The notes beneath the pieces were generated by a model. It worked only from the letters and a program-made list of their open reading frames with translations, was not told where the DNA came from and made no database searches. 64,000 nucleotides of DNA. Source: Diadema setosum. Taxonomy: Eukaryota > Echinodermata > Echinoidea > Diadematoida > Diadematidae. The position numbers and the translations under genes were made by a program. Every line of letters begins with the position of its first letter. The stretch's first letter is position 1. This document shows, in pieces, positions 1-64,000 of this stretch. Location of the stretch: positions 16,982,739 to 17,046,738 of the forward strand of contig CM067067.1 of NCBI GenBank assembly GCA_033980235.1, read 5' to 3'.

Positions 1-690
1 TGTGGTCTGTCATTCAATATCACTCCAGACATTTTATACTGTAGGTACACTTTTGTATCATGTCATACATAAGTCATGCACATCATGTTTTCCTTTGCCA
101 GCATCACAAAATATGTATTTTCAACATACATGGGTACTTCCTAAGTATATTTGATACTAATAGAAAATTATGATGAAGCTGCAAGATATTTTTCTCATTT
201 TGTTGGCTTAAAATCAAAACACTACTTGCTATTGTATGTACCAACTTTGTGTGCACATACAGTACACTGCATGGTGAATGAGTTCATGATCATTCCAGGT
301 ACAGTAAACAGCAAATACAGTAGATTGTACGTACATTTGTACACTGTACACAATTTGATGAATTCATCACAAACATGTACAAGTACATGTACATCTACTA
401 ATATTATGTAATAATTCTCTAATTGTATGGACATAAAAATTCAATGTATGATAAATTATGATGTAACAATGAACAGATTGTAGATGACACCTAAAGCTGT
501 ACACACAGGTAGTTGTGTGTCATCAGGCAGAAACAAAGATGTAGAATATAAGCAGGCAGCATTGCATTTATAGAAAATTGTTAGACTTTGACAGAAAGGT
601 TGTTAGTAGCCCAGGGTTGAAGCCATCACACATCCATCTACATGTACACGTACAAAGCATGACACAGTCAATGAAAGCAAACCCAGTAAG
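1..690. other. AT-rich DNA, no gene seen
   Basis: No coding region, RNA gene or transposon end is recognisable. The stretch is rich in TACATGTA/TGTACA motifs, for example around 372-392, a base-composition habit of the whole window rather than a defined site. It could be intronic or intergenic. Confidence 0.5.
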
Positions 691-1045
691 GGGGTGGTAT
701 AGTTTTGGTTGAGAAGGGCCTTCAGGTTTCCAAATTTTTGTAAAATAATGAGAAACTTCTTAAAAACATACAATTCTATGAGGAATTCAACATTTATTTG
801 ATGAAAATTGGTTTTGAAATGGCTGAGACATCAAAAACGAAGAGGTCAATAATAAAAGGTGGGACCCACCTTTTAAATGATGACCACTTTGGTTTACTTT
901 GGTTTTTTTTTTTTTTTTTGATATCTCAGCCATTTCTGAACCAATTTTCAAAGAAACTTTTTTAACTATTTTATAAGTGGCTTCTAATTAGCTTGCAAAA
1001 AGTTCAATTCTGAATCCCCAATTTCAACCAAAACTTACCCATCCC
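691..1045. repeat. Fold-back repeat family FB1, copy A
   Basis: The copy begins with GGGGTGGTATAG and ends with ACCCATCCC. The two halves are inverted versions of one another: 'gaaatggctgagacatc' at 820-836 mirrors 'gatatctcagccatttc' at 920-936, and the centre holds a short 'aggtgggacccacctt' palindrome near 857-872. The same family recurs at 4132, 12137 and 27070. It looks like a MITE-type palindromic element without coding capacity; I cannot name the superfamily. A transcript would form a long hairpin. Confidence 0.75.
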
Positions 1046-2029
1046 TTTAAAATGCATACAACAGCAACATTCCTTTATTCATCAAGCAAATAAGGATTCC
1101 TAGATATAATGTGGGAGTGTTTCATTTGGACTATTTGTTCTACTCCAAACTCTGTTTATATTAAAAAAAAAAAATCAAAATAAAGCAAAGACATCATAAA
1201 GCACGGAGAGGATAAAGTACTTCTACACTACAGATATCATTAAAACTTTTTGCTCAGTAACAATGAACAAGAACTACATGTTGTACTGTACATACATGTA
1301 AATAATAAGCAATTTTTATACATACATGTAGTGGTACAAATAACTTACAAGTCATAATGGTCTCTCTTTACATATATGTAGATTTGTTCAGTGTGCTTTG
1401 TAACATGCACTGGAACCATAACTATACAGGTACTGTATTCGCCAGCGATATTAAGGTCTCACTATTTAAAAAAAAAAAATGAATAAAGCTGTAAAGTCCG
1501 GGTAAGGCCTACATTTGTACATCTAAAGCCAGCACAAGCAAATTATTGTCTTTCCATTCCAACTCAGAGAATCACCTGCCTTACCAACACTTACAATCAC
1601 GTACAGTTTGTACATGGATGAATGAATGACAGCATTGGACAATGTCATAAATGGTTAAATACTTCTTTCTTTCCTTTTTATCTTGTACAATGCATCCTAT
1701 TGTTTGCACATTATTCTTGTATGAGATACCACATTGCATCAAAGTGCAGTAATGTACAAGAAATTTGCCTACATGTACACAATGTACAATGTGTATGAGA
1801 AAGATACCTGTACATGTACCTTCAATGAAGTCTTCAAAACAATTGATAAGCTTCAGTATGTGTGACATGGTGAAATGGTTGAGAAAGATGTTGTTTTTTT
1901 TTCTTTTCAGTACAGTACATGTGTTTAGTAGTGTACATTCATTTTCTTTTTTGTGTACATTGATCAGCAGTGTGGGCTCAACAAATCTCTGTATACAAAC
2001 ACGTTACTATAAAGATAGCATAATCATAA
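1046..2029. other. AT-rich DNA, no gene seen
   Basis: Open frames here are short and lack domains or splice-site support. Many TACATGTAC motifs occur (1300-1330, 1770-1820). Confidence 0.45.
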
Positions 2030-2330
2030 TTTTTTCATGGTTGGCAATTCGCAAATTTGTGTCATTTCGCGAAAGAGGCCATCAGTTCTAAATTGTGATA
2101 GTTTCATGCCGCAAGTGCTTCTACATACCTTTACAGCTGTACAAGTGCAATTTACCTCACTGAATTTTGATTTATAGATCATTCTCAGCTGTAACCCCAA
2201 AATTGTGCAGATCCTGAACTACTGTATACGCCATGTATTTCGCGAGTCTAAATTTTCGCGAATCAGGAATTCTCGACGATTTCGCGAGTGATTAAATTCG
2301 TGATCGTGGAGTCCTGTACTGAACTGAGAA
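2030..2330. repeat. TCGCGAA-rich dispersed repeat, degraded
   Basis: Repeated TTTCGCGA words (2067, 2238, 2255, 2280) separated by AT-rich spacers resemble the better-preserved element at 4789-4999. Probably an old copy of the same short TIR element. Confidence 0.35.
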
Positions 2331-2525
2331 GTAGTGTACACACGTACAACTGTACGTATGGGATTGGGCCAGGGCAAGGATATCAAAAGAAGGAAGTCTG
2401 CTCAGGCCAAGTTGTCTCTTGCACCATACCATCAAATTGTCATTACGATTGCTAATCATTTTGTTTTTCTTACGTCCCAAAGTCGGGTTGTGTCTTATAC
2501 ACCTTATACACCTACATGTACATGT

Positions 2526-2560
2526 AACTTATACCCTAACTCTAACCCTAATCTTTACTC
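2526..2560. repeat. Degenerate CCCTAA telomere-like tract
   Basis: The tract reads as imperfect copies of CCCTAA (accctaactctaaccctaat). It is too short and imperfect to be a telomere; at most an interstitial telomeric-type repeat. Confidence 0.4.
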
Positions 2561-2639
2561 TAGCCTTATCACTAGCCAGTATTTAGCCAGGGGGTAATTG
2601 TCCTCGGGGTCAATCTTATTTGTAAATTTCAAGAGCATT

Positions 2640-3010
2640 TTCATTGACCCCAAGTGTTTTTCATTTTTCTACCATAATAAAATAGCACTTGACTTACATA
2701 TGTACCTCTTTAAGAAAGAAGGAGAATATCATCCTAAACAATTGTCTGCAACAAGTCGATGGAAAGTGTACGTACAGTACTTTCCATGAAAAACAAAATT
2801 ATGTGGAATTCTCAATATATTTTCTTCATATTGTTGTCCAAAATGACATCATGAGTACCATGCAGTCTTCCAATATCCAGCAATGATGCCTGGCACCAAA
2901 ACATTCGAAAAATTCATAACTTTTGAGTCAATACAGTACATGTAGTCTGATTTTACTCAAACTTTCACTGATGTGTTCTACTAATTGCTGCTTTCACTCA
3001 ATCCACATTT
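2640..3010. repeat. Fold-back repeat family FB2, partial copy
   Basis: It shares ordered blocks with the fuller copy at 3163-3712: 'acttgactta...cctcttt', 'gtggaattctc', 'aaaattcataacttttgagt' and 'actttcactgatgtgttc'. The left half is missing or badly decayed. Confidence 0.5.
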
Positions 3011-3162
3011 AAATTTGGCTTTGGTTTCCTTTCAGGCCCAAGGGGTACCTCAGGGGTATGTAATACATGTACATGTACACCTGTGCATTCTGCATATTAA
3101 GTGCCTGCATGTGTAGATGTACAGTGTAGGCAAATACATATTGTACACTGTAGTAGTTTACC

Positions 3163-3712
3163 AAGTCCACCTTCATATACATTGTACATAAGGATTGAGA
3201 GAATGCAGCAATATCAATGGAACACATCAGTAAAAGTTTGAGGAAAATTGGACAATCCGTTCAAAAGTTCTGAATTTTTGAAGTTTCAATGTTGCTATCT
3301 GTGGATGAGAAGACTACTGCAGCTTGTGATGTCATGTGCATAGAACCGATATATATTAAGGAAAGTATAATGAAAATTCAACATACAAATGTATTTTCAC
3401 TTTTTTGCATAATAATACATACAGAGCACTTGGAGCTAGTGGAGGCAATGTGCACTCTTTTCTAAACCTGAAATTTTGTGGAATTCTCTTTATATCTGCC
3501 TTAAATATCGTTCTACGCATGTGACATAATACACTCTCGTACAACTATAGTCTTCTCATCCAGCTTTGACTGTGCAGAAACCTTAAAAATTCATAAGTTT
3601 GGAATGAATTGTCAAATTTTCCTTAAAAACTTTCACTGATGTGTTCCACTTGCACTATACAGAGCTGCGTTCATTCAATCCTTATTATACAAATGAAAGT
3701 GAACTTGTCCTT
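3163..3712. repeat. Fold-back repeat family FB2, full-length copy
   Basis: Left half: 'aagtccaccttcatata', 'gaacacatcagtaaaagttt', 'gatgagaagactactgcag'. Right half carries the inverted versions: 'tagtcttctcatccagc', 'aaaactttcactgatgtgtt', 'atgaaagtgaacttgtcc'. The element is about 550 bp, noncoding and palindromic overall. Other copies are at 24905, 26615 and 40199. Confidence 0.7.
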
Positions 3713-3891
3713 TAAATGGGGAAACTCAAAATTTGTACACATGGTACAGTACATTATATCCCTGATTGTTGTTATTTCATCCATACTCTACATGAAGTCA
3801 AATTTTTTACTAACTAAACTGAATGTAAATATCATCAAAATATAGAAAAAATTATGTTTTCAGAAACAAATTTATATGCATATAAATATGC

Positions 3892-3926
3892 AGGTAACCA
3901 GGCATATGGAATATGCCTGGTTACCT
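3892..3926. other. Perfect 16-bp hairpin
   Basis: AGGTAACCAGGCATAT, a 3-nt loop (gga), then the exact reverse complement. The arms are perfect, so the hairpin is young or constrained. No run of T follows it and no gene abuts it, so I do not call it a terminator or miRNA. Confidence 0.8.
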
Positions 3927-4131
3927 TGAGCAAACTACATGTATCATACATAACATGTACAGTGTACTCCCAGATAAAACCTCTTACAAATACAAATGTA
4001 TGAGTGTGTGTGTGTGTGTTGCCAAAATGGAAAAGGTCATCCGATAATCTACAATAGAACCTAAATAATCTCAAATACATGTGTACTATTTACATTGTAA
4101 GTCATAATTTCTTGTGAAGTATAAGATGAAA

Positions 4132-4558
4132 GGGATGGTACAGTTTCAGTTGAGATAAGGCTTCAGGTTTCTAACATTTTTTGATGATATTTTGAGATTT
4201 AATGAGAAATATCCTATGAAATACAAAAGAGCATATAATTCTAAGAGGAATTAAAAGTTTAATTGGTGAAAATTGGTTTTGAAATGGCTGATATATCCAA
4301 AACAAAGCAACCCTAATGAAAGGAGGGACCCAACTTTCATTAGGATTGCTTTATTTTACTTTGTTTTTGTATATCGCAGCCATTTCAAAATCACCTTTCG
4401 AGTAAACATTGAATTCCTCTCAGAATTGTTTGTTCTTTATCATTTCATAAACTGGTTTTTAAGTACATGCATGTACCTTGCCAGAGGTGAAAAGCTGAAT
4501 CCTCATCTCAAGCAATACTATCTAGTACCCTATGTACAAATGTACATTGTACCATCCC
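4132..4558. repeat. Fold-back repeat family FB1, copy B
   Basis: It begins GGGATGGTACAG and ends TACCATCCC, with 'gaaatggctgatatatcc' (4281-4298) mirrored by 'atatcgcagccatttc' (4371-4386) and a central 'ggagggacccaactttcatt'. Noncoding, and better preserved at the ends than copy A. Confidence 0.75.
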
Positions 4559-4788
4559 CTGAATACCTTGCAACTGCTGGACAATTGAACCGTGTAACCA
4601 AGATCATCTGAATAAAGCAGTTTGTGGTTCTGATTACATTTAAGTGGCAAAAATAATGGGTAAAAAGTTTGCTACACTGAATTTTGTTTGCACATGATAA
4701 AGTGGTGCTCCCACTAAAGGGATGTGTACCTAATTACATAATGTACTTGGTGATCTGCTCTCAACTATATATTTTATGAACCTACAGT

Positions 4789-4999
4789 ATACTGTAAAAC
4801 GAGGAATATTCACATGCTTTTTAATTGGGGATTTTCGCGAGCGCCAAGACTCACGAATTAAAATGCACGCGAAAGTTCTTGTCTACACTATATACATTGA
4901 ATGCCAGTGGCAGTTCGTGAAAATTTCATGCCGCAAAAAAGGCCTTCGGCTCTAATTCGCGAAAAATTCATGCCGCGAATATATCATGTTTCACAGTAT
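4789..4999. mobile_element. Short TIR element (MITE-like) with TCGCGAA words
   Basis: Imperfect terminal inverted repeats: left TATACTGTAAAACGAGG, right ATGTTTCACAGTATC, i.e. GATACTGTGAAACAT in reverse. The interior has 'attttcgcgagcgcc' and 'attcgcgaaaaattcatgcc'. About 210 bp, noncoding. The target duplication is unclear. Confidence 0.5.
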
Positions 5000-5992
5000 C
5001 TCATCATACTGGTATACCACATTTCAGATCCAATAAAATTCCCACGTGCATGGTCAGCCACAGAGTACAAATCTAAACTGTATTAAAACTTTTAACAGCA
5101 TGCCACCATAAATTCCATGTCAATGCTGTTATGGAGGAGTAAGATGCTGCAAGCATTACTTTCACATGCTTTATTTTACAAAAAAAAAAGAAAGTATTTA
5201 AGAAAAAAAATCACATGCTCTATATGATACTGTATCACCAAGTGCTTTTTAAATTTTCTAGCTAAACAGCTGATTCAGATTGCATAAACTTTCTTATCCA
5301 ATTTTTTTATTTTTTTTTTTCTATGTGAGCAGTGGACATTAGCAAATGTTTGCCACACAGCAAGTACTACTCTTGCAGTGTATGAATGCTTCTGGCAACT
5401 TCTCTTGTGGTATTTCTACCAACCTGGCTCCATCAGAATTTCTCCCAAGTACAAAAACTGCCACTATGAGATCATGCCAAAACTCTTTGGACATTGGCTT
5501 GGTCTATACTGTACCATGCGATTGTTTAACTGCATTACTAAATTCCTTACCTGACTATAATCAATACACATTTTTTTTCCCCTGGTTGTTTACATCAGCT
5601 TAAAGGCACTTACTGTTTACTACTGGAAGCAGTGATTTTTATAAAAAATGTTTGAGTTATCATTTTTGATGCATACATATTGTACAGTGTACATGAAGGT
5701 CAGTTGTATAACAGAACACTCTACCATTAAAAAAAAAAAATAAGAATAAATTACAAGGACATACAGGGTATCACTATTTTTCTCAATAAGCCATAACTGT
5801 CTACAGATGGTCTATGCTAGAAAGGATTGTTCACATTTTGCATATTTACACTGTAACAATACTTATCATTGCTTATACTGATTAATATATTTACATTGGT
5901 TGTTTCTATCGTTAACTCACATTTAAGAACAATTTTGAAGCACCAAATTTGGTTTTTGTTTCATCCGCAAATGATAAATAGTGCCTTAAAGG
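5000..5992. other. AT-rich DNA, no gene seen
   Basis: A few short frames only; the 85-codon frame at 5346-5603 lacks recognisable domains and codon bias. Nothing else supported. Confidence 0.4.
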
Positions 5993-6896
5993 CAATGCTG
6001 CACACTGGCACTGGTCTGACGGTCCGTGACCAGTAAAAATCACTGTCGGACTAGTAACCCTGGGGCTCTCCTTCACACATTTTTTTATACTGTGGGAGGG
6101 CCCTGTGTCAACAGAGTGGTGTTTCTGTACAATGAAAAAAAGAAACACAAATTTAAGCACCTCTAAAAGTGTCCTATTTTAACAGTAAAAGGCTTACTTT
6201 TAAACTATACATACATTCCGTATCTATTCATACTCCATACCCTCCGTTCATTCCTTCGTTTTTCGAAACAACCTTTGTGTGGCACACTGTGCATCGGCGA
6301 TATGAATACAATAGCAGTTGTATGCATGAAAGCTGCAATGCTTTTAGCCTTTGGACAAGGCCTTTTGCTGTGTAGTGGCGAGCAAAGGGTTTGAGTGAAA
6401 CGCGCCCAGCAGAGAGCAATTGGATGCCACACGATGTAGCACAGCGAAAAAGCCTGGTCAAAAGGCTACAATGCTACCGGCTAGAGCATGTGCACTAGTT
6501 TCAAATCCATCATACAGAGCAGTTGTCATTCTTACAGATTTCTCTCGACCAAATCATTTAAAGTCATCAATATGGACAGAAATGGACTATTGGAGCAGGC
6601 TGTATTAGAGGAACCAAATGATTAACATATCATGTGTTCAATAATTGGACTACATGTGTACATGTATTCAAATTGAAGAAATTTTTAGTATTTAAGTTGG
6701 AATGTAGCAGAGATACTACCCCGTTCAAGACCCAAAGTCCTATCATCCGCAGCTTGAACACTAAAGCGTTAGGGCTGATCGCATTCATCGGACCAGTAAT
6801 TTTTTCAGGCATGGATCAGTAAAAAATAGAATAACTGGGTATCTACTGGTCCAATGGACAGGTTGGACCAGTAGAAGAAATTGGTGTGCAGCCCTG
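5993..6896. mobile_element. Candidate TIR element, hAT-like ends
   Basis: The left end starts CAATGCTGCACACTGGCACT and the right end, reverse-complemented, reads CAGGGCTGCACACCAATTT; 'ctggtc' follows on both sides. CAGGGCTG-type ends resemble hAT termini, but the flanking 8-mers (CTTAAAGG and CTTTAAAT) match only partly. There is no transposase frame, so it would be non-autonomous. A second hairpin element (6337-6475) lies inside. Confidence 0.4.
6337..6475. repeat. Hairpin repeat family C, copy 1
   Basis: 'tttagcctttggacaaggcc' and 'ttttgctgtgtagtgg' on the left are mirrored by 'gatgtagcacagcgaaaaa' and 'gcctggtcaaaaggcta' on the right. The same core forms the much cleaner hairpin at 21381-21497, so both are copies of a short palindromic element. 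Confidence 0.55.
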
Positions 6897-8502
6897 CTTT
6901 AAATAGTCATACTGTTTTGCAACTTTTTGTTTTTCTAAGCTGGAAGTTCAGCTTACATACATGTATACACGTGAATGTATTTTTTTTTTTTTTTTTTGGA
7001 AATCTCAGGACATTCAAACACTTTAGACATTGTTGTTAAATTTTCTTTGGAAAAAAACTCGTTTTGGTAATTTTTGAAAAATTTGTGGCCTTTCATCCAT
7101 TCAATACAAAAGGTCTACTAGAATTCACTTTTTTTTTCACACCTCAAAATGTAAAGCTGAAAATTTACACAGAATTTTCAAATAAAAGAAAAATAATAAT
7201 ACATGAAAGGAATACAAAGACTTAAAAAGTCAGCAAGCATTGAACATCAAAAATGTATTTGCCAACATGCATTTAAAAACTCACTTGTCCTTTGCTAGTA
7301 AATCTCCAATAAAAAGAGTGTCCCCATAAATTGCAGTTGCAATACTAACATTATGCTCTCAAACATTTTCATTGACTAAAGTTCATGCTGTGTGTGGAGT
7401 GCAACACAAATTCACAAACATCAGATTTTTGTCATTATTTTTGTACATAAAAAAGTATCAGCAGAGTCAAGTGAATAATGATGGCAGCAATTTCAACTGA
7501 TTAACAAAGAAAACATGTTGCATTTATACACACACATACCCTGTACATTGTATCTTCCATACTATGTACAACAATTAACAAGCATCAGTCAGAAGATTTT
7601 CATCAGTCTACTGTTATTTAGACAAGGGAGCAATATTCATAATGAAGTCAAGGCATCTGTTCATGATTATGACGTTGGACTTGCAATGGGAATGATCCAT
7701 GACTCAGGAGGAGCAGGGTGTTCAATTCTTTTATCAGTCAGGTGAAGGAAAATATATTTACATTGTCCCTCACTTACAGTACATTGAACAATATGTTGTT
7801 ACAGCTCTAAATTGTCAGTTGCATACAAGTGTTACATTTGCTTGGGAGTCCTTCAATTCTTTGTCAACTGCACATGCAACCTTTGACATTGCATTGCATT
7901 GATTGTGTTCCCAAATCTAAATCATTTTAATTTAGGTTTCTACCGATGCCTTTTATGTTTCTGTCATTCATTCCTCGCAAACTAACAGCATAAAATCCCA
8001 CTTGATACAAATGTTCATACGGTGATCTCTTCTGCTTCACTTACATTACTATTACAGTCTTTATGCTTCACTTCAGTTCTATCTACCAACACTAACACTA
8101 ACAGCATTACAGCAATGCACGTATTCTCACTTTCAAACATCACACCCACACACACGCTCTCTCGAAGTCACGTTACAAACACAGAATGTTTGCATGGGAT
8201 CGCACCACACAGAAAACACCGCCAACATCACGTAGATATCAAAATTGTTTTCAGCATTATTTGAGAATCAGAAAATTGCGTGCTAACTGAAAACATGCGA
8301 TGGAAATACGGTAGTCAAGATGAATATTAGTGAAGCAAAGCTCAAGCTTCAAGGGCAGCAGCACGCTCAGCTCTCAACCTCCTCAGCCAACGGACGTGTA
8401 ATTTGTTAATTAAACGATGGAATTTACCTGCATGTACATGCATATTTTGCGTTTCAAATGCAAGTTAGCAACCAATAAAAGGAAAAATAATATAGAACTC
8501 AC
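6897..8502. other. AT-rich DNA, no gene seen
   Basis: Poly-T at 6980-6998 and no domain-bearing reading frame. If the minus-strand exon at 8503-8581 is real, this would lie in its first intron. Confidence 0.35.
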
Positions 8503-8581
8503 AATGTACGACGTCTCGCAGGAACAATTCTACCGGGATAATGAGCCCGTTTGAAGAAACAAAGGGTTCGAATATTTTCAT
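8503..8581 (-). CDS. Candidate first coding exon (minus strand), unknown protein
   Basis: On the minus strand an ATG at 8581 opens 26 codons (MKIFEPFVSSNGLIIPVELF and six more) and runs straight into GTGAGT at 8502-8497, a near-ideal splice donor. A short upstream ORF starts from an AATATGGCGGC context at 8610, which matches a YY1-type initiator. No protein family is recognised and no second exon was found. It may equally be 5' UTR or chance. The opposite-facing exon at 9130 suggests a shared promoter. Confidence 0.25.
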
Positions 8582-9129
8582 CACGATTACTTGTCTACTG
8601 ATGCCGCCATATTGAATGCCTCTTCACCCTTTGTGACCTCCAAAACAGGGAGATTTAAATGAAAAAATGTAGATCCCCTCAATCAGTCGTAAATATCTCT
8701 CTAACCTCACAGAGACGGAACATGAATACATAATGTAAATCTTTCTTAGATTAAGACATTCTCTAGGTTTTATCACCTGGAAAACACATTTGATGACATA
8801 CAGATTTTAGTTACATTACGCGGATGAATCTCATGTTCTGAATGAACCGACCTTTTTTATTATGCTAAAAAATACTACACACACTCGCGATAGCATGCAT
8901 GCATTGGCAGTGTCAGTGTGCAGGTACCCGTCCGTGGCCGTGTGTGTGTGAGAGAGAGGGAAGGACCGCCGCTGAATGGCACCAACCTCGCGCAGTTTCT
9001 CGTCACAAAAACGATCATTTTTTTCTAATATTTACGATAATATCGTGAGTTTGGTTTATTGATCTCAAGATGTACCAAATATCATCGGCAAACCATATTT
9101 GATAGCAGGGACGGACATGATGTTCGCAG
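8582..9129. promoter_or_regulatory. Possible bidirectional promoter region
   Basis: This is more CG-containing than its surroundings (8880-9010) and has ATGGCGGC on the minus strand (8610-8603), a YY1/initiator-like word. It separates two divergent candidate first exons. No TATA box is evident. This is inference from context and composition only. Confidence 0.25.
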
Positions 9130-9323
9130 ATGAGTGGGGTTCGGAGGAGTTTTTTTCGTTCGTATTGGTGCGCTGGCGAAATGGATTTTATTACGCAGCC
9201 ACAGCAAAATGTACACAGCAATAAAGATGGCCTGGACTCCGTCATTGTGCCCCACCCCCGCTTTGAAAACATCCAGTATGATCGTACACATGGCACCACG
9301 ATAGAATGGCCTGCTCAATTCAT
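9130..9323 (+). CDS. Candidate first coding exon (plus strand), unknown protein
   Basis: The frame from 9130 contains a second ATG at 9181 in a good context (GCGAAATGG), which I prefer as start. From there it reads MDFITQPQQNVHSNKDGLDS, then a stretch with PHPRFENIQYDRTHGTTIEW, and reaches a possible donor (CAT|GTAACA) at 9323/9324; without splicing it stops at 9327. The amino-acid mix looks protein-like rather than random, but I recognise no family. An antisense frame over the same bases is treated as a shadow. Confidence 0.3.
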
Positions 9324-9955
9324 GTAACACTATGCGAGTTAATTTCTTTCTCCTTACCTTCTTGGGTATCTTTCTTCCATGTATACGCAGATGAAAATAT
9401 TTGTGGTTTTGTTTTGTTGTGTTTTTATGCTGTACATATGCTATACCACTCAGGCAGGCCTATGTACAAAAAAAAAAAAAAAAAAAAAAACAGATAATGA
9501 GGTCTCCACGCGGTCTGTTGCTTTTATTTTTTGTTTTCTCCGCTGGTCTGCACATAACTAGTTCAAGTTCAAGTTCAAGTTCATTCAAAGTTTCCACAAT
9601 ACAACTATGTATACGAAACTGTTTTATATTCTGGCTCAAACGGTAGGCCCTGCTCATTTCTACTGCAAAAGTAATGCGTAAATCGTCGCTGCATATACTC
9701 ACTCTGGCAGTGATGCAAATTCTCAGTCGGGAGGAAATCGGAAAAGGTTTTTCGTTTCTTTTAATAGAAAGTTTTATATAATTTTCGGCGAAACTAGCTA
9801 TACAAATTAATACTATGAACAGAGTTGCTGGATAAAAATTGAAGGACATATTATTATAAATAATACACAGCGCCTTCGCTAGTTTTCTCCAGTAATAGGC
9901 CTAGTGACGGCTGCTGTCAATAACAATTATGTAGCTTATTTGCAAGCAATTATTC
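9324..9955. other. Noncoding stretch with poly-A and TTCAAG repeats
   Basis: Poly-A at 9469-9490 and a short (TTCAAG)n tract at 9562-9582. The overlapping minus-strand frame is low-complexity and not credible as a gene. Confidence 0.4.
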
Positions 9956-10030
9956 ATCCTTTCATTCATTCATTTTATTTCCACACGGGCACTTGCTTCA
10001 GCCACAGGCTGTTCTTCAACAAGTCCACGG
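9956..10030 (-). mobile_element. 3' tail of a minus-strand non-LTR element or SINE
   Basis: Read on the minus strand, a tract ends in AATAAAATGAATGAATGAAA. A polyadenylation-like word followed by a short-period tail is typical of non-LTR retrotransposon 3' ends. No coding part remains upstream. Confidence 0.4.
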
Positions 10031-10175
10031 TTAACTGCATGGGTTAACACACGAACACAATAGGCCTATATGCATGATATACGCCGATCAAAATGAAGGC
10101 CTATGGAAACACAAAACAACATCAAAAACACACCAACAATTGAGTTTACAGGCTACAAAACACGGTTACAGCTCG

Positions 10176-10600
10176 TTATTTCGAAGGTTCGTTATTCCAA
10201 AGGTTCGTTAATCCGAAAATGAAATAAGATTCGCTATTCCGAAGGTTCATTAATCTGAAAATGATAAGGTTCGCTAATCCGATAAGGAAATAAGGTTTGT
10301 TATTTCGAAGGTTCGTTAAACCGAAAATGTAATAGGGTTCGTAATTCCGAAGATTCGTTAACACGAAACTGAAATAAGGCTCGTTATTCCGAAGGTTCGT
10401 TGATCCGAAAATAAAATAAGGTTCGTCATTCCGAAGGTCCGTTAATCCGAAAATGAAGAATAAGGCTAGTTATTCCGAAGGTTCGTTGATCCGAAAACAA
10501 AATAAGGTTCGTTATTCCGAAGGTTTGTTACTCCGAAAATGAAATAAGGTTCGTTAATCCAAAAATAAAATAAGGCTCGTTAATTCCGAAAATAAAGTAA
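10176..10600 (+). repeat. Minisatellite array, GGTTCGTTATTCCGAA type
   Basis: About nine or ten degenerate units of roughly 40-44 bp, each pairing 'ggttcgttattccgaa' with 'ggttcgttaatccgaaaat' and 'gaaataa'. The same repeat occurs in the opposite orientation at 15121-15458, so the two arrays bracket 10.6-15.1 kb as inverted repeats. Confidence 0.85.
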
Positions 10601-10899
10601 AATTCTTGTAGTGACAATTCAAAATATGGTGATGTAATTAATGTACTGTCTTATGCGTTCGTTCATACGTGTGAGCATAATGTGTGAGTACATGTATTGA
10701 GGTCAAGTACATAAAACCTTTGAAGTAGCCCATCTTATTCGCTCTCACCCCCATTATCTTCGCCTATTGAATAGCCTCACGTTTGTCGGTATAGTCTAAA
10801 ATTCATCATTATCATCATATAACCGATTCAGGAGAGGCATGTTCACTTTGAAAAGGAGATGCCAGCATACTCATACTCTCTTTGGACTCATAAACACAT

Positions 10900-10954
<55 letters not shown>

Positions 10955-12060
10955 ACACATGTACGTAAACAGGCACACACAAACACATGCGATTCCATAC
11001 AAACTTTTATCAGCGACGTAGAATGCCGTCGTAATTTGTAATTTCATTTGTGCATAATAATATAATGATGAAAGTAAAGGTATTTTCTCCTTCGGAGGAT
11101 GAACTCGCCCCTCCCACTCCTTCTTCACTTCTTCATAATTGTCAGGGTAATACATTCATTATTTGAAATGATTACCATAAATATTTTGCCACTCCAACAT
11201 GTCTCAAGCAGGAAAAAAAAACCCACACACACATACAGTCATGCGTGGACTTAAGAATAAAGGCTATTAAACAAATAAACATTCATATACTCAACAAGCA
11301 GATTGCAATGGATTGTAACATCTACTTCACTGTGAAGAGTGGAATGTAATCGAACTTGTCCTACCGATCAGTCACTATAGGTAAGAAATAATTTTGCATG
11401 AATTCAATGAGACGTTAAATGCAGTTTTCCACTTTTTTTGTGTGACATGGTAACACATGAAATCCATGTCGTTATGGTAACTGACAAAATGTAAGCCAGT
11501 GCTATGTATTATTTCCAGCTCTCGTTTTTAGCACTCCATTATGATAGCCTTTGCCATAATACGCTCGCATTGGATTCTGAAAAATTATAGTCATGCTTGC
11601 ATTCGGTTCAAGCCCATGACATTGCAATCTACGCTCTTGTGTTATTACAGCCATCAGAAACAGTGAATCTCTTGTAAAGAGTGGAATTTAATGTGATAGG
11701 CCCACATTGTATTTCAGCTTGTTCCCTGTCATTTATTGCTACAGCTAATGCATTTCTTTCATTTTCTAATCTCTTTTAATTTCTATTCCCTTGACTTGAT
11801 TAGCTCTACGCCTTTTCCATGTGCATTTAGTTATTTATTTTCTAAGAAGAAATGCATGTATATAAAAAAAAAAAAGCCTACATGTATGTATAAAACTTCA
11901 TTGTGTACGAAAAGAAACTGCAACTTTTCTGTGTAAAACCCGATTTGGGACACATAGTTAGGTGCACTGTTTGGATATTCAAGTTAGGGTATACCCATTG
12001 TTAGAAGTGAAAAAACGAGTTGTGAGTTTGCATGCATATCACTTTCTTTGAACTTAAGAT
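10601..12060. other. AT-rich DNA with (CA)n, no gene seen
   Basis: A (CA)n microsatellite lies at 10903-10952. 'gtgaagagtggaatgtaat' (11331) and 'gtaaagagtggaatttaat' (11674) are a weak internal duplication. No exon supported. Confidence 0.5.
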
Positions 12061-12092
12061 TTTTTTTTTTTTTTTTTTGGGGGGGGGGGGGG
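12061..12092. repeat. T-run joined to G-run
   Basis: About 18 T directly followed by about 14 G. Similar two-block homopolymers occur elsewhere in the window. Likely slippage-prone and a place where assembly length may be wrong. Confidence 0.8.
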
Positions 12093-12167
12093 AGCCGCGG
12101 TCACCATCTTAAAAAGGGAAGGCATTCAAAATCAAAGGGTATAGTATTGGCTGAGATGGGGCTTCAG

Positions 12168-12688
12168 CACTGCAAAAATTCCGGTGTTAAATATGAAACA
12201 TCGAGCTGGTGTTACATTTTCGGTGCTCATTTATGGTGTTAGATTAACACCTCCAGGTGTCATTTCAAAAAATAAAATTGTTTTTTGAATAGTTTCTTAG
12301 TTACTGCACTTCTTGTTGATTTTGAACTTCAACAAGACAATCAAGAATTTTCCGATAAAGTACTTGATTTTTGAAAAATTGTACACCATATAGTAACACC
12401 AGTTGGTGTGGTCTCCTATTGAAGCTAGACGGGTGTTATCCCATTGACATTAACACCAGCAATATCAAATCAGCACCATGCGGTGTCATTATTGAATTAA
12501 CACCAGCGCAGTGTAAAAAATATCACCAGATACAGTGTCAAATTAACACCACGAAATGCCAGGTGAACATTTTTCAACACCATCACAATACATTTTCTAC
12601 ACCTGTGGGTGTGGTCCTCTGTTGACACTTGATCGGTGTTAGATTTAACACCCATGGTGTTAAATTTAACACCGCTGTTTTTACAGTG
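12168..12688. mobile_element. CACTG-ended TIR element (CACTA/EnSpm-like MITE)
   Basis: The left end is CACTGCAAAAATTCCGGTGT and the right end, reverse-complemented, is CACTGTAAAAACAGCGGTGT, both followed by TAAAT. It sits inside FB1 copy C between 'gcttcag' and 'aagtttctaac', where other copies read 'gcttcaggtttc', so the flanks fit a 2-3 bp duplication. The interior is full of 'taacacc'/'ggtgtta' repeats and has no transposase. CACTG ends and a ~3-bp duplication are features of CACTA/EnSpm elements. Confidence 0.7.
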
Positions 12689-12970
12689 AAGTTTCTAACT
12701 TTTTTGTGAGATAATGAGAAACTTAGAGCACCGTAGCGTAATTCTACGAGGAATTCAACTTGAGTTCATTCGATTAAAATTGGTTTTGAAATGGCTAAGA
12801 TATCCAAAACAAGGTAAAACAAAGCGATCTCAATAAAAGGTGGGTCCCACCCTTTATCAAGATTGCCTTATTTTTGGATATCTCAGCCATTTCAAAACCA
12901 ATTTTCATCAAATAAACTTTGAATTCCTCCTACATTATGCTCTTCCATATTTCATAAGAGGTTTCTCATC

Positions 12971-12989
12971 ACACACACACACACACACA

Positions 12990-13024
<35 letters not shown>

Positions 13025-13041
13025 CCACCATCATCATCATC
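12971..13041. repeat. (CA)n then (TCA)n microsatellite
   Basis: (CA)n to about 12990, then (TCA/TCATCA)n to about 13041, inside the right half of FB1 copy C. The poly-His and poly-Met frames over it are artefacts. Confidence 0.9.
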
Positions 13042-13194
13042 AAAAACATGTTGGAAACCTGAAGCCCTATCTCAACCAAAACTGTACCACGTTTCTTTCT
13101 ATTCCCCTTCCCCCTTCCCCTGCCAGTTCTTCCTGGCTCTGCCGCAGTGTATATCAAGGCAATTACCCCTCCCCCCCCCCCCCCCGCTAAATAC

Positions 13195-13345
13195 TGGTTA
13201 GTGATACAGATTAGGGTGAGGATTAAGTTTAGGGTTAGAGTTTGGGTTAGGGTTAGGATTTGGTTCAGAATTAGGATTAGGGTTAGGGAAGTGGGAAGGG
13301 TCCGGGGTAGGGTTAGGTTAGGGTTAGGGTTAGCGCGGTTAGGGT
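13195..13345 (+). repeat. Interstitial TTAGGG-like tract
   Basis: Many imperfect TTAGGG words (ggattagggttaggg, ggttagggttagggttag) mixed with variants. TTAGGG is the telomere repeat of deuterostomes and many other animals. A shorter inverted counterpart is at 14719-14742. Confidence 0.75.
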
Positions 13346-13641
13346 GGCTTGTGCCAAAAGGGTGGGTTGGGTGGTGGCACGTCGCGTTAATGGGAACACC
13401 ATCCTTCGTCCAAAGCCCCCCCCCCCCCCGGTTTTGCAGAAAGCGTGCGTTGGGAGCGTTGGGTCGCGTCGCGTTGACTGGAACCCCACCCTTCGTCCAA
13501 AGCCTCCCCCCCCCCCCCCCCCACTCCCCGGTTTTGCCGAAAGGGTGCGTTGGTACTTTTTCTCATGTAATATCAAAAGACGAGTTTTGAATTTATATTT
13601 AACCTTCAAACAACCATTTCAAAGAGGCTATCGTCCGGATC
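13318..13641. repeat. Inverted repeat, left arm
   Basis: It contains 'gtgggttgggtggtggcacg', two blocks 'cttcgtccaaagcc' followed by poly-C, 'ggttttgccgaaagggtgcg', and ends 'gaggctatcgtccggatc'. The same series appears in reverse complement at 14439-14742. G/C-run length is the main difference between arms. The internal cttcgtccaaagcc unit is itself repeated twice per arm. Confidence 0.85.
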
Positions 13642-14438
13642 GGTTTACACTCTATTACCACTTGGTCTACAGCCAGTTGGTCTAATCGACTGTTTAATAT
13701 CAGTTGGTCTAATAACCATTTGGTCTGGTCATCATTTCGTCCAATTACTGTTTGGTCTAATTGTTATTTGGTTTAATTACTATTTGGTCTACAGTCAATT
13801 CGTCTAATAATAACCATTAGTCTATTTTTGGTCTAACACCAATTTATGTCATCAAATACCGATTTGGTCTATCATGAGTTGGTCTAATTCCATTTTGTCT
13901 AATCATCAAATGGTCTAAAATAAAACCAAATTTGTCCAATATAAATTTGGTGTACACATCATTAATTTTGGTCCATTGCCCAGTGGGTCTAGCCTTAGTC
14001 TGTCTATCATCATTTTAGTCTACACCCATTTAGTCTAATAACCATTGATCTTATTGTCATTTGGTCTAATAGCCAGCCTCCTGGTCTAATCAGGTACCAT
14101 TTGGTATCGTTTCGTCTATATGTTATGTTATATTCTATATGTTATTATTATTATTACTTATTCTTTTTTTTTGGGGGGGGGGGCTTTTTCTACGACTACG
14201 GACTACCCTCTGACCCTTCATTGAGGGAGAAAAAAAAATATGTTCATATACGCATGAAGTAAGATTAGGGTAAAGTTTAGGGTCCCTCGCCCCTCCCCCA
14301 TGGTGCCAGGCCAGCACCCCCAGCAGCTGGACTATAGATAAGCCACTGATTATCCACATGATCCATGCCCTGTAATGTAAAACAGAAACGGATATTAGAC
14401 CAAATGGATATTCTGAACATTGGACGAACTAAATATTA
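13642..14438. repeat. Spacer with degenerate TTTGGTCTAAT tandem repeats
   Basis: From about 13660 to 14120 the sequence is a degenerate array of ~17-22 bp units built on 'tttggtctaataaccatt'. It ends with a T-run/G-run at 14164-14183; short inverted units (attagaccaaatgg) recur at 14395. It is the loop of the surrounding inverted repeat. Confidence 0.75.
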
Positions 14439-14742
14439 GATCCGGACGATAGCCTCTTTGAAATGGTTGTTTGAAGGTTAAATATAAATTCAAAACTCGT
14501 CTTTTGATATTACATGAGAAAAAGTACCAACGCACCCTTTCGGCAAAACCGGGGGGTGGCTTTGGACGAAGGGTGGGGTTCCAGTCAACGCGACGCGACC
14601 CAACGCTCCCAACGCACCCTTTCGGCAAAACCGGGGGGGGGGGGGGCTTTGGACGAAGGGTGGTGTTCCCATTCACACGACGCGCCACCACCCATAACCC
14701 ACCCTTTCGGCACAAGCCGGTTAGGGTTAGGGTTGGGGTTAG
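14439..14742. repeat. Inverted repeat, right arm
   Basis: Reverse complement of 13318-13641, from 'gatccggacgatagcctc' to 'ccggttagggttaggg'. Frames reading through this arm are shadows of the repeat. Confidence 0.85.
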
Positions 14743-15120
14743 TAAACGATAATTATTGCGATTCCCACTATCAATGTTACTTTTTAGTCTTGTCCAATAG
14801 TATTAATCATTCTCTGTATTAGTCTTATTGTCGTTACTGTTATTATCATTAAAAATGTGAGGGTGTCTGAAGGTAGGCTATAGAAAAATCACACAGTCCC
14901 CAACGCTCTATAAATCCAATCGCTCAGGTAAATATTGTTCAGACTGAATTAAAATCAAGATTCTTGATCTACGCCACTTTTTCATGCAACACGACGTGCT
15001 TTACCTGAAAATATACACGTGTATCATCCTCCCCATCAGCTGAGGAATATCGAATTTTCATTGCGTAATGTCCAAGCAGTTTTTTTATTACAACGTATTT
15101 TGTCATTACAGTGAGTTAAT
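14743..15120. other. No feature seen
   Basis: AT-rich unique sequence between the inverted repeat and the outer minisatellite array. Confidence 0.4.
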
Positions 15121-15458
15121 TCCATGTTCGGATTAACGAACCTTCGGAATAACGGACCCTATTTCATTTTCGGATCAACGAACCTTCGGAATAACGAACC
15201 ATATTTCATTTTCGGATTAACGGGCCTTCGGAATAGCGAACCCAATTTCATTTTCGGACCAACGAACCTTCGGAATAACGAACCCTCGGAATAACGCCAC
15301 AAAATGTTCGGATTAACGAAACCTTTTTCATTTCGGATTAACGAACCTGTAGGTATAGGGAATTTGTGTGTTTCGGATCAACGAACCTTCAGAATAACCA
15401 TGGACCTACTAGGTCCATGGAATAACGAACCTTCGGAATAACGAACAGCACCCCAAAT
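15121..15458 (-). repeat. Minisatellite array, inverted copy
   Basis: About eight units of 'ttcggattaacgaacc' / 'ttcggaataacgaacc', the reverse complement of the array at 10176-10600. A perfect palindrome, CCATGGACCTA-c-TAGGTCCATGG, interrupts it at 15399-15421. Confidence 0.85.
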
Positions 15459-16031
15459 CACAATCCCCATAGGACCCTACCCATCCCAAGCCCCCCCCCC
15501 CCCGTTCCCACTCACACACGAACTTAAAACTTCCTTGCTAAATCATTCGTGTTTTAACTTTCTCACAAAAAAAAAAAACCTGCAAACCCATGTAGGTTTT
15601 ACAAAGCATATTGATTATAAAGCTTAATGTAAGCCTATCTACGACGAAAAACAGTCTCATTAAATAAAAATTATATATTCAACTTAAATCTGGTGAAGGA
15701 CATTGCTTTCAGATTCCTAGGCAAATCGGTTTCATTCTTCGATTCCAAATGGAAAACTCCGTTTTTTGATTGGTACACGGCTTAAGGTATAACTCAAAAC
15801 GTTTATACACATTTCTTTAACCATTATTAAGATTCCCTAATTACAAAATATCTTTAAAATTCTCCCAGTATCATAATCATAATGCAATCTTATAGCCCCT
15901 ACTGAGTGATCGTATAATAAGATCATCAATTTTCCAAATATCAAACAAATTATATGACTCGAAAACTCCGTTCTTTCTTCAACACATACAATATATTGCT
16001 TTTTCTTTCAGTACAATTTGTTTTCCGAAAA
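15459..16031. other. AT-rich DNA, no gene seen
   Basis: Contains a poly-C run (15490-15503). Nothing else supported. Confidence 0.4.
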
Positions 16032-16160
16032 TGTGAAATTTCAAAATGACATATCTTCCTAATTTCTTATCCGATTTTTGTCATTTTGGTATCGTTCTGT
16101 AGGAAATATAATATAGTTCCCTTTCTTCTGAAGTGTTTTGGGGTGGACTTCCTCTCTATT
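16032..16160. repeat. Dispersed repeat D, copy 1
   Basis: 'gaaatttcaaaatgacatat', 'cttcctaatttcttatccga' and 'atcgttctgtaggaaatata' recur in order at 22861-22985, so this is an interspersed family of unknown type. Confidence 0.5.
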
Positions 16161-16376
16161 AAGCCCTCGTGCAAGTCTCATATCGAGGCCGAAAACCTCT
16201 ATAGGTGAAGCAGAACTGCGCATCTTAACTGTTAGATGGATATCTTATACTTTGCCATGATTTAAAACTGACTTAAAACTACTTAGTGTGAGCATAGGTT
16301 ACTCCAAAAAAATGTAGAGGCCTTAGGTTATACTTTCCACTCAGGGGTGCAGCCCCAAAGAAAATAGGGGTACACG

Positions 16377-16740
16377 TCACGAGTTCGACACCCGCAGCGA
16401 GTCATACATCTCACGAGTAATACAGCCCACGAGTCATACAGTCCGTGAGCTCGACACTTACAGGCAGATACGGCCCATGAGTCCGACACTAGGCAAACAA
16501 GGACCATGACAAGTTCGACACTAAGCATAAAAGACCCACGGAGTTTGACACCTGAAGCCCCGTGATAGTGCCGAACTCCTGAATGGGCCTTTTTTTTTTT
16601 TTGCTCAGTGCCAATTTATGGGCTTTGTTTGCCCAGTGTCGGACTCGTGGGCCTTGTTTGCCTACTGTCGAACTCATGGGCCTTATTTGCCTATTGTCGA
16701 GCCCATGGGCTGCATGACTCATGGGTGACGGTCTCCTGGG
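16377..16740. repeat. Fold-back repeat with tandem GAGTTCGACAC units
   Basis: The left arm (to about 16570) repeats 'gagttcgacac...caaacaagg' motifs; the right arm (from about 16610) repeats 'ccttgtttgcc...tgtcgaactc' in reverse complement. The ~35-45-bp units are degenerate. The poly-T at 16591-16602 lies at the centre. Coding frames across it are repeat shadows. Confidence 0.7.
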
Positions 16741-16879
16741 ATGACTTCGCAAATGCTAGTACATACCTTCGAAGCACCGAGGCATATTATATAGGCATAC
16801 CGGTTATATAGTTTTAAACAGAAACTTGAAATTAGGCAGAGTATATTTCTTTTTTAACTAAGATAAAAAAGATATACGC

Positions 16880-17105
16880 CAGTAAACAAAAGAAGGGGGA
16901 AAAGATGCAAGAAGTCGTGTGAGAAAAGGAAAAAGAAGAAAAGAAAACAGATGAGGAACAAAGACAAAAACAAGAGGAAGAAAAATGATGGAGAAGAAAA
17001 GAAGAAATGAAGAAGAGCAGGAAGAATAATAAAGTTAAATGATGATGGAGGAGAAAAGAAAAATAAGAATTAAGGAGGGAACGAAGAAGCCGAAGACGAA
17101 GAAGT
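16880..17105. repeat. Purine-rich (GA/A) strand-asymmetric tract
   Basis: About 220 bases in which the plus strand is almost wholly A and G (gaagaaaagaagaaatgaag and similar). The Lys/Glu-rich frame over it is low-complexity. It could adopt triplex DNA. Confidence 0.7.
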
Positions 17106-17269
17106 ATCCCTTTATTGTTTTATTCGTCATTGCGTGTTACTCCGGTGTTACTTTGAGTTTCTTGAATTGTAACTGTTTTATTAGTGAACGTAGAAACGTG
17201 TACTATATAGGAAATTCAAATGTGCGCTCTTAAATTCACCCAAAGTAACGACTTATTATGAAGATCGAC

Positions 17270-17530
17270 ACAAAACTCGGACGCGCATGGACACATTTAC
17301 ACACACATAGACATACATGTACACAGACACCAATTACATGCGTCACGTACATCAAATACAAACATGCACAAACACACGCAGAACAGACACACATACATGC
17401 GTCATGTACACACAAACATGCACAAACACACACAGACAATAACGTCCACAAACCAAGGAGGTATATCACACGAGTGGGCGATACCTCCTTGCACCAACAT
17501 ACACCAACACACATACAGGCAGGGTATATT
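17270..17530. repeat. Cryptic CA-rich tract with embedded hairpin
   Basis: Irregular (ACACACA) words throughout. A hairpin, CAAGGAGGTAT ... ATACCTCCTTG, spans about 17454-17491 with a ~15-nt loop. Confidence 0.65.
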
Positions 17531-18080
17531 ATAAGACACATTTTTTTTTTTCACTTTGCCCCAAATTAAATCAGCTTTGAAAATATGTAACTTTTTAGTT
17601 ATTTACTGTGTCGTGAAAAACAAATTCTGCTCGAACTGCCATTCCACTGTGAAGTACAAGTCTGACAGGTGTATATGCGGTGGACACTATTACACGCCCC
17701 TTCAGGGAAAATTATCTTTATATATATGTTTATATGCTGATACCAGTCAATTTATATACAGTCAATTAGGACACTAAACCCTGCTAGTTTCCATATCAAT
17801 TTAATCGTCAAAAAATTTCTATTCTCTAAATTTGAAAACATAAAACCTTGCTATTTGTATTTTTATTTTATAAGTTTTTTATATTTTGACTAAAATTCCA
17901 AAATTCCCTCAGTTTCATTTAACTCTATACAATAGTATTAAAGTCTATCTAACAATAATAGCTTGACCATGGAGGGGAATACATTGTGAAGCATGATAAG
18001 GATACGCCGAAGGTATAGATACTTTAATATCATACCAATGATTATGAGTTACAACAATCCTCGACAGCTTAAGGAGGGAT
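17531..18080. other. AT-rich DNA, no gene seen
   Basis: Short frames only; no domains. Confidence 0.4.
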
Positions 18081-18115
18081 AATGATTGATTGAGTACTTT
18101 ATTGTCCACACTGGG
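18081..18115 (-). mobile_element. 3' tail of a minus-strand non-LTR element
   Basis: Minus strand reads 'gacaataaagtactcaatca' followed by ATCATT: a polyadenylation word then a (TCAA)n-like tail. The body, if any remains, would extend towards 18.5 kb, but no RT motifs are visible. Confidence 0.35.
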
Positions 18116-19679
18116 AATTCTTTGTAAATTGGATATCACAACAGAATAAACATCAAATACTATCCACCATAACAACATAATACATTAACCCGACATTTAC
18201 AACTACACAAAAACCATCACCATAATATATCACTTTCATACAACATATTGTATATAATGAATATCCTTTCCTGCATCATCAGTATACACCAAACAGCATC
18301 TCACCTACATCCCAATATTCTTTTATTACTATATTTTCCAATGAATAAAATTTATTAACCTCATGGCTTTTAACCTTATCTATCTTAACCAAACACCAAA
18401 ACTTATCCGGCATCTTTTAGTGAAACACCATATTTTAATGTAATTTCATATCAATATTCATCCCCGTGAAAAATCATTTGATATACCAAACAACACTGTA
18501 AATCTAATATTTATCATCAACTTTCTCCCCCCCCCAAAAAAAAAAAAAATACTAATGTTCATATGTCAATACAAATTCAGATTACTAAAGAATATAATGT
18601 GAATACAATATAAATACAACAAAAATAATCATAAAAAACTTATCTAATTACTCTGACATTGTATAAATGGAATCCGGGACAAAGAACTTCTAAAACGAGC
18701 ACGCTTTGTGCGAAGAGGACATAGTCCGATACCTGATGTTCAGACAATAGTAACAGTATAAAGGGTGTGTGGGATCAGTCATTACGCGTTTTATTGAAAA
18801 TTGAGCATTTTGCATTACCAATCTTATAGAGTACATGCAGCTTTATTTATTATCTTATACAATGTTATCACGTTTATAAGTCCCATCGACCCAATCCCAC
18901 CGGATTCAGCCAAAGTTGCAAAAAATATAGTAGGCCTCATAGCCCCCCCCCCCCCCCCGTAATCCTATGTGTGAAAAAGAGTAAGTTTATCTCCAAGCAT
19001 GCACATATCAATTCAATTGTATTTTTTTTCCATTTTTTGAGAAAAACATATATAGACATCACTTTCTTTGGTAACAGTAAATAAGGTGAGTATATAAAAC
19101 TATGTTAGATGAAAAGAGTCTGTGTACAATATTATTGTAGAAACTTTTACGATAATTACATAACATTGTCATGAAAACTGAAGTGATGAGAGGGAAGTAA
19201 GCAATACGCAAAATTCGAAAAATGGAGGGACCAGGAAGGTGGCTCCCTGAAGGTACCCACTTAAAAGACAAAACTTGTAGGATGTGAGCCCCTTCATGAC
19301 AGTTAGGATTATTCAATAAATGTAGTTTAGCAGTCAGAAACGGTCAGAAACAAAATGGACTATCCGTTACTAATTCGCACAATTTTTAGTTACTTATTCT
19401 ATGTGCCGCCCTCTCTAGGTCGAAACTGTACAATATTATTACATGTACATCATGTTTATGATAATTATGACGATATGACAAGAATTTACGCAAAGATCTT
19501 TGCTTTTCTGAGCACACATTCACCAGACTATTGTCTTGTTCTGAAATATCATCATGAGGAGCAAGGTCAAGACAAGTACTCTTAAAAAACATGAACGTGA
19601 CCCACTTACCTTGTGTTTGCGTTCTACCCTGTTTTGTTTCTATATCACCCAAGACATTTACCAAGTGTTCCAGTTGTGG
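18116..19679. other. AT-rich DNA, no gene seen
   Basis: Contains C-run/A-run at 18527-18549 and poly-C at 18943-18957. No credible exon. Confidence 0.4.
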
Positions 19680-19703
19680 GGTGCAGCCAGCCCCCCTCCC
19701 CCC

Positions 19704-19753
<50 letters not shown>

Positions 19754-19916
19754 GGGGGGGGGGGAACCTGCAGAGAACAGGGAAAAGGCAGAAGAAAGCC
19801 TATAGGAAAAAACCACACACACACACACAAGAAAACCTATATGATCTTTGAGGGGGGGGGGGGGGAGCATTACCCCTATCAGACCAAACCACCACAAGCA
19901 TTCCCCCGCCCACCTG

Positions 19917-19988
<72 letters not shown>

Positions 19989-20345
19989 ACAACATACATT
20001 CTGTAGCCCCTATCACATTAAACATTATGTGAAACAGGCAAGGAGTGTATAATGAGGGACGGAAATGATAGGATCCTGTCTTGACCACCTGTTATCCCGA
20101 GCACAGCAGAAGTGGGATCATGACTTTTTCAAAGAACAAGCCAGTGCCCTAACCAGACCCGTAACTAGGTGGGGGGGGGGGGGGAGGTTCCGCGGACCCC
20201 CCCCCCCCCCCCCCATTTGCCAGAAGTCCCTCCCCCCCCCAAAAAAAAAAAAAAAAAAAAAAAAGAAAGAAGAAAGCCAATAAGAAAGCCAAGAAATAAA
20301 AAGAGAAACATGAGTCGCGGAACCCCCCCCCCCCCTTTAAAAAAA
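19680..20345. repeat. Low-complexity cluster: (TC)n, poly-G, (CA)n, poly-C, poly-A
   Basis: (TC)n 19708-19752, poly-G 19753-19765 and 19852-19865, (CA)n 19919-19978, poly-G 20171-20184, poly-C 20199-20214, C-run/A-run 20231-20264, poly-C 20323-20335. All reading frames here are low-complexity artefacts. Homopolymer lengths are prone to sequencing error. Confidence 0.9.
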
Positions 20346-20513
20346 AATGAAAGGGGGCTTTTAGTGGCAACAGAAAATTGGGTTGAAGCCTTTTTTTAGA
20401 TCTTTTTTATATTCATATCTTTCCTTTGATCATCGAGCAAGTTCCAAGACGTTTCCTCGTCAATCCCAACGGACAACAAAAAGATTGCATGATAATTCCC
20501 ACAGATTGCCAAA

Positions 20514-20950
20514 GTTTGCCGTTGATTATCAATAGACATTGCACAATAAGGATGTATGACTTATGACACACAGGGAGTATGGGAGTAATTTTGTTTGCGT
20601 TATGGAAGTGCATTTATAATTTCACAAACGATACGATGGACAACAGAGTGTACATCGTGTGTACATCGTAATGCCAATTGTCAGGATGGATTGTAGGAGA
20701 GTGGAAACTTGTGCACTATCCCCATAATACGAGTTTGCCGTTGATTATCAATAGACATTGCACAATAAGGATGTATGACTTATGACACACAGGGAGTATG
20801 GCAGTAATTTTGTTTGCGTTATGGAAGTGCATTTATAATTTCACAAACGATACGATGGACAACAGAGTGTACATCGTGTGTACATCGTAATGCCAATTGT
20901 CAGGATGGATTGTAGGAGAGTGGAAACTTGTGCACTACCCATAATACGAG
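20514..20950. repeat. Two-copy tandem duplication, 219-bp period
   Basis: Copy 1 (20514-20732) and copy 2 (20733-20950) are nearly identical by eye: 'gtttgccgttgattatcaat' starts both, and the few differences include gggagt/ggcagt and a 'cc' deletion near the end. Noncoding. A recent local duplication or assembly artefact. Confidence 0.9.
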
Positions 20951-21380
20951 TTTTGCCAAAGTGTAACGCAAGTGTGGAAAGCAGGTTTGGCCAGAGTGTC
21001 AGAGCAGGGAGGTGAGACCCCTCCCCCCCCCCCCGCCCCCCACCCCGTCAGAGATAAGGGAGGATCTGGAGTACAGTGGTAGGCACTATAAATTATGCTA
21101 AAAGAGCGATAGAGAGCAGCTGATCAGTAAGTTTCATCACTCTATATTCTTCCACTAATTCAAAGGTGAAATATAGTAGTAAGTACTGCCCCACAATGTG
21201 AATAGTAAGACATATGTATTTTGTTTTTGTTCTCAAGAGTTTGTTGCAATTGCATACAATGTAAAAGGCAATTGATCGGGTAGAAAGTTGGTTATGTGAC
21301 TGCTTGACAAGTAGTTGGTGGATTGATATTGCATCCCTCATGAGGTGAAGTGGCCAGACAAACTGGCCCTTTGGGAAAGT

Positions 21381-21497
21381 CTTAGCCTTTTGTCAAGGCC
21401 CTCTCGCTGTATGGTGAAGAGAGCCTCGCGCTGGCGCGCTCGGCTGGGCTCGCTTCGCTCGCCCATTACAGCGAGAGGGCCTTGACAAAAGGCTAGG
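21381..21497. repeat. Hairpin repeat family C, copy 2
   Basis: 31-bp arms with one mismatch (CTTAGCCTTTTGTCAAGGCC ... GGCCTTGACAAAAGGCTAGG) and a GC-rich ~55-nt loop (tcgcgctggcgcgctcggct). Flanks 'gaaagtctta' and 'ggaaagtcttgacc' also resemble each other. A decayed copy is at 6337-6475. Confidence 0.8.
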
Positions 21498-22235
21498 AAA
21501 GTCTTGACCACCACTCCTGAGATGTGCTCGTGGTTTTTGAATGCGTTCGATTACTGGATGCGCTATTGCTGGAATGAGTCATCCAAAGAGCTGGTCTTGT
21601 GAGGTACAAGTACGTTTGATGATTTTATGTACATGTACATGTACTAGTATTAGTAAGTTAGGATGTACTTTTGTACAAGATACTATGTGACTTAAGGTAG
21701 ATAAACAAAGAGAATATGACTCTTGATGACCGTCACAAATTTGACCTTGTTTTGTAACACTTGGTGGTATGGCATGAGTCGCATCATGTGTCCAGTCTCT
21801 TCCCACCTCCCTGATATAGCCAATATGGGATATGCCGTGTGTCAAGGTGCTGCACATGAAGAGTGTACATGCATCACCGGGGATGAATCTCACCTCCCTG
21901 GCATCACGGATTTACACTAGTTTTGTAGCTGGTTAACGAAGAGTAACCGGCTATTCACTTGTGTTTAGTAATGTTATGTTGTATACAATGCACTTTGCCT
22001 GTTTACTTTTGTTATGAGTGAGGTACACTGTATGAAATGGTTTGGAATGGGCAAGGAAGAGTGAGGTACGAACTTCCTCGGCGGGCAGTGGAGCGTACGA
22101 TGTTTTTATTTTTGAAGTACACTGAGACTGAGTAAGGTACTTTACCATGCACGTGCTAAGTTTGGGTTAGTCTGTTCTTTCAGACTCAGTTGCAGGTACT
22201 GGTGAACAAAGTACTGCAAGATTAACCCTATAAAG
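21498..22235. other. No gene seen
   Basis: Unique-looking sequence with TACATGTAC motifs (21628-21645). Short frames only. Confidence 0.4.
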
Positions 22236-22238
22236 CCC

Positions 22239-22275
22239 AAGGGGGGGGGGGGGGGCACATTGTGCCCCCTACCAT
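22239..22275. repeat. Poly-G with GGGGCACATTGTGCCCC palindrome
   Basis: A G-run of about 15 leads into a palindromic ggggcacattgtgcccc. It may be the end of a degraded palindromic element; no partner end was found. Confidence 0.5.
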
Positions 22276-22589
22276 ATTTTCGTTTGCCGCTCCTACACCC
22301 TTTACCCGATTTTAACCAAATTTGGTGACTTTTCCTAAAATCTTATTGCGCACATTTTGATGTATAATTTAGCTATGTCCGATATTGCTGGTTGCCATGG
22401 CAACCATAAACTGACAACCATGTTCGTCAGATTTTGCAAGATTTTCTGTTCCAATTTCAGTTAACAGTATAATAATGGATGAAACGGGGGTTTTCTTGGC
22501 TGTAATTTGCTGAAGGACCAAAGGGTGAAGGAATTATGGTTGTGAATTACCCTGAAATGATTTCCTTATTATTTCCTTTATTTTCTATA

Positions 22590-22652
22590 TGACATAGGCA
22601 GCAAACAATAGATATAATAAAAATAATTGAAATTGAATTGGAATTGATTAAA
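22590..22652 (+). mobile_element. 3' tail of a plus-strand non-LTR element
   Basis: 'ataataaaaataattgaaat' followed by (TGAATTG)-like repeats: a polyadenylation-like word plus short-period tail. No RT remains upstream. Confidence 0.3.
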
Positions 22653-22860
22653 GAAGAAATCCACCCCCAAAATATAACCCTCACATTTATTTTTTTTTAA
22701 TGTATGTTATACATGTATAGTGAAATCCAGATTTTTTGTTTATTTTTGGCTAATACAAGTAAAGGCATGTTCTCATACCAATGTGAGAGCATTGCATCGT
22801 CAACTTGCTTTAAATATTTGAATATTCATAAGGACTGGTCAAGAAATGTTTCCAAAAAAT

Positions 22861-22985
22861 ATTGAAATTTCAAAATGTATCTTCCTTATTTCTTATACAA
22901 TTTTGTTATTTTTGTTATCATTCTGTAGAGGATATTTTCTCTTTCTTTTGAAGTTTATTCATTTTTAGGCTGGTCTACTGCTTAT
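22861..22985. repeat. Dispersed repeat D, copy 2
   Basis: 'gaaatttcaaaatgtatctt', 'ccttatttcttatacaattt' and 'atcattctgtagaggatatt' match 16032-16160 in order. Confidence 0.5.
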
Positions 22986-23789
22986 CTTTTTATTGGGCAC
23001 AACTCTACATTGTACATTTCTATGCCAATTCAAGCATTTATATAACATCGCTTCTATATCATTCACTTAATACTGTAACTCACTGGAATACAAATTATGG
23101 ATTAGAATACATAGCTCGTGTATAAATGGATCATCTGTAATAATCATGATGGTATATCATGGAATGTCCGCTACATGAACGGGAGCAATACATTTTCCGA
23201 TATTTTGCCAAAAAAGGGGAATGTTTGTAAGGAGAAAATGCTTCAGACCACGTATCGTAAGCGTGTGATTGAAATGATAGTGCATGGCCTGAGAAAGTGG
23301 TAGTGGTAGTTTTGGGGATGGATTAACCTAATCAGGATTCTGTTTCGTGTAATGGGAGAACCAAAGTTTTGATGTCACTAGAGGGTGATCCACGAGTTAC
23401 AGCTCTGGAGGAGTGACGGTGTGTTTCTCTATCAGGATTTTGTGTATTGTTACTACACAAAGTTATGGTTAATCAGTATCATAATATTTGGTATTGTTTT
23501 TGCAGTGCTGTTGTCCAGTGTTGGAGAGGTGTTATATATACTCTACATGATTGACTACTTTTTTTTTTTGCGGAATTTAGTTTTGGAGTAGCATATTATA
23601 GGTGCAATCAGCATCTGTCTTGAGTTTATTACATGCAGTTACAACTGTTAGCATTGTAGTTGTATTCATATGCGTACTTCTTTTGTTTTGTTTTGTTTGT
23701 TTGTTTGGCTTATTTTTTTTTTCTTTTTTGATAGATGAATTATGATGTGAGCTTAAGTGAACTATTGCCATCGCTCTTGCTTCTGGGCA
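22986..23789. other. AT-rich DNA, no gene seen
   Basis: Short frames only, T-rich runs near 23560 and 23690-23730. Confidence 0.4.
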
Positions 23790-24450
23790 CCCTGCCCCAC
23801 CTGGGGGCCCTGGGGCCCAACCCCCCCCCCAAAAAAAAAAAATGCTATGAGTTAGTACATTGATGACTGTAGTTTCGAAATTGTTTATGGCAGAATCAGG
23901 AGTGCCCCCCTTGTGACCCAGGGTGGTGGTGGGGGGAGGGGGTCCTAAAGGGGGCCTAAATTGTACATTCTCATCTTTTTGAAAAACCCATGAACGATTT
24001 TCACCAAACTTGACATGTAGCATCCCTTTGGGGATAGGATATCAATTTGTTCAACAGGGCACCATGATCCCTTTAGGGCCCCTAGCCCCCCCCCCCCCCC
24101 CCCCTTGAGGAATATTTACAAATCTTAGAACCAGAAGTGATAAAGCGAAATTAATACCATGAGTTAGTACACTGATGACTGTAGTTCCAAGTTTATTCAT
24201 TGCAGATCTAGGGGTGGGCCCTCCCCCCCCCCCCCCCCCCCCCGGAGTCGGTTTTTTTTTTTTTTTTTTTTTGGGGGGGGGGGAGGCAGAGGTGCGCGTC
24301 CAAATGCGGGCCAATATTGTACATTTTCTTCTTTAAAAAAGCATAATGGATTTTCTCACAACTTGACAAGTAGTATTTCTGGCGGGATAGGATCTCAATG
24401 TGTTTGAATGGGCACCATGCTCCCCTTGGGGCCCCAGTGGGCCCAAACCT
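23790..24450. repeat. Two-unit tandem repeat, ~312-bp period
   Basis: 'atgagttagtac...tgatgactgtag' occurs at 23847 and 24159, followed in both by a glycine/proline-codon-like C/G-run, 'aacttgaca...gtag', 'ggataggat' and 'gggcaccatg'. Poly-C and poly-G blocks differ greatly between units. Noncoding. Confidence 0.75.
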
Positions 24451-24904
24451 CCTAAATTAAGAATATTCAGTAATATTCTTCTCTAGAATAAATGAGAAGT
24501 GATTATATAGAGCTTTAAGCCCCCCCCCCACTTTTTTTTTTTTTTTTGCAAACTGCATAGTCCAACTTTCGAAGTACAGTGAGGTATTTTGACCAGTGTG
24601 ATGGATATGCATATGGACACCATGCCTTCAGCTCTCAAACTGCACCCACCCCAAGTTTCCAATTTTCTGAGGTAAGAGTCTGCAAAAATGCATGGAAGGT
24701 GAACTCGCGATACTCTGGTGAGCGCGAGTCCCCCCCCCCCCCCCCCGTCTTTTGTTCGTTTGTTTTGTTTTGTTTCGTTTTTTTTTAATCGCACACACAA
24801 TACTGGTAGATCTCAGCTGGTGAACGAGTCTACTGTTTTAGTCTTGTGGTTGGCGTCTGATGTGTCTGAGGCTAGTGAGAACAAAAATTCATTCGGGTGA
24901 GTGA

Positions 24905-25430
24905 AAGGACAAGTTCAACTTTATAGACATATTGATTGAGTGAATGCGGCAATATTAGTAGAACACATCAGTAAGAGTTTGAGGAAAATCAATCCATTCA
25001 AAAGTTTGATCTCTTGAAGTTCCTGTTTACTCCCTGCTGGATGAGAAGACTACTATAGCTTATGATGTCACATGTGTATAGAAAGAATATTCAACGTAAT
25101 TTCACATTTCTCGCATAATAAAAGAATACTTGACCTTAATGCCTCTTTCAGAAGGCAGGGGAATAATATTCTTCTTAACATACGTTGGTGACAAGTCTAA
25201 GAAATGTGCCCTTTTTCAAAAAATGAAATGATGTGAAATAATCTTAAGTTTTTCCTTATCTCGTTCAACGCATGTGACATCACACACTCAACTCATCCAG
25301 CAGTGACTGCGCAGATACATTAAACATTCATAACTTTTGAACGGATTTATCATTGTTCGATTTCCCTAAACTATTACTGCAATGTGTTCTAGAAATAACG
25401 TTGCTGCATTCACTTGATCCACATGTACAC
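24905..25430. repeat. Fold-back repeat family FB2, copy
   Basis: It starts 'ggacaagttcaactttatag', with 'gatgagaagactactatag' mirrored later by 'ctcatccagcagtgactgcg', and ends 'cattcacttgatccacatg'. Noncoding, same family as 3163-3712. Confidence 0.7.
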
Positions 25431-25849
25431 ATATATTCAGGAGTTATTTTCATTTTGTATCATCCATCCTCATCAAGAGATTTGGTTTGCGCCAAAGTGA
25501 TACATGTAGTGCCATCAATGAACATATATTTGTAAAGTACACGTATTATCTTAGATTGTGAGGCTACTAATCACAATAAGGGATGTAAATATTGTTCAGT
25601 GTTCAAAAAGTACGCAAGGTTACCCACTGGAGTTAGTGTATTGAATCATGAAAATGAGAGATCAAGTTACAAATAGACTGATCAATAATTGGTTTGGTTG
25701 TGTGTTAACCGATGAGACACCTTGTTATTCATGATTGAATGTGACTTTTTTGGCAATACATTGTATTTTTTTTTTGTTTTGGTTAATGGAGTTGAAGATA
25801 ATGAATCAATGGTTAAACATATTATGAATGTTTAACATCGATCGCTCCT
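25431..25849. other. No gene seen
   Basis: AT-rich sequence without recognisable repeats or exons. Confidence 0.35.
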
Positions 25850-25943
25850 TTTCTTTGCATTACATCCCTCCTTCTCCCTATAACCTGTCCATTCCCTTTG
25901 TCTCATTGTTTGTCCTGTCTACGTTCTATTGTGAGTGTCATGT

Positions 25944-25989
<46 letters not shown>

Positions 25990-26240
25990 CCGTGTGTGTG
26001 TTTCCATACCTTTACCATTTATTGAATTGTAAGTTCAATGTATAGATTGGTCCACATTCATACAAGGTTGTCTTTTACGTGGGTCCCTCTTTTCCCTGAA
26101 CGCAATTATTTTGAACAAGTAGTGTCATATGCATTTTTTTTTTATTGTGAGACATTGCACGTTTTGTTTTCATTAAATTTATGCAACAACAAACATGTCA
26201 CTGGAAATAAAATTTCATTTGAACTGAATTGAACTGAAGT
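25850..26240 (+). mobile_element. 3' end of a plus-strand non-LTR element
   Basis: T/C-rich UTR-like sequence with (TG)n at 25949-25988, then 'ggaaataaaatttcatttga' and 'actgaattgaactgaa'. The AATAAA followed by a (TGAACTGAAT) tail resembles CR1/Jockey-type 3' ends such as the one at 56150. No RT motif remains. Confidence 0.4.
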
Positions 26241-27381
26241 CATATTTTAATATACTTTGCAAGTAAGATGGTACATGTATCACAATGTGTCATGTTGAAT
26301 TCTCATTGGTTACATGTTTCCATTGATGTTAATTCAAATGCGGTGAGTCAAATCAGACCATGTACTGATTATGATTTCCTGTTTTCTGCCTATGCATATA
26401 TAGGTTTTTCTTCTTCTTCTTCGTCAGTTTTATCTTCTACATGCGAGCACAAAGGCTGCCACCCAATAAAAGAACTCAATCAATGAGTCTTCGTCGTTTT
26501 ATTCTACCGTCCTGGCCGTGTAAAACCAGCCCCACGACTTGGATCTTTTGAGCGAGCACAATATCTGATGCGGCTCGTCCATCGTTGGGGATTGAGAAAC
26601 ATCTTTGGAGTACTTAAGGGCAAGTTCACCTTCATAGACATGTGGATTGAGTGAATGCAGCAATACGCATTTTGTATAGAACACATCAGTGAGAGTTTGA
26701 GGAAAATCGAACAATTTGTCAAAAGTTATGAATTTTTGAAGCTTCTGTTCAGTCACTGCTGGATAAGAAGACTACTACAGTTTGTGATGTCAAATGTGTT
26801 GAACGATATAAAGAAAATATTAAGAAAATTCAGCATATCACCTTTCTCGCAAAATAAAAGAACATTGACTTGCCTCTTTCAGAAGGCAGGGGGAATTAAA
26901 GTTTTTACGTCAGTGACAAGTAAACAAAATGTGTACTTTTTTTCCCCCAAAAAAAAATAAAATTTCGTGAAATTGTCTTTATAATTTTCCTTATATCGTT
27001 CTACGCATGTGACATCATACACTGTATAGTAGTCTTCTCATCCAGCAGTGACTGCGCAGATACTTTGAAGGGATGGTATAGTATTGGTCGAGGCGAGGAT
27101 TCAGCTCAAAACTTTTGGTGAGATACTTAGAAACCACTTCATGAAATGTTAAAGAACATACAATTTTAAGACGAAAAACTTTATTTCATGACAGTCGGTA
27201 TTGAAATGGCCGAGTCCAAAAACAAAATAAAACACAGCGATTCTATAAAAGGTGGGTTCCACCTTTTATTGGGATGATTTGGGATATCTCAGCCATTTCA
27301 AAACAAATTTTCATCAAATAAATTTTGAATTCCTGTTAGAATTATATGCCCTTTCATTTATCATAACAGGTTTCTCATTAT

Positions 27382-28043
27382 TGCTGGGGAACAGATTTTT
27401 ACTGGTTTGATTGGTTTTGTAGAAGATAAGTTAGCTTACGTAATGACTCCCCAGTACAGTGCTCCTTGAACTTCTTTAGTTGTTTTAATCACGTACAGAG
27501 AAAAGGTGGGACAAGAATATGGTGTGGCAAGCTGCTGGTTCCCTTAGGCAAATTACTGTATTGTTCGAAAAAAGGTGGTTGTCCCTTCTCATGTGTTGGC
27601 ATGCACTGGGAGTGCAACGTGGTATTTTGGAAGATGATAAGAATTTTGATTCAGTAGTTATGCCTCTATATCATAGTCCAGTAGTTGAGATCTCAGCAGT
27701 TTTCAACCATAGATGGAATTGTTTTCATTGTGTAATAACGTGTGAATGATGTGAATTTAATGGAGACTATTTGTAAGGTTAGAAAAGGTGGAAAGATTGC
27801 TTCAGTGTGCAACACCCTGTGTGTAGGTGGGGTCACTGGTTGACAGCTGTACCGCATCAGCTTCGGAGCATCCGTGTGGCAACCATTGGCCTGGGCCTGC
27901 CCATAGGTTTTCAGTTTCCCACGAGACTGTGGTGTGTAGAATCCCTAAAAGATGGCTGCTGAGCCCGGCTCTTTTCCCTGCTTCATGAATAAATGAGCAA
28001 TAATTACCCACAACATCCCTGTCTAAAGACACTAACAAAATAG
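27382..28043 (+). repeat. 5' LTR of the minisatellite-bearing element
   Basis: It starts TGCTGGGGAACAGA and matches 32645-33379 throughout: 'ccccagtacagtg', 'ggtgtggcaagctgctggt', 'ttgagatctcagcagttt', 'gaaagattgcttcagtgtgc' and 'tcttttccctgctt'. The two LTRs differ by many substitutions and indels, so the insertion is old. Confidence 0.8.
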
Positions 28044-28061
28044 TGGCGAGGATGGGTTGCT
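28044..28061 (+). promoter_or_regulatory. Putative primer binding site
   Basis: TGGCGAGGATGGG follows directly after the LTR end. TGG at this place is complementary to the CCA end of a tRNA. The tRNA was not identified. Confidence 0.45.
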
Positions 28062-28065
28062 GTGA

Positions 28066-31000
28066 CGACTGACTGAAAGAGACGCTGGCCCCTTCACTGC
28101 TGCCAGAGGTCAGCAGGGAGACATCAGTGATGCTGTGACTCTTCAAACATCGGATGACTGAGGGAGACACTGACCCCTTCACTGCTGCCAGAGGTCAGTG
28201 GGGAGACATCAGTTTTGCTGCGACTGTTGACAAATCAGATGACTGAGGGAGATGGTGACCCCCTTACTGCCCGCCAGAGCTTAGTGGGGAGACATCAGTG
28301 ATGCTGCGACTGTTGACACATCATCGGGTGACAGAAGGAGATGCTCACCCCTTCACTGCTGCCAGAGGTCGGTGGGGAGACATCAGTGTTGCTGTGACTG
28401 TTGATACATTGGATAACTGAGGGAGACACTGACCACTGCAGTGCTGCCAGAGGTCAGTGGGAAGACATTAGTGATGCTGTGACTGTTGACACATCGGATG
28501 ACCAAGATAGATGCTGACCCCTTCACTGCTGCCAAAGCTCAGCCAGGAGACATCAGTGTTGTTGTGATTGTTGACACAGTGGATGACTGAGGGAGCTTCT
28601 GAACCCTACACTGCAGCCAGAGGTTAGCAGGGACACATCAGTGTTGTTGTGACTGTGAACATTGAATGACTGAGGGAGATGCTGACCCCTTCACTGCTGC
28701 CAGAGGTCAGTGGGGAGACATCAGTGTTGTTGTGACTGTTGACACTTTGGATGACTGGGAAAAATGCTGACCCCTTCACTGCTTCCAGAGGTCAGCGGGG
28801 TGTTGCTGCGACTGTTGACACGTCAGATGACTGAGAGAGACACTGCTCCCTTTACTACTGCCAGAGGTCAGTGCCGCTGCGACTGTTAACACATCGGATG
28901 ACTGAGGGAGACGCTGACCCCTTCACTGCTGCCAGAGCTCAGCGGGGAGACATCAGTGTTGTGACTTTTGACACATCTGATGACTGAGGAGATGCTGACC
29001 CCTTCACTGCTGCCAAGGGTCAGCGAGGAGGCATCAATGTTGATGCGACTGTTGACACATCAGATGACTGAGGGAGACATCATTGTTGTTGTGACTGTTG
29101 ACCCATCGGATGATTGATGGAGATGCTGACCCCTTCACTGCTGCCAAGGGTCAGCGGAGAGGCATCAGTGTTGCTACAACTGTTGACACAACAAAGAACT
29201 GAGGGAGATGCTGACCCCTTCAGTGCTGCCAGATGTCACCAAAGAGACACCAGTGTTGGTGCAACTGTTGACACATCGGATGACTGAGGGAAATGCTCTT
29301 CACTCCCTTACTGTTGCCAGAGGTCAATAGGGAGGCATCAGTGTTGCTGCGACTGTTGACACATCGGATGACTGAGGGAGACGCTGACCCCCTTACTGCT
29401 GCCAGAGCTCAGCGGGGAGGCATCTGTGTTGCTGTGACTGTTGACACATCGGATGACTAAGGGAAATGCTGGTTACTCCTTACTGCTGCCAGAGGTCAGC
29501 AAGGAGACATCAGTGTTGCTACGACTGTTGACACATGGGATGACTGAGGGAGATGCTGACCCCTTCACTTGGGTCAGTTGGGAGACATCAGTGTTGCTGC
29601 GAATCATGACACATCGGATGACTGAGGGGGATGCTGACACTTTCACTGCTGCCAGAGGTCAGCGGGGAGGCATCAGTGTTGCTGCAACTGTTAAAGGTGC
29701 TTAGTCCCGGAAGTGTAGAGGGCGCTGTCGATGATACTGCGGATCACCATTAGCATTAATACGAAGATTACCGAAGTTGACCTGTCATCAAGACTAAAGT
29801 GCGTAGGTGTTGCTAAGTAATGTTGCCTTTGTTGTCTTCTCTGCGCATCGCACAGTCTGTAGTAATGCCATGGTGCATGCATATGTGCTTCTTATTATGA
29901 CATCACCAAAGAAGTTTGCTGAAGCTGTCACCCCCCTCAGCCGAATCATGAGCCGAACTGTGATCGACAACTGACTACAGTGTATCGGACTCGGAGAAGT
30001 GGGCCACAGCGTAAGCACTAAAGAGGAGTCGATAGCGTAGGTTTCTTTAGGAAACTTGCGCCGTGTGCCCGCGTACGAATTTGACTAAAACACCGCGACC
30101 ATGCACCTTTAACACATAGGATGACTGAGGGAGATGCTGACCCCTTCACTGCCTCCAGCGGTCAGTGGGGTGTTGTTGTGACTGTTGACACATCGAATAA
30201 CTGAGGGGGACGCTGACCCCTTCATTGCTGCCAGAGGTCAGTGGGGAGACATCAGTGTTGCTGAGACTGTTAACACATTGGATGACTGAGGGAGATATGC
30301 TAAGCCCTTCACTGCTTCCAGAGGTCAGTGGGGTCTTGTTGTGACTGTTGACACAGTGGATGACTAAGGGGGATGCTGACCCCTTCACTGCAGCCAGAGG
30401 TCAGCAGGGAGGCCTCAGTTTCTGAGACTGTTGACACATTGGATGACTGAGGGAGACACCGACCCCTTCACTGCTGCCAGAGGTCAGTGGCGAGACATCA
30501 GTTTTGCTGCGACTGTTGACACATTGGATGACTGAGGGAGACACTGACCCCTTCACTGCTGCCAGAGGTCAACGGGGAGACAGCTAGCAGTGTTTCTGAG
30601 ACTGTAACACGTCGGATGACCGAGGGTGATGCTGACCCCTTCACTGCTGCCAGAGGTCAGTTGGGAGACATCAGTGTTGCTGAGATTGTTGACACAGTGG
30701 ATGACTGAGGGAGACGCTGAACCCTTCACTGCTTCCAGAGGTCAGTGGGGTGTTGCTGCGACTGTTGATACATTGGATGACTGGGGGGATGCTGACCCCT
30801 TCACTGCTGCCAGAGGTTAGCCAGGAGACATCAGTGTTGTTGCAACTGTCCAAACATCGGATGACTGAGGGGGATGTTGACCCCTTCACTGCTGCCAAAT
30901 GTCGGCAGGGAGACATCAGTGTTGCTGCAACTCTTGACACACTAAGTAGGATGACTGAGGGAGACGCTAATCCCTTCACTCCTGCCAGAGGTCAGCGGGA

Positions 31001-32414
31001 AGACATCAGTGTTGTTGCGACTGTTGACACCTTGGATGAGTTAGGGAGATGCTGACCCCTTGACTGCTGTCAGAGGTCAGTTAGGAAACATCAGTGTCGC
31101 TGCGAATCTTGACACATCGGATGACTGAGGGGGTTGCTACACATTCACTGCTGCCAGAGGTCAGCGAGGTATCAGTGTTGCTGAGACTGTTAACACATTG
31201 GATGACTGAGAGAGATGCTAAGCCCTTCACTGCTTCCAGAGATCGGTGCGGTCTTGTTGTGACTGTTGACACAGTGGATGACTGAGGGGGATGCTGACCC
31301 CTTCACTGCTGCCGGAGGTCAGTTAGGAAACATCAATGTTGCTGCGAATCTTGACACATCGGATGACTGAGGGGGTTGCTACACATTCACTGCTGCCAGA
31401 GGTCAGCGAGGTATCAGTGTTGCTGCGACTGTTAACACATTGGATGACTGAGAGAGATGCTAAGCCCTTCACTGCTTCCAGAGATCAGTGTGGTCTTGTT
31501 GTGACTGTTGACACAGTGGATGACTGAGGGGGATGCTGACCCCTTCACTGCTGCCGGAGGTCAGCAAGGAGGCCTCAGTTTCTGAGACTGTTGACACATT
31601 GAATGACTGAGGGAGACACTGACCCCTTCACTGCTGCCAGAGGTTAGCAGGGAGACATTAGTGTTTCTGAGACTGTTGACACATCGGATGACTGAGGGAG
31701 ACACTGACCCCTTCACTGCTACCAGAGGTCAACGGGGAGACAGCAGTGTTTCTGAGACTTTTGACACGTAGGATGACCGAGGGGGATGCTGACCCCTTCA
31801 CTGCTGCCAGAGGTCAGTTGGGAGACATCAGTGTTGCTGAGATTGTTGACACATTGGATGACTGAGGGAGCTAGCCTAGATGCTGAACCCTTCACTGCTT
31901 CCAGAGGTCAGTGGGGTGTTGCTGCGACTGTTGACACATTGGATGACTGGGGGAATGCTGACCCCTTCACTGCTGCCAGAGGTCAGCCAGGAGACATCAG
32001 TGTTGTTGCAACTGTCACACATTGGATGACTGAGGGGGAGATGTTGACCCCTTCACTGCTGCCAGATATCGGCAGGGAGACATCAGTGTTGCTGCAACTC
32101 TTGGGGACACATGCTAAGTAGGATGACTGAGGGAGACGCTAATCCCTTCACTCCTGCCAGAGGTCAGCGGGGAGACATCAGTGTTGTTGTAACTGTTGAC
32201 ACCTTGAATGACTGAGGGGGACGCTGACCCCTTTGCGGCTGCCAGAGGTTAGGGGGGAGACATCAGTGTTGCTGCGACAGTGATGTATTGGTTGACTGGG
32301 GGAGACGCTGACCCCTTCACTGCTGCCAGAGGCCAGTAGGGAGACATCAGTGTTTTTGCTACTGTTGACACATCAGATGACTAAGGGGGACGCTGACCCC
32401 TTCACTGCTGCCAG
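28066..32414 (+). repeat. Minisatellite array, ~85-88 bp unit
   Basis: Roughly 45 degenerate units run head to tail, each 'gatgactgagggagatgctg', 'accccttcactgctgccaga', 'ggtcagcggggagacatcag', 'tgttgctgcgactgttgaca', 'catcg'. Spacing between unit starts is 85-88 bp (e.g. 29279, 29367, 29452, 29539). Higher-order duplication is visible: 31081-31330 and 31320-31560 are nearly the same. The unit length is not a fixed multiple of three, so the many short frames on both strands are not a conserved protein. Confidence 0.95.
29695..30108. mobile_element. 414-bp TIR element with TTAA target duplication (piggyBac-like MITE)
   Basis: It begins AGGTGCTTAGTCCCGG and ends ACCGCGACCATGCACCT, about 13 of 16 matching as inverted repeats. 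TTAA flanks both sides (29691-29694 and 30109-30112), and array units elsewhere read 'gactgttaacacat', exactly the empty site. TTAA duplication is the hallmark of piggyBac-type insertion. No transposase inside, so non-autonomous. Confidence 0.8.
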
Positions 32415-32632
32415 ATTCGGATCAGCATAAGTCAATGAGGGGCAAAGTGACTGAGTTGATATTTTTGGAAGTGACATTATGACTGTATAACCTTACTCCA
32501 CTGAAATGAGATGGCAAGAAGCCACATCTTTTCTTTCCATACCCAAGCAGTCCGAGGAACAATGTATATTGTAGGCCTATATGTTCTAACAGATTAAATT
32601 TTTTATGATTGTATTATAGTCAGCTAGGCAAC

Positions 32633-32644
32633 AAGTGGGGGAGA
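32633..32644 (+). promoter_or_regulatory. Polypurine tract of the LTR element
   Basis: AAGTGGGGGAGA directly abuts the 3' LTR beginning TGTCGGGG. It would prime plus-strand DNA synthesis in an LTR retrotransposon. Confidence 0.65.
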
Positions 32645-33379
32645 TGTCGGGGAACAGATTTTTGCAGGTTTATTTGATTTTATAGAAGATAAGGTAGCTC
32701 ACGTAATGGCACCCCAGTACAGTGCCCCTTGAACTTCTTTAGTTGTTTTGAACACGTATTGAGAAAAAGATGGGCAAGAATGGGGTGTGGCAAGCTGCTG
32801 GTCCCCTTGGTTGAAGTGCTGTATTGTTCGAAACAGTTGCTATTCCTGTTGAATTGGCATGCACTGTGAGTGCAACCTGGTATTCTGGCTAGAAGATAAT
32901 AGGACTATGTTGATCCAGTAGTTTTGCCTCTATAATGTAGTCCAGTCACGGCAGTAGTTGAGATCTCAGCAGTTTAAACTATGTATAGGCCTAGATCGAA
33001 ATGTTTTCACTGTGTTATGTGGAGTTATGCCCAATTTAATGGCCCGGGAGACTATCTTATAGGGTTAAAAATGTAGGTAAAAGTGGAAAGATTGCTTCAG
33101 TGTGCAACACTGGCCTTGTGCACGGATGAGGTCGCTGGTCGGAGGCTTCTAGATATCGCATCAATATTCAACTTGGGAGTAGGACCTACCCGTGTGGCAA
33201 TTAATGTATTGGCTCTGGACCTGCCCATCAAGTTTCAGTTTCCTATAGTTTGAGGCTGTGGTGTGTAGAATCGGTAAAAGATGGCTGTAGAGCCCGGTTC
33301 TTTTCCCTGCTTTATGAATACATGAGCAATAATTGTCAATAACTTTCCTGTCTAATAAAGGCTCCATACTACCCAAGAT
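32645..33379 (+). repeat. 3' LTR of the minisatellite-bearing element
   Basis: It starts TGTCGGGGAACAGA and contains a possible polyadenylation word near its end ('taataaaggct', 33353). It is slightly longer than the 5' LTR because of several small insertions. The end is placed by the ATTAT duplication; the last ~30 bp differ from the 5' LTR, so the end is approximate. Confidence 0.75.
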
Positions 33380-33599
33380 ATTATCTAAAAAAAAAAAAAA
33401 TAAAAAATAAAAAATCATCATCAAAACATATGTTGGAAACCTGAAGCCCTATCTCAACCGAACTGTACAATCCCTTTGAAAATGCCTATTACTTTTGAAC
33501 GGATTGTCCGATTTTCACCAAACTTTCACTGATGTGTGTTGATAATAATCTATAGCTGCATTCACTCAGTCCACGTGTGTACGAAGGTGGACTTTTAAG

Positions 33600-34360
33600 C
33601 CTTCACATGGTACCCACCCATAAACCCCCTACCGGAGAGATTTGTCTTACCAAGGCTCCCTTGGTTGGTCGCACGGGCATACTCAAAACCTTCTATTACA
33701 AGCTGTTACAAGCTTGCTCATGAATTCAGCCCCACTGACCTGTGTGACATACTATGTTAAATAGCATTGGGCTTTTCTTTCACGTACAGTAAGAGTATCC
33801 TTCCTTCTCGTGGCGGGCCGATTTCCACGACATAGCATGCTTTTCCCTTGCTCTTTCTTTTCTTACTTCCTTTTATTTTCGGAAGAACTTCCTAATGTCC
33901 CTTGACTAATTTAACCAGTAAATACAACCCTACTATTCATGGTAACTTTATATAGTAAACCGAAATCGAACCCGCTTTCTAATAAACGCACGGATGCACG
34001 CACACTTCACTGCGGTGGGGGGGGGGGGGGGGGGGGCGATTTCACGATTTTGCCTGTCGTAGACAACGTGGGCGTAGCAGTGATCACAAGTATACATACA
34101 TTGTACACCACTGCTTTAGTACCGGTACCGGTACCTGTACAACTGTATAATCTCTAAAGGAACAACAGTTACTGCAGAATACCTATACCCCCATCTTAGT
34201 AATGGTATCAAGAGGTAGGTCCTACTAGTAGGCGAGTAGCTCCAAAAAAAAAAAGTATAAAGGCGCTCGATATAGGATATGCCAGGCGAGTGGTTTGCAG
34301 AGCTAGCTCTATCTCGAGTTGTTGCAAGGCGTGACGTACACGTACGTACGTCAAAGGTAT
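33600..34360. other. No gene seen; poly-G tract
   Basis: Poly-G at 34017-34036 and an ACCGGTACCGGTACC palindrome near 34121. Nothing else supported. Confidence 0.4.
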
Positions 34361-34392
34361 AAGCGCACGCAGTGAGCGCACTGCGTGCGCTT
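34361..34392. other. Perfect 14-bp GC-rich hairpin
   Basis: AAGCGCACGCAGTG, loop agcg, then the exact reverse complement. It lies ~30 bp outside the left end of the 20-kb element; its role is unknown. Confidence 0.75.
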
Positions 34393-34432
34393 GACTCTTT
34401 GATTACGTCGCCGCCGTTCGGTACGCGGGGCA

Positions 34433-35052
34433 GCGTATTTTTTATTTACACGCAAGCCTGTGGCTTTTCGCAATTTAATTCAATGAAACCGCTTGTGACG
34501 CGTCTATGCTTACTCCGCTCGGGTTGCGAAGAGTTCTGTGGGTTACACTTGTACTTGTACAGTGCCTCCGCTCGCGCCGATTCGATTCGTACACGTGCAT
34601 CAGTGAGTGTTTGTACGCGCTGTGAAAGTTTTGCTTGCCGTGCGTGGTAGACCTGCATCCAACAAGTCCATGTACGTACATTGTACTATGTAAACGAGTG
34701 AGAGTGCGAAAAACAAGACAATACAAAACAAAAAATTTGAAAGTTATGGAATAGGCTGGTACATGCATGTACATGTATCAGAGAGTTGTGAAATAACATG
34801 ATCGCTTAAATCTAATGACACCTGAATGGAATGAAATACTTTGGAAAATCATGCTTGCCATTTTTCTCATTTTAAAATTAATACATTGTATCAAAAGTAA
34901 TGTATTTGTCTTTCAGACCCCCCTCACTCTCTTATTTCCAAAACGTCTCTCTTCTCCCGTCTCTCCATACATCATAGTATTTGTTCCAAATACAAGCTCT
35001 CTCTATCTCTCTTGACTCCCTCTCACATGATTTCTGTTTCTAAGACCCCTTC

Positions 35053-35122
<70 letters not shown>

Positions 35123-36347
35123 CATTGTATGTACATGTATTAATGTTATTTCTCAGACCCCAACCCCCCTCTGTTATATCTGTTGCTATAATAAAGGCCC
35201 TACATCTATCTTCATACTGATGGTATATTCAAAGTTTTGTTTCTCAAACCTGCCCCGCTCTTTTCTTCATACTAGTTTCAAAGACTCACTCTTCATATTC
35301 ATTTTTCCGACCTCTCTCGACCCCTTCCTTTTTCAAATGCATGACTCGTGTATTCCTTGCTCGATCACTGCTTGAATTAGCCTATACAATTTATTTGTTT
35401 CTCATACTCTTTCTGTCCCTCCCCCTTCTCTCTTTCTGATTCTTAAACTTTACAATGTTTGTTTACAAGACCACTTTCTACTCTCTATATACATTGATCA
35501 GTGTTTGTCTAGAAACATGTACAGTCACATGTATGAAGGAAAATTACACCACTATTGCATGAAGTCATTATGCACTTTATTCACTTCTTTATATTCAAGC
35601 ACTTTTTTTTCTCGTGAAGGTACGGATGTAATCTGATCCTCCAATATCCAAGAAGTACTGTAATACAAACTAGAAGTATCACATAATGTGATTAATATAT
35701 ACCCCCAACTAGACACTGAGGCAGTTAGCTCAACTAGCAATGATTACTTTGTATGCTTTTCCTGGAAAAAAAATACCATGACCATGTATTGTTCAACATT
35801 GAATAAAATTAACAGTACAGTGTAATGTGTTATTTTGCTCACTCACAATAATGTGCCATATCTCAAGTCAAGTGCTCAAAACCTGAGTGAGTAAAGTAAA
35901 TAAATCAGCAATTTCTATGATTTTCATGAAAATAATGTTACCATGGCAACACAATGTTTGACATTAAGAAAAATAGAAGTTTGCAAAACTATAGCTGTCA
36001 CATGTGCCAAATTTCAAGTCAGATGCTCAAAAGCTGAGGGAGTTAGGTGAATTCACAATATCATTGTGTGATTTTCTTTCAAAATACGCTGTCATCACCA
36101 TGTTAGAGCTCACTAATGTCAACAATAATCGACCACTAATGTCATAACAACCACTAATGTGGTTGTCGCATCTTCAAGCTATATGCTTACTTGACGACAG
36201 TCTTCTGAATTTACACTCCCAATACATGTGCCATAATTCAGTCAGATCATTTGATTTTCTTTATTCCGAGTGGTTCCCAATCGATGTGTTCTCTTAGTCT
36301 TTTCTTTAATCTGTACACGTATATCTCAGTTTTATATTCGGATGTGC
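34433..36347. repeat. Left long inverted repeat of the 20-kb structure
   Basis: From 'gcgtattttttatttacacg' inward it shares, in reverse complement with 52187-54730, 'ctcgtgtattccttgctcga', 'cttgactccctctcacatga', 'accactttctactctctata' and 'atagctgtcacatgtgccaa'. It contains a (TA)n tract at 35057-35112. No coding frame is shared by both arms, so the arms look noncoding. Confidence 0.85.
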
Positions 36348-37793
36348 ACACTGCATGTTCCATTGTCTCGTTAACAAAAAGAAATGACTGTATTTCATTT
36401 TTATAAAATCATGATCGATGCAGAAAATTCTTCATAAATTCATTTGAATTTGGATCGTGCAATATCATAACAACCTCTAATGTCATAACACGTCGACGAC
36501 AAAATGTCGTAATGACCACTAATGTCATAACATGTCGACGACAATGTCAAAATCGGATTAACCACAAATGTCATAACACGTCGACGACAAATGTCAAAAT
36601 TCCCATTTTTGCTGCAAATGTCATAACACGTCGACCACAAAAGTCAAAATTTCCAAATTTACTGCAAATGTCATAACGCGTCACAGGGGAGGATCCAGGA
36701 ATTCCGTAAAGGGGAGGCGCCTTTAAAAAAGTAACCCCTCCTTCATTTTCTTTCTCTTTCTTTTTTTCTTTTAAACAAAAGAAATAAAACGAAAAAAAAT
36801 AAGGGGGATGGGGTTGCGCCAGCCTTTTATTTTGAAAGGTGTCTCCCCTTTACGGAACTCCTGGATCCGCCCCTGAAATGCAAGCAATGAGTTTTGACAT
36901 TTTTGGATGATGCAATCGCGAATCGACAGGGAGCGCATCCCCCTCTGGTGCCCCTTTCTATTCTTGTTAAAACAACAGAAGTAAAAAAAAAAAAAAAAAA
37001 TGGGGGCGGTGCGCCAGCTTGTACTTTTGTAGAGGGGCGGCGCGGCGCCCCCCTCCGTCTCTTATATTTTTGTTATAACAAAAAGAAATGAAATGAAATA
37101 AAATGAAGCTGGTTGCGTCAGCTTTTGATTTTGTATAAGGCGCCTCCCCTTTATGGAATTCCTGGATATTCCCCTGTGACACGTCATGACATTTGCAGTA
37201 AATTTGGAAATTTTGATATTTCTGGTCGAGGTGTTATGACATTTGTGGTTAATCCGATTTTGACATTTGTGGTTGACGCAATCGCGGATCGAGAGGGGGC
37301 GCTTCCCTCTCTTGTGCCCCCTCTCTATATTATTTTGTTAAAACAACAGAAATAAAAAGAAGAAAAGGGGGGTCACGCCAGTCTTTGATTTTGTAAAGGC
37401 GGCGTGCCGCCTTTACGGAATTCCTGAATCCTCCCCTATGACGCGTCTTGACATTTGCAGTAAATTTGAAAAATTTGACATTTGTGGTCGACGCGTTATG
37501 ACATTTTGTGATTAATTCGATTTTAAAGTTTGTCGTCGACGTGTTATGACAATTGTGGTTAATCCGATTTTGATAGTTGTCGTCGACGTGTTATGACATT
37601 AGTGTTATGGCCATTATGACATTTGTCGTCGACGTGTTATGATGATATTATAGTGGTTGTTATGACATTACACGATCCAAATTCAAATGAATTTATTAAG
37701 AATTTTCTGCATCGATCATGATATTACAAAAATGAAATACAGTCATTTCTTTTTGTTTACAAGAGAATGAAACATGCATTGTGTACATCCGAA
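36337..37793. repeat. Inner palindrome with GTCGACGACAAATGTCA units
   Basis: Arms of about 350 bp: left 36337-36690, right about 37440-37793. Both carry degenerate tandem 'aatgtcataacacgtcgacg' units and end in mirrored 'catgatcgatgcagaaaatt' / 'aattttctgcatcgatcatg' and 'aaagaaatgactgtatttca' / 'tgaaatacagtcatttcttt'. The centre repeats 'ggcgcc...tttacggaattcctg' blocks. The outermost ~40 bp of each arm is RT-like sequence, so homology runs into the neighbouring RT fragment. Confidence 0.8.
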
Positions 37794-37958
37794 TCTAGTC
37801 TTGAAGTTATTAAATGTGGCGTCCCTCAGGGTAGTACATTAGGACCTTTACTTTTCATCATTTACATAAATGATTTTTGTAGATCATCCGACATACTTTC
37901 TTTTATACTTTTTGCCGATAATTCAAATATTTTCTTCTCCCACCAAAATCCAATTACT
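37746..37958 (+). pseudogene. Non-LTR retrotransposon RT fragment (5' piece)
   Basis: The frame contains GVPQGSTLGPLLFIIYINDF and then SFILFADNSNIF, the RT block with the F/YADD motif changed to FADN, so the last catalytic Asp is lost. Architecture resembles CR1/Jockey-group RT. The frame breaks at 37958 where a 12.8-kb insertion starts; the next residues of the same protein appear at 50787. Upstream RT blocks and the endonuclease are absent, replaced by the palindrome. Confidence 0.85.
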
Positions 37959-37984
37959 CTACACACAGAGAAATTACGGTTCTA

Positions 37985-38590
37985 ATTTGCACCCTAGAGG
38001 GTGCATATCGTTGTAACACCAGCGGCTCCATTTAGGGTTCTATTTTGGGGGGTGCTTATTTAGCACCCTATATTCAACACCATATATGGTGCATATTTGC
38101 ACCCCTCCATTGGGTTCCCTTTTGCACCCAATAGGGTTCATATCGTTGTAACACCAGCGGCTCCATTTAGGGTTCTATTTTTGGGGGTGCATATTTAGCA
38201 CCCTATATTTAACACCAGATATGGTGCATATTTGCACCCCTCCATTGGGTTCCCTTTCTGCACCCCATAGGGTGAACAAAAATCCAGGTGCAAATTTGCA
38301 CCCTTTCTGGTTCATATCGTTGTAACACCAGCGGCTCCATTTAGGGTTCTATTTTAGGGGGTTCTTATTTAGCACCCTATATTCAACACCCTATAAGGTG
38401 CAAATATGGACCTCTATACAGGGTTCCCCTTCTGCACCTCATACCTGCACCCATTATGGTTCATACTGTTATTGTTGTAATTTTGCACCCTATGGGGTGA
38501 TAAAGTCACCGCAATATAGGATGCAATACAATTTGCACACGTCTCTATTTAGGGTTACCTTTCTGCACCCCATATGGTGAAAATTATAAC
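37985..38590. repeat. Left subterminal tandem repeats with GCACCCTATAGGGTGC words
   Basis: Units of ~135-174 bp starting 'atatcgttgtaacaccagcg' at 38005, 38140 and 38314, each with 'ctccatttagggttctattt' and 'tttgcacccctccattgggt'. The right end of the element (50641-50786) has related 'gggtgcaaataagaacccta'. Likely terminal binding-site clusters of the element. Confidence 0.8.
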
Positions 38591-40198
38591 CTTTTTTTTT
38601 TTAAACCAAAATAATTGTATACTGGATGCATTCACTGACTTCACAAACAATTACCTAAGGTAACACTCCAGACATGAAGCAAAATAGCATGCATAGATTT
38701 ACACACAGTTTCTCAGTCAATTAAATCCACAATCTTTCGAAAACTGAAGTCAGAGACTTCAATTCAACAACAAATAGAACATAAACATGATGAATACATT
38801 GCATACTTACATATAAATTATTAACATTTTATTATATGTCTCATGGAAGAGGGACAAGTTAACAGCGATTTTCTTTTTCATGGTTTACTTTAAAATGAAC
38901 ATCAAATATACATTGTATTTCTACAAATTCTCATACGAGATGCATATTTTGTCATAAAAAGGGCAATGTAAATAAAAAATGTATGAAATTTGGTCAGTAC
39001 ATTGAATAAGAAGAAAAATATTCGTTCTTTCCATCAAATGATTACTTTTTCTTCTTTTAAAGGAAGTTACCACATTGACAAAAAGCAATAATTCTTTTTA
39101 TACAAAAAAATCCCTAAAGCTTGTGCAGAGTAATAGTAATCTATGTGACAAATATCTTTCACATTGTCCTTCTACTTCTAGAATGGATCATAGATATGTA
39201 CCTCGAATTTACCGGTACATGTTACGGTAATCAAAAGCACCTTTATGACGCTCTTAGACATTAACAGCGATATGTCAACTCTGATTTCTCGTACACAAGT
39301 TATTGCCAAAACAATGAAGGGTATGGCAAAGTTCTGTCATTATTATATTTGAACTCACTACTTGTACTGACATATTCCATCCAATTCCAAGCTTGAGAGC
39401 TTGCGAATGTGCCCCATTATACAATTAGTATACTTCACATTTTGTTTTTCATATACAATTACACCAATGATAAGAAAGGTGAAAAAAAAGAATAAAAAAA
39501 TGAAGAATGCACATCTAAATTTGGTAACTTTTTTATGCACACAGCTAAAGATATGTCCCAGTTATAAATCTCGGGCAGAATAGCACATCTGAAAACACTT
39601 TTCATTGCATCAAATTAACATTAACAATTCCACAGAAAATGTTACCTCAGAAAGGGAAAATAAGGTTGACCAATCAGTGGTATGACAAACTGGACATAAA
39701 GAGGAAGGAATATGTCTTCAGTGAGACAAGTTTAAAAATAATTTTTTTTTTTTGATACATTGGTTTTTTTTTTTCCAAGCGATGGAAACAAGAAGCACAT
39801 TGTACTCAGTAGACCATAAATATAATTACACAATGTATGCAGTTTAGCCCCAACATTCAAAACATTGTAAAGAGCAGTCGATTTTTCACATTTATGAAGC
39901 AGGTATTGGTATTGGCACCATCACAAGCATAATGATCAGGAGCAAAATATATTATTATTACTATTAACATCATTATTATTCCTATTATTATTATCATCAT
40001 CATTATTATCATTATTACTATTACCATCAATATTTTACAGAGATTTATGATCATGCATGAGAAATACCTCAAGTGTTGATGTTACAGTCTCACAACTCTC
40101 CCAATCATCTAACACTTAATTTTCACCAAACCTTACACAAATATATCAGCACTTTATACAACCTACTTAAAGAAAGCTTGAAATTATAATCAGAGTTA
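38591..40198. other. AT-rich interior of the 12.8-kb element
   Basis: No transposase-like frame. A degenerate (ATT/ATC)n tract at 39950-40030. Open frames here are short and low-complexity. Confidence 0.45.
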
Positions 40199-40900
40199 GA
40201 GGGCAAGTCCACCTTCATATAGACCTACATGTGGATTGAGTGAATGCGCAGCAATAAGCCAGTCCGGAGATAGCTCATGTGCACATAGGTACAAATGACC
40301 TTTCATTTTTCTCAGTTGGTTAGGCACTTCACTCAATGCAACGTGACATAATGCAGCAGCTTGCCCACCATAGCCATTTATGGAACTCATATTCAAACAA
40401 AGAATGAACCTAACCAGTGTAGATGAAGTGACCAGTATGGTTCGTCAATCAACACTTAGGGAATCATCTATTTTATTAAGTGCTGTCTTGAATATGTTAA
40501 CAAACATTTTGTGTGTGCTAACATTGCCAAATACCAGGCTTGCTGTCAAGTGGATGTACTGGCAGGCACCATTTATAAGGATTCCACGAATAATCCTAGC
40601 ATTACACATGCTTATCTCAGTGAAATAAAAAAAAAAAAAAAAAAAACCTGTCTCTCGGTACAAATAACCTTTTTCTGCACATGCTCAAACTGGTACCCCA
40701 AACTGGCTTATACTATTAGAACACATCAGAAAAAAATTGAAAAGCGGACATTCAGTTCAAAAGTTAATAATCTTTAAATCATTTGTGCAGTTGCAGCGGA
40801 GTGAGAAGAGTTTATGATGTCACATGCGTAGAACAATTCAAGGAAAACCTAAAAAGAATTTCATTTTTTTTTCTTTTAGGAAAAACATGCAAATTTCCTT
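40199..40900. repeat. Fold-back repeat family FB2, interrupted copy
   Basis: 'gagggcaagtccaccttcat' and 'gattgagtgaatgcgcagca' (40199-40252) continue after an insertion with 'agaacacatcag', 'cagttcaaaagttaat' and 'tgatgtcacatgcgtagaac' (40711-40840). The right half is truncated. Confidence 0.6.
40254..40706. mobile_element. ~450-bp TIR element inserted in FB2
   Basis: Left end TAAGCCAGTCCGGAG with 'catgtgca' nearby; right end, reverse-complemented, TAAGCCAGTTTGGGG with 'catgtgca'. It replaces the point where FB2 copies read 'gcaatat.agtagaacac'. Noncoding, with a poly-A at 40627-40645. The TSD may be TA or TTA; uncertain. Confidence 0.45.
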
Positions 40901-40937
40901 GACAAGTCACTGACGTATGTAAGGAATTGATATATTG

Positions 40938-41098
40938 GTCACTACATAAAAAGGTTTATTTTTAAAGTTATGGTCAAAAGAAGCAAAAATTTTCCTATTA
41001 TTCTCTTTATTTTTCTTGACCTTTAATCGCAAATATCTCCATTTGGCAAATATGGACTTATCGGTTTTTGCAAACAAACTCTTCATATGTTGAGCTTT
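40938..41098. repeat. Truncated copy of hairpin element at 59277
   Basis: 'ggtcactacataaaaaggtt', 'agttatggtcaaaagaagca', 'cttgacctttaatcgcaaat' and 'atggacttatcggtttttgc' match 59382-59532 closely; the left TIR is missing here. Confidence 0.7.
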
Positions 41099-41929
41099 CT
41101 GAGGTTTTGGAACAAACTCTATTTTTCAATCCTTATATACATAAAGGGTTTGTGAGAAAATCATGCTTTTGTCAAGTGTCACAAAGCTACTCCACTTATG
41201 ACATTGCATTGCCAGAGATTGCCCAAAATTGACATACATTTTGTGGCTGTCTACTACAAAAAACAGCAGGCGACTTATTTTTTTTTTTTTGTTCCCTACT
41301 TAAACAATCAATTCAAAGTGTGCATGTGTTGTTTGAAGCACTGAGGCTATCGATGGTGAAGAAATAACTAAAATATGAACAATACAAACTAACCCCATCT
41401 AGTATGAAATATATTGGAAAGCAAACTTTGAGTATTTCATATCCATTAGCAGATTCATATTTTCATCCATAATCCACCCTCCCCCTCCAAAAAAAAAAAA
41501 GAAGATAAAAGTGAATGGAAGTCAAGTTCTTTTTAGACTGTGTTTAAATTTGTAATTTGCAAGTTCGTTCTCTTGTATTTTTCTATTATATATTTCTTTA
41601 GAGTATTCTTGTTAATATTCAAGGCCAGTGCATTCTAAGAAAGGGAATAACCTGACAACAGTTTAGAAGACAGAATAAATAGTTACTGTTATCTATGATA
41701 TTAGACATTTTCACATATATTTTGCAAAAAAAAAAATGCTAATCTTCATTTCATGGAGTGGATTTATTCTCACCCTCGGCTAAAAACAGGGAGGTGATTA
41801 CTTTCTGGATTAAAATGGAAAGATGTTTCTAGAGCCGTGGTGTTTAGCAATTCTAATGGGGGGGGGGGGGATTCAATGTGGCCCGTCTCAAATTTTATAT
41901 GGTTTAAACATACATGACATATAGGAGTC
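41099..41929. other. No gene seen
   Basis: AT-rich; poly-A tracts at 41489 and 41727 and poly-G at 41859-41870. No exon or transposase. Confidence 0.4.
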
Positions 41930-42105
41930 TCATTATTATGCCTCCGCCCTGAATGGTGCCGGAGGCATATGTTTTCAGGTTGCCTGTCTGTCTCCCGGTC
42001 TGTACGGATGTATCTACAGAAAAATTGATGGGCTTTCATCAAACCTGGATCAGGGATAATACATGATGCTGATGATCTTATTTTCTTTTGCACTATATCT
42101 GCTAA
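41930..42105. repeat. GCCTCCGCC...GGAGGCAT dispersed repeat end
   Basis: 'attatgcctccgccctgaat' and 'ggtgccggaggcatatgttt' form a hairpin and lead into 'tctgtctcccggtctgtacg', a common motif order in marine-invertebrate interspersed repeats. 'taatgcctccagcacccatc' at 61247 is a fragment of a similar end. It abuts and truncates the gag-like frame. Confidence 0.5.
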
Positions 42106-42108
42106 AAG

Positions 42109-42574
42109 TCAAAGAAAATTTGAAAATAACTTTTTTGCTAATTCTCTAGTCAGGGAAATCGGTGCACTCGCGTGTACTGGTTGGTTGGCCCATTCATTTG
42201 GGTACAGCAAGGTTTCATCCTCTGCTTTCACAGGAAAGCCGACTCCCAACTTCTTGTTCTCGTAGTCAAGGTATATCTGCTCCTCTGCTTCAGCAACCTG
42301 CAGCATGGTCTTCATAGCTAATCTCATCTTACGCTGCATAAGTCGAAACTCCTCGAGCTCTAGTTTTTGATGCGTTTCTATAGCAGCTGCTTCAGCTGCC
42401 AAATAGTATGCCCTTCTGGCCATCACTCTCAGAAGAACTGGCATGGCTTCCACACTGACTCAACCAGGAACCAGGATTGACATCCTGAACATCTTCCATC
42501 TCCAGCTCTGGCATCCTATATGGCTCATCAGTCTCTCGAGGTTGACCTGCATCACTCATCCTGAAGACCATCAT
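42109..42574 (-). pseudogene. Gag-like retroelement remnant, frameshifted
   Basis: Two overlapping minus-strand frames: 42574-42392 is acidic and Ser-rich (MSDAGQPRETDEPYRMPELE...), and 42453-42109 is an Ala/Glu/Lys-rich helical segment (AAEAAAIETHQKLELEEF, then QVAEAEEQIYLDYE). One frameshift near 42415 links them. An Ala-rich coiled coil with AEAEE is typical of the N-terminus of Pao/BEL-type gag in invertebrates, but there are no LTRs, capsid or zinc knuckle here, and the 3' side is cut by a repeat. A host gene is less likely. Confidence 0.45.
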
Positions 42575-43218
42575 TGAACTTCATGCACAGTGAACTCGAT
42601 GATAAATAATCAATCAAACACAGGTCCCTTTGGCCCAGTATGAGACCAAGCTAACACCATGCATCAGCATGGATCAGCAAGGTTCAACCTGTAATTGAAT
42701 AAAACAAAGTTCAACGTACAATCAATATTGGAATATCTACCTGCTAAAGTATGGGATCAAGTATTTGTACTTCTGAAGTGATTTACCGTTTACATACCTT
42801 GTTTGTGTGACTTATTTTATGTCATGTCTAGCACATGCAACTTCTCCAGTGGATATTATCTAAATCCACATATCGTGTATCATTGCTTATGCTCTGTGAC
42901 TATGGCATTGCTAATTTATAACACATTCTATTTTCATTGATAGACAACAAGGAGTCAAGGCCAACCTAAATTTTCTGACTTCAATCTTCATACATGTCTT
43001 AAATTCTCCTAAATGAACCAGGAACACTATTTTTCTTCATTAGGCACATCATACATGCCTACATCGTTCTTTCTGTAAACTTCACAGAAACCAATATCCA
43101 ACTGAGCCTCAACTCGGCTCAAACGTAATAATTCCCATTAACGAAAATGATGCGACTATAACCGGTCACCTATTTACGTACGTACTGTACCTTAGTAACT
43201 GCGTCCAGCAGCCCCATA
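42575..43218. other. No gene seen
   Basis: Sequence between the gag-like remnant and the Gypsy element; ends with CCATA, the target site of the Gypsy insertion. Confidence 0.4.
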
Positions 43219-43403
43219 TGTTATGTCATGTACTAATTGACATATACTCGGATGTACACCAAATTGTAATACTGAGTGGAGAGGCTCAGAGACACTCATG
43301 GGCACAGAGCTACGTCAAGTATTGCTCCTAAATAAATGTCTCGTAACTGCTGAATCACGCCTGTCAAGGAATTATTCTTTGTGTCAAGGATGACAACATA
43401 ACA
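43219..43403 (+). repeat. 5' LTR of the Gypsy element
   Basis: TGTTATGTCATG ... GACAACATAACA, 185 bp with TG...CA ends and a short TGTTATG/CATAACA terminal inverted repeat. 'cctaaataaatg' could serve in polyadenylation. Identical to 49729-49913. Confidence 0.97.
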
Positions 43404-43420
43404 TGGTGGCAGCTGCGGGA
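43404..43420 (+). promoter_or_regulatory. Primer binding site of the Gypsy element
   Basis: TGGTGGCAGCTGCGGGA starts at the first base after the LTR. TGG pairs with a tRNA CCA end; I did not identify the tRNA. Confidence 0.7.
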
Positions 43421-43426
43421 TTGGAA

Positions 43427-45785
43427 TTAGGTGATCCGAGTATCCTCTCGGATCACCTATTGTATCTGTACGGATTCTTTCTTCTTCTTCTTCTTCTTCT
43501 TTATTTCTTTCTCCTCAAATCTTGTGTATCGGTTAACTTAAAAAGTCCCCTACCTATCACTTTCAAACTTATACCATATATGTATCATGTCCTAAGGACG
43601 ACAGATCTAGTGTATCAATGTGATCAGTTAACCGTGACGTCATTATGACGTCATTATCTGAAATCACGTTTACATCAATATCTCATTAATGGAATGGAAT
43701 TTTTGAATGAAATTAAGATATCATATAGTTCAAGTCAAGGTCTATTGATATATTTCATAAAATTTAGTCACGTTCATACTAAACGAGCGCGTACGCGCGC
43801 GTTGAAATTTAAACATGCTCCAATCAACCTCAAAATTGTTTTGCACACGTTTCAGGTCATTTACTGCATTTCAAAAAAAATCGACGGACGCGTACGCGCG
43901 CGCGCATATACGCACGCAAAGCTCATATGCAATAGAAATTTCACGTTTTATCGCACGGATCGAATGTCTGAAATGTCAAGGAATATTTCTACCAAGTTTC
44001 AAGTCAATCCGATTCAATATGACGTCATACGGGCCCGTCAAAGTTGAAATTCCGCGCGCGCGTCAATGGCGATATGCAGTGCAACTATGCCAAAAAATTG
44101 CTAATTTTAGATCCGATTTTACTCGTCAGGATGGACGGTGACCCCCCATTTTCTTTACATATTTTGAAAGCTGATGAGTTGTACATGTCATTTCATGGGG
44201 TGGTAATGCTGACAAAATGATTAAAAGATATCAAATTTCTTAATAAAGTAAAAAAAGTAAATTTTCAAAATGACGTCATCAAATTTCAAGTTCACTCAAG
44301 CTTATCTCACTAGTCCTTTGTCAATTTTCACCCAGATTTCAGTATGTTGTAGCTTATTTTATGTTCTTTCAAACATAAAATTACAATATTTTGATTAGAT
44401 AACGGTATCACCTCGTAAAAATGGATTGAATGTGATCTTGTCAAATTTGACCAGTTTACGTGTTATCTCTATGGGAGTGCAGTTTTTCTGGAAATGAAAA
44501 TTGACATGACTATCTTTATCGAGCACTAGCTAACTTACCCTTCGGTGAATTTCTCCCAGATTTTAATATGTTGTAGCTGAGACTTTACGCTACCGTAAGT
44601 GTGCCCTTCGTTTTTTCATACGATGTCGGGATCACGTCAAAACTTTTGGTTGAAATTCAGGCTTATCTTCGATGTATTGAGATATTTCTTTCTTTCTGCA
44701 ACTTTCTTTGCAATAACTCAAGAAAAACGGCCTCTATCACTTCCATATTTTGCACATGTTTAGTTCATGTCACGTCAATTATTTCATAAAATAACAACTA
44801 CTTGATCGGACACCATCTTGGGTATGTAAATTAGGGTCAAAGGTCATAAGTGTTTCATCGAGTATCTTAGTGAATACATGTCCTATCTTTCCCATATTTT
44901 GCACACGCAAAGACCATGTTACAAGGATCATTTCACAAAATAATTACTTTTTACTCAGATGCCATCTTGTCTGTGCAAATTGAGGTCAAAGGTCATATGT
45001 ACTTCTTTTTGTATCTTCGTTATGACGTGTTATCTCTATGGGAGGGAATTTTTTTTAATGTGAATATTGACATGATCGTCTTTATCGAGCACTAGCTCAC
45101 TTACCCTTTGGTGAATTTCTCCCAGATTTTGATATGTTCTAGCTGAGACTTTGCGCTATCATTAAATTTATTTCGTTATTTCATACGATGTCGGGATCAC
45201 GATAAAAAACTTGGTTGAATTTAAAGCTTATCTTCTATGTATTGAGATATTTCTTTCTTTCTGCATCTTTCTTTGCAATAACTCAAGAAAAACACGCCCA
45301 ATCACCCCCATATTTTCCACATGTTTAGTTCATGTCACGTACATTATTTCATAAAATAACAACTACTAGATCGGACAACATCTTGGGTATGTAAATTAGG
45401 GTCAAAGGTCATAAATGTTTCATCTTGTATCTTGGTGAATACCTGTCCTATCTTTCCCATATTTTTCACACGTATACACGATGTCGCGAGAATCATTTCA
45501 CAAAATAACCACTATTTCATCAGATGCAATCTTGGGAGTGCAAAGGTGGGTCAAAGGTCATATGTACTTGTTGCTGTTTCTTCGTTATAGTGTATACAGA
45601 ATTTGGTACCAAACATGGCAGATATGACTCCCTTTGCTAAATGAGAATGCAAACATCACACGGCCAATGTCTCTAAACACAGATGAAACTTGTATGGTCA
45701 TGCCTATTGCGATCAGGACTCGAATCATTGATAAAAAAAATCGGATCACCTTAATTTGTCAGTGATGACAAATTACAATCTCTAG
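43427..45785. mobile_element. Helentron-like non-autonomous element nested in the Gypsy element
   Basis: The 5' side has TTAGGTGATCCGAG within a perfect 12-bp hairpin (AGGTGATCCGAG, loop tatcct, CTCGGATCACCT, 43429-43458). The 3' side has the inverted TCGGATCACCTTAA (45741-45754), then a hairpin (AATTTGTCA-gtga-TGACAAATT, 45753-45774), then ~8 nt and CTAG (45782-45785) before T. Subterminal inverted repeats plus a 3' hairpin and CTAG-type end are hallmarks of Helentron/Helitron2 elements. No Rep/helicase inside, so non-autonomous. Confidence 0.65.
44458..45590. repeat. Two ~566-bp direct repeats inside the Helentron-like element
   Basis: 'acgtgttatctctatgggag' at 44458 and 45024. Both are followed by 'atcgagcactagct', 'ggtgaatttctcccagattt', 'gggtcaaaggtcata' and 'cctatctttcccatattt'. 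The units have diverged noticeably. Noncoding. Confidence 0.8.
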
Positions 45786-46654
45786 TTAATCTTGTTTTTG
45801 AGGAACTCTCAAAATTACGACTGAAACTGTTTTTGGAAACACGAATCCAGACTTGGTACTGCACCGATGCGTCGCCTCTCCCACAGTCTAGTGACCGCAT
45901 CACTGTAGCACTGCATCGTCTGTGCTATCCCTGGAACTACCGTGTTGTGCCTATGCAAATTCAAGTCTCCCGCATACGCGGACTAATATGCGTCAGCGTT
46001 GAATCGAACACTCGACTCGTAAACTGAAAAAGTGACAAATTTGGAAACTCTTGAAACTTCACCCCGCTTTTTTTGGCCCTATTGTGTGAGTTTATGGACG
46101 CTTTCCGGCACGCAAAGGGTTCATTTCGTATAGCCTACATGCAAAGATCAATGTTATAAGGATTTTGTGCTCGTTTCGCCAAAGAAAGCCGTCATACTGA
46201 GTGAGTTTCGGACGCTTTCCAGCACGCAAGTGAGTAAAACAATTCCATATCTACGGATGATTTTCGCTGCTACGGAATAAACTGCATTGTTTCGACTCTG
46301 CATTGGAATGTTTTGTCCTTGATGGAATGATGTTTTGCAAACCTGTTCTGTCTCGGGATGTGTGACACTGACTGAGTTAAATAATGGTTTTGGACGCTTT
46401 GCAGCACACATCCAAGACAAATTTTGCTACCTCCACACAGGTTAGTCTGTAAAACAGCCGTTCTCATGGCTAGTCCAAACTAAGTTACTGCCAAAGTTAG
46501 TGAGAATAATCTGACATTTTGACACTATCGCCGATCGGTACTGGCAGCCCAGTTGAGAACGCATCGACGTACGTGACGTTGATGAGCAATCGAATCGGAG
46601 CTGAAGCCTTATGAAGGAACTATTTTCTGCCGTTCAAGCAACAAACGTTGCTAG
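45786..46654. other. Gypsy leader remnant with GGACGCTTT repeats
   Basis: No gag frame. Three spaced copies of a motif: 'atggacgctttccggcacgc' (46095), 'cggacgctttccagcacgca' (46209) and 'tggacgctttgcagcacaca' (46392). Higher GC than the surrounding DNA. The junction to pol at about 46652-46660 is a deletion breakpoint preceded by an in-frame TAG. Confidence 0.6.
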
Positions 46655-48898
46655 GACAACTGGCGACGGTACTGTTTCAAGAGACTTCCCTTCGGGCTAA
46701 ATGTGTCGCAAGATATATTCCAGGCAAAGATGGACGTGATCTTGGAAGGATGTCCTGGTGTCATAGGAATCGCCGACGACATTGTAGTCTTTGGCTCCTC
46801 CGAAGTGGAGCACGACAACAACCTGCATAGACTCATGCAGAGAGCACGTGAATACGGACTAGTGTTCAACCTAGACAAGTGTGACATCAAGATCGCCTCT
46901 GTCAAGTTCTTTGGGTGCTACTATGATGCAAATGGCATCCACCCTGATCCTGAGAAAGTGGCCAGCATCAAGGCACTGTCTCCCCCTCAGAATGTGAAGG
47001 AGCTACAGCAATTCCTCGGAATGGTACAGTACCTTTCACCATTCTTTCCCCACTTAGCTGATCTGACAGCAGACCTCCGGGATCTCACCCGCAAAGACAG
47101 AGAATGGCAGTGGTCAAGTTCGCACCAGATGGCCTTCGAGACTCTCAAGAAGAAAGTTGAAGAGCTTACAACTCTGACATACTTCGACCCATTGAAGCCG
47201 ACAGTCATCCAAGTAGACGCATCACAGAAGGGCCTAGGAGCCGCCCTCCTTCAGGACAACAAGCCTGTTGCCTTCGCGAGCAAAGCATTGTCCCCTACCG
47301 AGCAACGGTATGCCAACATTGAGCGTGAACTACTAGCAGTAGTCTTTGGATGCACACGTTTCCACACATATGTGTTTGGATCTAGGTTTACTGTCGAGTC
47401 AGATCATAAACCTTTGGAGAACATCCAGCACAAGAATCTTGCTGACACCCCACCAAGACTCCAAAGGATGATGCTAAGGCTTCAACCGTATGATGTCCAC
47501 ATCATGTACCGTCCAGGAAGCACGATGCTACTTGCTGATGCACTCTCGAGATTGAGCCCAATCTCAGGACAGACCCTGGACATAGAAGAGACAATCCATG
47601 TCATACACTGCTCTGACACAAGGCTCCAAGAAATCAAAGAGCAGACCCTGCAAGACAAGACCATGAGTTTGCTTGCCACGACAGTGATAGAAGGATGGCC
47701 CGAACACGCACGGGATCTACCCAAGGAGATCAGGAATTTTTGGTCTTGCAGAGACTCCCTCTCTATCGAAGATGGCATTCTCATGAAGGGAGACCGGATC
47801 TTCATACCCCCACGGATGAGGAAGGAGGTCCTAGAGAAAATCCACATTGGACATCAAGGCATAGTCAAGTCGCAAGCATATGCACGTTCGTGTGTATTCT
47901 GGCCTGGCATAGACAAAGATGTGGAGAATATGACTCGCTCCTGCACTCAATGCCAAGCACACCAAAGAAGACAGTCTGCGGAACCACTCACAAACCATGA
48001 GGTACCCCAAGGCCCTTGGAAAGTTGTCGGTACTGACCTGTTTCACTTCCGTAACGACGAATACTTGATCATCGTGGACTACTTCTCTAAGATGCCGTTT
48101 GTTAGGAAATTACCTGCCCGGTACTCAAGTGTGGCTGTAATCCGCCTGACAAAGGCAGTATTCAGTGAGCATGGAATCCCAGAGAAAGTGATAAGTGACA
48201 ATGGGCCACAATTCTCTAGTGAGGAATACAAGAGATTCAGCCAATCCTGGGGATTCACACATGTCACCTCTAGCCCACACTATCCCAGAAGTAATGGTCA
48301 AGTTGAGAGAGCAATACAAACTGTGAAAGCAACCCTGACCAAAGCTAGAGAAGGCGGCCAAGACGAGTTCCTAGCCATGCTCTCCATCCGCAATACCCCC
48401 ATAGATAGCAAGCTTCCGCCACCTGCAGAAATACTGTACAGGAGGAAGTCTAGAAGTGCACTGCCTGTGAAAGACACTCTGAACCGTGTCAACATACCAG
48501 ACAACGATGAGATCCGCCAGATGCTTTGTGACCGTCAATCCAAGCAGAAAGAAAACCATGACGTACGCGGTACAAGGAAGCTGCCGAGCCTAGAGATAGG
48601 GCAACAAGCTACTATGAGGGACAGCAGAACATGACTGTGGACACCGGTGGTCGTGAAGGACGTATGTGCCGAACCAAACTCCTACCTGGTACAGACCCCC
48701 AATGGGCACACACTGCGCAGAAACCGTAGTGACCTGAGAGACCTTGGTACCACAAAAATGCGGGTCCACTTTGCCCCCACCCCTGAAATCTTGACACCCC
48801 AGAAAAGCCAGTGTAAGAACACCCCTGACAAACCAGGTGTATACACTACTAGAAGTGGTCGCACTGTAAGACCACCAAAGAGACTTATCACAGAGTAG
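46655..48898 (+). pseudogene. pol: Gypsy pol, C-terminal part (RT end, RNase H, integrase), one internal TGA
   Basis: Numbering from the GTG codon at 46703. RT-like FKRLPFG lies just upstream (46676-46696), then IADDIVVFG (23-31) holds the two catalytic Asp. RNase H 167-240 has D172, E207/E209 and D234. Integrase has the HHCC finger (H381, H384, C414, C417) and the DDE core D445, D499, E535 with 35 residues between the last two. These catalytic residues are intact. TGA at 48632-48634 stops the frame; the same frame continues to 48898 with an integrase C-terminal segment (LRRNR..., TRSGRTVRPPKRL). There is no initiation codon of its own, and earlier pol is deleted, so I call it a pseudogene although RNase H/integrase could fold if expressed by readthrough or fusion. 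Confidence 0.93.
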
Positions 48899-49728
48899 CA
48901 AACACATACTCTGCTTTGTAAATACTGTTTTATGTGTTAAGAATAGCCCTTGTGACTATTCCATTTTTAACTGAAAATTATTTGTTTTGAGATGCATGAG
49001 GCAAAGCACTTCAAGTTATTCACATCTATGGAAAAAGGGAGAAGTTATGTGGTGTAAACTTTGAAACTTACTGACATAACGTGACAATATAACACCCAAT
49101 TCTGAGATATACATGTTAGTCAGACCTGTTGATAGAAGTGCATATTGACTTCATGAGTTAACCGAATTTATGAAAGCTAATTCTTATGAGCATTCAATTG
49201 TGATAATAAGCTATGTGTGTATACAATGTATGAAATTACCATAGTTCACTCTAGCTTCACCTGTAAATAGTATAGATTGAACTTTTGGCATGCTATAACA
49301 TACTAGAAATGAGTAAAAGCTCTTCAGTCTACGCATTTTGGAATTAGTCAAAATTAATACAGTCTTTAATCAATCCTTATGTATCAGTCACAAGAGCAAT
49401 ACTAGTGATATATGTGCATGCAATTAGTTTATTCATTTTAGGCAATGAATTTACTTCAGACAATGTGGAATTGTTACAGTACTGAAGATAATTGCTTTAA
49501 TAACAGGTCACAGATAAGTTGCTTTTAATACAACATGCAAGTTGCTATTTCATATAAATATATTGAACTTGCATATGTGTCACATTCAATGGCAGATACT
49601 GTATAAATGTTACACGGTGTTACGATCAAGATACCAACTTGGCGTTCGTTGAATAGAATGTGTTTTCTAAAGTTGAGCAGTTATTCTGACTCGGTTAAAG
49701 ACCTCTTCTTCTTTGTTGAGAGAGGGGA
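48899..49728 (+). other. Gypsy 3' noncoding region and polypurine tract
   Basis: About 820 bp of AT-rich sequence without frames, ending in GAGAGAGGGGA (49718-49728) directly before the 3' LTR, which would prime plus-strand synthesis. Confidence 0.75.
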
Positions 49729-49913
49729 TGTTATGTCATGTACTAATTGACATATACTCGGATGTACACCAAATTGTAATACTGAGTGGAGAGGCTCAGA
49801 GACACTCATGGGCACAGAGCTACGTCAAGTATTGCTCCTAAATAAATGTCTCGTAACTGCTGAATCACGCCTGTCAAGGAATTATTCTTTGTGTCAAGGA
49901 TGACAACATAACA
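49729..49913 (+). repeat. 3' LTR of the Gypsy element
   Basis: 185 bp, TGTTATGTCATG ... GACAACATAACA, no difference from the 5' LTR seen by eye, followed by the CCATA duplication. Confidence 0.97.
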
Positions 49914-49918
49914 CCATA

Positions 49919-50640
49919 CGCATAGCGTAATTACGCTGTGCATATGGGGCTGTTGGTCGTAGTTAGTACCTTGGTTGAGGCTTTTCGTATTAACGTGCAC
50001 TTTCATTGACTTATTCGCTATGCTTTACTGTATGTATGATCGCACTTCTGACATGTTAGTACACATGTACCTCGATACAACTCTTTCGCATCAGTTTTCA
50101 CCACTCAGCATTCTATATGCATGATTCACACATATCATCGATTACTGTGAAATATTTTCAACGGAATTACAGTACAATTATCTACTCACAACGTTTGGCT
50201 CATCAAAAAGATTAATTCATCATCCAAACCTCACGGTCGTCTGTCCATTTCAAACGAGGAACGTCAGTAGTATGCACGTACGTATACCGCGCGACCTACG
50301 GCGTGGCGTGCGCATGCGATTTTAGCTTTGCCATTGACCAAGTGCTCAACGGTCCACGCGTGCACGCATAATACGTGTACTTGTACTCGTTTGCTTTCTC
50401 TCTATGATAACGTCATTGAAATTATATTCTTGATCCCGGTGCGAGAAGAAAAAACAAATGTTTAATTCAAGTAGTAATTTTTTTAGTACAGTATTACTGA
50501 TGACACTGTCACTCTTTAACAACGTGTAGTTATATTTTCAAATAAAAATATACGATAATATCCAAAAATAGTGTGGCATTTTAAGCAAACACCATTCAAC
50601 ACCCACATGTCAGCTTTCGGGAAAGACTATGGAATGGTTC
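49919..50640. other. No gene seen
   Basis: Interior of the 12.8-kb element to the right of the Gypsy insertion. CG-containing stretch at 50270-50370; no exon or transposase found. Confidence 0.4.
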
Positions 50641-50786
50641 CAAATTCGAACCCTTAAGACTTGGCTCCCTTTAGGGTTCGGATTTGCACCGCTACATCCA
50701 TCCCGAACCCTATAAGGTGCAACTTAGTTAGATTTGCTCGTAGGGTGCAAATAAGAACCCTAATAGAACCCTAATTTCTCTGTGTG
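50641..50786. repeat. Right subterminal region of the 12.8-kb element
   Basis: Contains 'ctccctttagggttcggatt', 'aaccctataaggtgcaac' and 'agggtgcaaataagaaccct', related to the left subterminal repeats, then the TIR TAATTTCTCTGTGTG. Confidence 0.75.
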
Positions 50787-51690
50787 TACTGTTAATTCCG
50801 AATTAAAAAAAGTGACTCAATGGATAAGAGCCAACAAATTATCACTGAATCTTCAGAAAACTAACTATATGTTATTCAGTAAGTCTATAGAAGTTTTACC
50901 CACAGATATCATCTTTGATGACGTTCACTTAGAGCGTGTATCTCATACAAATTTTCTCGGTATTACAGTGGACGATAAACTTTCGTGGAAGCCTCATCAA
51001 TTATTATTAATATTAGTAAAATAATTTCGCGTAATATTGGTATTATTAATAGACTTAAATCTCATATCCCGTTGTCTTCTTTGCTGACGTTGTATTTTTC
51101 ATTAATATTACCTTATTTAAATTATGGAATCTTAGCATAGGGTATAGTGCCCATCAAACTTTATTAGATAGATTATTGTTATTACCAAAAAAAAAAAAAA
51201 GAAGGCACTTCGTATTATTTGTGGCGTTTCTCCACGTTCCCATGCAGATCCATTATTTGTTAGATAAGATTTAAAAAATCAAAGATTTGTTTTTCTTACA
51301 GCTGGGTCAGTTTATGTTTAATTATAACACAAATGCACTTCCCAGCATTTTTTATTCAATGTTTCCCGAAATCAATATTTTCATAATTATCTCATCAGGC
51401 GATCAAATGAGTTTCATTTACCCCTTCTGAGAACATTATTGGCTCAAAATACATTTATATACACTGGCCCTAGATTTTGGAATTCTTTAAGTTGTGATAT
51501 AAAAAAAAATGCTTTATCTTTGAATTCGTTTAAGCGTAAGTTAAAATATTTTTTGTTTAACTCATATTAAGATATATACGATTCATTACTTAGCTGGTCT
51601 TTACAGCCTATAAGGGTTCATCGTCAATCATTGATTTCATCATTGTGTATTTTTTACATTATCTTATTTGTATACACTTTGCTCGGCTGA
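50787..51690 (+). pseudogene. Non-LTR retrotransposon RT fragment (3' piece)
   Basis: It continues the fragment ending at 37958: ANKLSLNLQKTNYMLF and FLGITVDDKLSWKPH are RT thumb-region motifs. After about 51005 the frame shifts (ISKIISRNIGIINRLKS) and shifts/stops recur (poly-A 51187-51201). Later pieces, ALRIICGVSPRSHADPLF and FIYTGPRFWNSL, are the usual C-terminal CR1/Jockey-type motifs. Clearly inactive. Confidence 0.85.
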
Positions 51691-52186
51691 CTGGGCTGAA
51701 ACACCTCAATTCCCTCTTACGATCCCGATGTTTAGCGTGTTGGCTTTTCCTTTCATTTCCTTTTTCTTTCTCTCCTTCCTTTCCATTATTCTTTTGTGTT
51801 TTATTACTGTCATTGTATACCCTACTATAAAGTCATGTAATGTCGTTGTGTTTCTATTGTCTTGTTCTGTCCTGTCTTGTTCTCTCCTGTCTTTGTAAAA
51901 AAAAAAAAAAAAGTTTAATGTATTCACAAGAATCCTTTAAGTGGTTCACAATTTAAAAGCATGCTTTTCAGTGAACCTCTCAGTTCTTTTTTTTTCCCCC
52001 TCCAAACATAATTTTGTATTCTGCCGGTATGCATGTATAATTTCCTATTTGTTGACCCGCATTATCTACCATGTATAAAGTCGAATACATGCCTATGTTA
52101 TATCTTCTGATTCATTTCGTGTTATGTTTGACGAAAAAGAAAGAAGGAATGAAATAAATGAAATGAAATGAAAAAGAAATGAAATG
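51691..52186 (+). mobile_element. 3' UTR and AAATG-rich tail of the same non-LTR element
   Basis: T/C-rich UTR, poly-A at 51897-51913, then 'gaaataaatgaaatgaaatg' repeats (52151-52187). It stops exactly where the right long inverted repeat begins. Confidence 0.6.
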
Positions 52187-53726
52187 AATATAAAATTTAT
52201 ACGTGTATCGACAGATTAAAGAAAAGAGTATGAGAGAACGAGTCGATAGGGAACCACTCGGAATAAAGAAAATCACTGACTGAATTAACGGAGTGTATAA
52301 ATGCAGAAGACTGTCGTCAAGTAAGCATATAGCTTGAAGATACGGCAGTCACATTAGTGGTTGTTATGACTCTACTGGTCGATTATTGTTGACATTAGTG
52401 GGCTCTACACATGGTGACAGCATATTTTGGATGAAAATCTTATGCAATAATATTGTGAATTCACCTAACTCCCTCGGATTTTGAGCATTTGACTTGAAAT
52501 TTGGCACATGTGACAGCTATGACATATAGTTGTGCAAACTTCATTTTTTCTTAATGTCAAACATTGTGTTGACATGGTAACAGTATTCTTAATGAAAATC
52601 ATAGAAATTGCTGATTTACTGACTTTACTCACTCAAGTTTTGAGCACTTGACTTGAGATATGGAACATGTGACTATCAGTGAGCAAAATAACACATTATT
52701 GTTAATTTTATTCAATGTTGAACAATTGTCATAGTATTTTTTTTTTTAAAGAAAAGCATATAAACAAAGTGATCATTGCCTGTTGAGCTAACTGCCTCGT
52801 TGTGTTTAGTTTTGGGGATATTAATCACATTGAGTGATAGTTCTAGTTTGTATCACAATACTTCTTGGATATTGGAGGATCCGATTACATCTGTAGTAAA
52901 CCTTCATGAAAAAAAAAGTGCTTGAACATAAAGAAGTGAATAAAGTGCATAATGACTTCATGCAACAGTGGTGTAATTTTCCTAGATAACATGTGACTGT
53001 ACATGTTTCTAGACAAACTGATCAATGTAGAGAGTAATAAGTGGTCTTGTAAACAAGCATTGTAAAGTTTAAGAATCAGAAAGAGAGAAGGGGGAGGGAC
53101 AGAGAGAGTATGAGAAACAAATAAATTGTATGATAGGCTAATTCAAACAGTGATCGAGGAAGGAATACACGAGTCACGCATTTGAAAAAGGAGGGGGTCC
53201 GAGAGAGGTCGGAAAATGAATATGCAGAGTGAGTCTTTGAAACTAGTATGAAGAAAAGAGGGACAGGTTTGAGAAACAAAATAATATACCATCAGTGTGA
53301 TGAAGATAGATTTGGGGGCCTTTAATAGCAACATATATAACAGGGGGTTGGGGTCTGAGAAATAAAGTTAATACATGTACATACAATGTACAGTATAGAG
53401 GGGGTCTTGAAACAGAAATTATGTGATATGAGAGGGAGTCAAGAGAGATAGAGAGAGCTTGTATTTGGAACAAATACTATGATGTATGGAGAGACGGGAG
53501 ATGAGAGACGTTTTGGAAATAAGAGAGTGAGGGGGTCTGAAAGACAAATACATTACTTTTGATACAATGTATTAATTTTAAAATGAGAAAAAAGGCAAAC
53601 ATTTTCCAATGCATGATGATGTTTGTTCCATTCAGGTGTCATTAGACTAAGCGATCATGTTATTTCACAACTCTCTGATACATGTACATGCATATGTACC
53701 AGCTATAGCCTATTCCATAACTTTCA

Positions 53727-54135
53727 ACTACTCTCCCTTCAAGCTTTCCATCCATGCTCTTCTTCTTCTCCACTCATTTTCCCTTCAATCTTTCCTGTGA
53801 ATATCTAAATTATCAATCAACGGAGATGGAAAAAGTGTTACATTATATACTTACATTCTGTTAGATTACTAGTCATGTGTAGGCCTATTATGTCGTTATG
53901 CGTTTCAATATTTTTTTTTTTTTTTGGGGGGGGGGGCAGGATTGGCTTCACCGTCAGTCCCTTCCCCCCAACAAATCAGTAAACGCAAACATGTAGGCCT
54001 ACAATTTACAAAGGCGAAAAATGACCATCTAAATGTAATTCTTTGGGAGTATGCTCAGCGCCCCTACCATCCCTTTAAAAATCACTCCAACCTGTATATA
54101 TATATATATATATATGAATATAAATAAATAAATAA

Positions 54136-54178
<43 letters not shown>

Positions 54179-54191
54179 TATAAATAAATAA

Positions 54192-54234
<43 letters not shown>

Positions 54235-54245
54235 TAAATAAATAA

Positions 54246-54298
<53 letters not shown>

Positions 54299-54466
54299 TC
54301 GGTCAGTGTAGCCCATCTTATACACCCCCATCATACACATTGGTCTTCCATGGAATATTGATCACTTTTGTGCAGGTTTGATGAGATATCACAGAATATT
54401 CATTGCTTATTTTTTATCTCTTTCCTTATGATTCTCTCTCTCCCCCTCTCCTCCTGGTCAGATTTT
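53727..54466. other. ~740-bp block present only in the right arm
   Basis: The left arm runs directly from 'ttggaataggctgg'-type sequence to 'gcgaaaaacaagac', whereas the right arm has this block between 'ccataactttcaa' and 'tttttttgttttttgtattg'. It contains T-run/G-run 53910-53936 and long (TA)n/(AAAT)n. Either an insertion on the right or a deletion on the left. Confidence 0.65.
54097..54297. repeat. (TA)n with interspersed (AAAT)n
   Basis: Three blocks of (TA)n separated by 'gaatataaataaataaataa', a higher-order repeat of about 60-65 bp. Confidence 0.95.
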
Positions 54467-54739
54467 TTTTGTTTTTGTATTGTTTTCTTTTTCGCACTCT
54501 CACTCGTTTACATACGTACATGTACTACTTGGATGCAGGTCGACCACGGCGAGCAAAACTTTCACAGCGCGTACACACACTCACTGACGAACGTGTACGA
54601 ATCGAGCGGAGGGTTCAGTGAACTCTTCGCAACCAACAACCCTCGTGGAGTAAGCATAGACGCATCACGAGCGGTTTCATTGAATTAGATTGCTAAAAGC
54701 CACAGGCTTGCGTGTAAATAAAAAATACGCGTTCGGTAC

Positions 54740-55089
54740 CCCATGGCCCATGCTACTATACACATCAAACACGTAGGGGTCTGAAACACGTACGTCCACT
54801 ACTAGCAGTAGTCGCGCGGTTTCAGCTTTCACGACCTGATAGTCAACGTCACTGCTATATGCATATGTGGGACTATGAATGGCACAATCGATTGTATGTC
54901 GTTTTTAACATGACACCATTGATATTTGAGTGCTAAAATGTCTTCATATTTGCTTGAAAACAATAGTTATTTTCCACTGAAGTGACAAAGTAGCATAGTA
55001 ATGAATTTAACTATATTTTGCAAGTGTCCCCGAGTCAAATTCTTCTAACTGAAGTTTATAAACTTGTGTCTCACTTTTACTAATGTGTA
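54740..55089. other. Flank between 20-kb structure and tRNA gene
   Basis: No exon. CG-containing segment at 54790-54850. Possible upstream region for the tRNA, which uses internal promoters. Confidence 0.35.
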
Positions 55090-55162
55090 GCCCGGTTAGC
55101 TCAGTCGGTAGAGCATGGGACTCTTAATCCCAGGGTCGTGGGTTCGAGCCCCACATTGGGCG
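55090..55162 (+). tRNA. tRNA-Lys (anticodon CTT)
   Basis: 73 nt folding into a full cloverleaf: acceptor GCCCGGT/ATTGGGC (two G-T pairs), D arm GCTC...GAGC, anticodon arm TGGGA-CTCTTAA-TCCCA with CTT at 55123-55125, T arm GTGGG-TTCGAGC-CCCAC, discriminator G. The A box TAGCTCAGTCGG and B box GGTTCGAGCC match Pol III internal promoters. A run of T follows from 55169, a normal Pol III terminator. No intron, no encoded CCA. It looks functional. Confidence 0.97.
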
Positions 55163-56149
55163 CAAGTATTTTTTTTTCTTTCTTTCTTTCTTATTCCCCT
55201 TGGGAATTACATGTATATTATCCATCGTATGCGAATTGCTAATTGTTATGTGTGCGTCTTTGGCTGGGAGGTATGGGCATAGGCCCTACTGTTATTTTCT
55301 TTTGAAAATTTAATTTTTTATTGAGCTAAGGTTGCAAGATTACCGTCATTGGTAGGTTTAATAATAATAATAATAATAATAAAGGACATTTATATTGCGC
55401 AGCTACTATAATGATATACACTGTACTCTACTGCGCATTACAAAATGACATGCATACAAGAAATTCAAACAGAATGTACACTACTTCAAGAGATGACTTT
55501 TTAACCTGGCCTTAAAAAGAATATGTTAGGCATATATCGTGAATTATTTGTGAGGAAGAAAAGAAAATCTCCATTATAAGAAATAATTGGATTTTCATTT
55601 GAAATGAGAGTGTTTTAAATGTAACAAATGATTACTGTCATCCCTCCCCTCCCCCACCCACTCGCAGGGGTCTTGGTGTTTTCTCCTTTATAGCAACGGC
55701 GATACCTGATATCTCCTCTTGACAGGTATAGTGGTTACGTTTAGGTGGTAAAATAGTGAAATTGTAATGACTGATGGGAAAGGGTGGGAAGAAAAGGATA
55801 GGTAATTATGTATGGGGTGGAGTGTTTTTCTTTTCGTATACATATAGTAAAGCAGTATAGATATGGTTAGGAAGGGTAGTTGGGTCAGCTACATTTATAG
55901 GGAGAACTGTTTTGGGGGATTGATTTTAAAATTGAATACCTGAATATTAGAACGACCCAAGTCCAAATTTGGCTATTGACTCTGGAAACCATTTACAAAG
56001 TCATGCAAATACAGATAATCATTCAAGTGACCGTTTTACATTCAAATTTGTATGAATAGCATTCCAATAACTGAAAACACTAAAAGCAGTATAAAGTTAT
56101 TTATTCATTTATATTTTTCCCAAATCTTCTCTTATGGACTTGGGTCATT
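55163..56149. other. Noncoding, with (AAT)n and a SINE-like fragment
   Basis: (CTTT)n at 55175-55190; (AAT)n at 55359-55382 followed by 'aaggacatttatattgcgca', a word order common in interspersed repeats. No exon seen. Confidence 0.5.
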
Positions 56150-56526
56150 CTTTCAATTCAATTCAATCTTTATTTCCGATCCAATATATAAATATATAAA
56201 AATACATGTGAATATGAGCAAATTGTACAAAAAGTGAGTTTAAAAACAATGGAAACGTCAACAAAACAAGTCGAGATTATGATAAAGACAAAAGAATTAA
56301 AAACACATGGGGAAAACCAAAATTACAGGTACATGAAGAACAGAAACTCATTAACATTGTGTGTTTGGTTGATTAGAAAATGGTATGCACGTAGAAAGCC
56401 AGAATAGGCTTGTTATGTTGCACATACCCCGCGTTATAATAATTTTACAAGTACTTTAAAAAAATCAAGTTAATCATAAAAAAAAACATTAAACACCATA
56501 ATACAAATAGAAGAAAGACCAATATA

Positions 56527-56572
<46 letters not shown>

Positions 56573-57605
56573 TATACAATGTATATATATATCAATACTT
56601 ACTTACTAATCAATATTTTCTTGTACTGTCTTTTGAAAATATGATTAAACTGTATATTAAATTTGCTTAGTTCTAAAGTATTCCATAAAACGGGACCAGT
56701 ATGACGCAGCGAATATTTAGATTTGTCAGTTAAAAAACGCCATTGATGAAAATGATTTGACGATCTGGTATAATAATTATGCACATTAGAGTTCACAGAA
56801 AACATATTTTGTAAATAAGGTGAAAGAGTTTTAGCATGAAAACGTTGCATAAAGGAACATATTTCCATATTTTATTCAAATCTTGCAATTTAAGAGTGTG
56901 GATTTAAAAAGTTAAGATGTTGATGCTCTATAATCTGACTTTGTACAAATTCGAATTGCTTTCTTTTGTAGTATAAAAAGTCTTTGAGTTTGGCAAGAAT
57001 ACGTGTTTCCCCAGATAGAATTGCAGTGAGATAAAACAGATAATTATAAAAGAGCGAACAAAATGTAACTTGGCAAATCATATTTCAGTCGATTAAAAAT
57101 TCCAATAAAACGAGAAATTTTTGTATAAACAAAATCAATATGATCATTCCAACTCAACTTACTTTTTAATACAACACCTACAAGATTTAAAGATTCATAA
57201 AATTTCAAACGTATATCACCAATTTTCAAAATCATATCATCAGTATTATACTGCACATCTCCGCGTTTAAAAAATACACATTGCGTTTTACTTATATTCA
57301 AAGTGAGCATATTGCACTTAAATCAATTATATACTTGAAAAAGATTTTTGTTTAAAAATTCAATCAAAATATTGATATCGTTATGAGAGGCAAGAAGTGA
57401 GGTGTCATCGGCATATAAAATAAAATGAGATTCGTGGCAAGAATTGACAGTGTCGTTTACATAAATCAAAAAGAGTAAATGTCCAAGAATAGATCCCTGA
57501 GGCACACCCGGCGTATTAATGATTCTAAAAAAACGAATGAAAAGAATCATAAACAGTAAATTGTTTCCGTCCACATAAATAAGATCTAAACCATTTAAAA
57601 CACAC
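56150..57605 (-). pseudogene. Non-LTR retrotransposon (CR1/Jockey-like RT), 5'-truncated and frameshifted
   Basis: On the minus strand: TPGVPQGSILGHLLFLIYVN and HFILYADDTSLLA (intact YADD) near 57510-57400; then, after frameshifts, MLTLNISKTQCVFFKR, LVGVVLKSKLSWNDHIDF, ISRFIGIFNRLKY and a C-terminal YYTRSSNHFHQW...LRHTGPVLWNTL. The 3' UTR ends 'aataaagattgaattgaatt' at about 56150. The order RT blocks, thumb, C-terminal module, AATAAA and TTGAA-type tail is typical of CR1/Jockey-group elements. Endonuclease and ORF1 are absent. Confidence 0.88.
56529..56595. repeat. (TA)n microsatellite
   Basis: (TA)n within the 3' UTR of the decayed retroelement. Confidence 0.9.
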
Positions 57606-57960
57606 CCAGTTAGCCTCTTTATCTCAGCTGCCTTGGCATTCTGAGACATCGCAAGCTCCAATGATTTCCTATCGATGTGTTCTAGTCGTTCCATTATGCT
57701 CGTACATGTATTTGCTTTCTCAAGCTTATCTAGTCACTGAATGAACTTCGTATTATGTTTGTCAATATATAGCCCTTTCAACGGCGCTCTCGATGGCATC
57801 TAGAAAAGCTCCAGTTTTGAGGTAGACATGTTGTCTAGTCCTCAACCGCCTGAAGTGAAGGGCTGCCGCTTCTGCAGTAGCTTTCGCTTTGGCCGACGTT
57901 TTGGAAATCAGTCTCGTTTCACGACTACGGCAGAGGCACTAAAAGTATTTTGCCAATGCA
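57606..57960 (-). pseudogene. Possible gag-like remnant
   Basis: Minus-strand frame contains SKTSAKAKATAEAAALHFRR and ends at a stop near 57770; a second frame (57694 down) reads MERLEHIDRKSLELAMSQNA. Ala/Lys-rich helical sequence of this kind is seen in invertebrate retroelement gag N-termini, as in the 42109-42574 remnant. No LTRs. Weak. Confidence 0.25.
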
Positions 57961-59276
57961 TCAAAATTGGCAAAATGCAGATAACAGGGTTCTTGAGAGC
58001 TCAAAACGGTATCACACACACAGGGCTATATATATCACACAGGCGATTCAGTATGCTGGTTTGTTGTGAAGTCATGTTATTCTGTCGCAGATCACATGCC
58101 CAAACATTTAAAGTCATGACATCTGTTAAGTTACTGTTAAAGACAGCAAGCACCTCGTAGGTTCAGCGTACACCGACACATTCCATGAGTGTAGGTTTAT
58201 CAGTTTACAACATCGTAGTCACGCGGATGAGTATAATATCAATATCAATGTTACCGGTACCTCATTTTGTCAGTGCTGACGAGAGTTTTCGTGTCCTCAC
58301 TTGGTAACGCATGGGACTACATACAGTCTGATGTGTAGGAGATACCTGTAAACACTCGGGTTCTGTCAGGCACTTCACATGGTCAATTTTGCTTCTTCTG
58401 AATACAAGACGGTTTCTTATCCAACGAGAAATGCTTTCCTCCTCTAGTCTTTATACTTTCCACTATTTCAGGAAAGTATATTTCTTCTCTCCTCTCTGCA
58501 AGCTGATTTTTAGTAAGGAAAGAACGTCTCCCCTCTCTGAAGTGGCAACACACACACAGGTATTTATTCAGGTATTCAATTATTCTTCTATTTTTTTCAG
58601 TAATTTTCAGTGATTGCTGTATTATTGCCATTTCTATTGTTATATTAAAACATGAAAATGTATAACTATTTCAGTTATTTTTAAAACAATTATCTCATGT
58701 TGTACAGTATTGAATTGATGTTTCTTGTATTGATTGGAAGTGAACTTATATTAGAGAAAACCACTATACATTGTATTCTAGTTGATGTTTTTCATATATC
58801 CATTGCTTTTGTTTAAAGTAATAGTACAATGTATTACATAACTTATATTATGCCAAATCCATTCTGTGTGGTGCTCAAGGCGCATCCAAATACATGTACA
58901 TGTATGCTCACTCATGTACATGTATACTCACATACCCGGTACACTGTACTGTAGGGCCTATCCCTGTCACTGATAGATGCATTACTTCCAACCAGCACTG
59001 ACAGCATAATATAGACAATACAATAGCATGACATTGAACATTTGAATGCTTTTAAACAAATTGTATTTCCCATGCAATATACACTACTTTTTAATTGCTA
59101 GTTTGAATGTGATGAAACAACCAAACACCCACAAAAAAAAAAAAATATGAATAACATATTTTCATTACCAGTAAATCAAATATGTAGTGTAGGACCCTAC
59201 TGTATATTCATTTGACAAAAGAACATCTAAAGCAGTTTGGCATCTCCATACACACACACACACACACACACATATA
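57961..59276. other. AT-rich DNA, no gene seen
   Basis: A 10-bp hairpin TATACTTTCC / GGAAAGTATA at 58452-58480. TACATGTACATGTA motifs near 58890-58925. (CA)n at 59252-59271. No exon. Confidence 0.4.
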
Positions 59277-59523
59277 TATGAAGGGTTTGTTTGCAAAAAC
59301 CGATAAGTCCATTTTTGATGATTTTGAAGTAAGATATCTGTAATAAAGTACAAAGTAATATCTTTTAAATGATATATTGGTCACTACATATAAAGGTGTA
59401 TTTTTGAAGTTATGGTCAAAAGAAGCAAAGATTTTCTTATTATTCTCTTTATTTTTCTTGACCTTTAATTGCAAATATCTCCATTTGGCAAATATGGACT
59501 TATCAGTTTTTGCGAACAAACTC

Positions 59524-59533
<10 letters not shown>
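59277..59533. mobile_element. ~257-bp hairpin-ended element
   Basis: Terminal inverted repeats of ~35 bp: TATGAAGGGTTTGTTTGCAA... and ...TTGCGAACAAACTCTTCATA, with 'accgataagtcca' mirrored by 'tggacttatcagt'. Flanked by (TA)n on the right and (CA)n(TA)n on the left, so TA insertion preference is possible. A truncated copy is at 40938-41098. Confidence 0.7.
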
Positions 59534-59554
<21 letters not shown>

Positions 59555-59967
59555 TACAATAATAATAATTATTTTTTATTAGGCCCACCTCACTCGTACA
59601 TTAATGAATACATTGAACATTTTTTTTTTTTTTTAATGGGAGTTCTTAGCAAAATTTATCCATGTATATCCTCAATAAAATTTATTTTCCAAATCAAGAT
59701 GTGCAACATATGCGCCTACAGGTTATGCTAAATTTCCATGAGGCACTGAACTTTTATACAACGTAGGCCCTATTGGCTACTTAAGTTAAAGTCATCCTGC
59801 CCAGTTATCTATTCCAGCAGGAATTTGTGTGCACTATAGTTGATAAGTTATTCAGAGCAAATTCAGTCCACTTTTCTTTCTTCTTTTTTTATGGTAAAGC
59901 ATTTCTGTTTTCTAATCACGTACAACGTATATGTTAAACACACATTTAACACTACAGCAACAATACG

Positions 59968-60213
59968 TTAGAAACCATTGTATCCTTCAAATAATGTATT
60001 TTTAATACATGTAATAAGTGCCTTGAGGCGGTTAGGGAGGGTGTCACAACACATACATGATGTGATAGCTTCCCTTCCCTCAATTTGTGGGAGCAGCCAA
60101 CCAAACTGAGATGCCATGCCCACTGAGCAAAGCATGAAAGTGCCAAGCCTACGAAATGCAGGAATGGAAACACTTATTACTATATCAGAATTAGATTTAC
60201 TGTCACTTCTCAC
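59968..60213 (-). CDS. Unrecognised minus-strand frame, candidate exon
   Basis: About 81 codons reading VSIPAFRRLGTFMLCSVGMA, then SQFGWLLPQIEGREAITSCM and ending FEGYNGF at a stop. It has a mixed, protein-like composition unusual for this AT-rich area. 'gtgacag' just upstream could be an acceptor. No family recognised, no initiating ATG of its own in good context, no partner exon. It may be a terminal exon, a transposon remnant or chance. Confidence 0.2.
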   Translation of the reverse strand: MRSDSKSNSDIVISVSIPAFRRLGTFMLCSVGMASQFGWLLPQIEGREAITSCMCCDTLPNRLKALITCIKNTLFEGYNGF

Positions 60214-63200
60214 TTCTGCAACTCATTGACAGGACTGATGAAACAATGAAAGTATGCCTTACATGTCTGCAAACACTATGAACACAGTAAACAAATCAAC
60301 AATTATCTAACATCTTCTTTTCACCAAGAAGTAGTTGTTTAACAGCCATGAAGCAATTTATTTTCAAATACTTAAAGAGCAAGGATACATGGACAACACT
60401 TGCTTACATAAACAGGAATACAAACTTCTCCTTGAATAGCCTTCCACCTCGCGAGATTAACATGTGTTTGATGTAAACAAAAAATCAATATATATATAGC
60501 AACAATCATCTTTTATATCATCACACGTCTATCGATGCAATATATATTTCTGTTTGAAACACATGTTGACATGAAAAGCAGATGCACCTTCAATGATAGT
60601 CAACCAAAGAAACAAATGAACTCAAACACTCATACAAACCAAGATTTTGACAGATGGTAGTTGCCTGATGATAGTACAAACTTTAAATGCTTTGTACAGC
60701 ATTCACACCACTGAATTGCATCTTTAAACATTTGAATCATATAATTGCTTCACTGAAATTTACAGTATAAATATAATATTGAAATTTTCTCATACAAAAA
60801 GAAAAAAAAAATGTAGTGAGTGGAAATCAGTCAAGTACACAGGGGGAGAGCCTTATTTCTCATACAGTAAAGCCCTACACTACTAGCATGTTTTTACTGC
60901 CAACTCTGGGCTCAATTACCATCTAGCATTTTGCTGAGGATATCATGAACTCTACGGAGGATCAAGCAATACTGTTCTTTGACACTTTGAAAAAAATTAG
61001 CAATGCCAAATATGCTAAGTCAAGACAAACTGCATATCTGTGAGAAAGCAAGAGGAGAAAACAACATCACATCAATTTAATATGGATGCCTCCAAATCTG
61101 TATTTGTGTGGTTGTGTGTTTGCTAGTTTGTTTCCAATCATAGTGTACATATCTGAACAAGACAATGAAATAAATGGCAAAACTATCGCCTAGTTTTCTC
61201 CACCTAAAAATGCATTAAAAAAAGTAATAATAATAATAATAATAATAATGCCTCCAGCACCCATCAGGGCTAATGCATGAAAAGAAATCGGAAATGGGAA
61301 AGGCATGACCTTCAAGGAAAAGTTGTGGACATCTACAAGTCCATCACGAAATGCAGTCCATTATCTTTTAAGTCATTTACCACTGAATTCGCACTCTGGG
61401 TATAGGGGAGGCTTCGTCCTTTATTGTGGGTATGTGTTACCACAAACTGAGTGCCTGAATGCTTTAATTTTACAGTCTGTGGACATTATACATCACTTGT
61501 GAAAGAGTCAACTTATTTGCTTGACACAAACTGCCGACAAATCTTCACTAAAGATGTATGAATGACATTCCCTTGATTTGCTTGCTTTGATACGCGAGAT
61601 TTACAGAAGGGATAACATATTGAAACATTTTAAAGACTGTAAAAAAAAAAAAAATGTTATGTTTCGTGAATCAGATACCACATCCTGCCGATTCATATTT
61701 TATACACGCTTTGTTCACAAAATTTGCCTGTACAAGCACAAAGCGTGCCCGAAGGCTTGCCAGACCTAGCAACAGCCACGTGAATTCCTGGCTATGAATC
61801 TTAATGGGAGGGAACAGGTAAATAAAATACATTGTACTTTGTTACTAAGCTGTAGAAAAAGAAACATCTATAAATTGTAAATTACAGAAATGGTCTATTT
61901 TGCACCAAATGATCCCTATAAAAAATTCACAGGTTTGTGATTTTATCCGAGGGTAGCTCTTACCTCTTCAGCTCCCGATCATAAGTCATTCTTATTCACT
62001 TTCATTGCATTGAGCTGTTTAAGATCACACTGCTGGCAGACTCTGTCTATGGGATTGCATATTGTTGCAGTTTACATTAAAATTCTCTTCCCATTAAACA
62101 AAAAATATCTGCTCAGTGAGATTAATATCCATGCACTCATGTGTTTCACGATCAAGCATACAAATAAGCACTGCTAATTTACTCCACAGGGCTCGACAGA
62201 CAAATTTATCAAGTGATGACACTGACAAGGCTTAATAGCCCAATTTTGTAACAGACTCAAAAAGGTAATGCGTCCTTTATTCATTCAGATAGCAATAACA
62301 ATTGTACATCTTCATCTTCACCGATGTTCTTTAAGAGGACTACCTGCTCGACAACCGTATGAACACTTTGCTGATACATGACATACAAAATAAAACTGCA
62401 TGAAGCAAGTCAGTGTAACAACTCATAGATGGGAGATTTTAAAACAGAAGAAAAAAAAAGCAAAACAAAACAAATTGGAATCTTGTGAAGTGGTCAATTG
62501 ACAGTGACCATATTCTTAACAGGGATAAGGCAGAATATCAGTAATGGAATCCTCTAGAATTTCCATTCCTCAGCATTTACAAGCAGAAAAAAGTAGCTAT
62601 ACTTATTTACGCATCTATCGGACATAGCCAAGCATATGCATCTTGTAATCTGTACTCGTACCTTTTTGACTTCATAATCTCTGCTGGGCTATTTAATGCA
62701 CAAGTTTTCTACAATCTCACTCAGGATAATAAAGCTACGACAAATCTGGAAGTAGACCTCTACAATGCACACGACTGTGCAGTGCATACTGTCATTACTT
62801 CACATTTGGAGACCACTGTCACCAAACTGCTGAAAATAAAGTTGAAAGAAGAATGCGAATAACAAAACCGACAGAAACTGCTACAGTTTATGTCCCAAAC
62901 GGTACACACAGGATTCTGCCGCATACAGGGTCAAGCACTCAAAGTGACCTGCAAATACACCATGAAGTTATGGATGGAAATACAGAAAAAAAAAAAATGT
63001 TCTATAGCATGTCCTGTGTGTGTGCTACTGAGGTCCAGACCTAGAACGAACATTTCACAGTACTCCACTAGGGAGTTAACAAGATGCTAGTACAGCCCAT
63101 TAACAGGAAATACTCAATTCAAATAGAACACTCATTTCCTGTGACATAGCACTCCCCTCTCTTTTGCAAGCTCTTTTCTTTTGTAATATCTCTTTTGTTC

Positions 63201-64000
63201 ACTTCGTAAAGGCTATTACACTTTCGTGGATAATGTACAGCATATGTGGGTGATGATGTACTGACATTAGACAACGGATTGACTCCACCGATTCAAACCT
63301 GTACCGCGTCAAAAGTATATCCTTCCATTCATCAGAATTGTAGGAAAGCCTTGAAGCTACCAATAGATACGGATGAGAAGTGATGGTGGTGGTAGTGGTA
63401 TTGGTGTCTGTCTGTGTGTATGTAGAGGGAAGGGGAGGGGGGAAGGGGCAGGTAATGCTCTTTTCAATTTGACAAATTACGTGACAAATTGCATATGAAA
63501 AGTCTTTGTCGAAAAGCTAATGCATTGTGATTATTTCTCCTTTGCAAGAAGTATCACATGCCACAAAGTACATCCTACACATTAATTTAGGTTTGGTATG
63601 CAGTGCACTCTAATCACCGACATGCTCACGGATAACACATATTACAGATGTAGTAGTAGTAGTAGTAGTAGTTGGTGTAATAGTGGTAGTAGAAGTAGTA
63701 GCTGCTACACCTAATCAATTTCATAACAAATGTTTCCTTATGAGTCTGTACAGATCCTTTGTGTCTAACTCATTCCTTAGCATAATTCTAGCATGGCCCG
63801 GCCAAGGTACTGCATAAAAACACATACAATCATGGCAGTATTTACAAATGCTCACATACATATCAAATTAGTTCTTTTTCATTCTCTTTTGAAATCTCCA
63901 GGAAAACAATGACAAACATTACAATACTTTCAAATAATATTCTATCCTATGAACAGTGTGAAATTACAGTCCATTTATTTGTCTAGTTTATACTGTAACA
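60214..64000. other. AT-rich DNA, no gene seen
   Basis: Scattered simple repeats: (AAT)n 61226-61250 followed by a 'gcctccagcacccatc' repeat fragment, poly-A 61640-61653 and 62986-62996, (GTA)n 63650-63671. Could be 3' UTR or intron of a gene outside the window; no splice-supported exon was found. Confidence 0.45.

What the first reader, a model, noticed from the sequence alone, without database searches (positions are those of the whole stretch)
34416..54739. ~20-kb structure with ~1.9-kb inverted termini and 9-bp flanking duplication
Two arms ~16 kb apart are reverse complements over nearly 2 kb with an ordered series of matching blocks, and GTTCGGTAC sits outside both ends. Noncoding long TIRs plus a ~9-bp duplication resemble Mutator-like or Foldback elements; the size and lack of a transposase are unusual. 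It may be an undescribed non-autonomous giant TIR family.
Basis: partly seen in the sequence, partly recalled or inferred. Interest (0 to 1): 0.8.

Follow-up and report, generated by a model that had tools for sequence, protein, structure and literature searches.

The report
Sea-urchin jumping element with long ends
The 20-kb structure is one copy of a repeated 7.5-kb jumping DNA element of a sea urchin, swollen by a second mobile element and a retrotransposon that landed inside it; its family almost always inserts at a short C-any-G site, which is the one unusual thing about it.

Summary
Window 34433-54730 is a copy of a multi-copy DNA transposon family of Diadema setosum with the tip GCGTATTTTTTATTTACACG. 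The tip occurs 190 times genome-wide at up to 2 mismatches, against 16 for the reversed pattern. Of 41 copies examined at both ends, 27 are flanked directly by an identical 9-bp duplication; among 30 of them, pairing flanks of different copies gave none in 870. The duplications share a strict centre: C at base 4 and G at base 6 in 27 of 27. No transposase gene was seen in the element.

The "giant" size is secondary. The element's own length is 7,471 bp. A younger 6-kb transposon (37962-50786, 2-bp duplication) sits in its middle, and an LTR retrotransposon (43219-49913) sits inside that. Nine of 10 other copies show the empty site.

The driver is most likely a Mutator-like (MULE) transposase. 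This is supported but not shown: one locus with the exact tip holds two exons of a MULE gene, and a mobile-looking 5' segment of a MULE gene ends in a related terminus with the same target motif. A P-type transposase is the main named rival. New member of a known kind: non-autonomous, Foldback-like, long-TIR element.

The parts
34416..34424 (+). left copy of the 9-bp target duplication GTTCGGTAC, displaced 8 bp from the tip
   Evidence: read directly; fits the family target motif NNNCNGNNN
34425..34432 (+). 8 extra bases GCGGGGCA between duplication and left tip; origin unexplained
   Evidence: of 8 places with octamer plus tip at up to 2 mismatches only the window is exact; the nearest other has 1 mismatch
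34433..36340 (+). left terminal inverted arm (L arm), tip GCGTATTTTTTATTTACACGCAAGCCTGTGG; contains a TA repeat 35053-35122
   Evidence: L arms of 11 copies agree at 97.4% on average
36341..37961 (+). element centre, first part: inverted and tandem 46-50 bp repeats, then the start of a captured LINE reverse-transcriptase fragment (37722 on)
   Evidence: main blocks about 89-98% identical to other copies; RVT_1 E 1.2e-7 on 37722-37985
37960..37961 (+). TA, left copy of the 2-bp duplication of the nested element
37962..50786 (+). nested younger TIR element (termini CACACAGAGAAATTA[G/C]GGTT); about 6.1 kb of its own plus the LTR element
   Evidence: 40 of 40 scored places per end (window included) 98-100% identical, all starting at the same terminal base; 2-bp duplications identical in 10 of 10 pairs; empty site in 9 of 10 other long-TIR copies
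43219..49913 (+). LTR retrotransposon inside the nested element; 185-bp LTRs 43219-43403 and 49729-49913, 100% identical; flanked by CCATA on both sides
46655..48634 (+). open frame (659 aa, stop to stop) of the LTR element: RT, RNase H, integrase; described only
   Evidence: Pfam RVT_1, RT_RNaseH, Integrase_H2C2, rve
50787..52184 (+). element centre, second part; begins with the right TA copy and carries the rest of the LINE fragment
   Evidence: junction against the empty site in other copies
52185..54730 (-). right terminal inverted arm (R arm), tip at 54730; about 740 extra bases at 53728-54464 with a TA repeat 54095-54298
   Evidence: R arms of 11 copies agree at 96.7% on average; copy c7b lacks the extra stretch exactly and c19 lacks most of it
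54731..54739 (+). right copy of the 9-bp target duplication GTTCGGTAC, directly at the tip

Best explanation
The structure is one copy of a non-autonomous, cut-and-paste (or gap-repair amplified) DNA transposon family in the genome of the sea urchin Diadema setosum. A transposase supplied in trans recognises the tip GCGTATTTTTTATTTACACG at the outer ends of two long arms, which are related but distinct (L about 1.9 kb; R 1.8-2.6 kb in 10 of 11 copies, 3.5 kb in one). It joins the element to a target cut with a 9-bp stagger centred on C-N-G (best fit NNCCSGGNN), giving the 9-bp duplication. Copies move as whole L-centre-R units. The centre carries a captured LINE fragment and no transposase that I could find. 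The 20-kb size of this copy comes from two later insertions, a 6.1-kb TIR element and, in it, a 6.7-kb LTR retrotransposon. Shown: repeat family, ends, duplications, target motif, unit inheritance, nesting. Inferred: that a transposase acts in trans, and that it is of the MULE (Mutator-like) type.
For: (1) Copies with the same ends: 40 scored candidates each for L and R arms, window included; 190 tips against 16 in the control. (2) 27 of 41 copies have an identical 9-bp duplication directly at the tips; among the 30, 21 agree over 9 bp, none over exactly 8, one over 10, and 0 of 870 mismatched pairings are identical. One more (L097) shows the same 9-mer one base off. (3) C4 and G6 in 27 of 27 duplications and in 76 of 82 flanks, against 6 of 120 9-mers further out. 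(4) L-L 97.4%, R-R 96.7%, L-R 91.7% whether in one copy or in different copies; the arm tree pairs the same copies on both sides in three cases. (5) Nesting: 9 of 10 other copies show the uninterrupted site, two words of 19 and 16 bases at up to 3 mismatches each; the nested family has 40 of 40 scored places 98-100% identical and 10 of 10 identical 2-bp duplications; LTRs identical over 185 bp. (6) MULE link: locus L103 has the exact 31-base tip and, 1.1-1.65 kb inside it, two consecutive exons matching sea-urchin MULE proteins at about 50-70%. The 5' segment of a MULE gene (PF10551) exists in two 98-99% copies on C1 and C2 whose shared upstream border is GCGCGTTTCCGTTTTACACC..., 26 of 39 bases identical to the family tip (20 of 20,000 random 40-mers do as well, 33 with GCG fixed). 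Both its flanks have C4 and G6, though the C1 flank is also the flank of a family copy and so not independent. 9 bp lies in the usual MULE range (PMC5225508, PMC6446971, passages read).
Against: No copy with a complete transposase was found. 120 MULE-family proteins found no match in the window or in any fetched family locus except L020 (the C1 MULE gene, which is not inside a tip pair) and L103 (36 sequences searched). Other transposase types were not tested that way. L103 was fetched because of a P-type hit: it holds a fragment of a P-type transposase (PF21787) and a weak THAP match below cut-off, its MULE piece is only two exons, its second tip was not found, and the 9 bases outside its tip do not fit the C4/G6 rule. 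The other border of the duplicated MULE segment is not an inverted repeat, and in C1 a C-terminal exon of the gene lies beyond that border, so that segment was not shown to be a complete element; the MULE gene may be a host gene (97% identical in Diadema antillarum). The strict target motif is not what two studied animal MULEs show (Muta1 and Tm1: no preference; passages read). 14 of 41 copies lack an identical adjacent 9-mer, the window among them. The 30 later copies were chosen for exact tips.
Confidence: 0.78

Rival explanations
1. Same element, but moved by a P-superfamily (THAP-type) transposase, as the Foldback-like element Galileo is in Drosophila. The palindromic, GC-rich target would fit P better than MULE.
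For: A P-type RNase H fragment and a weak THAP match lie 2.3-3.3 kb inside an exact family tip. Galileo is a P-superfamily element (PMC4168063, search listing and start of abstract; PMC3169594, passages). That P elements prefer GC-rich palindromic 8-bp targets is recalled.
Against: P-superfamily duplications are 7-8 bp (recalled), here 9. With 48 P-type hits and about 190 tips, one hit this close inside a tip is expected about 1 time in 20 to 40 (my estimate). In L103 the RNase H piece precedes the THAP-like piece, and MULE exons lie closer to the tip.
Confidence: 0.1
2. Same element, moved by a transposase of some other or undescribed superfamily that has a strict C-N-G target.
For: No complete autonomous copy was seen. 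The target rule (27 of 27) is stricter than for the two animal MULEs whose papers were read in part. All MULE evidence is indirect.
Against: Tip similarity to the MULE-segment border, MULE exons inside a locus with the exact tip, 9-bp duplication.
Confidence: 0.17
3. A native ~20-kb giant TIR family.
For: One other tip pair is 20.8 kb apart (C7:20893847-20914636); its inside was not read.
Against: Most convergent pairs listed are 4-13 kb apart; 9 of the 10 other copies read have centres of 2.5-5.0 kb and one 7.6 kb; the extra 12.8 kb of the window is a separate family with its own ends, and 9 of 10 other copies have its empty site.
Confidence: 0.01
4. A one-off inverted segmental duplication or an assembly error.
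For: None found; reads were not available here.
Against: 41 copies read at both ends, 27 with identical duplications in different flanks; 190 tips. The assembly is from HiFi reads of mean length 8,449 bp.
Confidence: 0.01

Closest known systems
Tetris (Drosophila virilis), PMC4079207 (passages read)
   Same: Non-autonomous, Foldback-like, TIRs up to 1,735 bp, 8-10 bp duplications, variable noncoding middle, no autonomous copy found; assigned to Mutator from duplication length and precedent.
   Different: Tetris arms contain tandem repeats and are rearranged, with 3 structurally complete copies; here arms are mostly not tandem repeats, 41 copies were read at both ends, the duplication is 9 bp and has a target motif.
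Tm1 of root-knot nematodes, a Mutator/Foldback family, PMC3169594 (passages read)
   Same: Foldback-like TIRs, mostly 9-bp duplications, non-autonomous copies plus a rare MULE-encoding element.
   Different: Tm1 elements in the passages seen are about 1-2 kb, with 8-10 bp duplications and no target consensus; here long arms and a strict C-N-G centre.
Muta1 of Aedes aegypti, an active MULE, PMC5225508 (passages read)
   Same: 8-9 bp duplications, many non-autonomous derivatives with the autonomous ends and other sequence inside.
   Different: TIR 145 bp, transposase present, no sequence preference at insertion.
Transposon of the sea urchin Strongylocentrotus purpuratus (Lieberman 1983, 'TU' elements; title seen only in the reference list of PMC4079207, details recalled)
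   Same: Sea-urchin DNA element with long inverted termini.
   Different: Recalled: 8-bp duplication and an outer domain of 15-bp tandem repeats; no sequence comparison was made here.
Rehavkus / FB-NOF (MULE-NOF), PMC6446971 table (passages read); the link of FB to NOF recalled
   Same: 9-bp duplication, MULE-related.
   Different: Reported TIRs of 26-400 bp, a PHD finger and a minisatellite; host phyla listed are Arthropoda and Annelida.

Membership tests
Class II (DNA) TIR transposon | Multiple copies ending at the same base in unrelated flanks | tested here: met
   of the 11 copies not chosen by tip, 9 have both tips exact, one differs in the last base (c22c) and one has a replaced right end (c22a)
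Class II (DNA) TIR transposon | Terminal inverted repeats | tested here: met
Class II (DNA) TIR transposon | Fixed-length target duplication | tested here: met
   27 of 41 copies, 9 bp
Mutator-like (MULE) superfamily | 8-11 bp duplication | tested here: met
   9 bp; range from PMC6446971
Mutator-like (MULE) superfamily | Element, or an autonomous partner with the same tips, encodes a MULE transposase | tested here: inconclusive
   two MULE exons inside one locus with the exact tip, related terminus at a MULE gene segment; no complete coding copy; no MULE match in the other family loci
Mutator-like (MULE) superfamily | Terminal similarity to a known MULE | tested here: inconclusive
   26 of 39 bases with the C1/C2 MULE-segment border, about 1 in 600 to 1 in 1,000 by chance
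P superfamily (Galileo-like Foldback) | 7-8 bp duplication (recalled) | tested here: not met
   9 bp
P superfamily (Galileo-like Foldback) | P/THAP transposase in an element with the same tips | tested here: inconclusive
   RNase H fragment and a weak THAP match below cut-off in L103; no complete gene; other family loci not tested for P-type coding
Foldback elements (structural class) | Long inverted termini, often with internal tandem repeats | tested here: met
   1.9-2.5 kb arms; inner 46-50 bp tandem repeats in inverted orientation in the centre; folding itself was not computed
Maverick/Polinton | 6-bp duplication and a set of viral-like genes (recalled) | tested here: not met
   9-bp duplication; of the window frames scanned only retrotransposon-type ones scored over cut-off

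The most novel reading that the evidence does not exclude
A long-TIR DNA transposon lineage whose transposase reads the target itself: a 9-bp stagger centred on an invariant C-N-G within a CCSGG-like palindrome. This would be a sequence-specific branch of the MULEs, or a separate transposase lineage, rather than the loosely targeting MULEs described in insects and nematodes.
Probability: 0.3. Interest if true: 0.55.

Novelty: new member of a known kind. Interest (0 to 1): 0.38.

Why it matters
It explains a striking 20-kb inverted structure as three nested mobile elements of different ages and gives a sea-urchin genome with 25.87% unclassified repeats a well-bounded family. If the C-N-G target rule holds for the active transposase, it is an unusual case of strict target choice by a 9-bp-duplication element, and a handle for finding its transposase.

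Tried and rejected
Rejected: native giant family (empty sites of the nested element); one-off inverted duplication (multi-copy ends); PF20700 'Mutator' elements as partner (53 hits, none inside the tip pairs listed, which lists only part of the tips; the one fetched, L041, has other termini). The inverted pair of copies around the MULE gene on C1 as one composite element: outer and inner flanks do not match as a duplication (by eye). Pattern search for tips with a different 21st base was badly designed and uninformative. An own-genome COX1 search to name the host returned a protist-like contig instead. Searching papers for a host tandem repeat by its letters found nothing; papers on TU elements with inverted repeats: 0 held; papers on 9-bp MULE target preference: 2 listed, neither opened.

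Limits: only 100 of the 190 tips were listed, all exact. The 30 pairs are convergent exact pairs from C1 to C13; I left out pairs already read, the nested group at C4:2.66 Mb, the 27.9-kb pair at C7:25.24 Mb and unpaired tips; pairs on C15 and beyond were not taken. Only the best 39-40 candidates per DNA search were scored, so copy numbers are lower bounds. In one search the exact junction string was found in c22a and 5 of 6 other loci; one search repeated this with mismatches allowed for all 10 copies (9 found, c7a not).
Full report
WHAT IS THERE. The window lies at C9:16982739-17046738 of an 885,718,524-base genome in 96 contigs. Several contig lengths reported by the fetch calls (45,525,403; 43,371,471; 42,816,929; 38,257,702; 37,598,940) equal scaffolds of the published Diadema setosum assembly; others and the total differ slightly (885,842,048 bases in 101 scaffolds there; PMC11066563, passages read). 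The host is that sea urchin. Two arms, 34433-36340 and 52185-54730, are reverse complements in ordered blocks. The right arm is longer by about 740 bases that include a TA repeat. Both tips read GCGTATTTTTTATTTACACGCAAGCCTGTGG.

IT IS A MULTI-COPY ELEMENT. Searching the genome with the left arm scored 40 of 1,498 candidates, with the right arm 40 of 1,614, the window's own place among them. The 20-base tip occurs 99 times forward and 91 reverse at up to two mismatches, against 6 and 10 for the pattern read backwards; the 100 places listed are mostly convergent pairs 4 to 21 kb apart. Ten copies besides the window were fetched with their flanks. Of these 11, nine have both tips exact, c22c differs in the last base of one tip and c22a has a replaced right end. 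The tips of 30 more convergent exact pairs were then fetched (selection told in Tried and rejected).

DUPLICATION AND TARGET. Six of the first 11 copies and 21 of the 30 others have an identical 9-mer directly outside both tips. Among the 30, two more agree at 8 of 9, two at 7 of 9, and one (L097) shows the same 9-mer one base off. Among the 30, pairing the left flank of one copy with the right flank of another gives 0 identical 9-mers in 870 and 2 at 8 of 9. The 27 identical duplications all have C at position 4 and G at position 6. Position 3 is C in 21, position 7 is G in 20, and position 5 is C or G in 24. Read on both strands the motif is NNCCSGGNN. Of all 82 flanks of the 41 copies, whether or not they match each other, 76 have C4 and G6, against 6 of 120 9-mers further out on the flanks of the 30. 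Exceptions: three left flanks and three right flanks, among them the window's left flank. There the duplication GTTCGGTAC, which fits the motif, stands 8 bases away from the tip, with GCGGGGCA in between. Of eight places where octamer plus tip match at up to 2 mismatches only the window is exact, so its origin is open.

THE ARMS TRAVEL TOGETHER. Over 11 copies, left arms agree among themselves at 97.4% on average (55 pairs) and right arms at 96.7% (55 pairs). Left and right arms agree at 91.7%, whether in the same copy (11) or in different copies (110). In the tree of the 22 arms the left arms form one clade (support 1.000), and three groups recur on both sides: window with c22a, c15 with c22c, c1a with c10. 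So left and right arms diverged before this family spread, are not being made alike by conversion within copies, and each copy moved as one unit.

THE CENTRE. Ten other copies have centres of 2.5 to 7.6 kb (nine of them 2.5-5.0 kb) that match the window in two pieces, 36341-37961 and 50787-52184, in main blocks of about 89-98%. The centre holds tandem 46-50 bp repeats arranged as inverted repeats and a LINE reverse-transcriptase fragment (RVT_1 E 4.5e-10 in copy c22a, 1.2e-7 in the window), found in all 11 copies and in 4 of 12 further centres. These 12 stretches of 3 kb comprise four of the same type (L030, L037, L038, L039; 2,825-3,000 of 3,000 bases alike), four with about half the bases alike (L029, L031, L033, L035) and four diverged or interrupted ones (L032, L034, L036, L040). 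None of these 23 centres matches any of 120 MULE-family proteins (36 sequences searched, matches only in L020 and L103), and no long transposase-like frame was seen in the frame lists. They were not scanned systematically for other transposase types.

THE SIZE IS SECONDARY. Nine of the 10 other copies read CCAATCACTCTA|CTGTTAATTCC or a close variant (c7a was not matched) where the window has 12,825 extra bases, 37962-50786. These begin and end with CACACAGAGAAATTA in inverted orientation and have a TA on both sides. Both ends find their own family: 40 of 40 scored places, window included, start at the same terminal base at 98-100% identity. Ten pairs that I chose from these lists are 6.0-6.4 kb long and show identical 2-bp duplications in 10 of 10, six of them TA. 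Other pairs in the lists are longer, for example 13.1 kb on C7. Within it lies an LTR retrotransposon, 43219-49913, with two identical 185-bp LTRs and CCATA on both sides and an open frame with RT, RNase H and integrase matches. The order of insertion agrees with the divergences: about 3% among the long-TIR copies, 1-2% between the window's nested copy and its family, 0 of 185 between the LTRs. The long-TIR element's own length is 7,471 bases.

HOW IT WORKS. Same ends, one duplication length and no visible transposase mean a transposase acting in trans (inference from the standard behaviour of TIR elements). Which one? A MULE domain search found 14 places, one between two family copies on C1 but inside neither. 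A P-type search found 48, one 2.3 kb inside an exact tip on C2. That locus (L103) carries the 31-base tip, about 75 bases of related terminal sequence, then a 321-aa frame that I read by eye as LINE and mariner-like remains (no Pfam match), then two consecutive exons of a MULE gene with their intron (matches of about 50-70% to sea-urchin MULE proteins; residues 17-60 and 60-129 of P0001), and further in a P-type RNase H fragment (E 1.8e-7) and a THAP match below cut-off. Because L103 was fetched for its P-type hit, the MULE exons in it are a finding after the fact; its other tip was not found, and the 9 bases outside its tip do not fit the C4/G6 rule. The MULE gene on C1 has its 5' part repeated at 98-99% on C2. 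The shared segment stops upstream at GCGCGTTTCCGTTTTACACCTTGGCCTAGGCTTTTC, which is 26 of 39 identical to the family tip (reached by 20 of 20,000 random 40-mers, by 33 with GCG fixed). The 9 bases outside are ATCCGGGCA in C1 and GCACTGGGC in C2, both with C4 and G6. In C1 those 9 bases lie exactly between the MULE terminus and the tip of family copy c1b, so this flank is shared and not independent evidence. Against this reading, the other border of the segment is not an inverted repeat. In C1 a last exon of the gene lies beyond it, so the C2 copy may be a truncated one, and the gene may be a host gene. It is 97% identical to a Diadema antillarum protein and belongs to a family, many members with PF10551, found among others in echinoderms, molluscs and fishes (195 proteins at E <= 0.001, the best 120 listed). 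My estimate: MULE about 0.7, P type 0.1, other 0.2, given a trans-acting transposase.

COMPARISON. Passages of four papers were read for the comparison. Tetris of Drosophila virilis is the closest in kind: long TIRs up to 1,735 bp, 8-10 bp duplications, no transposase, placed in Mutator without an autonomous copy. Tm1 of nematodes shows that Foldback-like TIRs with 9-bp duplications can belong to MULEs; it has no target consensus. Muta1 has no sequence preference either. The survey PMC6446971 states MULE TIRs of 14-500 bp in the elements it analysed and duplications of 8-11 bp. Here the arms are longer and the target stricter. A sea-urchin element with long inverted termini was reported in 1983 (title seen in a reference list only); its relation to this one was not tested.

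VERDICT. Real, ordinary in kind, well bounded. The strict C-N-G target and the missing transposase are the points worth a specialist's time.

Noticed in passing
window 37962-50786; other copies e.g. G000:C9:38615129-38621134: A young family of about 6-kb TIR elements (termini CACACAGAGAAATTA, 135-bp tandem repeats near one end at 37986-38443), about 100 candidates in the genome, 40 of 40 scored places 98-100% identical, 2-bp duplications in 10 of 10; no Pfam match over cut-off in the few frames scanned outside the LTR element. Looks recently active and non-autonomous.
   Followed up: partly
window 34425-34432: Eight extra bases GCGGGGCA between the left 9-bp duplication and the left tip of the window copy; they resemble the family's target motif. 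Possible relic of a second event at the tip.
   Followed up: partly
L042 (G000:C67:34364-36028): Both COX1 matches of the assembly lie on this contig, read TGA as tryptophan and span a long insert; it looks like a protist (ciliate-type, recalled, not tested) mitochondrial gene, so contig C67 is probably contamination.
   Followed up: no
L041 (G000:C16:6953000-6959499): A PF20700 'Mutator' element with an open 521-aa frame, 23-bp inverted repeats TTAAGGGTGTAGTACTGGTATTC 3.9 kb apart, and a second place with the same score on C18: another probably recent transposon.
   Followed up: no
C1:35158066-35167487 and C2:21183027-21192224 (L020, L019, L104, L105): The 5' part of a MULE gene is duplicated at 98-99% between chromosomes 1 and 2, with a TIR-like upstream border and target-like flanks; the gene is 97% identical in Diadema antillarum.
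   Followed up: partly
window 28070-32415: Large arrays of an 85-bp tandem unit (TGACTGAGGGAGATGCTGACCCC...), GC-rich against their surroundings.
   Followed up: no
C4:2659851-2677259: Two forward and two reverse exact tips within 17 kb: family copies nested in or next to each other; adjacent insertion may be favoured because the duplication is itself a target site.
   Followed up: no
copies c22b, c22c, c15 at the site of the nested element (L017, L021, L025): Three related copies read CTCTATAACTG instead of CTCTACTG exactly where the nested element sits in the window; could be an old footprint or a plain variant.
   Followed up: no
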